In this document: piece by piece, positions 1-64,000 of the stretch
Layout: every line of letters begins with the position of its first letter
Position numbering within the stretch: position 1 is the first letter of the stretch
NCBI RefSeq assembly: GCF_048128805.1
Contig: NC_136012.1
Span: 10,266,621 to 10,330,620, forward strand
Length of the DNA stretch: 64,000 nucleotides
Source of the DNA: Centroberyx gerrardi
Taxonomy: Eukaryota; Chordata; Actinopteri; Beryciformes; Berycidae
Reading direction: 5' to 3'
Translations under genes and position numbers: made by a program
The notes under the pieces: generated by a model
Seen by the model: only the letters and a program-made list of their open reading frames with translations
What the model was told of the DNA's origin: nothing
Database searches by the model: none

Positions 1-130
1 TCATAAATGACTCAACTATAAGGTGAAATGTTTTAAAAAGGCAGGTTACACGTGCTATGGATCGTTATTGACAGGCTATTGAAAGCAGTTTATCCTTGTG
101 CTATCAAGGATATGAGCCGAATCATTTTGT

Positions 131-158
131 GTCGCTGTCCCGAGTATGTGGTGCTGAA
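131..158 (-). promoter_or_regulatory. RE1/NRSE-like element behind A1, expanded half-site spacing
   Basis: On the minus strand the left half TTCAGCACC (158-150) and right half GGACAGCGAC (140-131) are both perfect REST half-sites, but 9 nt separate them instead of 2. It lies about 650 nt past the A1 donor. The rest of 1-808 is AT-rich intron with an AAAT run (312-335), a GAAACAAA run (593-628) and a short telomere-like inverted motif (421-440); no exon is seen. Confidence 0.6.
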
Positions 159-808
159 ACAATCAGCCATTCATGCAATCAAACAGGCACATTCCCAAAG
201 CCGAAAATAAAGAACCAGAACAACAGACCTCATCCACGTCCAAAACCTGAACAATAGATTGTATGTCGCAGCAGCAAAAAGCAGGGAGGTTGAAAGGTTC
301 AAATCTTACTCAAAAAATAAATAAATAAATAAATGAACCATGCTATACAGCTCATAGTTGTGAAGATGTTTAGACAAAGACAGCTCTTTGAAGAAACGAC
401 GGGCGCAATGTCGCTGAATAGGGTTAGCTAACCCTAACCCGATCTTAGATATTTGTTTTCTGGGTAAAATGAGTTGAAAAGTTAAAATTCCGATGTGACG
501 TCATATAATATTCTCGTGCTACTTAGTATTAACTGGCCACAAGCACAAAATGCCACAATGGTTGCTATTGTTTAGCATGAACATGAAGCTGAGAAAAACA
601 AAGAAACAAAGAAACAAAGAAAAAAAAACCATACAAAAAAACAAAGTTTGAGAGGGATAACCTATATCCCAGGTTATATGCACCACCAAACCACCACATG
701 ACCTCAAGACAGTAAAACAATATGCTTATCAAGACATAGAATATTAAAGATTTGGAAAGTTTTAGAATGAAAATATCAAATGAAATTGGACTGCTATTCT
801 TTGCTCAC

Positions 809-3262
809 CTGCTGGCTCTCAAAGGTCCAGGTGCTGTCGGGTAAAGACGCGTCCAGGACGTTGATCATCTCCTTAAAGTCAGTGGTGCTGCTGGGCTTAA
901 CGAAGGTGAAATCACTGTACTCTGACATGGGAGAGAGACAGGACCTGAAGGACTGACTCTGAGACAACATGTCTCCTCCCAGGACCTCCACGTACTTAAT
1001 AGGCCCGTCAGTGTTGAGCTGGATCTGCAGGTTTCTGTTGGGGTTCTTGTAGCCATCACAGTCGGTCCGTCTCATGCAGCAACTACCGCTGCTTCTGCTG
1101 TTTCTAATGCATTTAATCGCTAAGATGAGAAAAGTCAAAAGAGACAGCACGGACACCGAGGCCAGAGACAGAATCAAATAAAGGGTGATTCTCCCAGTTT
1201 TCTTGCTGGGCTCGACCGCTTTCTGTCGGAGGTCCAAGATGGGCTCATGGAGGCCGTCCTCTAGCAGGATGGACACGGTGACCGTGGCGGACTGGACCGG
1301 TTCCCCGTCGTCCTTGATCTCTATGAGCAGCCTCTGAGAGGAGTCGTCCTGCTCGGACACAGGGCGTTTAGTCCTCACCTCCCCTGTGTAAAGATTGACA
1401 GTGAACAGAGAGGCGTCTGTGGCCTCCGCCAGCCTATAGGAGATCCAGGCGTTATGGCCCGAGTCGGCGTCCACGGCCGTCACCTTAGTAACCAGGTGGC
1501 CCGCTTTAGCGGAGCGGGGCATCCTCTGATGAGAGAGGGAGCCCAGGGCAGCGGAGGAGGGGTAAATAACAGCGGGGGCATTGTCGTTCTGGTCCAGGAT
1601 AAAAACATGGACAGTAGCGTTGCTGCTCAGAGACGGAGAGCCCTGGTCCTTTGCCTGCACCCGAATCTGAAACACTTTGAGTTTCTCATAGTCAAACGAG
1701 TGCATGCTGTAGATGCTGCCGTTATCAGAGTTGATGTAGACATAGGAGGACACAGACACGTCCTGCACTTTAGAGTCCAGGATGGAGTAGGAGATCTTGG
1801 CGTTTTCACCAAAATCCAGGTCAGATGCTGATACTGAGTAGAGAATAGAGCCTGGTACCCCATTCTCTTTTAAATACACATTATAGGAGGGCTGAGAGAA
1901 TCTAGGAGGGTTGTCATTCACATCAATTATGCCGACAGGTATAGTTTTCTTACTAGAAAGAGGAGGAGAGCCTGAATCAGTGGCTGTTATCTCAATATTA
2001 TACTCTGAGAAGGTCTCTCGGTCTAAAACACCACTGGTAACCAATGCGTAATTATTAGAAAAGGAAGGTTTCAGTGTAAAAGGAGAACCTTTGCAAAGTT
2101 GTAACGTCACTTTACCGTTATCACCGGAATCAAGGTCTCGGGCACTGAGCAAAGCCACTATGGAACCACTCGGGGCGTCCTCGCGCACCGGTTGCGGTTC
2201 AGACGTGAGATCAATTTCTGGAGCATTATCATTAACATCTATAACATCTATCTGTACTCGACAGTGGCCCTCCATTTCCGGAATGCCTTTGTCTTTTGCA
2301 GTTATTTCAATTTTATAGGAGGTAGCAGTTTCATAATCCACTTCTCCTTTCAAATAAATTTCTCCCGTTAATGAATTAATTTCAAATACTGATAAGACGG
2401 AATCCGGTGTCCGCGAGCCAAAAGAGAATTCAACCTCACCATTTGGTCCTTCGTCAGCATCAGTTGCTGTAGTTTGGATTACAAAAGCACCCTTTGCACT
2501 ATTCTCCCCTAAAGACACTTTATATATATTTTTCTCGAATACTGGGAAATTGTCGTTGTTATCAAGCACAGTGATGGTTATCTGTGAGGTGCCAGACATG
2601 ACTGGGTTCCCTCCGTCTAACGCTGTCAGTAGTAGCTGATGAACTGCTTTCTTCTCTCGGTCCAGAGGCTTTTCTAACACTAACTCAGGGACAGTTTTGC
2701 CATCCTCAACGTCTTTCATTTTCAAAGCAAAACAGTCGTTTTTAGTCAAGGTGTAGGATTTAAGCGAGTTGCTTCCCACGTCAGGGTCCTCTGCGCTCTC
2801 CAAAGGAAAGCGAGTGCCCACTGCTGCCGATTCAGCAATTTTCAAAGATAATTCTTTTGTAAGAAAATTAGGTGAATTATCATTTATATCTTTTATTTCT
2901 ACCTCAATCCGGTGCAAATGTAGGGGGTTCTGTATAACAACTTGTAGAGGCAGAACACAGCTGGTGCTTTGTCCGCACAAAGCCTCTCTGTCTATTCTGT
3001 CATTCACCACCAGCTCGCCCTTCCCCGCATCCACACCGAAATACTGCTTACCAGCCTTAGAGGCGACACGCACATTACGATCAAAAATCTCTGATAGTCC
3101 CAAACCCAGATCTTTGGCTAGATTTCCTACCACAGAGCCCTGTTTCAGTTCCTCCGGGATTGTGTAGCGAGTCTGTCCGTCTATTGTACTCCACAAGAGA
3201 AAGAAATGATGCCACCAAAGAGCCTGCCATCTCCAGTCTCGGTATCCCATTCTCTTTGTCAT
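809..3262 (-). CDS. A1: clustered protocadherin variable exon, gamma-like subfamily A (last A exon before the constant exons)
   Basis: Encodes 818 residues up to the donor: signal peptide about 1-29, EC1 30-129 with Cx5C at 96-102, EC2 to 238, EC3 to 346, EC4 to 451, EC5 to 561, EC6 to about 670, membrane helix 692-716, then a tail with a Cys cluster (727-729) and a SDFTF motif. DxNDN motifs close EC1-EC5. The reading frame runs four codons past TWTFESQQ, but CAG|GTGAGC at 809/808 is a strong donor in phase 0, so the exon stops there. I chose MTKRMG as start because A2 has no upstream ATG; an ATG seven codons earlier (3283) is possible here. Odd points against A2: DNNDN in place of DINDN, an unpaired Cys390 where the others have Pro, and GII in place of SIS/SIT before the EC4 DVNDN. 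The product is expected at neuronal surfaces as a homophilic adhesion protein. Family certain; alpha/beta/gamma label less so. Confidence 0.93.
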
Positions 3263-3448
3263 CCCTGGTTCGTTATAATACATTATTCCTCATCGAGATA
3301 TTGTTCAGAATGAAGAGTTCAAAGTTAAAATCCATAACCGCAGAGGTTATTCCAGTACAAAGATCACCAACATATGTATGCATGCTAAGGTGCAAAATTA
3401 TGTTATTTAGTCTCTGAGTAAATAAACGCATCCTCCTCTCTTCTCCAG

Positions 3449-3543
3449 CTCTGAGTATTTTAACGGCTACAGTGCTGAGGCTGCATGGGGGAGGGAGTAG
3501 ATCTCTTTGTACAGTTCTGTTTGCTATTGGTGCACAGCATCTA
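3449..3543 (-). promoter_or_regulatory. A1 promoter block with CSE-like core
   Basis: A block of about 95 bp conserved in front of all six A exons: plus-strand GGGAGTAGATCTCTTTGTAC followed by CTATTGGTGCACAGCATC. On the minus strand this gives an ATGCTGT core (CGCTGT in A3 and A5) and a CCAAT box. It lies about 260 bp before the ATG, where mammalian protocadherin CSEs lie. Confidence 0.65.
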
Positions 3544-3968
3544 TCCTTTCGTGCAATAAGAACGTCAGTGAGCAGTTCTCTTAAAGACACAGTAGGCTTT
3601 AATACAGTCTGTCTCAATGAATTCAAGAGCTTATGAAATAACACGATGGAAGGCCTTTGGCAATGTGCCATATATGTATTTAATGAAAATAAAATAGAAT
3701 CTGTTCATCAAAAATAGAATATATTAGTCTTACGATCATAATAATTTTGTTATTTACTTTATCATTTAAACAGACCTCCCATAAATTAAGTCATGTAACG
3801 TTTTCTATGGTTTGATTCAGAACAATTTTGTAGGAGGGCCAACAAATGAAATTAAAATTACAGTCTTTGAAATGTTTTAAACAGACACTTGACAACCATG
3901 AATCATTGACAGGCCATAAAAAGTAATTTAACTTCATTCTACCATGAAACGCAGTCCGTTCATTCAGT

Positions 3969-3995
3969 GTTGCTGTCCAACAACTTGGTCCTGAA
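3969..3995 (-). promoter_or_regulatory. RE1/NRSE-like element behind A2, expanded spacing
   Basis: Minus-strand halves TTCAGGACC (one change) and GGACAGCAAC (one change) are separated by 8 nt. It lies about 800 nt past the A2 donor and is embedded in the tandemly duplicated spacer, so it is a sister of the element at 7959-7985. The rest of the 3263-4798 spacer holds the A1 promoter, a TTCA microsatellite and a TTTA run; no gene. Confidence 0.5.
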
Positions 3996-4336
3996 ACAAT
4001 GAGCCATCCATGCAGTCGCCTAACAGGCACACTCCCAAATCCCACAAAAACTACTAGACAGAGTTCATCTAAGACCTCAACATCTATATATGTTGAAACA
4101 GTAAACGACAGTGGTGCTGACATGTTAAAATCCTACACATAAGCAGACATTAAGTTCAAGTCCAACGATAGGGTACACCGAAATACAACTTAACACTTCA
4201 ACTTTTTGACATAGTTTGTTATGTAGGTAAAATTGTTAAACATTTGACCTGTGATTATATAACGTTATATGAAGCAATCCTCATAGCATCTTTTGCCAGA
4301 ATGTGGTGAAGCAAAATACTGCCATTAATAAAATAA

Positions 4337-4450
4337 TTCATTCATTCATTCATTCATTCATTCATTCATTCATTCATTCATTCATTCATTCATTCGTTCA
4401 TCGTTCGTCCGTTCGTTCAGTCATGGCTATTTATTTATTTATTTATTTAG
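4337..4450. repeat. (TTCA)n followed by (TTTA)n
   Basis: About 64 bp of TTCA units to 4400, interrupted GTTC variants, then TTTA units 4428-4450. The matching site in the duplicated spacer (8323-8356) is much shorter. Confidence 0.95.
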
Positions 4451-4798
4451 TTACTTATTCATTCATAGACATAGTTGTTGAAAAATTCGTTTGGATGTGA
4501 CGTTGTGCGATCGCACATTATTTGTCGTATTGAAGTAGTCCATGGTGTCGCAGAGGACACAATAGCGAATACCACAATGTTTCTTACTTTTTACATAAAA
4601 AATATTTTATATAAAAACGACGTTGGAAAAATAGATCTGACAGTGATGACGTATTTCTTCATTTGTATATACTATAAAAGCATCATATTAACTGAAGGCA
4701 GAACAACAATATACCACGTAATTAAAACATAGCGTATTAGGTTTGGAAAGTTTGGTATGAAAATATCAACAATCAAAATACATTTATTCTCTGCTCAC

Positions 4799-7252
4799 CT
4801 GCTGGCTCTCAAAAGTCCAGGTGCTGTCTGGTAAAGACGCGTCCAGGACATTGATCATCTCCTTAAAGTCAGTGGTGCTGCTGGGCTTAACGAAGGTGAA
4901 ATCACTGTACTCTGACATGGGAGAGAGACAGGACCTGAAGGACTGACTCTGAGACAACATGTCTCCTCCCAGGACCTCCACGTACTTAATAGGCCCGTCA
5001 GTGTTGAGCTGGATCTGCAGGTTTCTGTTGGGGTTCTTGTAGCCATCACAGTCCATCCGTCTCATGCAGCAACTACCGCTGCTTCTGCTGTTTCTAATGC
5101 ATTTAATCGCTAAGATGAGAAAAGTCAAAAGAGACAGCACGGACACCGAGGCCAGAGAGAGAATCAAATAAAGGGTGATTCTCCCAGTTTTCTTGCTGGG
5201 CTCGACCGCTTTCTGTCGGAGGTCCAAGATGGGCTCGTGGAGGCCGTCCTCTAGCAGGATGGACACGGTGACCGTGGCGGACTGGACCGGTTCCCCGTCG
5301 TCCTTGATCTCTATGAGCAGCCTCTGAGAGGAGTCGTCCTGCTCGGACACAGGGCGTTTAGTCCTCACCTCCCCTGTGTAAAGATTGACAGTGAACAGAG
5401 AGGCGTCTGTGGCCTCAGCCAGCCTATAGGAGATCCAGGCGTTATGGCCCGAGTCGGCGTCCACGGCCGTCACCTTAGTAACCAGGTGGCCCGCTTTAGC
5501 GGAGCGGGGCATCCTCTGATGAGAGAGGGAGCCCAGGGCAGCGGAGGAGGGGTAAATAACAGCGGGGGCATTGTCGTTCTGGTCCAGGATAAAAACATGG
5601 ACAGTAGCGTTGCTGCTCAGAGACGGAGAGCCCTGGTCCTTTGCCTGCACCCGAATCTGAAACACCTTGAGTTTCTCATAGTCAAACGAGTGCATGCTGT
5701 AGATGCTGCCGTTATCAGAGTTGATGTAGACATAGGAGGACACAGACACGTCCTGCACTTTAGAGTCCAGGATGGAGTATGAGATCTTGGCGTTTTCACC
5801 AAAATCCAGGTCAGATGCTGATACTGAGTAGAGAATAGAGCCTGGTACCCCATTCTCTTTTAAATACACATTATAGGAGGGCTGAGAGAATCTAGGAGGG
5901 TTGTCATTCACATCACTGATGCTGACAGGTATAGTTTTCTTACTAGAAAGAGGAGGAGAGCCTGAATCAGTGGCTGTTATCTCAATATTATAGTCTGAGA
6001 AGCTCTCTCGGTCTAAAACACCACTGGTAACCAATGCGTAATTATTAGAAAAAGAGGGTTTCAGACTAAAGGGAGAACCTTTGGGGAGTTGTAACGTCAC
6101 TTTACCGTTATCACCAGAGTCAAGGTCTCGTGCACTGAGCAACGCCACTACGGAACCAATCGGGGCGTCCTCGCGCACTGGTTGCGGTTCAGACGTGAGA
6201 ACAATTTCTGGAGCATTATCATTAACATCAATAACATCTATCTGTACTCGACAGTGACCCTCCATTTCCGGAATGCCTTTGTCTTTTGCAGTTATTTCAA
6301 TTTTATAGGAGGTAGCAGTTTCATAATCCACTTCTCCTTTCAAATAAATTTCTCCCGTTAATGAATTAATTTCAAATACTGATAAGACGGAATCCGGTGT
6401 CCGCGAGCCAAAAGAGAATTCAACTTCACCATTTGGTCCTTCGTCAGCATCAGTTGCTGTAGTTTGGATTACAAAAGCACCCTTTGCACTATTCTCCCCT
6501 AAAGACACTTTATATATATTTTTCTCGAATACTGGGAAATTGTCATTTATGTCAAGCACAGTGATGGTTATCTGTGAGGTGCCAGACATGACTGGGTTCC
6601 CTCCGTCTAACGCTGTCAGTAGTAGCTGATGAACTGCTTTCTTCTCTCGGTCCAGAGGCTTTTCTAACACTAACTCAGGGACAGTTTTGCCATCCTCAAC
6701 GTCTTTCATTTTCAAAGCAAAACAGTCGTTTTTAGTCAAGGTGTAGGATTTAAGCGAGTTGCTTCCCACGTCAGGGTCCTCTGCGCTCTCCAAAGGAAAG
6801 CGAGTGCCCACTGCTGCCAATTCAGCAATTTTCAAAGATAATTCTTTTGTAAGAAAATTAGGTGAATTATCATTTATATCTTTTATTTCTACCTCAATCC
6901 GGTGCAAATGTAGGGGGTTCTGTATAACAACTTGTAGAGGCAGAACACAGCTGGTGCTTTGTCCGCACAAAGCCTCTCTGTCTATTCTGTCATTCACCAC
7001 TAGCTCGCCCTTCCCCGCATCCACACCGAAATACTGCTTACCAGCCTCAGAGGCGACACGCACATTACGATCAAAAATCTCTGATAGTCCCAAACCCAGA
7101 TCTTTGACTAGATTTCCTACCACAGAGCCCTGTTTCAGTTCCTCCGGGATTGTGTAGCGAGTCTGTCCGTCTATTGTACTCCACAAGAGAAAGAAATGAT
7201 GCCACCAAAGAGCCTGCCATCTCCAGTCTCGGTATCCCATTCTCTTTGTCAT
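4799..7252 (-). CDS. A2: clustered protocadherin variable exon, subfamily A (near-copy of A1)
   Basis: Encodes 818 residues and is a recent duplicate of A1: I count about 14 residue differences in the whole exon, mostly in EC4. The start is MTKRMG at 7252; the upstream ATG seen in A1 is ACG here, which fixes the conserved start for the subfamily. It ends at donor CAG|GTGAGC (4799/4798), phase 0. The calcium motifs DINDN, DINDN, DVNDN, DVNDN and DQNDN are intact, and EC4 has the usual LQLPKGSPF where A1 has a Cys. Because EC1-EC3 match A1 almost completely, the two products may hardly differ in recognition specificity, which is unusual within a cluster whose role is diversity. Both the flank upstream and the flank downstream are also duplicated (see findings). 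Confidence 0.93.
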
Positions 7253-7438
7253 CCCTGATCCGTTATAACACGTTATTCCTCATCGAGATATTGTTCAGAA
7301 TGATGAGCTCAATATTAAAATCCATAACCGCAGAGGTTATTCCAGTAAAAAGATCACCAACATATGTATGCATGCTAAGGTGCAAAATTATGTTATTTAG
7401 TCTCTGAGTAAATAAACGCATCCTCCTCTCTTCTTCAG

Positions 7439-7533
7439 CTCTGAGTATTTTAACGGCTACAGTGCTGAGGCTGCATGGGGGAGGGAGTAGATCTCTTTGT
7501 ACAGTTCTGTTTGCTATTGGTGCACAGCATCTA
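7439..7533 (-). promoter_or_regulatory. A2 promoter block with CSE-like core
   Basis: Essentially identical to the A1 block; the core is again AGCATC on the plus strand, so the CpG of the CGCT box had already been lost before the duplication. About 260 bp before the start codon. Confidence 0.65.
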
Positions 7534-7958
7534 TCCTTTCGTGCAATAAGAACGTCAGTGAGCAGTTCTCTTAAAGACACAGTAGGCTTTAATACAGTCT
7601 GTCTCAATGAATTCAAGAGCTTATGAAATAACACGATGGAATGCCTTTGGCAATGTGCCATATATGTATTTAATGAAAATAAAATAGAATCTGTTCATCA
7701 GAAATATAATATATTAGTCTTACGATCATAATAATTTTGTTATTTACTTTATCATTTAAACAGACCTCCCATAAATTAAGTCATGTAACGTTTTCTATGG
7801 TTTGATTCAGAACAATTTTGTAGGAGGGCCAACAAATGAAATTAAAATTACAGTCCTTGAAATGTTTTAAACAGACACTTGACAACCATGAATCATTGAC
7901 AGGCCATAAAAAGTAATTTAACTTCATTCTACCATGAAACGCAGTCCGTTCATTCAGT

Positions 7959-7985
7959 GTCGCTGTCCAACAACTTGGTCCTGAA
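7959..7985 (-). promoter_or_regulatory. RE1/NRSE-like element behind A3, expanded spacing
   Basis: Minus-strand halves TTCAGGACC and GGACAGCGAC (perfect) are separated by 8 nt. It is the duplicate of 3969-3995, with the CpG of the right half still intact here. It lies about 760 nt past the A3 donor. The remaining 7253-8745 spacer holds the A2 promoter and a short TTCA run. Confidence 0.52.
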
Positions 7986-8322
7986 ACAATGAGCCATCCA
8001 TGCAGTCGCCTAACAGGCACACTCCCAAATCCCACAAAAACTACTAGACAGAGTTCATCTAAGACCTCAACATCTATATATGTTGAAACAGTAAACGACA
8101 ATGATGCTGACATGTTAAAATCCTACACATAAGCAGACATTAAGTTCAAGTCCAACGATAGGGTACACCGAAATACAACTTAACACTTAAACGTTTTTTG
8201 ACATAGTTTGTCGGTAAAACTGTTAAACATTTTACCTGTGATTATATAAATTTATATGAAGCAATCCTCGTAGCATCTTTTGCCAGAATGTGGTGAAGCA
8301 AAATACTGCCATTAATAAAATA

Positions 8323-8356
8323 ATTCATTCATTCATTCATTCACTCATTCATTCAT
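8323..8356. repeat. (TTCA)n, short allele of the duplicated microsatellite
   Basis: About eight TTCA units; counterpart of 4337-4400 in the A1/A2 duplication and part of the reason for the change in offset between copies (3990 to 3947). Confidence 0.9.
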
Positions 8357-8745
8357 CGTATGTCCGTTCGTTCAGTCATGGTTATTTATTTATTTAGTTA
8401 CTTATTCATTCATGGCCATGTTTGTTGAAAAATTCGTTTCGATGTGACGTTCAGAGATTGCACATTATTTGTCGTCTTAAGGCAGTCCATGGTGTCGCAG
8501 AGGACACAATAGCGAATACCACAATGTTTCTTACTTTTTATATAAAAAATATTTTACATAAAAACGAAGTTGGAAAAATAGATCTGACAGTGATGACGTA
8601 TTTCTTCATTTGTATACACTATAAAAGCATCATATTAACTGAAGGCAGAACAACAATATACCACGTAATTAAAATATAGCGTATTAGGTTTGGAAAGTTT
8701 GGTATGAAAATATCAACAATCAAAATACATTTATTCTCTGCTCAC

Positions 8746-11199
8746 CTGCTGGCTCTCAAAAGTCCAGGTGCTGTCTGGTAAAGACGCGTCCAGGACATTG
8801 ATCATCTCCTTAAAGTCAGTGGTGCTGCTGGGCTTAACGAAGGTGAAATCACTGTACTCTGACATGGGAGAGAGACAGGACCTGAAGGACTGACTCTGAG
8901 ACAACATGTCTCCTCCCAGGACCTCCACGTACTTAATAGGCCCGTCAGTGTTGAGCTGGATCTGCAGGTTTCTGTTGGGGTTCTTGTAGCCATCACAGTC
9001 CATCCGTCTCATGCAGCAACTACCGCTGCTTCTACTGTTTCTAATGCATTTAATCGCTAAAATGAGAAAAGTCAAAAGAGACAGCACGGACACCGAGGCC
9101 AGAGACAGAATCAAATAAAGGGTGATTCTCCCAGTTTTCTTGCTGGGCTCGACCGCTTTCTGTCGGAGGTCCAAGATGGGCTCATGGAGGCCGTCCTCTA
9201 GCAGGATGGACACGGTGACCGTGGCGGACTGGACCGGTTCCCCGTCGTCCTTGATCTCTATGAGCAGCCTCTGAGAGGAGTCGTCCTGCTCGGACACAGG
9301 GCGTTTAGTCCTCACCTCCCCTGTGTAAAGATTGACAGTGAACAGAGAGGCGTCTGTGGCCTCAGCCAGCCTATAGGAGATCCAGGCGTTATGGCCCGAG
9401 TCGGCGTCCACGGCCGTCACCTTAGTAACCAGGTGGCCCGCTTTAGCGGAGCGGGGCATCCTCTGATGGGAGAGGGAGCCCAGGGCAGCGGAGGAGGGGT
9501 AAATAACAGCGGGGGCATTGTCGTTCTGGTCCAGGATAAAAACATGGACAGTAGCGTTGCTGCTCAGAGACGGAGAGCCCTGGTCCTTTGCCTGCACCCG
9601 AATCTGAAACACCTTGAGTTTCTCATAGTCAAACGAGTGCATGCTGTAGATGCTGCCGTTATCAGAGTTGATGTAGACATAGGAGGACACAGACACGTCC
9701 TGCACTTTAGAGTCCAGGATGGAGTAGGAGATCTTGGCGTTTTCACCAAAATCCAGATCAGACGCTGATACTGAGTAGAGAATAGAGCCTGGTACCCCAT
9801 TCTCTTTTAAATACACATTATAGGAGGGCTGAGAGAATCTAGGAGGGTTGTCATTCACATCAGTGATGCTGACAGGTATAGTTTTCTTACTAGACAGAGG
9901 AGGAGAGCCTGAATCAGTGGCTGTTATCTCGATATTATACTCCGAGAAACTCTCTCGGTCTAAAACACCACTGGTAAGCAGTGCGTAATTATTAGAAAAA
10001 GAGGGTTTCAGACTAAAGGGAGAACCTTTGGGGAGTTGTAACGTCACTTTACCGTTATCACCAGAGTCAAGGTCCTTCGCACTAATTAAAGCCACTACTG
10101 TTGCAGTAGGTGCGTTCTCAGGCACTGGCTTTGGTTGGGAGGTGAGAACAATTTCTGGAGCATTATCGTTAACATCTAAAACTTCTACTTGGACGGTACA
10201 ATGCCCCTCCATTCTAGGTGTTCCTTTGTCTTTAGCGATAATATCTATTTCAAAATTAGCAACTAGTTCGAAATCTAATTTCCCTTTTAGAATTAGTTTT
10301 CCAGATTGTGAATCAATATCGAATACAGACAGGACAATATCCGGTGTGTGCGTCCCAAATGAATACTCTATCTCTCCGTTTGGACCCTCATCGACATCTT
10401 TTGCTAAAGGTGTAACGATGGATGCGCCTTCGAAACTGTTTTCGCTTACTGAAACTTTGTAAACGTTTTTCTCAAATACAGGAAAATTATCATTTATATC
10501 GAGCACATTAATGGTTATCTGAGAGGTTCCAGATCTCACTGGGTTTCCCCCGTCTAGCGCTGTCAACTGAAGCTGATGTACAGCCTTTTTCTCTCGGTCA
10601 AGAGATTTAGCCAAGACAAGCTCTGGGACTTTCCTCCCACCGGAGACATCTTTTATCTTCAAATTAAAACAGTCGTCTTTACTTAGAGTATATGACCTCA
10701 CTGAATTAACTCCAACATCAAGATCTTGTGCACTCTCCAGTGGAAAACGTGCCCCTGCCGCTGTAGACTCTGCTATTTCTAATATTACATCTTTTGACGG
10801 GAAACTCGGGGAGTTGTCATTTATATCTTGTATTTCCACCTCAACTCGATATAATTGTAGCGGGTCCTCAACGACAACTTGCAGAGGTAGAACACAGCTG
10901 GCGCTTTGTCCGCACAAAGTCTCTCTGTCTATTCTGTCATTCACCACCAGCTCGCCCTTCCCCGAATCCACACTGAAATACTGCTTACCAGCCTCAGAGG
11001 CGACACGCAACTTACGCTCAAAAATCTCTGATAGTCCCAAACCCAGATCTTTGGCTAGATTTCCTACCACAGAGCCCTGTTTTAGTTCCTCCGGTATTGT
11101 GTAGCGAGTCTGTCCGTCTATTGTACTCCACAAGAGAAAGAAATGATTCCACCAAAGAGCCTGCCATCTCCAGTCTCGGTATCCCATTCTCTTTGTCAT
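8746..11199 (-). CDS. A3: clustered protocadherin variable exon, subfamily A
   Basis: Encodes 818 residues with the same domain spacing as A1. EC1-EC3 are clearly its own: EC1 carries FERKLRVAS and VVEDPLQLYRVEVEIQ, EC2 begins SFPSKDVILEIAEST, and EC3 has THTPDIVLSVFDID. From about residue 380 (SGDNGKVTLQLPKG) to the end it is nearly identical to its neighbours. The signal segment reads WWNHFFLLW, with Asn in place of His; A5 shares this. The conserved MTKRMG start is at 11199; an in-frame ATG at 11220 exists. The donor is CAG|GTGAGC at 8746/8745. Its 3' end and downstream flank match those of A2, as expected if A2 arose by unequal crossing-over inside this conserved 3' segment. Confidence 0.93.
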
Positions 11200-11382
11200 C
11201 CCTGCTCCGTTATAATACATTATTCCTCATGGAGATATTGTTCAGAACAAATAGCTCAATGTTAAAATCCATCGCGCGGTGAGTATTCCAGTACAAAGAT
11301 CACTGAGATATTTATGCACGACAAGATGCAAGGCATATCATTTAGTTTCTGGGTGTATAAACGCATCCTCCTTTCTCCCCCA

Positions 11383-11476
11383 GCTCCGAGCATTGTACTG
11401 TCTACGGTGGTGAGGGTGCGTGGGGGAGGGAGTAGATCTCTTTGTACAGTTCTGTATGCTATTGGTGCACAGCGTC
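11383..11476 (-). promoter_or_regulatory. A3 promoter block, CGCT core intact
   Basis: Same block with AGCGTC on the plus strand (GACGCTGT on the minus strand), so it keeps the CGCT box typical of clustered protocadherin promoters. CCAAT and GGGAGTAGATCTC parts conserved. Confidence 0.68.
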
Positions 11477-11884
11477 TCTCACCAACATCCAATAAAAAGG
11501 AGGGAGTGAGCTCTTCCCTTAAAGTTATAGCAGCATGGCGGTTTTTGCATCTAATAAAGAGATTGAGTTGTCTATGCGCCCCATATCTCCATGCGCAAGA
11601 AAAGTGATGTATAGCTCATTTCATTAGAAAAAGACAAAAAATCCATTCATATACTTTTTAAATAAGGAAGGCTATTTTTACCTAGTATTATTGTAAGGTA
11701 ATGCATAAAATATTTCCACAATTATGTTTGAATTAATTCTGTATGTGGTTTTGAAATAGGAACCTCTGTGCAAGTCAGACTCGTCAAAAACAGAGGATAA
11801 AAACAGTTAAACTTGCTTTGTTTCTGAATGACCTGTCATCAAAAGCCGTTTATCCACATGCCCTTAATTCCTTCATGACTACCA

Positions 11885-11909
11885 ATATAATCAATATCAT
11901 GGTTCTGAA
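11885..11909 (-). promoter_or_regulatory. Decayed RE1-like remnant behind A4
   Basis: The left half TTCAGAACC (11909-11901) and the flank that follows it resemble the A5 element, but the expected right half is replaced by AT-rich sequence. It is judged to be a degenerated site. The 11200-12895 spacer otherwise holds the A3 promoter and AT-rich unique sequence with a CRE-like TGACGTCA at 12608-12615; nothing else was recognised. Confidence 0.3.
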
Positions 11910-12895
11910 ATGTTCAACCATAAAACAGATCAAATAATAGGCGCACTCCTGTAGCCCAAAACTACCAACCAAAACACTAGCGTTTAAGCTAACATAGACC
12001 AAAACGTAAACATCATTACTTTTTTGGTTATTGAATTTGTCCACAGTAATCGCTCTAAAACGCAAAAAATCATACTCCGTGTCAAAAGTAGATATCAGCG
12101 TTCAAATCCAACAACAGCATGCTAAAACAACATAGGTTACTCAGTCTCCTTAATAACTAAATAGAGCGTTATTCAAAAAAAAAATATTATCTGTGATTTC
12201 AGTGCAAGGTATAGGACAGTATGTCACATCCATGAGTTTTAAATTTAGCTTAAGGCTGGAAAAACGTTTGTTTCCATTTGCTGTTTTCTACACACTTGAG
12301 ACAAATTCACGTTTAATTTGAGTTTATAGCGTGTTAAGAGTGCTACAAAAGATCTATTTTTCCATCTCAATCTCTGCAAAAACAAATGTGAATAAACCCA
12401 CGATATAGATGGTCAAAAATGATTGACCTCATCTTCAATATGAAGCTGAAAAGCGACTTTAAAACATGTCGAGCCAACTTCTAGATTTATATTAACCATC
12501 ACAGTAAAAAAAAAAAGTCATAAGATATTGAAACAATGTGATATTGAAATGACATGATGAGCAGGAAATCTAATTGTCATCTTTTGTTATTCTATAAAGT
12601 TTCGTTGTGACGTCACCGTACATGTATGCACACTATTCTTTTGAGTTATAGCTTGTGACGGGAAGTTACACAAAACACAGCACAGACTGGGACCATGGAT
12701 TTTCCGTCAACATTAAGTAGCAAAATACATTTAAAAGATCTATCGCTCAATTATTTTAATGACCATCTTGCCACAATGCAATGGATGATTATGCTGTGCT
12801 ACTGACTCTTCCTATCACTAGTAAAATTGTGATACTTTCATCGAGGGATTATCAAACATTACAATGCTATATATAAATGCTATATATATTCTCAC

Positions 12896-15349
12896 CTGCT
12901 GGCTCTCAAAGGTCCAGGTGCTGTCTGGTAAAGACGCGTCCAGGACATTGATCATCTCCTTAAAGTCAGTGGTGCTGCTGGGCTTAACGAAGGTGAAATC
13001 ACTGTACTCTGACATGGGAGAGAGACAGGACCTGAAGGACTGACTCTGAGACAACATGTCTCCTCCCAGGACCTCCACGTACTTAATAGGCCCGTCAGTG
13101 TTGAGCTGGATCTGCAGGTTTCTGTTGGGGTTCTTGTAGCCATCACAGTCGGTCCGTCTCATGCAGCAACTACCGCTGCTTCTACTGTTTCTAATGCATT
13201 TAATCGCTAAAATGAGAAAAGTCAAAAGAGACAGCACGGACACCGAGGCCAGAGAGAGGATCAAATAAAGGGTGATTCTCCCAGTTTTCTTGCTGGGCTC
13301 GACCGCTTTCTGTCGGAGGTCCAAGATGGGCTCGTGGAGGCCGTCCTCTAGCAGGATGGACACGGTGACTGTGGCGGACTGGACCGGTTCCCCGTCGTCC
13401 TTGATTTCTATGAGCAGCCTCTGAGAGGAGTCGTCCTGCTCGGATACAGGGCGTTTAGTCCTCACCTCCCCTGTGTAAAGATTGACAGTGAACAGAGAGA
13501 CGTCTGTGGCCTCCGCCAGCCTATAGGAGATCCAGGCGTTATGGCCCGAGTCGGCGTCCACGGCCGTCACCTTAGTAACCAGGTGGCCCGCTTTAGCGGA
13601 GCGGGACATCCTCTGATGAGAGAGAGAGCCCAGGGCAGCGGAGGAGGGGTAAATAACAGCGGGGGCATTGTCGTTCTGGTCCAGGATAAAAACATGGACA
13701 GTAGCGTTGCTGCTCAGAGACGGAGAGCCCTGGTCCTTTGCCTGCACCCGAATCTGAAACACCTTGAGTTTCTCATAGTCAAACGAGTGCATGCTGTAGA
13801 TGCTGCCGTTATCAGAGTTGATGTAGACATAGGAGGACACAGACACGTCCTGCACTTTAGAGTCCAGGATGGAATAGGAGATCTTGGCGTTTTCACCAGA
13901 ATCCAGGTCAGACGCTGATACTGAGTAGAGAATAGAGCCTGGTACCCCATTCTCTTTTAAATACACATTATAGGAGGGCTGAGAGAATCTAGGAGGGTTG
14001 TCATTCACATCAGTGATGCTGACAGGTATAGTTTTCTTACTAGATAGAGGAGGAGAGCCTGAATCAGTGGCTGTTATCTCAATATTATACTCTGAGAAGC
14101 TCTCTCGGTCTAAAACACCACTGGTAACCAGTGCGTAATTGTTAGAAAAGGAAGGTTTCAGTGTAAAAGGAGAACCTTTGGGGAGTTGTAATGTCACTTT
14201 ACCGTTATCACCAGAGTCAACGTCCCGGGCACTGAGCAAAGCCACTATTGTGCCACTTGGCGCATCCTCACGCAAAGAGCTAGGTTTTGAAGTGAGCACA
14301 ATTTCTGGGGCATTATCATTAACATCTAAAACTTCTACCTGGACAGTACAATGCCCCTCCATCTCTGGAGAGCCTTTGTCCTTAGCACTGATATCAATTT
14401 CATAAAATGTATCTGATTCAAAATCTAAGTCTCCTTTCAACAAAATGTCTCCAGTGACTGAATCTATATCAAAAGTAGCCAACACAGAGTCTGACGTGCG
14501 TTCACCAAATGAGTAAGTCACTTCGCCATTTAATTCCTCATCAATATCCGTCGCTTTGACTTTGCTGATTAAAGTACGTTTTGACGCATGTTCAGTGATA
14601 GACGCTTTGTAAATCGGTTTTTCAAACTGTGGGATATTATCGTTAACATCCAAGACAGTAACTGTTATCTTTGAAATCCCGGATCTTACCGGATTGCCTC
14701 CATCTAAAGCAGTTAAAAGTAGTTGGTGGGTAGCTTTTTTCTCTCTGTCCAGAGGTTTCTCTAAAACTAGTTCAGGGACTTTCCTCCCGTTGCTAACGTC
14801 GTTTACTTTTAAACTGAAACATTCATCTTTACTGAGACTGTAGGATTTAAGAGAATTGCTTCCAACGTCGGGGTCCAGTGCACTCTCCAAAGGAAAGCGC
14901 ATACCCGCAACAGTGCTTTCGGATATTTTCAATGGCAAATCATTTGTTAGAAAGGTAGGAGAATTGTCATTTATGTCTTTTATTTCTACCTCTATCCGGT
15001 GTAATTGTAGCGGGTCCTCAATGACAATCTGCAGTGGCAACACACAGCTTGCGCTTTGTCCGCACAAAGCCTCTCTGTCTATTCTGTCATTCACCACCAG
15101 CTCGCCCTTCCCCGCATCCACACTGAAATACTGCTTACCAGCCTCAGAGGCGACGCGCAGTTTACGGTCAAAAATCTCTGATAGTCCCAAACCCAGATCT
15201 TTGGCTAGATTTCCTACCACAGAGCCCTGTTTCAGTTCCTCCGGGATTGTGTAGCGAGTCTGTCCGTCTATTGTACTCCACAAGAGAAAGAAATGATGCC
15301 ACCAAAGAGCCTGCCATCTCCAGTCTCGGTATCCCATTCTCTTTGTCAT
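12896..15349 (-). CDS. A4: clustered protocadherin variable exon, subfamily A
   Basis: Encodes 818 residues. EC2-EC3 are distinctive (SPTFLTNDLPLKISEST; IYKASITEHASKRTLISKV; GERTSDSVLATFDIDS), and EC4 opens IVLTSKPSSLREDAPSG. EC5 has DLDSGENAKI where A1-A3 and A5 have DLDFGENAKI, so A4 keeps the common DxDSGxN calcium form. A small change in EC6 (ATDVSLF for ATDASLF) shows that homogenisation is not complete. The frame stays open 25 codons past the exon, but CAG|GTGAGA at 12896/12895 is the donor; it is the only GTGAGA donor in subfamily A. The MTKRMG start is at 15349 with an upstream ATG at 15370. Its RE1-like element is decayed compared with the other A exons. Confidence 0.93.
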
Positions 15350-15539
15350 CCCTGCTCCGTTATAATACATTATTCCTCATCGATAAATTGTTTAGAACAA
15401 ATAGCTCAATGTTAGAATCCATCACCGCGGTGAGTATTCCACTACAACGATCACTGAGATATTTATGCATGACAAGATGTAAATTTAAAGGCATATCATT
15501 TAGTTTCTGAGTGTATAAACGCATCCTCCTTTCTCCCCA

Positions 15540-15634
15540 TCTCCGAGCATTGTACTGTCTACGGTGGTGAGGGTGCGTGGGGGAGGGAGTAGATCTCTTT
15601 GTACAGTTCTGTATGCTATTGGTGCACAGCATCT
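15540..15634 (-). promoter_or_regulatory. A4 promoter block, CpG-decayed core
   Basis: Close to the A3 block through the whole upstream part, but the core reads AGCATC, an independent CG-to-CA change relative to A3. Confidence 0.65.
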
Positions 15635-16078
15635 ATCTCTAACATCCAATAAGAGAGCAACTGAACATTGCTCTTAAAGTTACAGCAGCATGGCAATCTG
15701 TGCATTTCAGATACGAAGAAAATCATGGGGCATTTCTATTCGACTGTGTGCTTCATATCTCCTTGGACAAGAAAATTAATATATAGCTCATTTATTTAAA
15801 AAAAATATCCCTGTAATAACGTTTTGAAACAATGAAGTCACTCCTTACATATTATTTTAAGATAATGCATAACATGTTTTCAACATTGAGGTTTGAATTA
15901 ATTTTGCAAAACACCTTGAAAATGACCATCCGTGCAATAAATAATCACCAACAAATAAACAACGAACTAATATTTTTGTGAAGTTAATTTGCTTTCATTA
16001 TGAATGACTGAGTTGTCATCAAAAAGCGATTTACGTTCATGACTTAATTTCCTACATAAATGTGTGTTATCGGTTTGT

Positions 16079-16105
16079 GTTGCTGTCCAAAGCGGCGGTT
16101 CTGAA
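16079..16105 (-). promoter_or_regulatory. RE1/NRSE-like element behind A5, expanded spacing
   Basis: Minus-strand halves TTCAGAACC (one change) and GGACAGCAAC (one change) are separated by 8 nt, 321 nt past the A5 donor. The remaining 15350-16425 spacer contains the A4 promoter and AT-rich sequence with no other visible feature. Confidence 0.5.
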
Positions 16106-16425
16106 ATGCTTAACCATAAGAGGTCGAATAATTAAGCACCATTATAAAGCTCAAAATCAACATTCACAAAGGAAACATTAAATAAAAAATTTGGTTATAC
16201 ATCACCACTGACTAAAAGCGTGCGACTGGTTGTCAAATAAGCTAGAACATAAACTAGAATATATAAAATAACATATTTTTCACTTATTTTATTTTCCCCA
16301 ACAAAGTACCATATTTCCACAATGCAAGGATGCGTCTTGCCACTGAATCTTCGTAGCATTATAAAAACTGCGGGACGTATATGGAGAGATTATCAATTAT
16401 TTCAAATCTATTTTTCTCTGCTCAC

Positions 16426-18879
16426 CTGCTGGCTCTCAAAGGTCCAGGTGCTGTCGGGTAAAGACGCGTCCAGGACATTGATCATCTCCTTAAAGTCAGT
16501 GGTGCTGCTGGGCTTAACGAAGGTGAAATCACTGTACTCTGACATGGGAGAGAGACAGGACCTGAAGGACTGACTCTGAGACAACATGTCTCCTCCCAGG
16601 ACCTCCACGTACTTAATAGGCCCGTCAGTGTTGAGCTGGATCTGCAGGTTTCTGTTGGGGTTCTTGTAGCCATCACAGTCCATCCGTCTCATGCAGCAAC
16701 TACCGCTGCTTCTACTGTTTCTAATGCATTTAACCGCTAAGATGAGAAAAGTCAAAAGAGACAGCACGGACACCGAGGCCAGAGACAGAATCAAATAAAG
16801 GGTGATTCTCCCAGTTTTCTTGCTGGGCTCGGCCGCTTTCTGTCGGAGGTCCAAGATGGGCTCATGGAGGCCGTCCTCTAGCAGGATGGACACGGTGACC
16901 GTGGCGGACTGGACCGGTTCCCCGTCGTCCTTGATCTCTATGAGCAGCCTCTGAGAGGAGTCGTCCTGCTCGGACACAGGGCGTTTAGTCCTCACCTCCC
17001 CTGTGTAAAGATTGACAGTGAACAGAGAGGCGTCTGTGGCCTCAGCCAGCCTATAGGAGATCCAGGCGTTATGGCCCGAGTCTGCATCCACGGCCGTCAC
17101 CTTAGTAACCAGGTGGCCCGCTTTAGCGGAGCGGGGCATCCTCTGATGGGAGAGGGAGCCCAGGGCAGCGGAGGAGGGGTAAATAACAGCGGGGGCATTG
17201 TCGTTCTGGTCCAGGATAAAAACATGGACAGTGGCATTGCTGCTCAGAGACGGAGAGCCCTGGTCCTTTGCCTGCACCCGAATCTGAAACACCTTGAGTT
17301 TCTCATAGTCAAACGAGTGCATGCTGTAGATGCTGCCGTTATCAGAGTTGATGTAGACATAGGAGGACACAGACACGTCCTGCACTTTAGAGTCCAGGAT
17401 GGAGTAGGAGATCTTGGCGTTTTCACCAAAATCCAGGTCAGATGCTGATACTGAGTAGAGAATAGAGCCTGGTACCCCATTCTCTTTTAAATACACATTA
17501 TAGGAGGGCTGAGAGAATCTAGGAGGATTGTCATTCACATCAGTGATGCTGACAGGTATAGTTTTCTTACTAGACAATGGGGGAGAGCCTGAATCAGTGG
17601 CTGTTATCTCAATATTATACTCTGAGAAGCTCTCTCGGTCTAAAACACCACTGGTAACCAGTGCGTAATTATTAGAAAATGAGGGTTTCAGACTAAAAAG
17701 AGAACCTTTGGGGAGTTGTAACGTCACTTTTCCGTTATCACCGGAGTCGAGGTCCCGAGCACTGAGTAAAGCCACTACGGTGCCGGCAGACGAGTCTTCG
17801 CGCACTGGTTTTGGTTGGGAGGTGAGAACAATTTCGGGGGCATTATCATTAACATCTAAAACTTCAACATGTACACTGCAATGCCCCTCCATTCTCGGAC
17901 TACCTTTATCTTTTGCACTCACGTCTACTTCATAATTTGCATTAGCTTCGAAATCTAACTTTGCCTTTAGAAAAATGTTTCCTGACATATGATCAATGCT
18001 AAATAAAGACAGAATACTATCTGGTGTGTGCACTCCAAATGAATATTCTACATCTCCATTTTGACCATCGTCAGTGTCTGTGGCTTTTGTTTGCACTATC
18101 AGTGCACCTTCTGCAGTATCTTCACTTATAGAAACTTTATATATTGTTTTCTCAAAAACGGGGACATTATCATTGATATCAAGAACTCTAATAGATAGTT
18201 GAGAGGTCCCGGATCTCACGGGGTTGCCTCCATCTAGTGCTGTCAATAAAATCTTGATAACAGCTTTTTTCTCTCTGTCTAAAGGTTTCGCTAAAATCAA
18301 TTCCGGAACTTTCCTCCCGCCGGCAACATCTTTTACTTTAATACTAAAACATTCGTCTTTACTGAGAGTGTATGTCTTCAATGAATTACTACCAGCATCT
18401 GGGTCTAATGCGCTTTCTAATGGAAAACGTACCCCTACCGCTGTAGATTCTGCTATCTCCAATGTGATATCGTTTGATGGGAACCTGGGGGAATTATCAT
18501 TAATGTCTTGTATTTCAATTTCAACACGATAGAGTTGTAACGGGTCTTCAATGACGACCTGCAGAGGTAGAACACAGCTGGCGCTTTGTCCGCACAAAGC
18601 CTCTCTGTCTATTCTGTCATTCACCACCAGCTCGCCCTTCCCCGCATCCACACTGAAATACTGCTTACCAGCCTCAGAGGCGACACGCAGTTTACGCTCA
18701 AAAATCTCTGAAAGTCCCAAACCCAGGTCTTTGGCAAGATTTCCTACCACAGAACCCTGTTTTAGTTCCTCCGGTATTGTGTAGCGAGTCTGTCCGTCTA
18801 TTGTACTCCACAAGAGAAAGAAATGATTCCACCAAAGAGCCTGCCATCTCCAGTCTCGGTATCCCATTCTCTTTGTCAT
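16426..18879 (-). CDS. A5: clustered protocadherin variable exon, subfamily A
   Basis: Encodes 818 residues. The N-terminal third resembles A3 (WWNHFFLLW, FERKLRVAS, DPLQLYRVEIEIQ), while EC2-EC3 are its own (SPRFPSNDITLEIAEST; GVHTPDSILSLFSIDH; FDFEANANYEVDVSAKD-like segment). EC4 has VREDSSAGTVVALL. The 3' half is shared with the cluster, but two substitutions (QKAAEPSKK before the helix and LAVKCIRN after it) are shared only with A6, marking a local conversion partner. The exon ends at CAG|GTGAGC (16426/16425). Start MTKRMG is at 18879, with ATG 18900 as an alternative. It lies in the same phase as its neighbours, with a promoter block at 19055-19153 and an RE1-like site 320 nt past the donor. 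Confidence 0.93.
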
Positions 18880-19054
18880 CCCTGGTCCGTTATAATACAT
18901 TATTTTCCATCGAGATTTTGTTCAGAACAACGTTACAACCCATCACCTGAGATAATATTCCCATAGAAAGATGGCAAAAATATTTGAGCATGGCCGTAAC
19001 CTAAAATACACACGTTTTATCTTAAAAAATACGAGCTCATTGCTCTCACTCCTC

Positions 19055-19153
19055 CAGGTCTTTGCATTGTACGGGTTACAGCGCTAAGGCTGTATGGGGG
19101 GAGGGAGTAGATCTCTTTGTACAGTTCTGAATGCTATTGGTGTACAGCGTCTA
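19055..19153 (-). promoter_or_regulatory. A5 promoter block, CGCT core intact
   Basis: Conserved GGGAGTAGATCTC and TTTGTACAGTTCTG parts; core AGCGTC with GTGTACAG in place of GTGCACAG. About 255 bp before the A5 start. Confidence 0.66.
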
Positions 19154-19423
19154 TCTCTACCACCCAATGAGAAGGCAACCGATAGATGCTCTTAAAGCCG
19201 CAACAGCCTTCCTCTTTACGCAGTTTCACTATAAAATGACAAAAATATGCTGGGATGTCAAATAATATAAGGAAAACATGCCATCGTAGAAAACTTTTAA
19301 TAAAATGTAATGAAATAACTACAAAACTATTATAATAAATAATTGTTTTCTTCACTTAACTTAGGCTGGTTTAAATACAAGTTACCTCCAATATCTTCTA
19401 AGCATTACTGCATTTCATTGTTA

Positions 19424-19450
19424 GTCGCTGTCCACAGTTATGGTGCTGAA
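19424..19450 (-). promoter_or_regulatory. RE1/NRSE-like element behind A6, expanded spacing, both halves perfect
   Basis: Minus-strand TTCAGCACC and GGACAGCGAC are intact and 8 nt apart, 322 nt past the A6 donor. The remaining 18880-19771 spacer holds the A5 promoter and a GATA-type microsatellite at 19601-19644. Confidence 0.62.
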
Positions 19451-19600
19451 TTACTCAAAATGTATACGCGTGACACTATATTGATAGATATCTTCTATTT
19501 GGGATTTTTGCACCATTGAAGCCAAATATTAAAAAAATGCAGTGCGACATTGTACGTGGATGAATAGTCTACTGAAATTCAGTGCTTCATGGACAGATGT

Positions 19601-19602
19601 AC

Positions 19603-19644
<42 letters not shown>
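19601..19644. repeat. (GATA)n microsatellite
   Basis: Eleven AGAT units in the A6-A5 spacer, 128 nt past the A6 donor. Confidence 0.95.
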
Positions 19645-19771
19645 TTTTTGGTTGTCTTTAGTAGATAGTCAAGAGTTCAGTCCCAAAATAACACATTATG
19701 GGAAATAATGTTTAGTGTCTTGGATAAAGGGAAACAATATGTAACAAATAATCTTTTTCTCTTTTGCTCAC

Positions 19772-22231
19772 CTGCTGGCTCTCAAAAGTCCAGGTGCTGT
19801 CTGGTAAAGACGCGTCCAGGACATTGATCATCTCCTTAAAGTCAGTGGTGCTGCTGGGCTTAACGAAGGTGAAATCACTGTACTCTGACATGGGAGAGAG
19901 ACAGGACCTGAAGGACTGACTCTGAGACAACATGTCTCCTCCCAGGACCTCCACGTACTTAATAGGCCCGTCAGTGTTGAGCTGGATCTGCAGGTTTCTG
20001 TTGGGGTTCTTGTAGCCATCACAGTCGGTCCGTCTCATGCAGCAACTACCGCTGCTTCTACTGTTTCTAATGCATTTAACCGCTAAGATGAGAAAAGTCA
20101 AAAGAGACAGCACGGACACCGAGGCCAGAGACAGAATCAAATAAAGGGTGATTCTCCCAGTTTTCTTGCTGGGCTCGGCCGCTTTCTGTCGGAGGTCCAA
20201 GATGGGCTCATGGAGGCCGTCCTCTAGCAAGATGGACACGGTGACCGTGGCGGACTGGACCGGTTCCCCGTCGTCCTTGATCTCTATAAGCAGCCTCTGA
20301 GAGGAGTCGTCCTGCTCGGACACAGGGCGTTTAGTCCTCACCTCCCCTGTGTAAAGATTGACAGTGAACAGAGAGGCGTCTGTGGCCTCCGCCAGCCTAT
20401 AGGAGATCCAGGCGTTATGGCCCGAGTCGGCGTCCACGGCCGTCACCTTAGTAACCAGGTGGCCCGCTTTAGCGGAGCGGGGCATCCTTTGATGGGAAAG
20501 GGAGCCCAGGGCAGCGGAGGAGGGGTAAATAACAGCGGGGGCATTGTCGTTCTGGTCCAGGATAAAAACATGGACAGTGGCGTTGCTGCTCAGAGACGGA
20601 GAGCCCTGGTCCTTCGCCTGCACCCGAATCTGAAACACCTTGAGTTTCTCATAGTCAAACGAGTGCATGCTGTAGATGCTGCCGTTATCAGAGTTGATGT
20701 AGACATAGGAGGACACAGACACGTCCTGCACTTTAGAGTCCAGGATGGAGTAGGAGATCTTGGCATTTTCACCCAAGTCGGGATCAGTGGCTGACACTGA
20801 GCATAATATTTTCCCGGGCGCATAATTCTCTTTTACATAAACAACATACGAAGGCTGGGAGAAAACTGGTGGGTTGTCATTTATATCCAACAATTCAACA
20901 GTGATCATTTTTTCACTCGATAACGAGGGCTTTCCTGAATCAATGGCACTAATTTTGATACTATATTGGCCATTTTTTTCACGGTCAAGTGGCCCATTCG
21001 TTACTAATGTGTAATGGTTGGAGACGGATAGATTTAACTTGAAGGGAGACTTGGAAGATAAGCTCAACTTCACCTTACCATTGTCCCCTGAATCTGGGTC
21101 TTTTGCACTTATCAGTGCAATAACTGTCCCAGTAGCAGAATCTTCTGGAACAGGTGTCGTTAATGACGTCACAATTATTTCAGGAGTATTATCGTTAGTG
21201 TCAACTATTTTAATTTCAACGCCGCAATGCCCATCCATCTCAGGATTACCTTTGTCTTTAGCAATGACGTCAAATCTATGTAAATGATTCTTTTCATAGT
21301 CTAAAATCCCTTTGACAACAATAGCTCCAGAATAAGGTTCAATATCAAACAAAGATAAAATTAAATCCGCTGTTTGCTCTCTAAAAAAGTATTCAATTTC
21401 TCCATTTAGACCCTCGTCTGCATCTGTAGCTTTAACATGCAAGATTTCAGTTCCAGGTATTGCGTTTTCGCTAACATTAGCTTCATACACCTGTCTCTCA
21501 AACTGCGGTGCATTATCATTGATATCAAGCACTGTAACCGTTATTTCGGATGTCCCTGAACGCACTGGATCTCCACCATCTACAGCAGTGAGAATAAGCT
21601 TGTGCACAGGCTGCTTCTCTCGATCAAGAGATTTCTCAAGGACCAGTTCAGGGAATTTCGTTCCGTCCTTGTGGTTTTTAACAATCAATTTGAAATTGTC
21701 GTTTTTGCTTATAATGTAAGAGCGTACAGAATTAGGGCCGACGTCGGGATCCTGTGCGTTTTCTAAAGGAAATCGCGCGCCTGGATTTACCAGCTCTGCT
21801 ATTTTCAACACCTTTTCTTTACTAAGAAAACTAGGAGAATTATCGTTTGTATCCTGTATTTCAATCTCGACTCTATGCAGCTGCAGGGGATTTTCTATTA
21901 CTAGTTCCAAAGGCAACAGACACGGCGCTCTTTGTCCACACAGATCCTCTCTGTCTATTCTGTCACTCACCACCAGTTCTCCCTTCCCCAAGTCCACACT
22001 GAAATACTGCTTGCCAGCTTCGGAGGTTATCCTTAATTTACGTCGGTAAAGTTCAGAGACAACCAAACCAAGATCTTTGGCTAGATTTCCTACCACAGAT
22101 CCTTGTTTCAGTTCCTCCGGAATGGTGTAGCGAGTCTGTCCGTCTATTGTACTCCACAAGAGAAAGAAATGATGCCACCACAAAAGCACCTGCCATGCAG
22201 GCAGTCTTTTCCACATTATTCCACGATCCAT
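19772..22231 (-). CDS. A6: divergent, mosaic clustered protocadherin variable exon, subfamily A (first A exon)
   Basis: Encodes 820 residues, starting MDRGIMWKR rather than MTKRMG; this is the first ATG of the frame and gives a signal peptide ending LWSTIDGQ. The outermost 5' end (WHHFFLLWSTIDGQ to NLAKDLGL) and everything after about residue 475 (NAKISYSILDSKVQ onward) match the other A exons. The middle (late EC1 to early EC5) is far more diverged: RRKLRITSEAG, RAPCLLPLELVI, EIQDTNDNSPSF (DTNDN), VDTNDNTPEIIV. The switch back to shared sequence is abrupt near 20765-20775. It looks like an old A-type exon whose ends were overwritten by conversion. Donor CAG|GTGAGC at 19772/19771; the open frame beyond it is intronic. 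The EC1 Cx5C loop is kept. Confidence 0.92.
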
Positions 22232-22361
22232 AAAACCCGTTCCTTTTCACTCAAATCCCATGTTTTCAATGGATAGAGGATAAGAAGTCTATAATCCAAT
22301 ATCGATGTCCTCTCATATTTTACATTAAGGGACATGCTTTGTGTCTGCATATATATCCCTC

Positions 22362-22464
22362 CCCTCCTGCGCCGAACATTGTAATGGTTACGGTGTTGAG
22401 GCTGCACGGTGGGAGGGAGTAGATCTCTTTGTACAGTTCTGTACGCTATTGGTGCACAGAGTCA
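22362..22464 (-). promoter_or_regulatory. A6 promoter block
   Basis: Same architecture; the core reads CACAGAGTC on the plus strand, so the CGCT box is changed to CTCT here. The upstream portion (CCGAACATTGTAATGGTTA) is nearly repeated at the orphan copy 23262-23335. Confidence 0.62.
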
Positions 22465-23059
22465 ACCCATTCCCACCAATCATGGCTTTAGCAAGCGTCT
22501 AGAGAACAGTGACGTAAATGTTCAACATAAAAAAAGATGCACCATTAGATGATGTTTTCAAATTTTTAGAGTCATGTTGTTCTTGTATTGTTCAGTCTAC
22601 TATAACTCAAGCACATGGAAGATGATTAGGCTACTATTCATCTTTGAACCAGTCTCACCACCACCATCAACAATTTGTCCTATGTGTATATGCTTAATAA
22701 AAATCCCTAAGAGATATTCTTAATATATCATAGCTAGATAATCGATGAGGAAGTACTATGGTTTGTGGATTACTGAAAGATCACCCATGCAATGCATTAG
22801 GCAGGGCTGTAGGCATAATCATCCACTTAATCTTCTTGCCTGCATGTGCCTGCATTAATGTTCTATCTTGCTTCTATGGCTGGCAAGGCTCTGCGTTGCC
22901 TTCCTGTGGCCAGAGAAAGCTAGTGCAGCCTGCATACGTCATCAGAGCGCTCCAGGAGCCGCATAGAAACAATTATGTCAGCAGCCAACGTAAAGTACCC
23001 GTATGGAGGTCTGTAGAGCAAATGAAAAGGGAGGGGGAGCGTAGATAGTGTAGGAGGGT

Positions 23060-23060
23060 G

Positions 23061-23129
<69 letters not shown>

Positions 23130-23134
23130 ACACT
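23060..23134. repeat. (CT)n(CA)n compound microsatellite
   Basis: About 29 bp of CT followed by about 45 bp of CA. Confidence 0.95.
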
Positions 23135-23261
23135 AGTATTTGCCCTAATTTTTGCACGTAATTATTAAGAGATGCTTGCTCTTCATCTACCAATCAAATT
23201 AGTCTTAAAAAAAAAAGAAACATCGAGCGTAAATATGTCATCTCCCCCGGGTTTGCCTAGC

Positions 23262-23335
23262 GATCCTGCGCTGAACACTGTAATGGTTATGGTGCTGAGG
23301 CTGCAGGGTGGGAGGGAGTGGGTCTTTCTTATAAC
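23262..23335 (-). promoter_or_regulatory. Orphan copy of the A-type promoter block, no exon attached
   Basis: Plus-strand GAACACTGTAATGGTTATGG, then GTGCTGAGGCTGCAGGGTGG and GAGGGAGTGGGTCTTTCTT, follows the A6 block almost base for base and then breaks into a poly(A) run at 23336, before the CCAAT/CSE core. No protocadherin coding remnant is visible between here and A6. It is probably the relic of a lost A-type exon's promoter. Confidence 0.6.
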
Positions 23336-23353
23336 AAAAAAAAAAAAAAAAAA
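23336..23353. repeat. Poly(A) run at the end of the orphan promoter copy
   Basis: Eighteen A residues directly after the A-type promoter homology stops. Confidence 0.9.
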
Positions 23354-23557
23354 TTCTTAACACACAAATTCAACATTGCAAACTGTGAAATAAACCATTA
23401 CAACATATGCAGCTTCCTATGAAAAATAAATATACATAGAATAGACCGTGGATGTTTTCAGTAATCATCTTCTCTGAGTAGAAGTGAGCGACAGAGGGAG
23501 ATGTAGAGAGGCAGAGTGAGAGACAGGGAGAGGGAGGGGGAGAGCGCTGGTGCTGAT

Positions 23558-23584
23558 TTCAGCACCACGCGTGTGGACAGCGCC
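23558..23584 (+). promoter_or_regulatory. Orphan RE1/NRSE-like element in the spacer island, expanded spacing, opposite strand
   Basis: On the plus strand TTCAGCACC (23558-23566) and GGACAGCGCC (23575-23584) are exact halves of the textbook REST site, separated by 8 nt. The left half also forms an 8-bp-arm palindrome with GGTGCTGA just before it. It lies in a GC-rich, CpG-containing island (about 23465-23730) that belongs to no exon and is about 9 kb from B1 and 1.2 kb from A6. Orientation is opposite to all exon-linked copies. It could be an enhancer or silencer of the cluster. Confidence 0.6.
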
Positions 23585-24250
23585 ACACAGGCGGCCAACT
23601 GCTGCTGCTGCATGCTGCTTAAAGGGCAGCCGCTTGGTTTGGGCTCTCACTAAAGAAAGCAGGCAGGCTGGAAAACAAAACATCACCCTGTCTCCAGCCA
23701 CACCTCCCTTTTCCCTTAGTGAACACACGAGCAGGCAGCGTCAGACGCACACCTGATTCAGTTTTACTGCTGTCAATGTCTACAGGACCTCAAAGTAAAA
23801 GAAGCTAATACAAAAGGAAAATATTGTTGTATAGAAGCATATGAAAAATAGGTCATCATGCTCATTCCACACTTCCGATATTTTATACAGGAAGATCAGC
23901 AAAATTTACAAAAGTTAGATAATGGAAATGACCTTGACTTGCTAAAAAAGAAGTTGATGCTTCCCCATTAAAATCCTTTTGTATTTTGGATATTATTTTA
24001 GCCTATAAGTCTAGGAGAGCTTATATTTTGTAGATATAAAGCAACACATACACACAGTGGAATTCTGGTGTACACACAAGCAAGCACACATGTGTCATTC
24101 ACACTCAAGACATCCTTTTTGTTCAGCCTCATAAAGTGTAGTGTCTGTCAAGTGTAGTGTTTCAGAGACAAAATGCTGAAGTTGTAATACAGTGAGCTCT
24201 ATAAATACTAGGACAGTAACTTGTTGATGTTTTGGCTCCATACACATATT

Positions 24251-24365
24251 GCTTAAGATGTGAAAATAGTATTTTCACATCTTAAGCATTAACAGTCTGG
24301 ATTAACTGCATAGTCATTGTGTATTTTCAAAATACACAATGACTATGCAGTTAATCCAGACTGTT
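24251..24365. repeat. Two adjacent long perfect hairpins
   Basis: Hairpin 1 has 18-bp arms (24251-24268 and 24270-24287) with a 1-nt loop. Hairpin 2 has 37-bp arms (24291-24327 and 24329-24365) with a 1-nt loop. They are 3 nt apart and both arms pair without mismatch by my reading. Confidence 0.9.
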
Positions 24366-24539
24366 TCCTTTAATATTCTAACCCATATCAGATGAACTGA
24401 CAAAAAATGCAGCTTTTATTTCATATGGTCCATTTTGCCAGCTCAGCCATCCTTGTGGGGGATCCCTCTTTGTTATTGCTAACATGACATTGTTGTGTCC
24501 TGCTTTGTTTTGTTTCCTTGTGTTTTTCTTTGTTTGCAT

Positions 24540-24655
24540 ACTGTATTTTCATTTCATACTATCATTTTGTCTTTTGAGGTATAGGTAGGCTCGTTAAAGC
24601 CCATTGAGACATGCTTTGTGATGAAGGCTATATAAATAAACTTCCATATTTACAC
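24540..24655. repeat. Dispersed teleost repeat tail (LINE/SINE 3'-end type)
   Basis: CCCATTGAGACATGCTTTGT followed by GGCTATATAAATAAACTT is a pattern seen at 3' ends of many fish retroposons. Judged from memory only; family not assigned. Confidence 0.35.
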
Positions 24656-25685
24656 ATAAAAGTATTTGGCCATTGTCATTTTTTCCTATATATAGTGAAA
24701 AAAATCACTGTGCAATGACTTACAAATCTGCAGACCATAAATATCTTTTTTCCAGGTGCTCTTCCCTGCCTTTTTGTATATCACTATATTTCTATGATAA
24801 CACTGAATTACTATGGTACAGTATGGAATTCAGTTATCAATTCAGCCTGAAATAATTATGCTTCTGTAATGAGAAATATGAGTTGCTTAAAGACAGGCAT
24901 GAGTTACTTTAACAGTTGTTCCTCCCTTTGAGACCCTGAAATGAGGGGGACCTTGTACAAAAAGTGCTATAATGTTCATCCAATATGGCTTAAAATATCC
25001 TCAAATGAAAGCTGACAGTATAGAGTGTATTGTGTATCCTTGTGATAGTGAGTGTAAAACATAGAAACAAATCACTTATACTTTGTGTTGAAATTCCATA
25101 AGTGTATGATGTCTTCTTCAGTCTGTGATGTCAGTGTGTCAGTAATCTGTGCTAAATGCCTGTTTGCAGAATCATGAAAGTTTGCATTCTGTGTTTGATG
25201 GCATTGCTTTGAACAATTAGGATGGAGAGTATTTCTTACCTTATTTGGAGAGACAGGGATATAACAGGAGTTAGGGAGGAAACAGGAACAGCAGCAGCAG
25301 ACAAGGGGAAACATGGAAGAGATAAACAAGAGAGAAAGGATGTCAGTTAGACTGGTGGTCAGCATACCGAGTCTGGCTCTGGGAAGCACAGCAACCAACA
25401 TACTTACCGTCTGGATCACAACTAATAGGGTTGTAATTGTGTGTGATATTTTATGTGGGTGGATATTCATGGGTGGGTATTCATTTTGCCTGATAATACA
25501 TTAATCACATCTCATGCATAGATTGTCTTGTGTCACAGAAACATTCCAGTGTGTGTGCACATAAACTGAAGGATGAAGGATAAACTATCAAAGTATCACA
25601 AAGTGACAACAATTGAGCATTATTTGACTTGTGTCTGCGTCATAGACTTTAGAGTGTATGTTAGTGATAAGATAAGTAGTATGTT

Positions 25686-25958
25686 CAGTGTTTCCTCTAC
25701 ATTCAGTGGGGGCCCATCAGTGTGTGACAATTGCCTCCACATATAAAGACAATGAAAATTCATCTGGCCTTACCGTTTAAAATAGAGCAAACAAATAAAA
25801 CTGGTATGGCACAATTAGTTCATTATTTACAATAGAAATATTTAAATAAGAGATACAAACAATAAGAGGCAATGGAACTGATAGTGGGAATCAAGCTGGG
25901 TTTGAACCCAGGTCACTGAACCAAAATTACCCCCACTGCTATTACATGGGAAACACTG
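25686..25958. mobile_element. hAT-like non-autonomous element (MITE)
   Basis: The ends form imperfect inverted repeats: CAGTGTTTCC...CAGTGGGGG at the left and CCCCCACTG...GGGAAACACTG at the right, the usual hAT CAGTGTTTCC terminus. Length about 273 bp, no coding sequence, and no clear 8-bp target duplication. Confidence 0.5.
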
Positions 25959-25973
25959 TATTGTATGATAAAA

Positions 25974-26048
<75 letters not shown>
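25974..26048. repeat. (GA)n microsatellite
   Basis: About 75 bp of GA units with one GAAA interruption. Confidence 0.95.
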
Positions 26049-26050
<2 letters not shown>

Positions 26051-26097
26051 ATTGAAACTTTCTATTGGCCCCACTGTCCATGACAGAGAGATAATTA

Positions 26098-26193
26098 TGA
26101 TGATGATGATGATGATGATGATGACCAAAACAATAGTTATAATGCCACTCAGATAAAGTAAGACAAAGAATAGGAAAGAAAGAAAGAAAGAAA
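26098..26193. repeat. (TGA)n and (AAAG)n microsatellites
   Basis: TGA units 26098-26123; AAAG units about 26174-26193. Confidence 0.9.
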
Positions 26194-26289
26194 ATACTGA
26201 ACAGATACGAGTACAAAAAAGACAGAAAGAAGACAGAAATAGAGAAAGTAAAGCTGTAGCTAGTAGGTAGAGAATGGGAGAATAACATT

Positions 26290-26400
26290 GCGAGAGTTAC
26301 AGGTTCACTGGAGCTGCCATGCTAAAAATGTATGCATTCATGGTAATGTAAGGCACTTTGGATAAAAGCATCAACCAAATGGCTTATGTTATTTTACATT
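26290..26400. repeat. Dispersed fish repeat fragment
   Basis: TAAGGCACTTTGGATAAAAG followed by CATCAACCAAATGGC resembles the widespread teleost motif ending in GATAAAAGCGTCTGCTAAATG. Family not assigned. Confidence 0.35.
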
Positions 26401-26836
26401 ATGAGATGCAGAACAGAAAATAAGCACAGCTATCAGTCTTGCCCCTTCGAAAAATGCCAATTGCAGGGTTCCCACACTCACTTGTATATCAAATTCAAGG
26501 ACGTTTCAATGACTTTCAAGGTCAATATTTGACGTCACAGAGACCTAATTTATTACTCATGATCTTGTCAATTTGAGAACTCATGGTGAAATCATTCATT
26601 TTAAAACTTTTGCTATATCAACAGAAATATCCATCCGAGGGTTTTCCCATTGATCCTAGGACGGAGATGAATGATACATTTGGGTGCTATATTTTAATAA
26701 GAAATCAAGTACTTTCAAGGCCATCCACTCATTTCCAAAGGTTTGCAAGCCATGCAGACACCCTGTGAGAGTTATGTATGGAGCAGGACCAAAATACTGC
26801 ACTGCACTGCTGCACAGGGACACTACCCTCACAGCA

Positions 26837-26850
26837 ACACCAGGGGGCCT
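26837..26850 (+). promoter_or_regulatory. CTCF-like motif in the spacer
   Basis: ACACCAGGGGGCCT matches the ACCAGGGGGC heart of the CTCF consensus, with mismatches at the edges. Single-motif evidence only. Confidence 0.3.
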
Positions 26851-26929
26851 CAAGGCGATGCCCCTGGATAAATCCATGCCTTATTAATAAGCTGCTCTGC
26901 ACTGTGACCCTGTGTGTGTCACAGGGGAT

Positions 26930-26933
<4 letters not shown>

Positions 26934-26968
<35 letters not shown>
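26934..26968. repeat. (TG)n microsatellite
   Basis: About 17 TG units. Confidence 0.95.
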
Positions 26969-26969
<1 letters not shown>

Positions 26970-27316
26970 CAAATTCAGCTTTTCAGACAAAGCAAAGCAG
27001 TAGCTCCTACTGTAGATGTGCCTAGCTGAAATGGTGCACTGTGTGTGTTTGTGTACATGAGTAAATTACAAATAAGGACCACGATTGATTCATGATTACA
27101 GTGATACTCGAAAACACACATTACATGCATACAGCATAAAAAGGTCATCTAATGCATCCAGAGAAACACACATAACAAGGAAGCTAAAACAATGGGTACC
27201 AAAATATTGCTGTTCCTACCAAAAAACAAAAAGCAAATAACTCAGGGACAGTATCTAAATATGAGCCATCACACATCAAAGACATTGGGTTACTGGACCA
27301 GTAAAAAGCAAGCAAA

Positions 27317-27347
27317 CAGGGCAGGGCAGGGCAGGGCAGGGCAGGGC
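27317..27347. repeat. (GGGCA)n pentanucleotide repeat
   Basis: Six GGGCA units. Confidence 0.95.
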
Positions 27348-27550
27348 ATCCATCAGAAACAAATAGGTAGGAGTCTCCCTCCAACCCCCACCACAAACAG
27401 CTATGATCACCCACTCTCCCTCCCCTTCCCCCATCATTCTAGCCCTAGGTCTGAGGATGCTGCACCTCTCTGCCCAAAACAGGGGTGCCTCCTGCCATCT
27501 CTGTACCAACAGATGCATGGATCTATCAGACACCAGAGGCTTCATCTGCT

Positions 27551-27565
27551 GCTGCCCCCCTGTGG
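27551..27565 (-). promoter_or_regulatory. CTCF-like motif in the spacer, minus strand
   Basis: Minus-strand CCACAGGGGGGCAGC fits 13 of 15 consensus positions by my alignment, pointing towards the site at 26837. Confidence 0.3.
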
Positions 27566-27984
27566 CTCAAAGAAAAGTGGTACAGTCCTGCCTATGAGTC
27601 AGCTTGTTGCTGTGGCAACACATCCCACCTCTCTTCCTGGGAGCTGGAGATGGTGGAAAAAAAGGAGAAAGGAGCTATAAAAACAGCATGGAGGAGGAGA
27701 GGGAGGAGAAAGGAAGGGAAATGATGCTGGGAAGGAGGGTCCTTGAAATTGAGATTTGTCTCACATAACTCTGTGCAATGATAATCTAATAATAATAATG
27801 ATAAAAACCTTTTAGCACATGGCCATACATTGCCAGGTTACATAAATAATCTCTTGACAAATGGCTGAAAACTGGTACAGGAGAGAGCTTTGTGATGAAC
27901 ATGGTGATCTACATAGGCTTGAAACAACACAGTATGGTATCATGGCTTTGTATAGACAGGACAAAATGTCCTACACTAAGCAAT

Positions 27985-28029
27985 CTCCCTCTCCCTCTCT
28001 CTCTTTCTCTATTTCTCTCTCTCTCTCTG
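27985..28029. repeat. (CT)n-rich tract
   Basis: Pyrimidine tract of CT and CCCT units. Confidence 0.9.
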
Positions 28030-28457
28030 CAGCAGAACGGCGCAGCTGGGGAGGGGGAGGGGATGCAGAAAAAGAATGAGATTAGGAGGAAAAGGGAGGA
28101 CTGTATGAAACCAAGAGGTCTGATACACAGTGGCCACCCAGTCTTAGCTACAATGTTTAACTACCCAATCATCAATGACAATTTTTTACATTTATGATAA
28201 CATTATAATGATTGGCACTTCTGCATATTATGATGCAATACAATAACAAAGTGTATTTAACAAATAATAAAGTGTGAATATAACCATGATAATGATATGG
28301 AAGTCTTATAATGTGATTCATTCTACACTACATGTTTACTCCCATGGAAAGCAGGGCTTAGTCCCAGGCAGTGGCTGAGTGAATTACTTGACCTGTTTTC
28401 TGATCACAGTAAAATGACCAGGGCGGGGAGTCTAAATGGTTTGACAGCTCAGGAGAA

Positions 28458-28494
28458 ACACACACTCACACACACACACACACGCACACACATA
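28458..28494. repeat. (CA)n microsatellite
   Basis: Interrupted CA units. Confidence 0.9.
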
Positions 28495-28591
28495 CAGATA
28501 AGCCCTGCATTGACATCCAAATTTGAGAATTTGAACTTTGAGAATGTGTTTAAAATGTGTCTCTTGTGTGTTTATGTTGAATCCAACAGAG

Positions 28592-28592
<1 letters not shown>

Positions 28593-28649
<57 letters not shown>
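28593..28649. repeat. (GT)n microsatellite
   Basis: About 28 uninterrupted GT units. Confidence 0.95.
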
Positions 28650-28650
<1 letters not shown>

Positions 28651-29089
28651 TGTTTGACACAACTCTGCAATTGCCCCACTGTTACATTGCTATAAATAAT
28701 CGCTGGTGCAATCCTTTCCAGTGGATCAGCCTGTGCAGACTTCCACAGTTCCACTACTGGGACAATAACACACATGTACATAATGTCAGAATATATTGTA
28801 TGTTCATAAGCAAACACACCATATACAACACATTACAGTGTATGCTTCCATGCAAGGGTGGGTACAAGTAAGTGTAGCATTTGAGTGTGCTTGCATGTAT
28901 TCTCTCCAGTTTCCCTTCCCTTTCCTTCCTTAATACAATATGACATGAATCCTCATCCTGCCAGTGATTGTCTGAAGCATCAGAGTAAAGTGGGGATCTG
29001 CACTATAGCAAACAACAAAACCATCATCTCTACATGTTTGATCAAGCACTGGGTCAATACTATAGTGATACTTGAATGGTCTCCTAAGG

Positions 29090-29290
29090 GAAATTCAATT
29101 TTTGCTTGCCCCTCTCCATGGGGCGATCAGAGATCAGCGTCAGCTACAGAACAGCACCCCTGGTAGGTATTCAGCGTCTTGCCCAAGGACATTTCAGCAG
29201 TGTGGATGCTTGTGGAAGAGGGGCTTGAACCTGGACCAACCAGTTGAAGGATGATTTCTCTAACTACTTGGCCACCCTGTTGCCCTGTTC
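29090..29290. repeat. Dispersed fish repeat fragment with tRNA B-box-like motif
   Basis: CTTGCCCAAGGACATTTCAG, GGGGCTTGAACCTGG and ACTTGGCCACCCTG form a pattern common in teleost intergenic DNA. The GGCTTGAACC stretch resembles a degenerate tRNA B box. Family not assigned. Confidence 0.4.
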
Positions 29291-29713
29291 ATATTCAGGT
29301 ACTAGGTGTTAATGTTCCTTTTCTGTGTGGAACAACCAAACAAAACAATGCTACCTCCTAAAAAGCTGAACGTACACGAAGAGCACAGCTTTGACCATTC
29401 ACCTCATACCTGAGGATTTACTCTCTTTAGCAAATAAATAGACATTTGTAATCAAAATACGATCCTTTCAAGTTCAATGTTCAGAGAGAGACATGCGGCA
29501 GCAAAGGCCAGCTGAAGACAGTATTATTTTCTAGAAACAGGTCTACCTGTTGAATTTTTTTCCTGTGATGTATTAGATGCTCAATGTATTGAGCTGCAGT
29601 TTATCTGCTCTGTGTGTCAGTCATACCAAAAAGTCCCATATCTCAGACATCCACCAGATGATCTGGTCCGGAAGAAGAGGATGGATTACAGTATGCACAT
29701 GAAGACACCCACC

Positions 29714-29780
29714 CTCACACACACACACTCACCATCCCCTCCCACCTGACCACACACCCACACACCCACACACCCACACA
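29714..29780. repeat. CA/CCCACA-rich tract
   Basis: CA units followed by CACACCCA units. Confidence 0.9.
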
Positions 29781-30711
29781 GCGTAGATAGGATGCTGATC
29801 ACCCAGTAGTGATCACTGGCCCCACTGGCACACACACACAGGCAAACAGCTGTTCACCACACGGCTTGGCTACAGAGAGAGGGAGCATAAACAACAGCTT
29901 AGGTCTGTGAGAACCAGGAGCGTATCTGGTGACAGCACTGTGGCCAGTCAAGTTCAGGAAACTGATGATTGTGGCTGTGTGTCAGATCCAAAATGGCTGC
30001 TGCTGACAGCCCCCAGGTAGGTTAGATCAATGCTGTGTGTTGGCTACAGGTTCCTATGCCAGTTGTTACTATTAAAATGACAATCAGAGATTATGCATTT
30101 CAAATGCCTCGAAAATGTGACCTTTTAACTTTCTGTATCAATTTTGTCTTGATATCTCCCATGGAAATTTGCTGGAGAGATCACTGAAATGTTACAAGGA
30201 GAGGAGAGCTTACACAACTTCAACACAGCCACAGTCATTTAACTTAAATCATCCACCAAGTGACTGGCCAGTCAATTGCCAGCATTCTGAATTATTTGAG
30301 GATGCAGATATTATGGTGTATAGTTGTGATAGTCCCAACTATGCTGCAAACACAAGAAAGTTGACCATTCAGGTAAGGGGTAGAGGGGTGCACACCTGCA
30401 CGCAAAACATATAAAAAACAGGATGAACCATTCAGCGACTGGCAAAGGAGTTTCTTTGAGCTTTGACCCCCATGGAGACGCTGTGACCACCAGGATTTAC
30501 GGCACTCAGTAAAATCCCTCCCTGCTAACAGGCCTGAGAACGGAGACATTGTGGTTCAAACGCAGTTGGAACAGGTAAAGCAGACACAGATGTGCTATGA
30601 CACTAATGGTGATAGACTGCTTCCAGGGGATATAGTGGTTCACACAATAAAACTAGGTTTCTGCCTTGTGTTGAAGGTTTATGAACAGTTTGTCTACTGC
30701 TATTTTCACAT

Positions 30712-30751
<40 letters not shown>
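30712..30751. repeat. (CA)n microsatellite
   Basis: About 19 CA units. Confidence 0.95.
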
Positions 30752-30753
<2 letters not shown>

Positions 30754-32293
30754 TCTACTACCCAAACACCTACCAATATGACCAGACAAGTCAGACTAGC
30801 AGATCAAATTCTTCCTCTGAAACTGGAGAAAACTTGTCAGAAATAATTACATTCAGACAAACCGTCATCAACTGCACCATATCAACATCACAATCATCAT
30901 CGATATATCAAGCTACACTTAAAAATGCAGCTATATCTGCCCTTCAGACATCTAAAGACAAGTATTATTTTCACCAAATTTACAAGATAATACTGACTGG
31001 CTTTGCTACTTCCTGTATGAGTCTCCCTCTGTGACGGTTAACATTATGGGGTGCATCTGAAAGCCATGTGGAGGGTAATGTTTCCCTTGTGTTGGATGAT
31101 AAACATGAAGGCTTGCGGGCAACTGGGAATGAATGACCCCTTTATGATGCTGCCTGTGGTGAGAGAAAGGGAGGGATGGATGCAAGATAGACCATATACA
31201 GCTGTCAGGGACTAAAATCAGCATCATAGACTGCTAGTAATTTGTGGGCATCTAGATTAATCTCATTGCCAGTTCAGTTTTCCTCTGTCTTCATATTCTT
31301 TCATTCATACATGTTAAGCCTATGCCCTGATTCCTTACATCCCCTTGATATTTGTGATATAAGCTATGGAGATCTCTCTTCCTTCATCTCTCCTCTTGCT
31401 TTCCACTCTTTTTTATGCTGTGATATCTCACTATGTCTCTGTCCTTTACAGTGCAGTCAATCAGTTTAGCCGTACATCTCACTCTGTTCCACACATCAGA
31501 CTTCCCTTAGCCTCCTATCTCAGCAGACAAAGGGCTGCAGATCAAAATGGCTGCCGTGCATCACTAACACGAATGCTGCACAGGGATGGTGGAGACTGGG
31601 CTGGTTACCACGTGTCTCCTCCCCTCCCCCGCTGCCTCTCTCTTTCTCTCCATCACACTCCTTTCCCATCTCTTTCTCAACATCACCACTATTACTGCCT
31701 CATACTTTCAGTCTTCCACCCTCCCTTCTATTACGTTTTACACCTCTCAGTCAGTTTCATTGCCCAATTCTTTACATTTTTTTATTTTGATTTCTCTCTC
31801 ATTTCTTTTCTCATGCTCTGCCTCCATCCACCCCTCTCTTTTTGTCTGTGTGCGCAGCCTAATGCCAGGAGTATAGCAGCAGCGTGCTAGGGAGGGAACT
31901 AGGTCACTGAAAAATAGTGCACTGTGTGTGTGGTTGTGTGTCTATGTGTTTGTATGCAAGAGCAATCTGCAGCAGTGCTTCAGCACAGCAGAAGCCCAGG
32001 TCTTTTTTCTTTCATTGTAACTACTCTCTTATATCAAGTTACATTTCTCCAGGTCATTACTTGTCCTCCTATAAGGCATACACTATATGTCAGTCTATGC
32101 TGAAAATGAAAGGGATCTAAAAAAAAAAAAAGGATCTAACTAAATAGACATTTGTTACTTTGGAGGTATGTACTGAACACAGATTGCCATAGTACAATGC
32201 AAGATTACTCAAACCATTACCAGCACTAGTCAGCTTCAAACATATAATTCCATATTAAAGAATGGAATTGATCTGAAATAAACATGTCAGCAC

Positions 32294-32319
32294 ATACAGT
32301 ATATAGCTATATACTGTAT
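32294..32319. repeat. 26-bp perfect palindrome
   Basis: ATACAGTATATAG joined directly to its reverse complement. Confidence 0.9.
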
Positions 32320-32747
32320 ATATAAGATATGAGAAGGACTTGGTCTCAAGCAACTTGGTTTATCTTACAAAGACAATGTAAAATAATACAGGTACAACTT
32401 GTGTACATAACCGCTGAACACAACAGTATTTTTAAAAGACACATTCTCACACTGACAGTGTTGGGGTATGTAAAGGTAAGCAAACGTGGGGAAAGTAGTG
32501 GATGCATTCTGAATACCTGAGCAAAACAGGAAGATGATGAGCACAACACTTACATCATATGTTTAATGATGTTCTCTCTTTTAAAACTGAATGACTGAAA
32601 AAGACCCGAGCAAACATTGGGTAGTTTAAATATTTTAAACTATACACAAACACATTGGCACAGGTCAGAAGGGAAATATCGAAGAAAAATGCGTTGGTAA
32701 GGGAATAGAGGTTAGAAAAAGTTCCAGTGGAGAGAGGCAGATCTCAC

Positions 32748-35150
32748 CTCTGTGATCAAATCATCTGACCCTGTGTTTTGCCTTGGTACTGTCCTGGTGC
32801 CACTATGGTCAATGCTCAAAGTGCTCTGACTGAAGGGGCGGGCGTACTTAATATCGCTCTTCCGGGAGTCGGTAGTTCCGCACACTTCGTAATTGTACAC
32901 GTGCTTCAAAGTACCAGTCCCTCCTACGTCTGCGTAAAGGGGCGGGTAATATGGAATTACAGGAAGATTCCCGCTGGATTTGTAAAATAGGCGCTCACGT
33001 CTCCACCTGTATATTTTCACTGATATAATAACCACTAAACACGTGATGAAGAGAAAGGAAACTACAGCCAAAGCCAAGACTAAGTAAAAAGTCAGGTTGT
33101 CATTGTACTCCTTGTCGTGTGTAAAGTCAGTGAACTCCGACAGCACTTCAGGGAAGCTGTCCGCCACCGCCACGTTAACATTGACTGTAGCTGAACGAGA
33201 GGGCTGTCCGTTGTCCTCCACTACAACAGTCAGCCTTTGTTTCACAGCATCTTTATCAGTGACTTGGCGGATAGTTCTTATTTCTCCATTCTGTAAGCCC
33301 ACTTCAAACAGCGCCCTGTCTGTGGCTTTCTGCAGTTTATAGGAGAGCCAGGCATTCTGTCCAGAGTCCACATCAACAGCCACCACTTTAGTGACCAGAT
33401 AGCCCACATCTGCTGAACGAGGCACCATTTCAGCCACCAGAGAGCCACCAGTCTGGACTGGGTACAGAACCTGAGGGGCGTTGTCGTTCTGGTCCTGGAT
33501 CAGTATTTTTACAGTCACATTGCTACTGAGTGGAGGAGAGCCTCCATCCTGCGCTTTTACACGAATTTGGAACTCCTTCGTTTGCTCATAGTCAAAAGAA
33601 CGCACAGCAAGTATCTCTCCACTCTCTGCATTCACTGAAAAGTAAGTCGAGGCTGAAATCCCATTCATCTGACTATCGTCAAGGAAATATGAAATGCGTG
33701 CATTGTTCCCAGAGTCTTTGTCACTAGCTTTGACAGAAAGTATCGACATTCCAGGTGAGTTATTTTCGGTGATGAAAGCAGTGAAAGATTGCTGTGAGAA
33801 CAGGGGAGCATGATCATTTACGTCAGATATTCTTAAATTAATAGTTTTGTTTGTAGAATAAGGGGGAGACCCCTCATCCGTAGCAGTTATTGTTATATTA
33901 TATTCCGGTACTGTTTCGCGGTCCAAAACCTCGTTAGACAATAAACTATAGAAATTGGTGGAGGATGATTTGATTTTGAAAGGTAAATCTGGACTGATGA
34001 AACACTTAACTTGGCCATTTTTACCGGAGTCCAAATCTTTTATATTGAGCATTGCTATAACAGTCTCTGGAGCCGAATCCTCTGGTATGGGATTGGAGAA
34101 CGAAATTATGCTAATGATGGGTGAGTTATCATTTACGTCGATCGTGTCAATTAGCACCTTGCTTGTGTCTGTCAACCCTCCTTTGTCTGTAGCTTCGACA
34201 TCAATTTCATAATGTTTGGCTTTTTCGTAATCTAACAGACCACTCACGGTCATTTCCCCGGTGTGGGGATCAACATTAAACAGAGATGATGCACTATCGG
34301 TATGCTGAGAGAACGAATACACTATCTCTCCGTTTGTTCCCTGATCAGCATCAGAGGCACTGACCCTTGAAATAACAGTGCCCCTCGACGCGTTTTCAAG
34401 CACAGTTACCCTGTAAACCGATTGGCTGAATACAGGTGCATTATCATTTGCGTCCAAAACAATGACGTTTATTTTGACAGAACCCGATTTCTGGGGATTA
34501 CCACCATCATATGCTGTCAATGCTAGTTTATGTTCTTCTTGTTTTTCTCTGTCGAGTGAGCTGTGCAGAACCATTTCAATATATTTCGTTTCGTCTGGCC
34601 GAGAAACCACATTCAATTTGAAATGATCTGTAGGATTAAGTTTGTATGTTTGAAGAGTGTTCAGTGCTACGTCGGGATCTTTGGCACTCTCAAGCGAATA
34701 CCGAGCCCCGGGTACGGCAGATTCACTAACCTGGAAATTCAATTCCTTCTTTGAAAAAAACGGAGCATTATCATTAATATCTATAATTTCCACATCAATT
34801 CGATGCAGCTCCATGGGATTTTCCAGTATGATCTGGAAATGCAGAGAGCAGGGAGATACTTGCTCGCACAGCTCTTCTCTGTCTATCCTTTTTGTCACTA
34901 CTAAAGTCCCTTTATCTGCATTCAGACCAATGTACTCACTACCGTCCTCAGTAAATATCCGAGCCCGCCCGGATTTCAGTCTTTTAACATCCAAGCCCAG
35001 GTCCTGAACGATATTCCCTACAACCGAGCGCGTTGCCATCTCCTCGGGTATAGAATAACGGACCTGTCCTCGCGTCAATTCTGCGACACAAATGCAGAGA
35101 AGCAGGAGCGGCCATGCAATTTTTCCTGCAACACAGGAAAGAGCAGCCAT
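32748..35150 (-). CDS. B1: divergent clustered protocadherin variable exon, subfamily B (last B exon, own cytoplasmic tail)
   Basis: Encodes 801 residues. I place the start at MAALSCVAGK (35150), which gives a clean signal peptide (AWPLLLLCICVAELTRGQ). The frame extends 28 codons further up to 35234, but that part would precede the signal sequence. EC1 has Cx5C (LCEQVSPCSLHF), and EC2-EC5 are quite unlike the other B exons. From late EC5 through EC6 and the membrane helix (about 33005-33560) it is almost identical to them, then the tail diverges again: RERLFYKSSGNLPVIPYY, YNYEVCGTTDSRKSD, ending GSDDLITE. Its donor is GAG|GTGAGA (32748/32747), stronger than the GTTAGA used by B2-B10. Phase is still 0. 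I found no RE1-like site behind it. This reads as a distinct gene type sitting at the end of the B array. Confidence 0.92.
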
Positions 35151-35351
35151 CCTGGCAAAAGTCGTAAAAACGTGATGGAAAAACAACAACAACGTGTCAA
35201 AAACGGAACAAAAATTGGTCTTCAGCACGCACACGAGTGTTGTATGGGTGTCTTTGTCAGGCTATAGTTCCTATTGACATGGAGCTCTAACACGAACCAA
35301 AGAGAGAGAAAGGGAGGACTTAGGAAAAAAAAGTCTCTTTCTCCTCACACT

Positions 35352-35373
35352 AACGAACAGCGGCACTTAGAGA
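35352..35373 (-). promoter_or_regulatory. Diverged CSE-like element of B1
   Basis: Plus-strand GAACAGCGGCACTTAGAG keeps the AACAGCGGC core of the B promoters (GCCGCTGTT on the minus strand) and lies about 205 bp before the B1 ATG. The flanks do not match the other B promoters, in line with the divergent B1 exon. Confidence 0.5.
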
Positions 35374-35452
35374 CGTGAAAAGAAATTGCACGAATGCATC
35401 AAAATTTGGATCAAGGATATCATCTCGTTTTTCCTTTAATACTGTGCTAGAA

Positions 35453-35484
<32 letters not shown>
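35453..35484. repeat. (ACAG)n microsatellite
   Basis: About eight ACAG units just past the B2 RE1-like element, in B2's 3' intron. Confidence 0.95.
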
Positions 35485-35485
<1 letters not shown>

Positions 35486-35511
35486 GACAGATTTCGTTGA
35501 ATTATATTGGC

Positions 35512-35532
35512 GTCGCTGTCCATAGTACTGAA
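35512..35532 (-). promoter_or_regulatory. RE1/NRSE-like element behind B2, canonical spacing
   Basis: Minus-strand halves TTCAGTACT (two changes) and GGACAGCGAC (perfect), 2 nt apart, 91 nt past the B2 donor and next to a CAGA repeat. The short spacer 35151-35622 also carries the diverged B1 promoter element. Confidence 0.6.
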
Positions 35533-35622
35533 AATTAATATCGTGGAGGCGGTTACAACAGTAATTCGCTTTACGATGATAGATAAGGAGAGCAAGGCTC
35601 GGAGTCTGCTACAAATTCTAAC

Positions 35623-38007
35623 CTCTATTGGAGAGTCTGGTTCATCCAGGATGCTCTTCTCACTCTGTATCCGCTGCATCGTCCCTGTAGAACTGGGGTC
35701 CATTATCAGCACGTTCTGACTACCGGCTCTGCCGAACTTACAGTCACTCTTTCTGGAGTCAGTCGTCCTGCACACCTCGTAATTGTACACGTGTGGGAGA
35801 GTCCCTGTCCCCAAAGTGTCTGAGTAACGTGGTGGATAATATGGAATCACCGGGAGACTGGAGTGATAGAGGATGCGAGACTGTCTCCATCTGTATATTT
35901 TCACTGATATAATAACCACTAAACACGTGATGAAGAGAAAGGAAACTACAGCCAAAGCCAAGACTAAGTAAAAAGTCAGGTTGTCATTGTACTCCTTGTC
36001 GTGTGTAAAGTCAGTGAACTCCGACAGCACTTCAGGGAAGCTGTCCGCCACCGCCACGTTAACATTGACTGTAGCTGAACGAGAGGGCTGTCCGTTGTCC
36101 TCCACTACAACAGTCAGCCTTTGTTTCACAGCATCTTTATCAGTGACTTGGCGGATAGTTCTTATTTCCCCATTCTGCAAGCCCACTTCAAACAGCGCCC
36201 TGTCTGTGGCTTTCTGCAGTTTATAGGAGAGCCAGGCATTCTGTCCAGAGTCCACATCAACAGCCACCACTTTAGTGACCAGATAGCCCACATCTGCTGA
36301 ACGAGGCACCATTTCAGCCACCAGAGAGCCACCAGTCTGGACTGGGTACAGAACCTGAGGGGCGTTGTCATTCTGGTCCTGGATCAGTATTTTCACAGTC
36401 ACATTGCTACTGAGTGGAGGAGAGCCTCCGTCCTGCGCTTTGACACGGAACTGGAAATCCTTGATGTGCTCGTAGTCAAAAGAGCGCACTGCATGGATGA
36501 CTCCACTATCAGCACTAACGGACACATATGAGGAGACGGGCACTCCGTTAACCGAGGAGTCCTCCAGTATGTAAGAAACACGGGCATTCTGGTTCCAGTC
36601 AGCGTCTCTGGCTTTCACTGTGAATACAGAGAGGCCTGGTGTGTTGTTTTCTACAATGTAGGCCTCATATGAGCTCCTCTCAAAGACAGGCGCGTTGTCA
36701 TTCACATCTGAGATCTGTAAGGTGAGAGTGACGCTGCTGGAGAGGGAGGGCACTCCCTCATCAGAGCAAGTCACACTGATATTATACTCAGAGGCTCTCT
36801 CTCTGTCCAAATCACTGTCTGTCACTAGGCTATAGAAACTGTTGGTTGAAGACTTCATTACAAATGGAATGTCATCATTTATGATGCACTGTACTTTGCC
36901 GTTATCACCCGAGTCTGCATCTTCAACATTTATCATTGTCACAACAGTATTAGTTTGAGCATCTTCCGAAATCACATTTGATTTAGACATTATATGAATA
37001 TCAGGTTTATTGTCATTCATATCTAACACATCAACTATCACTTTACAAGAATCAGCTAGTCCTCCATCATCACTTGCGCGGATGTTTATCTGGAAATTCC
37101 GCGCTTTTTCAAAGTCAATATTTCCTATTAACCTAACTTCGCCACTGTTTTCATTTACCTCAAACATTCCACGGGCATAATCTAGCATACTTGAAATTGA
37201 ATATGCTATTCTACCATTAGAGCCATGGTCTGCATCTGTAGCAGTAACCGTGGTTACAACTGTTCCTAAAGATGCATTTTCTCTTATGGAGGCTTTATAA
37301 ATTGGCTGTGTAAAAACAGGGGCATTATCATTAGCGTCTAAAACAGTGATGAGAATCTGCATTGTTCCAGACATCTGCGGCTCGCCTCCATCTACCGCCG
37401 TCAAAACTAAAGATAGGTGTTCATTTTTCTCTCTGTCAGGAGGTTTCTCTAAGACCATTTCGACATTTTTGCTTCCATCTGCTTGATTGCGCAACTTAAG
37501 AACGAAATTGTCTGTTGGTTCAAGGACATAGGTTTGTAAACCATTTACGCCCACATCAAGATCAATTGCTCTATCCAAAATGAATTTAGCTCCACTAACA
37601 GCAGATTCGCTGATTTTGAATTTGACATCGTTCTTTTCAAAGGTTGGAGGGTTATCATTGATGTCTGTGATCTCAATAGTTACACTGTAGAATTCCATTG
37701 GATTCTCTAATATAATCTGAAAATGTAAAGCGCAAGGCGTCGTTTGTCCGCAGAGCGCCTCTCTGTCTATTCTCTCTTTGATAAGGAGGACTCCTCTTTC
37801 TCTGTTGAGCTCGATGTATTCTGCACTGTCTCGAGTAAAAATTCGAGCTTTACCCGATTTCAGTCTAATTACATTTAAACCTAAATCCTGTGCTATGTTC
37901 CCAACTAAAGAGCCTTTCACCATTTCCTCAGGAATGGAATAGCTGACCTGCCCGAGCACCGAGCTGAGAGAGAGAACCGAGATAAACAACAGTACTTGCC
38001 GTCTCAT
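35623..38007 (-). CDS. B2: clustered protocadherin variable exon, gamma-like subfamily B
   Basis: Encodes 795 residues: signal peptide 1-20 (MRRQVLLFISVLSLSSVLGQ), EC1 with Cx5C (LCGQTTPC) closing in DINDN near 119, EC2 DANDN, EC3 DMNDN, EC4 DVNDN, EC5 DQNDN, EC6, membrane helix about 677-705, and a tail with PVIPYYPPRYSDT, YNYEVCRTTDSRKSD and ILDEPDSPIE. Start MRRQ is conserved in nearly all B exons; MSDRT upstream at 38022 is an alternative. The exon ends at GAG|GTTAGA (35623/35622). The frame then stays open for about 90 codons through a CAGA repeat, which is intron and not protein. Residues such as PPDREKNEHLS (PPDRE where others have PLDRE) are its own. Nearest relative by eye is B3. Confidence 0.93.
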
Positions 38008-38207
38008 TGTTCTGTCCGACATCGTCTATATAAGTCCTTATATAAACCTTATGCTCCTTTCGGACATTTATCTTCCGCAAGTTTCAGTCAAGAAAGGTTT
38101 TTATAACATATTCCCCAACACGAAGAAAGGTTGCCCTGTCCCGTTTGTCCATATTTAGTGTTTTCTGAAATCCGGATAGTGTGCTTTGCGTCTGTCGCTT
38201 TCTTTCT

Positions 38208-38290
38208 GTAATATACCGAGGTGATGGGAGGTACTAGTACAAGTCTGCTGTAAAACTGACACATACTGGCCAACAGCGGCCCTCTGAGTT
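38208..38290 (-). promoter_or_regulatory. B2 promoter: CSE plus TATA-like motif
   Basis: CSE at 38266-38290: plus-strand CTGGCCAACAGCGGCCCTCT, minus-strand CCGCTGTTGGCC with the CGCT box; it partly resembles the CTCF core. A TATA-like GGTATATTAC (minus) at 38208-38217 lies about 50 bp closer to the gene. The CSE is about 259 bp before the ATG. Confidence 0.72.
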
Positions 38291-38603
38291 AACAATACAA
38301 AATTACATGGGAAATGCGCACAAAAAATTAGATGCCTGAGTAAATTAACCGTGCTGTGAAAGGTCTGTAGTTATTGGTGATTATACAGGGTAGAAATGAA
38401 CTCAAAGCAACTACATTTGTCAAATGGAAATTATGAATTAAGAATCTTTGAAGTAAAAAAATAAAGAAGATAACTTTATGGATGAAATTAACGTGAAATT
38501 ATAACATATTTCATATTAAGACGCTTTACCTATACCATTTAAAGACGCTAACAAGAAAACATCTGAGGGAAAGAGAGATAGATTTGATTACCCACTTTAT
38601 ACT

Positions 38604-38624
38604 GTCGCTATCCTTGGTGCTGAA
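38604..38624 (-). promoter_or_regulatory. RE1/NRSE-like element behind B3, canonical spacing
   Basis: Minus-strand TTCAGCACC (perfect) and GGATAGCGAC (one change), 2 nt apart, 73 nt past the B3 donor. The rest of 38008-38696 is the B2 promoter and AT-rich sequence. Confidence 0.65.
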
Positions 38625-38696
38625 AATGTGGTAGCAAGCGAAAGAAAGCGAATACGTCTATTTTTAACTGGGAACAGATAGCCAGCGAGGTCTAAC

Positions 38697-41081
38697 CTCT
38701 ATAGGAGAGTCTGGTTCATCCAGGATGCTCTTCTCACTCTGTATCCGCTGCATCGTCCCTGTAGAACTGGGGTCCATTATCAGCACGTTCTGACTACCGG
38801 CTCTGCCGAACTTACAGTCACTCTTTCTGGAGTCAGTCGTCCTGCACACCTCGTAATTGTACACGTGTGGGAGAGTCCCTGTCCCCAAAGTGTCTGAGTA
38901 ACGTGGTGGATAATATGGAATCACCGGGAGACTGGAGTGATAGAGGACGCGAGACTGTCTCCATCTGTATATTTTCACTGATATAATAACCACTAAACAC
39001 GTGATAAAGAGAAAGGAAACTACAGCCAAAGCCAAGACTAAGTAAAAAGTCAGGTTGTCATTGTATTCCTTGTCGTGTGTAAAGTCAGTGAACTCCGAGA
39101 GCACTTCAGGGAAGCTGTCCGCCACCGCCACGTTAACATTGACTGCAGCTGAACGAGAGGGCTGTCCGTTGTCCTCCACTACAACAGTCAGCCTTTGTTT
39201 CACAGCATCTTTATCAGTGACTTGGCGGATAGTTCTTATTTCCCCATTCTGTAAGCCCACTTCAAACAGCGCCCTGTCTGTGGCTTTCTGCAGTTTATAG
39301 GAGAGCCAGGCATTCTGTCCAGAGTCCACATCAACAGCCACCACTTTAGTGACCAGATAGCCCACATCTGCTGAACGAGGCACCATTTCAGCCACCAGAG
39401 AGCCACCAGTCTGGACTGGGTACAGAACCTGAGGGGCGTTGTCGTTCTGGTCCTGGATCAGTATTTTCACAGTCACATTGCTACTGAGTGGAGGAGAGCC
39501 TCCATCCTGCGCTTTGACTCGGAACTGGAAATCCTTGATGTGCTCGTAGTCAAAAGAGCGCACTGCATGGATGACTCCACTATCAGCACTAACGGACACA
39601 TATGAGGAGACGGGCACTCCGTTAACCGAGGAGTCCTCCAGTATGTAAGAAACACGGGCATTCTGGTTCCAGTCAGCGTCTCTGGCTTTCATTGTGAATA
39701 CAGAGAGGCCTGGTGTGTTGTTTTCTACAATGTAGGCCTCATATGAGCTCCTCTCAAAGACAGGCGCGTTGTCATTCACATCTGAGATCTGTAAGGTGAG
39801 AGTGACGCTGCTGGAGAGGGAGGGCACTCCCTCATCAGAGCAAGTCACACTGATATTATACTCAGAGGCTCTCTCTCTGTCCAAATCACTGTCTGTGACA
39901 AGGCTATAGAAATTGTTCGATGAAGACTTCATCACAAAAGGAATATTGTCATTAATGCTGCACTGCACTTTGCCGTTTTCACCCGAATCTGTATCTTCAA
40001 CATTTATCATTGTCACGACAGTGTTGGTTTTGGCGTCTTCCGAAATCACATTTGATTTAGACATTATATGAATATTAGGTTTATTGTCATTCATATCTAA
40101 GACATCGACTATCACTTTACATGAACCGGTTAGTCCCCCATCATCACTTGCGCGGATGTTTATCTGAAAATTTCGTGACTTTTCATAGTCAATATTTCCC
40201 ATTAATCTAACCTCGCCACTTTCCTCATTTACTTCAAACATTCCACGGGCATAATCTAGCATACTTGTAATTGAATATGTTATTCTACCATTAGAGCCAT
40301 CATCAGCATCTGTTGCAGTAACTGACAATACAACTGTTCCTACTGGGGCATTTTCTTTAATGGAGGCTTTATAAATTGGCTGTGTAAAAACAGGGGCATT
40401 ATCATTAGCGTCTAAAACTGTGATGAGAATCTGCATTGTTCCAGACATCTGCGGCTCGCCTCCATCTACCGCCGTCAAAACTAAAGCGAGGTGTTCATTT
40501 TTCTCCCTATCCAGGGGTGTATGCAAGACCATCTCAACATTTTTACTACCATCTACTTGATTATTCATTTTGAGGGAAAAATTGTCCGTTGGTTTTAGGA
40601 CAAAGGTTTTCAAATTATTCTCGCCCACGTCAAGATCAGTCGCCCTGTCTAAAATGAATGTCGCACCAGTTACAGCTGACTCGCTGATTTTAAACTGAAC
40701 ATCGCTCGCTTCAAAGGATGGAGGGTTATCATTGATGTCTGTGATCTCAACAGTTATACTGTAAAATTCCATTGGATTCTCTAATATAATCTGAAAATGT
40801 AAAGCGCAAGGCGTCGTTTGTCCGCAGAGCGCCTCTCTGTCTATTCTCTCTTTGATAAGGAGGACTCCTCTTTCTCTGTTGAGATCGATGTATTCTGCAC
40901 TGTCTAGAGTAAAAATGCGAGCTTTGCCTGATTTTAGTCTTTTCACATCTAAACCTAAATCCTGTGCTATGTTACCGACTAAAGAGCCTTTCGCCATTTC
41001 CTCAGGAATAGAGTAGCTGACCTGCCCGAGCACCGAGCTGAGAGACAGGACCGAGATAAACAGCAGTACTTGCCACCTCAT
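38697..41081 (-). CDS. B3: clustered protocadherin variable exon, subfamily B
   Basis: Encodes 795 residues, starting MRWQVLLFIS (Trp where others have Arg). An in-frame ATG five codons earlier (MSGST, 41096) and another at 41168 exist; the conserved signal peptide argues for 41081. EC1 matches B2 closely; EC2 has SFEASDVQFKISESAVTGATF and EC3 has SITSMLDYARGMFEVNEESG. EC4 onward is the shared B sequence, with TMKARDAD in EC5 instead of TVKARDAD, and a few silent or conservative changes (AAVNVNV for ATVNVNV in EC6). Donor GAG|GTTAGA at 38697/38696. The upstream flank (promoter and 5' leader) resembles that of B2, so B2 and B3 are probably tandem duplicates older than B7/B8. Confidence 0.93.
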
Positions 41082-41285
41082 TGTGCTGCCCGACATTTTC
41101 TGTAAGTAAGTCCTTATATCAGCCTTGTACTCCTTTTGGATATTTGTCTTTCGCAAGTTTTCAGTCAAAATAGTTTCTTAACACACATTCCCCAACACGA
41201 AGAAAGTATGCGCTGTCCCGTGTCTCAGTATTTAGTGTTCTCTAGAATCCAGACTGTGTGCTTTGCGTCTGTGTCTTTCTTTCTC

Positions 41286-41367
41286 TAATATATCGAGATG
41301 ATGGGAGGTACTACTACAAGTCTGCTGTACTACAGACACATACTGGGCAACAGCGGCCCTCTGAGTT
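41286..41367 (-). promoter_or_regulatory. B3 promoter: CSE plus TATA-like motif
   Basis: CSE at 41343-41367 reads CTGGGCAACAGCGGCCCTCT (plus), one change from B2. A TATA-like CGATATATTAG (minus) lies at about 41286-41295. Confidence 0.7.
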
Positions 41368-41678
41368 CATAACACAAAATTACATGTGAAATGCGCACAA
41401 CAAATTGAGATGCCTAAATAAATTATCAAAGTTGTGAATAATCACATATTGATGCTTACAGAGAGTGACAGTGAACTACAGGCGACTAGATGTCAAAGAG
41501 AACAACTGCACAAATGGAGAATTTGAATTTAAAACGAGGGGGAAAAAACAAATTGAAGAGTAAATTAATGTGAAATTCTAAAAAACTGTCATGAACTTGA
41601 AAAGCTTTACCCGTGTTATTTCATTACAAGAAAGAAAATGAGGGAAAGGGAGTTTTGATTTTCAAATTTCATATTGTT

Positions 41679-41699
41679 GTCACTATCCTTGGTAGTGAA
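41679..41699 (-). promoter_or_regulatory. Weakened RE1-like element behind B4, canonical spacing
   Basis: Minus-strand TTCACTACC and GGATAGTGAC, two changes in each half, 2 nt apart, 76 nt past the B4 donor. Position and flank match the B3 element, so it is a decaying copy. The remaining 41082-41774 spacer holds the B3 promoter only. Confidence 0.45.
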
Positions 41700-41774
41700 A
41701 ATGAGGAGACAAGCGGTAAAAAGGATTAAGTAACTCGATTTTCAACTAGGAACAGATAGCCAACGCGGTCTAAC

Positions 41775-44159
41775 CTCTACAGGAGAGTCTGGTTCATCCA
41801 GGATGCTCTTCTCACTCTGTATCCGCTGCATCGTCCCTGAAGAACTGGGGTCCATTATCAGCACGTTCTGACTACCGGCTCTGCCGAACTTACAGTCACT
41901 CTTTCTGGAGTCAGTCGTCCTGCACACCTCGTAATTGTACACGTGTGGGAGAGTCCCTGTCCCCAAAGTGTCTGAGTAACGTGGTGGATAATATGGAATC
42001 ACCGGGAGACTGGAGTGATAGAGGATGCGAGACTGTCTCCATCTGTATATTTTCACTGATATAATAACCACTAAACACGTGATGAAGAGAAAGGAAACGA
42101 CAGCCAAAGCCAATACTAAGTAAAAAGTCAGGTTGTCATTGTACTCCTTGTCGTGTGTAAAGTCAGTGAACTCCGACAGCACTTCAGGGAAGCTGTCCGC
42201 CACCGCCACGTTAACATTGACTGTAGCTGAACGAGAGGGCTGCCCGTTGTCCTCCACTACAACAGTCAGCCTTTGTTTCACAGCATCTTTATCAGTGACT
42301 TGGCGGATAGTTCTTATTTCCCCATTCTGTAAGCCCACTTCAAACAGCGCCCTGTCTGTGGCTTTCTGCAGTTTATAGGAGAGCCAGGCATTCTGTCCAG
42401 AGTCCACATCAACAGCCACCACTTTAGTGACCAGATAGCCCACATCTGCTGAACGAGGCACCATTTCAGCCACCAGAGAGCCACCAGTCTGGACTGGGTA
42501 CAGAACCTGAGGGGCATTGTCGTTCTGGTCCTGGATCAGTATTTTCACAGTCACATTGCTACTGAGTGGAGGAGAGCCTCCATCCTGCGCTTTTACGCGA
42601 AATTGGAAATCCTTGATCTGCTCGTAGTCAAAAGAGCGCACTGCATGGATGACTCCACTATCAGCACTAACGGACACATATGAGGAGACGGGCACTCCGT
42701 TAACCGAGGAGTCCTCCAGTATGTAAGAAACACGGGCATTCTGGTTCCAGTCAGCATCTCTGGCTTTCACTGTGAATATAGAGAGGCCTGGTGTGTTGTT
42801 TTCTACAATGTAGGCCTCATATGAGCTCCTCTCGAAGACAGGCGCGTTGTCATTCACATCTGAGATCTGTAAGGTGAGAGTGACGCTGCTGGAGAGGGAG
42901 GGCACTCCCTCATCAGAACAAGTCACAGTAATATTGTACTCAGACGCTCTCTCTCGGTCCAAATCACTGTCTGTCACTAGGCTATAGAAATTATTTGATG
43001 TCGACTTCAATAGGAAAGGGATATCATCATATATGGAACACCGGACTTTACCATTTTCACCTGAGTCTGGGTCCTGGATGTTAATCATTGTCACGACAGT
43101 GTTGGGGTTTGCATTTTCTGATATAATATTTGATTTAGACATGATTTTAATAGTTGGCTCATTATCATTAACATCGATGATATCGACTATCACTTTACAT
43201 GAATCTGTTAGTCCTCCGTTATCACTTGCGCGTAAATTGACCTGAAAATGTCGTTTCTTTTCGTAATCAATATGTCCAATCAATGTAACTTCGCCACTCT
43301 CTTCATTTACCTCAAACATATGTCTGACCTCATCTAAAGTATTCGTGATTGAATAAGTTATTTTACAATTTGAGCCATGGTCAGCATCTGATGCACTAAC
43401 CGTAGTCACTACTGTGCCTTTCGCTGCATTTTCAGTCACAGTAGCTTTGTATACCGGCTGTGTAAAAACAGGGGCATTGTCATTGACATCTAGCACTGTA
43501 ATGAGAATCTGCATTGTTCCTGACATTTGGGGCTCTCCTCCATCTACGGCCGTTAAAACTAATGACATAAACTCATTTTTTTCTCTGTCAAGAGGTTTTT
43601 GTAAGATCATTTCCACATTTTTTGTCCCGTCTGCTTGGTTGTGCAATTTAAGTATGAAATTATCAGTTGGCTTAAGTAGGTAATTTTGGAGACTATTAGT
43701 ACCGACATCTAAATCCATTGCTCTTTCTAAATCAAATTTTGCTCCGACAACTGCAGATTCGCTGATTTTGAATTTAATTTCGCCTTTCTCAAAAGATGGT
43801 GGATTATCGTTAATGTCTGTAATTTCAACTGTTACACTGTAGAATTCCATGGGATTCTCTAATATAATCTGAAAATGCAAAGCACAAGGCGTCGTCTCAC
43901 CGCATAACGCCTCTCTGTCTATTCTCTCTTTGATAAGGAGGACTCCTCTTTCGTTATTCAACTCGATGTATTCTCTGCTATCGCCAGAATAGACACGAGC
44001 TTTACCTGACTTTAGTCTTTTTACATCTAAACCTAAATCCTGTGCAGTGTTGCCGACTACAGAGCCTGTCGCCATTTCCTCAGGAATGGAGTAGCTGACC
44101 TGCCCGAACACTGAGCTGAGAGAAAGGACCGAGATAAACAACAGTACTTGCCGTCTCAT
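41775..44159 (-). CDS. B4: clustered protocadherin variable exon, subfamily B (sister of B6)
   Basis: Encodes 795 residues from MRRQ at 44159 (frame open to an ATG at 44186). EC1 has KARVYSGDSREYIELNNERG and LCGETTPC; EC2 has EKGEIKFKISESAVVG; EC3 has NTLDEVRHMFEVNEESGEV. It is very similar to B6, 6.16 kb away with B5 between, and the upstream flanks of both match as well. EC3 contains HGSNCKITYSI, a lone Cys where B6 and the others have Gly, which could leave a free thiol. The tail has PSSSGTMQR in place of PSSTGTMQR and ends DEPDSPVE at GAG|GTTAGA (41775/41774). From EC4's closing DVNDN onward it follows the shared B sequence. Confidence 0.93.
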
Positions 44160-44366
44160 TGTTCGAAATTTTCTCAGCAAGAGCAATCAACAAACTGGTC
44201 AGACTCCGTCAGAAAAAAACCCCCGCCAGGCATCAAAACCGGGTATGAAGCAAAAAATAGCCCATATTCCACAAATTGTTAATAAACGAATGTCAGTGAT
44301 GCCTCTTCATGTATACCAATCCCTGTAGCGTAGACAATGCTCTCTACGCCTGTCTCTTCTTCTCTC

Positions 44367-44446
44367 TAATATGTCGACATGAGGAGGCGGGACTGCTGTT
44401 CTGTACTAAAACTGAAGCAGACTAGCCAACAGCGGCCCGCTGAGTT
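44367..44446 (-). promoter_or_regulatory. B4 promoter: CSE plus TATA-like motif
   Basis: CSE at 44422-44446 reads CTAGCCAACAGCGGCCCGCT (plus); TATA-like GACATATTAG (minus) near 44367. Flank shared with B6. Confidence 0.7.
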
Positions 44447-44728
44447 CAGAAAACAATACTACAAAACATTTGTTCCAAGCGGACTGAGTTCATGCGAAAG
44501 CAGAGGTTGTCGACAAGCTGGTGAAATAGTTTTATAAGGTTAAAAGTATATTGTAGCATATTTTATAAACCTTTATATACAAGCTCAAGATGTAGACAAA
44601 ATATTTCACTAGTAAATAGAAAGAAAAGGAAATAGCGAGTTCATTAGTTCTCTTCAAAATTCACCAAGTAAGAAGACCGGCTTATCTGTAGTTAACTGAA
44701 ATTTTATGGCCTGTATAAATACCCCTGT

Positions 44729-44749
44729 GTTGCTCTCCAGGGTCCTGAA
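44729..44749 (-). promoter_or_regulatory. RE1/NRSE-like element behind B5, canonical spacing
   Basis: Minus-strand TTCAGGACC (one change) and GGAGAGCAAC (two changes), 2 nt apart, 113 nt past the B5 donor. It is a sister of the B7 element. The rest of 44160-44861 is the B4 promoter and AT-rich sequence. Confidence 0.5.
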
Positions 44750-44861
44750 ATAGATACCGGTATGCAACCATTTCAAATGAAGCTGTTGCAGCAGCAACGT
44801 GCTTTCGATTTGGAGGCAAAGTAATGGGGAGGGTGTGTGTGTAATGTTACAGCTTTCTAAC

Positions 44862-47246
44862 CTCTAGAGGAGAGTCTGGTTCATCCAGGATGCTCTTCTC
44901 ACTCTGTATCCGCTGCATCGTCCCTGTAGAACTGGGGTCCATTATCAGCACGTTCTGACTACCGGCTCTGCCGAACTTACAGTCACTCTTTCTGGAGTCA
45001 GTCGTCCTGCACACCTCGTAATTGTACACGTGTGGGAGAGTCCCTGTCCCCAAAGTGTCTGAGTAACGTGGTGGATAATATGGAATCACCGGGAGACTGG
45101 AGTGATAGAGGATGCGAGACTGTCTCCATCTGTATATTTTCACTGATATAATCACAACCAAACACGTGATGAAGAGAAAGGACACTACAGCCAAAGCCAA
45201 TACTAAGTAAAAAGTCAGGTTGTCATTGTACTCCTTGTCGTGTGTAAAGTCAGTGAACTCCGACAGCACTTCAGGGAAGCTGTCCGCCACCGCCACGTTA
45301 ACATTGACTGTAGCTGAACGAGAGGGCTGCCCGTTGTCCTCCACTACAACAGTCAGCCTTTGTTTTACAGCATCTTTATCAGTGACTTGGCGGATAGTTC
45401 TTATTTCCCCATTCTGTAAGCCCACTTCAAACAGCGCCCTGTCTGTGGCTTTCTGCAGTTTATAGGAGAGCCAGGCATTCTGTCCAGAGTCCACATCAAC
45501 AGCCACCACTTTAGTGACCAGATAGCCCACATCTGCTGAACGAGGCACCATTTCAGCCACCAGAGAGCCACCAGTCTGGACTGGGTACAGAACCTGAGGG
45601 GCGTTGTCGTTCTGGTCCTGGATCAGTATTTTCACAGTCACATTGCTACTGAGTGGAGGAGAGCCTCCATCCTGCGCTTTTACGCGGAACTGGAAATCCT
45701 TGATGTGCTCGTAGTCAAAAGAGCGCACTGCATGGATGACTCCACTATCAGCACTAACGGACACATATGAGGAGACGGCCACTCCGTTAACCGAGGAGTC
45801 CTCCAGTATGTAAGAAACGCGGGCATTCTGGTTCCAGTCAGCGTCTCTGGCTTTCACTGTGAATATAGAGAGGCCTGGTGTGTTGTTTTCTACAATGTAG
45901 GCCTCAGATGAGCTCCTCTCAAAGACAGGCGCGTTGTCATTCACATCTGAGATCTGTAAGGTGAGAGTGACGCTGCTGGAGAGGGAGGGCACTCCCTCAT
46001 CAGAGCAAGTCACAGTGATATTATACTCAGAGGCTCTCTCTCGGTCTAAATCACTGTCTGTTAATAAGCTATAGAAATTATTGGCTGTAGACTTTAATAA
46101 GAATGGAATATTCTCATTTATTACACATTGGACTTTGCCATTTTCATCGGCGTCTGGATCTTGAACGTTAATTATTGTTACGACGGTATTCGTTTTGACA
46201 TCTTCAAATACCACATTTGATTTAGACATTACCTTAATAAGCGGCTTATTATCATTCACATCCATAATATCAACTATTACTTTGCAGGAGTCTGTTAGTC
46301 CTCCATCATCACTTGCACGTAAATTTATTTGATAATTTCGGGCCTTTTCGTAGTCAATATTTCCAATCAACCTAACCTCGCCGCTCTCTTCATTAACCTC
46401 AAACATATGTCTGACATCATCTAAAGTATTCCTGATCGAATACGTTATTCTTCCATGGGATCCGTGATCGGCATCTGATGCGCTAACTGTAGTAACCACT
46501 GTACCTTCTGGAGAATTTTCTGCCACAGTGGCCTTGTACATTGGTTGTGTGAAAACGGGTGCATTATCATTGGCATCTAACACCGTGATGAGAATCAGCA
46601 TCGTTCCTGACAACTGTGGTTCGCCTCCATCTACAGCCGTCAACACTAAAGATATATGTTCATTTTTCTCCCTATCTAGAGGTTTTTGTAAAATCATCTC
46701 AACATTTTTTGACCCATCTGCCTGATTGTGTAATTTGAGAGCAAAATTATCTGTTGGTTTAAGGAGGTAGTTTTGAAGACCATTAATTCCAACGTCTAAA
46801 TCCACAGCTCTTTCCAAGTCAAATTTCGATCCGCTGACTGCAGACTCGCTTATTTTGAATTGAATTTCGCTTTTCTCAAAAGCGGGAGGATTATCATTAA
46901 CGTCTATGATTTCAACTATTACGCCATAAAATTCAATTGGATTCTCTAAAATGATTTGAAAGTGCAAAGCGCAAGGCGTAGTCTGTCCGCAGAGCGCCTC
47001 TCTGTCTATTCTCTCTTTGATCAGGAGGGCTCCTCTGTCTTTTTTCAGCTCGATGTAATCTCTGCTATCACCAGAGTAGACACGAGCGTTACGTGATTTT
47101 AGTCTTTCCACATCTAAACCCAAATCCTGTGCTACATTTCCAACTAAAGATCCCCTTGACATCTCCTCGTTAATGGAGTAACTGACTTGCCCGAGCACTG
47201 AACTGAGAAAAATGACCGAGATAAACAACAGTACTTGCCGTCTCAT
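44862..47246 (-). CDS. B5: clustered protocadherin variable exon, subfamily B
   Basis: Encodes 795 residues from MRRQVLLFISVIFLSSVLGQ. EC1 opens VSYSINEEMSRGSLVGNVAQ, with Asn replacing the very conserved Pro of SIPEEM, and carries KSRNARVYSGDSRDYIELKKDRGALL. EC2 begins AFEKSEIQFKISESAVSGSKF. EC3 has RNTLDDVRHMFEVNEESG, related to B4/B6, and EC4 has SNVVFEDVKTNTVVTIINVQDPDADENG. In the otherwise fixed EC5 start, RSSYEAYIVEN is RSSSEAYIVEN here (Tyr to Ser). Donor GAG|GTTAGA at 44862/44861. The codon for one membrane-proximal region differs slightly from neighbours (VISFLF region codons) though the protein is unchanged, showing incomplete homogenisation. Confidence 0.93.
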
Positions 47247-47446
47247 TGTTCTCCGCGGTATTTTGTTAAAGGCAGGAAATAAATAGTTTTATTCCGTGAA
47301 GTAAATCGTGTTGGAATTATCTCCCTGGTATAAGAAAAAAATCAGCCCATAGTCCTCAACACACGAAGAAAACAATCGTCGCTCGACATTCGTTTGTAGT
47401 GTTCACTATAACCCAGACTGTGCTCTGAATCTATCCCTTTCACTCT

Positions 47447-47526
47447 CTAATATATCGAGATGGGGAGGTACTGCTGAAGATCTACTGTCAAACAGTAACT
47501 CACTGACCAACAGCGGCCCTAAGAGT
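47447..47526 (-). promoter_or_regulatory. B5 promoter: CSE plus TATA-like motif
   Basis: CSE at 47503-47526 reads CTGACCAACAGCGGCCCTAA (plus); TATA-like CGATATATTAG (minus) near 47447. Confidence 0.7.
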
Positions 47527-47784
47527 CCAGAATACAAAACTACAGGAAATGTGTTAAAAAAAAGATCACTGGTGAACAGACCGAGAGGGAATTACACCGA
47601 TTTTATCCTTTGTCAGTAAAAATTAACATCATGAAAAAAAGTTGCTTAAAATTAAAATAGATTGAAATTTTATACGAGTAAAAAATTATTTGATCATGAT
47701 GTTTTCTCTCATGTTCTTGCAGCAAGCAGAACAACAATTGCATCTGCAGAGTAGTGAGTGAAAATAAATGGTTAAAACTGAATT

Positions 47785-47805
47785 GTCGCTGTCCAAGGTG
47801 CTAAA
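47785..47805 (-). promoter_or_regulatory. RE1/NRSE-like element behind B6, canonical spacing
   Basis: Minus-strand TTTAGCACC (one change) and GGACAGCGAC (perfect), 2 nt apart, 112 nt past the B6 donor. The remaining 47247-47916 spacer holds the B5 promoter. Confidence 0.68.
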
Positions 47806-47916
47806 AGAGGTCGTAGGTGAATTATACTAACGGACAGCGATTACACAGGTAACATGCTAATAATATGTACGAAGCAATATAAATTAATAGCAAATGTACT
47901 ATTACAGCTTTCTAAC

Positions 47917-50301
47917 CTCTATAGGAGAGTCTGGTTCATCCAGGATGCTCTTCTCACTCTGTATCCGCTGCATCGTCCCTGTAGAACTGGGGTCCATTAT
48001 CAGCACGTTCTGACTACCGGCTCTGGCGAACTTACAGTCACTCTTCCTGGAGTCAGTCGTCCTGCACACCTCGTAATTGTACACGTGTGGGAGAGTCCCT
48101 GTCCCCAAAGTGTCTGAGTAACGTGGTGGATAATATGGAATCACCGGGAGACTGGAGTGATAGAGGATGCGAGACTGTCTCCATCTGTATATTTTCACTG
48201 ATATAATAACCACTAAACACGTGATGAAGAGAAAGGAAACTACAGCCAAAGCCAAGACTAAGTAAAAAGTCAGGTTGTCATTGTACTCCTTGTCGTGTGT
48301 AAAGTCAGTGAACTCCGACAGCACTTCAGGGAAGCTGTCCGCCACCGCCACGTTAACATTGACTGTAGCTGAACGAGAGGGCTGTCCGTTGTCCTCCACT
48401 ACAACAGTCAGTCTTTGTTTCACAGCATCTTTATCAGTGACTTGGCGGATAGTTTTTATTTCCCCATTCTGTAAGCCCACTTCAAACAGCGCCCTGTCTG
48501 TGGCTTTCTGCAGTTTATAGGAGAGCCAGGCATTCTGTCCAGAGTCCACATCAACAGCCACCACTTTAGTGACCAGATAGCCCACATCTGCTGAACGAGG
48601 CACCATTTCAGCCACCAGAGAGCCACCGGTCTGGACTGGGTACAGAACCTGAGGGGCGTTGTCATTCTGGTCCTGGATCAGTATTTTCACAGTCACATTG
48701 CTACTGAGTGGAGGAGAGCCTCCATCCTGCGCTTTTACACGGAACTGGAAATCCTTGATCTGCTCGTAGTCAAAAGAGCGCACTGCATGGATGACTCCAC
48801 TATCAGCACTAACGGACACATATGAGGAGACGGGCACTCCGTTAACCGAGGAGTCCTCCAGTATGTAAGAAACGCGGGCATTCTGGTTCCAGTCAGCGTC
48901 TCTGGCTTTCACTGTGAATATAGAGAGGCCTGGTGTGTTGTTTTCTACAATGTAGGCCTCATATGAGCTCCTCTCAAAGACAGGCGCGTTGTCATTCACA
49001 TCTGAGATCTGTAAGGTGAGAGTGACGCTGCTGGAGAGGGAGGGCACTCCCTCATCAGAGCAACTCACACTGATATTATACGCAGAGGCTCTCTCTCTGT
49101 CCAAATCACTTTCTGTCATTAGGCTATAGAAATTGTTTGATGTCGACTTCAATACGAAAGGAATATTTCCATTTATAGAACACTGAAATTTACCATTTTC
49201 ACCTGAGTCTGGGTCCTGAATGTTAATCATCGTCACAACAGTGTTGGGGTTTGCATCTTCAGATATAATAGTTGATTTAGACATTATTTTAATGGTTGGT
49301 TCATTATCATTAATATCAACAACTTCAACTATCACTTTAGAAGAATGTGTTAGTCCTCCGTCATCTCTGGCACGTAAATTGATCTGAAAATTTCGTTTCT
49401 TTTCATAATCAATTTGTCCAGTCAATCTAATCTCGCCATTTTCATGATTTACCTCAAACATATGTCTGACCTCATCTAAAGTATTCGTGATTGAATAAGT
49501 TATTTTACCATTTGAGCCATGGTCAGCATCTGACGCACTAACCGTAGTCACTACTGTGTCTTTCGCTGCATTTTCAGTCACAGTAGCTTTGTATACCGGC
49601 TGTGTAAAAACAGGGGCATTGTCATTGACATCCAACACTGTAATGAGAATCTGCATTGTTCCTGACATTTGGGGCTCTCCTCCATCTACGGCCGTTAAAA
49701 CTAATGACATAAACTCATTTTTTTCTCTGTCAAGAGGTTTTTGTAAGATCATTTCCACATTTTTTGTCCCGTCTGCTTGGTTGTGCAATTTAAGTATGAA
49801 ATTATCAGTTGGCTTAAGTAGGTAATTTTGGAGACTATTAGCACCAACATCTAAATCCATTGCTCTTTCTAAATCAAATGTCGCCCCGACAACTGCAGAT
49901 TCGCTGATTTGGAATTTAATTTCGCCTTTCTCAAAAGATGGTGGATTATCGTTAATGTCTGTAATTTCAACTGTTACACTGTAGAATTCCATGGGATTCT
50001 CTAATATAATCTGAAAATGCAAAGCGCAAGGCGTCGTCTCACCGCATAACGTCTCTCTGTCTATTCTTTCTTTGATGAGGAGGACTCCTCTTTCGTTATT
50101 CAGCTCGATGTATTCTCTGCTGTCACCAGAATAGACACGAGCTTTACCTGACTTTAGTCTTTTGACATCTAAACCTAAATCCTGTGCGATGTTACCGACT
50201 ATAGAGCCTTTCGCCATTTCCTCAGGAATCGAGTAGCTGACCTGCCCGAACACTGAGCTGAGAGAAAGGACCGAGATAAACAACAGTACTTGCCGTCTCA
50301 T
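47917..50301 (-). CDS. B6: clustered protocadherin variable exon, subfamily B (sister of B4)
   Basis: Encodes 795 residues from MRRQ at 50301 (frame open to an ATG at 50328). It shares EC1-EC2 almost fully with B4 (GDSREYIELNNERG, LCGETTPC, EKGEIKFQISESAVVGATF). EC3 differs more: FEVNHENGEIRLTGQIDYEKKR, LRARDDGGLTHSSKVIVEVVDINDNEP (DINDN). EC4 has SNNFYSLMTESDLDRERASAYNISVSC. In the conserved 3' half it has its own GEIKTIRQ (Lys for Arg) in EC6 and CKFARAGSQ in the tail. Donor GAG|GTTAGA at 47917/47916, followed 112 nt later by a canonical-spaced RE1-like site. Differences between B4 and B6 cluster in EC3-EC4, the face expected to set recognition together with EC1-EC2. Confidence 0.93.
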
Positions 50302-50501
50302 TGTTCGAAATTTTCTCAGCAAGGGCAAAAAACAAACTGGTTAGATCCCTCAGAGTAAAATATTATCATGAGTCAGCAGGTAATAGTAAAAAATAGGCCA
50401 TATTCCACAAATTTTGACCAAAATAATGATGGTTATGTCCCTTCGTGTGTAGCGGGCTCTCTAGCGTCAACAATGTCCTCTCCCTCCGTCTCTTTCTCTT
50501 C

Positions 50502-50585
50502 CTAATATGTCGTGGTAAAGAGGCGGTACTGCTGTACAGCTGTACTAAAACTGCAGCAGATTAGCCAACAGCGACCCGCTGAGTT
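50502..50585 (-). promoter_or_regulatory. B6 promoter: CSE with one core change
   Basis: CSE at 50561-50585 reads TTAGCCAACAGCGACCCGCT (plus). The CGCT box is kept, but the adjacent GGCC is GACC, unique in the B set. TATA-like GACATATTAG (minus) near 50502. Confidence 0.66.
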
Positions 50586-50776
50586 CAGAAAACAAAATGA
50601 CCGAAAATATATTCAACACGGGTATAGTTCATATACAGTATATAATGCCACTAACAAAATACTTCAATGATTTATGAAGAAACAACGAATTCATGAGTTC
50701 CCTCTCAAATCCACCAAGCAAGATGACTAGTAGGTTTGTAGTTAACTGAAATGGTATTGCCTGTATAAATACCCTT

Positions 50777-50797
50777 GTTGCTCTCCAAGGTCCTGAA
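50777..50797 (-). promoter_or_regulatory. RE1/NRSE-like element behind B7, canonical spacing
   Basis: Minus-strand TTCAGGACC (one change) and GGAGAGCAAC (two changes), 2 nt apart, 117 nt past the B7 donor. Identical in both halves to the B5 copy. The rest of 50302-50913 is the B6 promoter and AT-rich sequence. Confidence 0.5.
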
Positions 50798-50913
50798 AAA
50801 GGTGAGGAACGATTTGATTTTAATGAAAGCTGGTGAAGCAGCATAATTCATTTGATTTGCATACAAAGCACAAGTAGTGGTGGAGGTGGGGTGTAATGTT
50901 ACAGCATTCTAAC

Positions 50914-53295
50914 CTCTAGTGGAGAGTCTGGTTCATCCAGGATGCTCTTCTCACTCTGTATCCGCTGCATCGTCCCTGTAGAACTGGGGTCCATTATCAG
51001 CACGTTCTGACTACCGGCTCTGCCGAACTTACAGTCACTCTTTCTGGAGTCAGTCGTCCTGCACACCTCGTAATTGTACACGTGTGGGAGAGTCCCTGTC
51101 CCCAAAGTGTCTGAGTAACGTGGTGGATAATATGGAATCACCGGGAGACTGGAGTGATAGAGGATGCGAGACTGTCTCCATCTGTATATTTTCACTGATA
51201 TAATAACCACTAAACACGTGATGAAGAGAAAGGAAACTACAGCCAAAGCCAAGACTAAGTAAAAAGTCAGGTTGTCATTGTACTCCTTGTCGTGTGTAAA
51301 GTCAGTGAACTCCGACAGCACTTCAGGGAAGCTGTCCGCCACCGCCACGTTAACATTGACTGTAGCTGAACGAGAGGGCTGTCCGTTGTCCTCCACTACA
51401 ACAGTCAGCCTTTGTTTCACAGCATCTTTATCAGTGACTTGGCGGATAGTTCTTATTTCCCCATTCTGTAAGCCCACTTCAAACAGCGCCCTGTCTGTGG
51501 CTTTCTGCAGTTTATAGGAGAGCCAGGCATTCTGTCCAGAGTCCACATCAACAGCCACCACTTTAGTGACCAGATAGCCCACATCTGCTGAACGAGGCAC
51601 CATTTCAGCCACCAGAGAGCCACCGGTCTGGACTGGGTACAGAACCTGAGGGGCGTTGTCGTTCTGGTCCTGGATCAGTATTTTCACAGTCACATTGCTA
51701 CTGAGTGGAGGAGAGCCTCCATCCTGCGCTTTTACACGGAACTGGAAATCCTTGATCTGCTCGTAGTCAAAAGAGCGCACTGCATGGATGACTCCACTAT
51801 CAGCACTAACGGACACATATGAGGAGACGGGCACTCCGTTAACCGAGGAGTCCTCCAGTATGTAAGAAACACGGGCATTCTGGTTCCAGTCAGCGTCTCT
51901 GGCTTTCACTGTGAATATAGAGAGGCCTGGTGTGTTGTTTTCTACAATGTAGGCCTCATATGAGCTCCTCTCAAAGACAGGCGCGTTGTCATTCACATCT
52001 GAGATCTGTAAGGTGAGAGTGACGCTGCTGGAGAGGGAGGGCACTCCCTCATCAGAGCAAGTCACAGTAATATTATACTCAGAGGCTCTCTCTCGGTCCA
52101 GATCACTGTCTGTTACTATGCTATAGAAACTACTGGATGTAGATTTAATTGCAAATGGAATGTTTTCATTAATTACACAATGGACTTGGCCGTTAATTTC
52201 AGAATCAGGATCGTTTACACTCATTAAAGCTATGACTGTGCTATGAGGAGAATCCTCTTGTATCGAGCCCGATTTTGAGATCATATTTACAATAGGGCAA
52301 TTGTCATTGACATCAATTATATCAATAATTACTTTACTCGAATCTGAGAGGCCACCTTGGTCTATTGCCTCTATATCGATATGATAATTTCTTGCTATTT
52401 CATAGTCTATTGGACCATCTAATATCACATCTCCTTCATCATTAATGTGAAATAGCGTTGAAACGGTGTCCATACCATTTCCGATGACGTAGGTCACCTC
52501 TCCATTTGAGCCTTTGTCTGAATCAGACGCACTCACTTTTGTAACGAGGGTTCCCATTAAGGAGTTTTCTGTAATACTTGCCTTATAAACTGGTTTGCTA
52601 AAAACAGGAGCGTTGTCATTAGCGTCTAACACAGTAACATGAATCTGCATTGTTCCTGACATTTGGGGTTCTCCTCCATCCACAGCCTTTAAAACTAATG
52701 ATACGTGTTCTTGTTTTTCTCGGTCTAAAGGTTTCTGTAAAATCATTTCTACCTTTTTGCTTCCATCAGATTGACTATGTAATTTCAGCAAGAAATTATC
52801 ACTGGGCGTAAGTATATAGCTTTGAAGACCATTCAGTCCTATATCAGGGTCAATTGCTTTCTCTAGCATGAATTTAGAACCGATCACTGCGGACTCGCTG
52901 ATTTCAAATCTTCTCTCGTCCTTTTGGAACACAGGAGCGTTATCATTAATGTCTGTGATTTCGACAGTAATAGGGAATAATTCTAATGGGCTCTCTAAAG
53001 TAATTTGAAAATGTAAAGCGCAAGGTGTTGTCTGTCTGCAAAGGGCTTCGCGGTCTATTTTTTCTTTAATAAGGAGGACTCCTCTTTCTCTATTCAGCTC
53101 GATATATTGAGCACTGTCTCCTGTATAGATACGAGCTTTACCTGACTTTAGTCTTTTAACATCTAAACCCAAATCCTGTGCTATGTTACCGACTAAAGAG
53201 CCTTTCGCCATTTCCTCAGAAATGGAGTAGCTGACCTGCCCGAGCACCGAGCTGAGAGAGAGGACCGAGATAAACAACAGTACTTGCCGTCTCAT
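50914..53295 (-). CDS. B7: clustered protocadherin variable exon, subfamily B (tandem sister of B8)
   Basis: Encodes 794 residues; no ATG lies upstream of MRRQ because the codons there read ATA, which supports MRRQ as the family start. EC1 has ARIYTGDSAQYIELNRERG and LCRQTTPC, and ITLESPLELFPITVEITDINDNAPVF. EC2 has KDERRFEISESAVIGSKFMLEKAIDPDIG. EC3 is one residue shorter than in most B exons (GNGMDTVSTLFHINDEGDVILDG). EC4 includes SKSGSIQEDSPHSTVIALMSVNDPDSEING. It is closely similar to B8 over its whole length and flanks, offset by about 3.05 kb. Donor GAG|GTTAGA at 50914/50913. Confidence 0.93.
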
Positions 53296-53501
53296 TGTTC
53301 TGTCCGATATTTCTGTCGCACCACAACAAACGTTTCCTTCCGTTTTTCAATCAATGTTCCGTCCGATGTAAAGTCGAAATGTAACAGGAATATCAATTTA
53401 ATCCACGAGTCTTGAACAAAATAATTCCAGCTTGAAATGTCCGTGTAAAACGTTGGCTGTAACCTGGAATGTGTATTCTGCGTCTGACTGTCCCTCTCTC
53501 A

Positions 53502-53586
53502 CTAATATACCGAGATAACAGAGGAGGTTCTGGTACAAAACTGATTTAAAACTGCAACACACTGGCCAACAGCGGCCCGTTGAGTT
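53502..53586 (-). promoter_or_regulatory. B7 promoter: CSE plus TATA-like motif
   Basis: CSE at 53562-53586 reads CTGGCCAACAGCGGCCCGTT (plus), 267 bp before the ATG; TATA-like GGTATATTAG (minus) near 53502. Almost identical to B8's promoter through the tandem duplication. Confidence 0.72.
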
Positions 53587-53772
53587 CAGAGTAGGAAACT
53601 ACATGAGAAAAAACATGAATCGTGATGTTTTAGCCGAACATTTGTTAGTACTTTTATGGAAAGTGTAAAGAATTAACTACCCAACTAAAGAAAACTGGAC
53701 GTGTTTTACAAGTAGTCGAACGAAGAGAAATGTTTAACACAAACATGGATTAAGTCAGATTTTGCCCTAATG

Positions 53773-53776
53773 AAGA

Positions 53777-53857
<81 letters not shown>
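53773..53857. repeat. (GA)n microsatellite behind B8
   Basis: About 85 bp of GA with GAAA interruptions, 25 nt from the B8 RE1. Confidence 0.95.
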
Positions 53858-53859
<2 letters not shown>

Positions 53860-53881
53860 GACGAGAACCCATGCTTCAGTT

Positions 53882-53902
53882 GTCGCTGTCCAAGGTGCTG
53901 AA
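53882..53902 (-). promoter_or_regulatory. RE1/NRSE element behind B8, canonical spacing, both halves perfect
   Basis: Minus-strand TTCAGCACC, TT, GGACAGCGAC: every strongly conserved REST position is matched. It lies 66 nt past the B8 donor and 25 nt from a GA tract. The remaining 53296-53967 spacer holds the B7 promoter. Confidence 0.82.
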
Positions 53903-53967
53903 GCTATATTGCCCGTGAACGACGATTTCAAAAATGTTTTTTATTATCAAAATGTGAACATTCTAAC

Positions 53968-56349
53968 CTCTAGAGGAGAGTCTGGTTCATCCAGGATGCT
54001 CTTCTCACTCTGTATCCGCTGCATCGTCCCTGTAGAACTGGGGTCCATTATCAGCACGTTCTGACTACCGGTTCTGCCGAACTTACAGTCACTCTTTCTG
54101 GAGTCAGTCGTCCGGCACACCTCGTAATTGTACACGTGTGGGAGAGTCCCTGTCCCCAAAGTGTCTGAGTAACGTGGTGGATAATATGGAATCACCGGGA
54201 GACTGGAGTGATAGAGGATGCGAGACTGTCTCCATCTGTATATTTTCACTGATATAATAACCACTAAACACGTGATGAAGAGAAAGGAAACTACAGCCAA
54301 AGCCAAGACTAAGTAAAAAGTCAGGTTGTCATTGTACTCCTTGTCGTGTGTAAAGTCAGTGAACTCCGACAGCACTTCAGGGAAGCTGTCCGCCACCGCC
54401 ACGTTAACATTGACTGTAGCTGAACGAGAGGGCTGCCCGTTGTCCTCCACTACAACAGCCAGCCTTTGTTTCACAGCATCTTTATCAGTGACTTGGCGGA
54501 TAGTTCTTATTTCCCCATTCTGTAAGCCCACTTCAAACAGCGCCCTGTCTGTGGCTTTCTGCAGTTTATAGGAGAGCCAGGCATTCTGTCCAGAGTCCAC
54601 ATCAACAGCCACCACTTTAGTGACTAGATAGCCCACATCTGCTGAACGAGGCACCATTTCAGCCACCAGAGAGCCACCAGACTGGACTGGGTACAGAACC
54701 TGAGGGGCGTTGTCGTTCTGGTCCTGGATCAGTATTCTCACAGTCGCATTGCTACTGAGTGGAGGAGAGCCTCCATCCTGCGCTTTGACTCGGAACTGGA
54801 AATCCTTGATCTGCTCGTAGTCAAAAGAGCGCACTGCATGGATGACTCCACTATCAGCACTAACGGACACATATGAGGAGACGGGCACTCCGTTAACCGA
54901 GGAGTCCTCCAGTATGTAAGAAACACGGGCATTCTGGTTCCAGTCAACGTCTCTGGCTTTCACTGTGAATATAGAGAGGCCTGGTGTGTTGTTTTCTACA
55001 ATGTAGGCCTCATACGAGCTCCTCTCAAAGACAGGCGCGTTGTCATTCACATCTGAGATCTGTAAGGTGAGAGTGACGCTGCTGGAGAGGGAGGGCACTC
55101 CCTCATCAGAGCAACTCACAGTGATATTATACTCAGAGGCTTTCTCTCTGTCTAAATCACTGTCTGTCACTAGGCTATAAAAATTACTTGATGTAGATTT
55201 AATTGTAAATGGTATATTTCTATTAATTACACATTGGACTTTACCATTACTTTCAGAATCAGGATCGTTGACACTCATCATAGCTATCACTGTATTAGAA
55301 AGGGAATCCTCTTGTATAACATTTGATGTCGAAATCATATTTATAATGGGACTATTGTCATTAATGTCACTTATATCAATGACCACTTTGCTTGAATCAG
55401 AGAGACCTCCTCGGTCAATCGCCTCTATATCAAGCTGATAGGTTTTAGCTTTTTCATAATCGACTGGCCCATCTAATATAAGATCACCTTCGTCAGTAAT
55501 GTGAAAAAGCTTTGAAACAGTATCCATGCCATTTCCGATGACGTAGGTCACCTCTCCATTTGAGCCTTTGTCTGCATCAGATGCACTCACTTTCGTAACG
55601 AGGGTTCCTCTTAAGGAGTTTTCTGTAACACTTGCCTTGTAAACGCTTTTCGTAAAAACAGGAGCGTTGTCATTAGCGTCTAACACAGTAACATGAATCT
55701 GCATTGTCCCAGACCTTTGCGGTTCCCCACCATCCACAGCCGTTAACAATAATGATATATGCTCCTGTTTCTCTCTATCCAACGGTTTCTGCAAAATCAT
55801 TTCTACCTTTTTACTCCCATCAGGATGACTATGCAGTTTAAGCATAAAATTATCACTCGGCTTAAGTGTATAGCTTTGAAGACCATTCAGTCCTATATCA
55901 GGGTCAATCGCTTTCTCTAGCATGAATTTAGAACCGATCACTGCGGACTCGCTGATTTCAAATCTTCTCTCGTCCTTTTGGAACACAGGAGCGTTATCAT
56001 TAATGTCTGTGATTTCGACAGTAATAGGGAATAATTCCATCGGGCTCTCTAAGGCAATCTGGAAATGCAAAGCGCAAGGAGTTGTCTGTCCGCAGAGCGC
56101 TTCGCGATCTATTTTTTCTTTGATAAGGAGGACTCCTCTTTCTCTATTCAGCTCGATATATTGAGCACTGTCTCCTGTATAGATACGAGCTTTACCTGAC
56201 TTTAGTCTTTTAACATCTAAACCCAAATCCTGTGCTATATTACCGACTAAAGAGCCTTTCGCCATTTTCTCAGGAATGGAGTAGCTGACCTGCCCGAGCA
56301 CCGAGCTGAGAGAGAGGATCGAGATAAACAACAGTACTTGCCGTCTCAT
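53968..56349 (-). CDS. B8: clustered protocadherin variable exon, subfamily B (tandem sister of B7)
   Basis: Encodes 794 residues: signal 1-20, Cx5C at 86-92, DxNDN motifs at 115-119, 224-228, 328-332, 433-437 and 543-547, helix about 676-704. SIPEKM replaces SIPEEM at the start of EC1. EC3-EC4 differ from B7 (GNGMDTVSKLFHITDEGDLILDGPVDYEKAKTY split by several changes; SDINDNSPIINMISTSNV). In the conserved part it carries small private changes: ARDVDWNQ, SSNATVRILIQ, VQSGGSLVAE, and a Thr in FGRTGSQ. Donor GAG|GTTAGA at 53968/53967. An excellent RE1 match lies 66 nt downstream, beside a long GA tract. Confidence 0.93.
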
Positions 56350-56556
56350 TGTTCTGTCCGATATTTCTGTCGCACCACAACAAACGTGTTTCCTTCCGTT
56401 TTACAATCAAAGTTCCGTCAAATGTCAATTCGAAATGTAACAGTAATATCAATTTAATCCACAAGTCTTGAACAAAATAATTCCAGCTTGAAATGTCCGT
56501 GGAAAGCGTTGGCTGTAACCGGGAATGTGCATTCTGCGTCTGACTGTCCCTCTCTC

Positions 56557-56642
56557 ACTAATATACCGAGATGACAGAGGAGGTTCTGGTACAAAACTGA
56601 TTTAAAACTGCAACACACTGGCCAACAGCGGCCCGTTGAGTT
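56557..56642 (-). promoter_or_regulatory. B8 promoter: CSE plus TATA-like motif
   Basis: CSE at 56618-56642, the same 20-base core as B7, 269 bp before the ATG; TATA-like GGTATATTAG (minus) near 56557. Confidence 0.72.
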
Positions 56643-56842
56643 CAGAGTAGGAAACTACATGAGAAAAAAACATGAATCGTGATGTTTTAGGCGAACATTT
56701 GTTAGTACTTTTATGGAAAGTGTAAAAAATTAACTACCCAACTAAAGAAAATTGGACGTGTTTTACAAGTAGTCGAACGAAGAGAAATATTTAACACAAA
56801 AACATTGTTTTCCCTGTGGATTAAGTCAGATTTTGCCCTAAT

Positions 56843-56844
56843 GA

Positions 56845-56909
<65 letters not shown>

Positions 56910-56914
56910 AGAGA
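56843..56914. repeat. (GA)n microsatellite behind B9
   Basis: About 72 bp; positional homologue of 53773-53857 in the B7/B8 duplication. Confidence 0.95.
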
Positions 56915-56939
56915 CATGACGAGAACCAATGCTTCAGTT

Positions 56940-56960
56940 GTCGCTGTCCACGGTGCTGAA
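56940..56960 (-). promoter_or_regulatory. RE1/NRSE element behind B9, canonical spacing, both halves perfect
   Basis: Minus-strand TTCAGCACC, GT, GGACAGCGAC, 48 nt past the B9 donor. It is the closest to an exon in the window and the best match along with B8. The 56350-57007 spacer also holds the B8 promoter and a GA tract. Confidence 0.83.
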
Positions 56961-57007
56961 GCTCTATTGCCCGTGAATGACGATTTTAAATATGTGAACA
57001 TTCTAAC

Positions 57008-59392
57008 CTCTATTGGAGAATCTGGTTCATCCAGGATGCTCTTCTCACTCTGTATCCGCTGCATCGTCCCTGTAGAACTGGGGTCCATTATCAGCACGTT
57101 CTGACTACCGGCTCTGCCGAACTTACAGTCACTCTTTCTGGAGTCAGTCGTCCTGCACACCTCGTAATTGTACACGTGTGGGAGAGTCCCTGTCCCCAAA
57201 GTGTCTGAGTAACGTGGTGGATAATACGGAATTACCGGGAGACTGGAGTGATAGAGGACGCGAGACTGTCTCCATCTGTATATTTTCACTGATATAATAA
57301 TCACTAAACACGTGATAAATAGAAAGGAAACTACAGCCAAAGCCAAGACTAAGTAAAAAGTCAGGTTGTCATTGTACTCCTTGTCGTGTGTAAAGTCAGT
57401 GAACTCCGACAGCACTTCAGGGAAGCTGTCCGCCACCGCCACATTAACATTGACTGTAGCTGAACGAGAGGGCTGCCCGTTGTCCTCCACTACAACAGTC
57501 AGCCTTTGTTTCACAGCATCTTTATCAGTGACTTGGCGGATAGTTCTTATTTCCCCATTCTGTAAGCCCACTTCAAACAGCGCCCTGTCTGTGGCCTTTT
57601 GCAGTTTATAGGAGAGCCAGGCATTCTGTCCAGAGTCCACATCAACAGCCACCACTTTAGTGACCAGATAGCCCACATCTGCTGAACGAGGCACCATTTC
57701 AGCCACCAGAGAGCCACCAGTCTGGACTGGGTACAGAACCTGAGGGGCGTTGTCGTTCTGGTCCTGGATGTTTAATTTCACAGTCACATTGCTACTGAGT
57801 GGAGGAGAGCCTCCATCCTGCGCTTTGATCCGGAACTGGAAATCCTTGATCTGCTCGTAGTCAAAAGAGCGCACTGCATGGATGACTCCACTATCAGCAC
57901 TAACGGACACATATGAGGAGACGGCCACTCCGTTAACCGAGGAGTCCTCCAGTATGTAAGAAACACGGGCATTCTGGTTCCAGTCAGCGTCTCTGGCTTT
58001 CACTGTGAATATAGAGAGGCCTGGTGTGTTGTTTTCTACAATGTAGGCCTCATATGAGCTCCTCTCAAAGACAGGCGCGTTGTCATTCACATCTGAGATC
58101 TGTAAGGTGAGAGTGACGCTGCTGGAGAGGGAGGGCACTCCCTCATCAGAGCAGGTCACACTGATATTATATTGGGAAGCCACTTCCCTGTCCAAAGCTA
58201 CCTCTGTAACTAAACTATAGAATCCGTTTAATGTAGCCTTTATTTTAAACGGGATGTTATCATTTATACTACAGTCCACCTCTCCATTATTCTCAGAGTC
58301 CGGGTCATTTACGCTTATCATTGCTATTACCGTATTCGGAGGAGAGTCCTCTAAAAGGGAGTGCGACTTGGAGAGTATATTTAATTGTGGATTATTATCA
58401 TTTACGTCAATTACATCAACTGTGATCTTACTAGAATCAGAGAGTCCTCCATTGTCTACAGCTTCAATATCTATTTGGTAGAGCTTAGCTTTCTCATAAT
58501 CTATTTCACCGATCAAAATAACCTCACCAGTTTTCCTATCGATCTGAAATAGGTCGGATAAACGGCGCTTGCTATTGGAAATTACATATGATACTTCTCC
58601 GTTAGAGCCTTTGTCTTTGTCAAATGCATTAACAGTCGTTACGCTTGTTCCCCTCGGTGAATTCTCGGTTATTGTTGCCTTGTATACTGGTTTCGTGAAA
58701 ACGGGTGCATTGTCATTCACATCTAACACATTGACATATATCTGCATTGTCCCTGACATCTGTGGCTCTCCTCCATCCATAGCAGTTAACAACAGTGGTA
58801 TTTGCTCCTGGTTCTCTCTATCTAGAGCCTTCTGTAGAACCATTTCTACCTTTTTGCTTCCGTCTACTTGATTCTCTAGTTTCAATACAAAGTTATCTGT
58901 TGGATTAAGCGAGTAGCTTTGGAGGTTATTTAAACCAATGTCAGCATCGATGGCTTTCTCTAATACGAATTTAGACCCAATAACGGCTGACTCGCTTATT
59001 TCAAAACGCTTCTCGCTAGATGCAAAGCTGGGGGCGTTGTCGTTTATGTCTGTGATTTCTACTGTAATGCGAAACATTTCCATTGGATTTTCCATAATTA
59101 TCTGAAAATGTAAGGCACAAGGCGTCGTTTCCCCACACAACGTTTCTCTGTCTATTCTCTCTTTGATGAGGAGGACTCCTCTTTCTTTATTCAGCTCGAT
59201 GTATTCTGCGGTGTCTCCCGAATGAATACGAGCTTTACCCGATTTCAGCCTTTTCAAATCTAAACCTAAATCCTGTGCAATACTACCGACTAAAGATCCC
59301 TTCGCCATTTCCTCAGGAATGGAGTAGCTGACCTGCCCGAGCACTGAACTGAGAGAGAGGACCGAGATGAACAACAGTACTTGCCGTCTCAT
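57008..59392 (-). CDS. B9: clustered protocadherin variable exon, subfamily B
   Basis: Encodes 795 residues from MRRQ at 59392 (frame open to 59443). EC1 has LDLKRLKSGKARIHSGDTAEYIELNKERG and LCGETTPC with IIMENPMEMFRITVEITDINDNAPSF. EC3 has SNSKRRLSDLFQIDRKTGEV; EC4 has SKSHSLLEDSPPNTVIAMISVNDPDSENNGEVDC and TEVALDREVASQYNISVTC. In EC5 the strand before DQNDN reads TVKLNIQDQNDN, unlike the ILIQ of the other exons, with the matching DNA change at about 57770. The frame continues about 110 codons past the exon through a GA tract; that is intron, since GAG|GTTAGA at 57008/57007 is the donor. A near-perfect RE1 lies 48 nt past it. Confidence 0.93.
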
Positions 59393-59621
59393 TGTTATGT
59401 CAGGAAATTCCTCCTGTGTCATTTCAACAAAATTGTAATCCACACGACATTAAAAAAAATCCCATTTGATCTCAAAGAAATATGTTCAACCAAAAATGGC
59501 AGCTTGTCGTCTCCGTGATCAGTATTCTTTATATCCCGGACAGGCTTTCTGCGTCTGCTTTATTGTCTATCGAAAGCTAAGGGGAGGTACAGTTGCCAGT
59601 CCTGCCTGAGACTGCCACACA

Positions 59622-59646
59622 CTGGCCAATAGCGGCCCTTTCTGTT
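59622..59646 (-). promoter_or_regulatory. B9 promoter CSE
   Basis: CTGGCCAATAGCGGCCCTTT (plus): one base change turns CCAAC into a perfect CCAAT on the plus strand while the CGCT box stays. The TATTAG motif of B2-B8 is not recognisable here. The 59393-60113 spacer is otherwise AT-rich and shows no RE1. Confidence 0.66.
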
Positions 59647-60113
59647 CAATACACTGAACTACAAAAAGCAGTGGAAGAGGAAGATGAAATGACTTCTGGA
59701 AAAAGTAACTTAATAGTAAAACGCTGATGAAGACAATCTCGGCCTATGTGTGTCATATGACTGGATAACAATCACCAAAATATGAGAGTTGATAAAAAAA
59801 ATGTAATACCAAAAATGTCAGTCTCATAAAAATGATGAATATTAGATGGCCAGTGCGATAAGATACTAATTTACTTAATTGGAGATGAAAGTACCCTCAT
59901 TAATAGAAAATCCCAAATTTTAAACGTGTTGATATAATCCAACTAACTCGTGAGCTCGAAGACACACCTTCACAAAAATAACTAGTTTTTAATGTGTCTC
60001 AATTCCTGTAATTACAATGAATCATACTTTATATTACACCAAAAAGGTACATGACAGTAAAAATATTATCATTTTGTGAAAGTACAATTTCATTATCAGT
60101 ATGACATTCTAAC

Positions 60114-62498
60114 CTCTAGAGGAGAGTCTGGTTCATCCAGGATGCTCTTCTCACTCTGTATCCGCTGCATCGTCCCTGTAGAACTGGGGTCCATTATCAG
60201 CACGTTCTGACTACCGGCTCTGCCGAACTTACAGTCACTCTTTCTGGAGTCAGTCGTCCTGCACACCTCGTAATTGTACACGTGTGGGAGAGTTCCTGTC
60301 CCCAAAGTGTCTGAGTAACGTGGTGGATAATATGGAATCACCGGGAGATTGGAGTGATAGAGGATGCGAGACTGTCTCCATCTGTATATTTTCACTGATA
60401 TAATAACCACTAAACACGTGATAAAGAGAAAGGAAACTACAGCCAAAGCCAAGACTAAGTAAAAAGTCAGGTTGTCATTGTACTCCTTGTCGTGTGTAAA
60501 GTCAGTGAACTCCGACAGCACTTCAGGGAAGCTGTCCGCCACCGCCACGTTAACATTGACTGTAGCTGAACGAGAGGGCTGCCCGTTGTCCTCCACTACA
60601 ACAGTCAGCCTTTGTTTCACAGCATCTTTATCAGTGACTTGGCGGATAGTTCTTATTTCCCCATTCTGTAAGCCCACTTCAAACAGCGCCCTGTCTGTGG
60701 CTTTCTGCAGTTTATAGGAGAGCCAGGCATTCTGTCCAGAGTCCACATCAACAGCCACCACTTTAGTGACCAGATAGCCCACATCTGCTGAACGAGGTAC
60801 CATTTCAGCCACCAGAGAGCCGCCAGTCTGGACTGGGTACAGAACCTGAGGGGCGTTGTCATTCTGGTCCTGGATCATTATTTTCACAGTCACATTGCTA
60901 CTGAGTGGAGGAGAGCCTCCATCCTGCGCTTTGATCCGGAACTGGAAATCCTTGATCTGCTCGTAGTCAAAAGAGCGCACTGCATGGATGACTCCACTAT
61001 CAGCACTAACGGACACATATGAGGAGACGGCCACTCCGTTAACCGAGGAGTCCTCCAGTATGTAAGAAACACGGGCATTCTGGTTCCAATCAGCGTCTCT
61101 GGCTTTCACTGTGAATATAGAGAGGCCTGGTGTGTTGTTTTCTACAATGTAGGCCTCATATGAGCTCCTCTCAAAGACAGGCGCGTTGTCATTCACATCT
61201 GAGATCTGTAAGGTGAGAGTGACGCTGCTGGAGAGGGAGGGCACTCCCTCATCAGAGCAAGTCACAGTGATGTTATACTCGGAGGCTCTCTCTCTGTCCA
61301 AATCACTGTCTGTTATTAGGCTATAGAAATTATTTGATGTCGACATTATGGTTAAAGGAGTATTGTCGTTAATAAAACAATGGACTTTGCCGTTTTCATT
61401 TGAATCTGGGTCTTGTACGTTCATCATTGTTACAACGGTATTCGGCTTAGAGTCCTCAGATATCACGTTTGATTTGGACATTATACTAATGGTAGGTTTG
61501 TTGTCATTCATATCCACCACGTCAACTATGACTTTACAAGAATCTGTAAGTCCACCGTCATCACTTGCACGTAAATTTATGTGGTAATTACGTGCATTTT
61601 CATAGTCAATATTTCCAATCAATATAATTTCGCCACTGTCTTCGTTTACCTCAAACAGTCCATGGGCATGATCTAAAATATTTGATATTGAATATTTTAT
61701 TCTACCATTCGTTCCATGATCTGCATCTGATGCACTAACACTGGTGACAACTGTCCCTTGTGGGGCATTTTCAATAACGGTGGCTTTGTAGTTGGGCTGT
61801 GAAAAAACAGGCGCGTTATCATTGGCATCTAACACTGTGATGAGAATCTGCATTGTTCCTGACATCTGCGGGTCTCCTCCATCTACAGCCGTTAAAACTA
61901 AAGATATGAGCTCTTGTTTCTCCCTATCGAGAGGGTTTTGCAAAACCATTTCAACCTTTGTTGTTCCATCGGCTTGACTGTACAGTTTAAGTGCAAAATT
62001 ATCGGTTGGCTTAAGCTCGTAGTTTTGAAGACCATTTTTGCCGACATCAAGATCAATTGCCCTATCTAAAACAAATTTTGCTCCACTCACAGCGGATTCA
62101 CTGATTTTAAAATTGACTTCATTTTTTTCAAAAGATGGAGGGTTATCATTGATGTCTGTAATCTCAACTGTGATACTGTAAAATTCCATAGGATTTTCCA
62201 AAATAATCTGAAAATGTAAAGCACAAGGCGTTGTCTGTCTGCAAATCGCCTCCCTGTCTATTCTCTCTTTGATAAGGAGGAATCCTCTGTCTTTATTTAG
62301 CTCGATGTATTCCGCACTGTCTCCTGTATAAATACGAGCTTTACCTGATTTCAATCGTTTAATATCCAAACCTAAATCCTGAGGTATGTTACCGACTAAA
62401 GAGCCTTTCGCCATTTCCTCAGGAATGGAGTAGCTGACCTGCCCGAGCACTGAACTGAGAGAGAGAACCGAGAAAAACAACAGTACTTGCCGTCTCAT
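60114..62498 (-). CDS. B10: clustered protocadherin variable exon, subfamily B
   Basis: Encodes 795 residues from MRRQVLLFFSVLSLSSVLGQ (ATG also at 62513 as MSDIT). EC1 reads GNIPQDLGLDIKRL, with Pro in place of the conserved Ala, and AICRQTTPC. EC2 has EKNEVNFKISESAVSGAKFVLDRAIDLDVGKNG. EC3 has SNILDHAHGLFEVNEDSG and closes in DMNDN. EC4 has INDNTPLTIMSTSNNFYSLITDSDLD. Conserved 3' half with TVKIMIQDQNDN in EC5 and HSNLPVIPYY in the tail. Donor GAG|GTTAGA at 60114/60113. Unlike most B exons, I find no RE1-like element in the 650 bp behind the donor. Confidence 0.93.
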
Positions 62499-62751
62499 TG
62501 TTATGTCCGACATTTCCCACGCGAAACTTAATAAAAGGAGTTATATTCCAAAATGGTCAGATATTTTTGATCCCTTAGATTAAAAAACAAAATATGAAAG
62601 GACGTAGTTCCATAATCGACAACATTGGTACAAAATGAACGTCAGCGCTGTCCTCGTTTTAGTGCACTCTGAGATACTGACGGCGTCTGCCTTTCTCTAT
62701 CAAGAGAATGGGGGAGGTTTGTCTTTGAATCTGCAATGAAACATCAACACA

Positions 62752-62776
62752 CTGGCCAACAGCGGCCCTAAGAGTA
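62752..62776 (-). promoter_or_regulatory. B10 promoter CSE
   Basis: CTGGCCAACAGCGGCCCTAA (plus), 254 bp before the ATG; no clear TATA-like motif. The flank resembles B5 (CCCTAAGAGT). Confidence 0.68.
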
Positions 62777-63200
62777 CAATGTATTGAACTACAGAAAACT
62801 CTGGGAGAGAAGAAAACTGTAAACGGGAATATATAATTTATCTTATGGACTAGGAGAAATAGCGATCAAATAGTTGAAGCTTTTCAGGTTGTAATGTGCT
62901 TACATAACAAATTAGAAAGAACTTACTTTGTATTGTTATATACCTTTATGAAACAGAGGAAATGAAAATTGGAGTTCTTGTGATATGCAGGCTAACAAAA
63001 ACATGGAGCGTTGTCCAAAGAAAAATGAAAATGGGGGCCATCAACATGCAAACCCTTGAAAACATGTAAAGGTTATCAAAAAGATGTTTAAGAAGATACA
63101 CACACACAAAAAAAGAAAAAAGGTTGAGTTGCCCAATTCATAATGTAAAAAATTCTATATGTTCATCTATCACGCCACCTCTAAATATTGATACAGCCGA

Positions 63201-63249
63201 CCCCCCCCCCCCCCCCCACCCCCCACCACACACACACACACACACACAA
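63201..63249. repeat. Poly(C) and (CA)n
   Basis: Seventeen C residues, a C-rich link, then about 12 CA units. Confidence 0.95.
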
Positions 63250-63316
63250 ACACGAGTCATCAACAAAAGTATCTTGGCAATGGAGAACATACAGTATGTT
63301 GATGCGGCAAAGCACT

Positions 63317-63337
63317 GTCGCTGTCCACGGTACTGAT
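63317..63337 (-). promoter_or_regulatory. RE1/NRSE-like element behind B11, canonical spacing
   Basis: Minus-strand ATCAGTACC (two changes) and GGACAGCGAC (perfect), 2 nt apart, 93 nt past the B11 donor. The 62499-63429 spacer also holds the B10 promoter, a C run and a CA run; the rest is AT-rich and featureless. Confidence 0.62.
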
Positions 63338-63429
63338 TTGTGCCTGAAGATAAAGAGCGCCTGTTTACCAATTATTAAGCCATAGACATGCAAACAATTT
63401 ACAACTGAACCAAACGCCAAATAACCAAC

Positions 63430-64000
63430 CTCTAGAGGAGAGTCTGGTTCATCCAGGATGTTCTTCTCACTCTGTATCCGCTGCATCGTCCCTGTAGAAC
63501 TGGGGTCCATTATCAGCACGTTCTGACTACCGGCTCCGCCGAACTTACAGTCACTCTTTCTGGAGTCAGTCGTCCTGCACACCTCGTAATTGTACACATG
63601 TGGGAGAGTCCCTGTCCCCAAAGTGTCTGAGTAACGTGGTGGATAATATGGAATCACCGGGAGACTGGAGTGATAGAGGATGCGAGACTGTCTCCATCTG
63701 TATATTTTCACTGATATAATAACCACTAAACACGTGATGAAGAGAAAGGAAACTACAGCCAAAGCCAAGACTAAGTAAAAAGTCAGGTTGTCATTGTACT
63801 CCTTGTCGTGTGTAAAGTCAGTGAACTCCGACAGCACTTCAGGGAAGCTGTCCGCCACCGCCACGTTAACATTGACTGTAGCTGAACGAGAGGGCTGCCC
63901 GTTGTCCTCCACTACAACAGCCAGCCTTTGTTTCACAGCATCTTTATCAGTGACTTGGCGGATAGTTCTTATTTCCCCATTCTGTAAGCCCACTTCAAAC
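63430..64000 (-). CDS. B11: clustered protocadherin variable exon, subfamily B, 5' part outside the window
   Basis: Only the 3' 571 bases are present: part of EC6 from FEVGLQNGEIRTIRQV, the membrane helix (FYLVLALAVVSFLFITCLVV) and the tail ending ILDEPDSPLE. The frame is open to the window edge, so this is a cut exon, not a truncated gene. FGGAGSQNV and SEKNILDEP are private to this copy. Its donor is GAG|GTTGGT (63430/63429), which departs from the GTTAGA of B2-B10 and is weaker at positions +4 to +6. Beyond the donor the frame runs on through a C-rich and CA repeat; that is intron. Which EC1-EC5 it carries cannot be told from this window. Confidence 0.9.

Follow-up and report, generated by a model that had tools for sequence, protein, structure and literature searches.

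Which factor acts on the short element repeated between the variable exons of this protocadherin locus, and does this element serve the exon that precedes it or the promoter that follows it? The window, that is, the whole stretch of 64 kb of DNA analysed here, which we take to come from a teleost, contains 17 tandem open frames on the minus strand, 11 belonging to a B subfamily (B11 to B1 in transcribed order) followed by six belonging to an A subfamily (A6 to A1), numbered as in the first-pass annotation so that the numbers rise with the plus-strand coordinate (Table 1). A recognisable splice donor is present in all 17 frames, and 16 of them are 799-910 amino acids long as listed, the remaining one, B11, being cut at the window edge. 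Our reading is that most intervals between these exons very probably carry one predicted REST silencer (RE1) upstream of the next promoter, in a 2-nt form for B and in an 8-9-nt form for A.

The exons were filed as clustered protocadherins because of their tandem array and of domain and PDB searches of two of the 17, B8 and A1. Both contain cadherin repeats and a cadherin cytoplasmic domain; the best PDB match of B8 is mouse protocadherin gamma-B4, and A1 matches protocadherin-10 (630.7 bits) and gamma-B4 (629.4 bits) about equally. These PDB scores do not separate the alpha from the gamma cluster, and for B8, the only B exon searched, mouse gamma chains match no worse than alpha chains. Moreover, a motif scan of the 64-kb window did not retrieve any constant-exon motif, and the two subfamilies may therefore have common constant exons located outside it. 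The link to Pcdh-alpha drawn in the first-pass annotation is thus a loose one. The B promoters have a CGCT box, which is seemingly absent in A, and zebrafish alpha promoters are described as lacking it (PMC4978886); the comparison is a hint only. The cytoplasmic ends are nearly identical among B2-B11 and the 5' parts of the B exons differ, 3' similarity versus 5' divergence being as expected from gene conversion.

Table 1. Variable exons, candidate RE1 elements and promoter elements, with their positions in the window
Feature	Position	Strand	Remark
B subfamily, 11 variable protocadherin exons	32748..63999	-	B11 cut by window edge
A subfamily, 6 variable protocadherin exons	809..22231	-	
Ten CGCT-box promoter elements, one per B-B interval	span 35356..62768	-	217-285 nt before next ATG
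Canonical RE1, gap 2, interval B11-B10	63317..63337	-	
Canonical RE1, gap 2, interval B9-B8	56940..56960	-	joint best match
Canonical RE1, gap 2, interval B8-B7	53882..53902	-	joint best match
Canonical RE1, gap 2, interval B7-B6	50777..50797	-	4 mismatches; score under top shuffle score
Canonical RE1, gap 2, interval B6-B5	47785..47805	-	
Canonical RE1, gap 2, interval B5-B4	44729..44749	-	4 mismatches; score under top shuffle score
Weak canonical RE1, gap 2, interval B4-B3	41679..41699	-	5 mismatches; score near mean shuffle maximum; sub-threshold in spacing scan
Canonical RE1, gap 2, interval B3-B2	38604..38624	-	
Canonical RE1, gap 2, interval B2-B1	35512..35532	-	
Non-canonical RE1, gap 8	23558..23584	+	textbook halves; 1.3 kb upstream of A6 frame, opposite orientation
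Non-canonical RE1, gap 8, interval A6-A5	19424..19450	-	
Non-canonical RE1, gap 8, interval A5-A4	16079..16105	-	
Non-canonical RE1, gap 8, interval A3-A2	7959..7985	-	
Non-canonical RE1, gap 8, interval A2-A1	3969..3995	-	
Non-canonical RE1, gap 9, past exon A1	131..158	-	following sequence outside window

A mismatch scan retrieved nine 21-nt RE1-like elements, all on the minus (coding) strand, with halves 2 nt apart and one to five differences from the consensus TTCAGCACCNNGGACAGCGCC. They come after the donors of nine of the 11 B exons (B2-B9 and B11; B1 and B10 are without one) and the distance from the donor G to their first position is 47-116 nt, or 48-117 nt if counted from 1, which bears out the number, spacing, strand and distances given in the first-pass annotation. 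The B8 and B9 elements had been called perfect there; their halves are exactly as that annotation wrote them, but each has one mismatch to the textbook right half GGACAGCGCC.

As a control, the window was dinucleotide-shuffled 100 times and scanned for the same matches. At no more than four mismatches, there were 8 real matches versus a shuffle mean of 0.05 (maximum 2), at no more than five, 9 versus 0.71 (maximum 3), and at no more than six, 17 versus 6.15. The eight extra matches at this last threshold comprise five in exons, two weak ones in the A region (15551 and 11394) and the mis-spaced right half of the 19424 site. Neither these A-region matches nor five TGGAGGACAACGGACAGCCCT matches in B exons, apparently lying over a conserved EDNGQPS stretch, were counted. 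A scan with a weight matrix (our own approximation of the REST motif, not that of JASPAR) against shuffled sequence, which had been set as a check on the original proposal, came out in its favour, with 8 real matches scoring at least 15 versus a shuffle mean of 0.1 (maximum 1). Over the 100 shuffles, the top score of a shuffle averaged 12.1 and reached 19.0 at most; therefore, six of the nine B elements exceed every shuffle, while B5 and B7 (17.9 each) and B4 (12.3, approximately the average shuffle maximum) do not. Any single B element is less certain than the B elements as a set.

A second set, missed by the first-pass annotation, is located near the A exons and consists of six non-canonical RE1s, with a gap of 8 nt in five and of 9 nt in one. 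Elements are thus present in 15 of the 17 intervals (10 B-B, five A-A, the 10-kb B1-A6 spacer and the cut interval past A1). The two without are B10-B9 and A4-A3, the latter with a left half at 11901 for which half-site pairing recovered no right half. The idea that each promoter unit would be silenced separately receives no support from this count, two promoters having no site of their own. Fourteen of the 15 elements have the coding-strand orientation. At 23540-23584, the plus-strand RE1 located between A and B shares sequence with an inverted repeat, GGTGCTGATTTCAGCACC. An HS5-1-like enhancer at this 23558 site was considered and is not supported, because no CTCF-like site was found within 3 kb of it (consensus with at most two mismatches, scanned without a shuffled control).

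The distance between the two halves bears on the identity of the factor. A spacing scan over gaps of 0-30 nt gave 36 matches, 8 at a gap of 2, five at 8, one at 9, nine at 17, 11 at 24 and two at 29, with 60 shuffles as control (mean summed over the same gaps, 4.6; top single score, 23.9). Over gaps of 0-16, all 14 matches are at 2, 8 or 9, for shuffle means of 0.08-0.23 per gap, and the scan gave none at gaps of 0-1, 3-7 and 10-16. Nine of these 14 matches score above 23.9; those at 16079 and 3969, as well as B2, B5 and B7, do not. In human MPRAduo reporters, atypical RE1 spacers are described as silencing only at 8 and 9 bp, with the canonical 2-bp RE1 silencing more strongly than these forms (PMC9903721), and the REST spacing classes reported from ChIP-nexus are 2 or 7-9, never 3-6 (PMC8096226). 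Since the gaps observed here (2 or 8-9, not 3-6) are those that silence in human assays, the geometry favours REST, and this match to working spacings is the strongest argument for REST as the factor. The REST/RE1 identity proposed at the outset appears, on sequence and spacing, well supported.

The longer gaps are found inside the exons. The gap-17 pairs occur in nine of the 11 B exons and the gap-24 pairs in all 11, at repeated positions and with scores of 16.3 and 18.8, respectively, the latter equal to the spacing-scan score of B5 and B7. They were not counted because MPRAduo showed no silencing at such spacings, as described in PMC9903721; such exonic half-site-like pairs (e.g. 54382 and 54146, minus strand) probably reflect protein constraint. 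The two gap-29 matches were rejected, their left halves being reused from gap-8 sites.

Could a factor other than REST, or an RNA element, lie behind this conservation instead? The motif TTTCAG resembles a 3' splice acceptor, and TTCAG is indeed found in the left half of 12 of the 15 elements, often after T-rich sequence. However, the right half is conserved as well as the left, the spacer being the part that varies freely, and reading the motif as a splice acceptor leaves a second half at 2, 8 or 9 nt unexplained, which makes this explanation scarcely credible next to REST.

The B element was also recovered without the REST matrix. In a search for 21-mers common to the B intervals, which began immediately past the donor, stopped 40 nt short of the CGCT box and was ranked after removal of low-complexity 21-mers, RE1 came first both in all 10 intervals and in the seven remaining without B4, B7 and B8. 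A common 21-mer might be a mere passenger of tandem duplication, shared only through the copying of exons. Indeed, the B intervals are paralogous, with three closer pairs (B8/B9, B3/B4 and B5/B7), and 14 of the 15 elements, 23558 being the exception, have at right-half position 9 an A where the textbook form has a C; from this common A, we read the 14 as being of common descent and 23558 as separate. Descent by copying does not, however, account for the rest of the pattern: over B2-B9 the element has been kept at a mean identity of 0.81, while three neighbouring segments have diverged to 0.39-0.46 (0.56 in the promoter segment), and in A as in B both halves have been retained despite gaps differing by 6-7 nt, only working spacings having been reached. 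We consider it very improbable that the element is such a passenger, and a maintained REST site is preferred.

The position of the elements relative to the flanking exons can be read in two ways. The first-pass annotation tied them to the preceding donor, in the 3' intron, and, in the B intervals, the distance from element to donor is indeed tighter (SD 24) than that from element to CGCT box (SD 111), which holds for all nine B elements and is the reason why a donor-linked role was considered, in which REST bound past the donor would affect elongation or donor use of the upstream exon. The segment between donor and element also leans towards the upstream exon, although not significantly (Mantel r 0.28, p 0.10, versus r 0.12, p 0.31 for the downstream exon). 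In contrast, identity over the whole interval rises with that of the exon downstream (rho 0.81) and not with that of the exon upstream (rho -0.31), as calculated with the first 1200 nt of each exon over 36 pairs whose non-independence affects the p-value. In Mantel tests of five segments (1500 permutations, the eight intervals B2-B9 only), the downstream exon is tracked by the segment from +21 to +60 of the element (r 0.72, p 0.004) and by that from promoter to ATG (r 0.71, p 0.009). The long segment from element to promoter gave r 0.18 (p 0.18) with the downstream exon, the 21-mer itself tracks neither exon (upstream -0.32; downstream 0.03), and none of the five segments is significantly tied to the upstream exon.

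The A elements also argue against a role at the donor, as they lie 320-803 nt from their donors and, in the four measurable cases, 550-735 nt before the ATG of the next frame (taken as the first in the open frame), and the 23558 site is approximately 9 kb from the nearest upstream donor. Each of the 10 B-B intervals, too, contains the CGCT box of the exon that follows. Furthermore, B10, which is without an element, keeps the same GTTAGA donor, leaving the suggested effect on donor use without support. Therefore, a function with the upstream exon is unlikely and not favoured, and, because the intervals track the downstream exon and the A elements are far from donors, the elements are attributed, with moderate confidence, to the promoter that follows; of the original placement, the tight B distance stands and the functional tie to the donor does not.

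The promoters themselves differ between the subfamilies. A CSE/CGCT box was found in 10 of 10 B-B intervals, 217-285 nt before the start codon, where such a box is expected at approximately 200-280 nt, while the A promoters, seemingly without this box, have in its place a conserved block with ACAGAACTGTAC (3489-3521, 7479-7511 and 22431-22444, minus strand), followed in the A-A intervals by AAAGAGATCTACTCCCTCCC. Right-half-only GGACAGCG sites were also seen at 62646 and 41211 (minus strand), approximately 130-150 nt upstream of the B10 and B3 start codons.

In the mechanism that we propose, the order in the direction of transcription would be the previous donor, the RE1, the promoter element (the CGCT box in B, the different block in A) and the next ATG. 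Outside neurons, REST bound to the RE1 would recruit corepressors and keep the following promoter silent, and probably neighbouring promoters too. Genes without an NRSE are reportedly controlled by the NRSEs of their neighbours, and zebrafish is said to have NRSEs as well. In neurons, the loss of REST would let promoter choice by CTCF and the enhancer go ahead. The B promoters would be under the canonical 2-nt form and the A promoters under the 8-9-nt form, the weaker silencer in human reporters, so that a corresponding difference in strength may be predicted between the subfamilies. Such a pattern would fit a known way of keeping neuronal surface-identity genes off outside the nervous system.

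A bolder extension is that REST control is split by subfamily, strong 2-nt RE1s in B and weaker 8-9-nt RE1s in A having both descended from a single ancestral element whose spacing changed so as to skip non-functional lengths, and that, as neurons differentiate, each subfamily is released at its own level of REST; we regard this as possible and hold it only tentatively. The spacing split between A and B would be the new part, the type of regulation itself being of a known kind. We did not find a canonical/non-canonical split between neighbouring subfamilies described in the mainly open-access literature covered, and a word search of the fugu cluster paper PMC1852091 gave no mention of a silencer. 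If the reading is correct, the split may provide natural-sequence evidence, within one locus, for the 2/8/9 rule of human reporter assays, and the 15 related sites, with their natural changes in half-match and spacing, may serve as a series for testing REST strength against the release of neuronal promoters.

REST sites have been reported for the protocadherin clusters of fugu and mammals, and the system is, therefore, a known one. The fugu, mouse and human clusters are described as holding multiple canonical and non-canonical NRSEs (PMC3601302, citing Tan 2010, NAR 38:4985), through which, according to the same source, REST may act from promoter NRSEs in fugu and from NRSEs in the coding sequence in mammals. 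In Xenopus tadpoles, transgene expression is described there as neural-specific with the NRSE and ubiquitous once this has been deleted (PMC3601302), and rest knockdown in zebrafish has been described as derepressing NRSE-bearing transgenes outside neurons. The spacing rule of MPRAduo (PMC9903721) is the same as that seen here, but comes, as presented, from a genome-wide human reporter test and not from protocadherins. Human PCDH genes resemble this locus in having REST sites per variable exon in 2-bp and 8-bp forms (Tang et al. 2021, PMC8096226); in contrast, the human sites are reported inside the variable exons and the HS5-1/HS7 enhancers (PMC8096226), whereas those of this locus lie between exons. 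The fugu clusters, as presented in PMC3601302, come closer, being fish protocadherins with multiple promoter-placed canonical and non-canonical NRSEs, and what may distinguish the present locus from them is the occurrence of an element in nearly all intervals and a spacing class that divides two neighbouring subfamilies.
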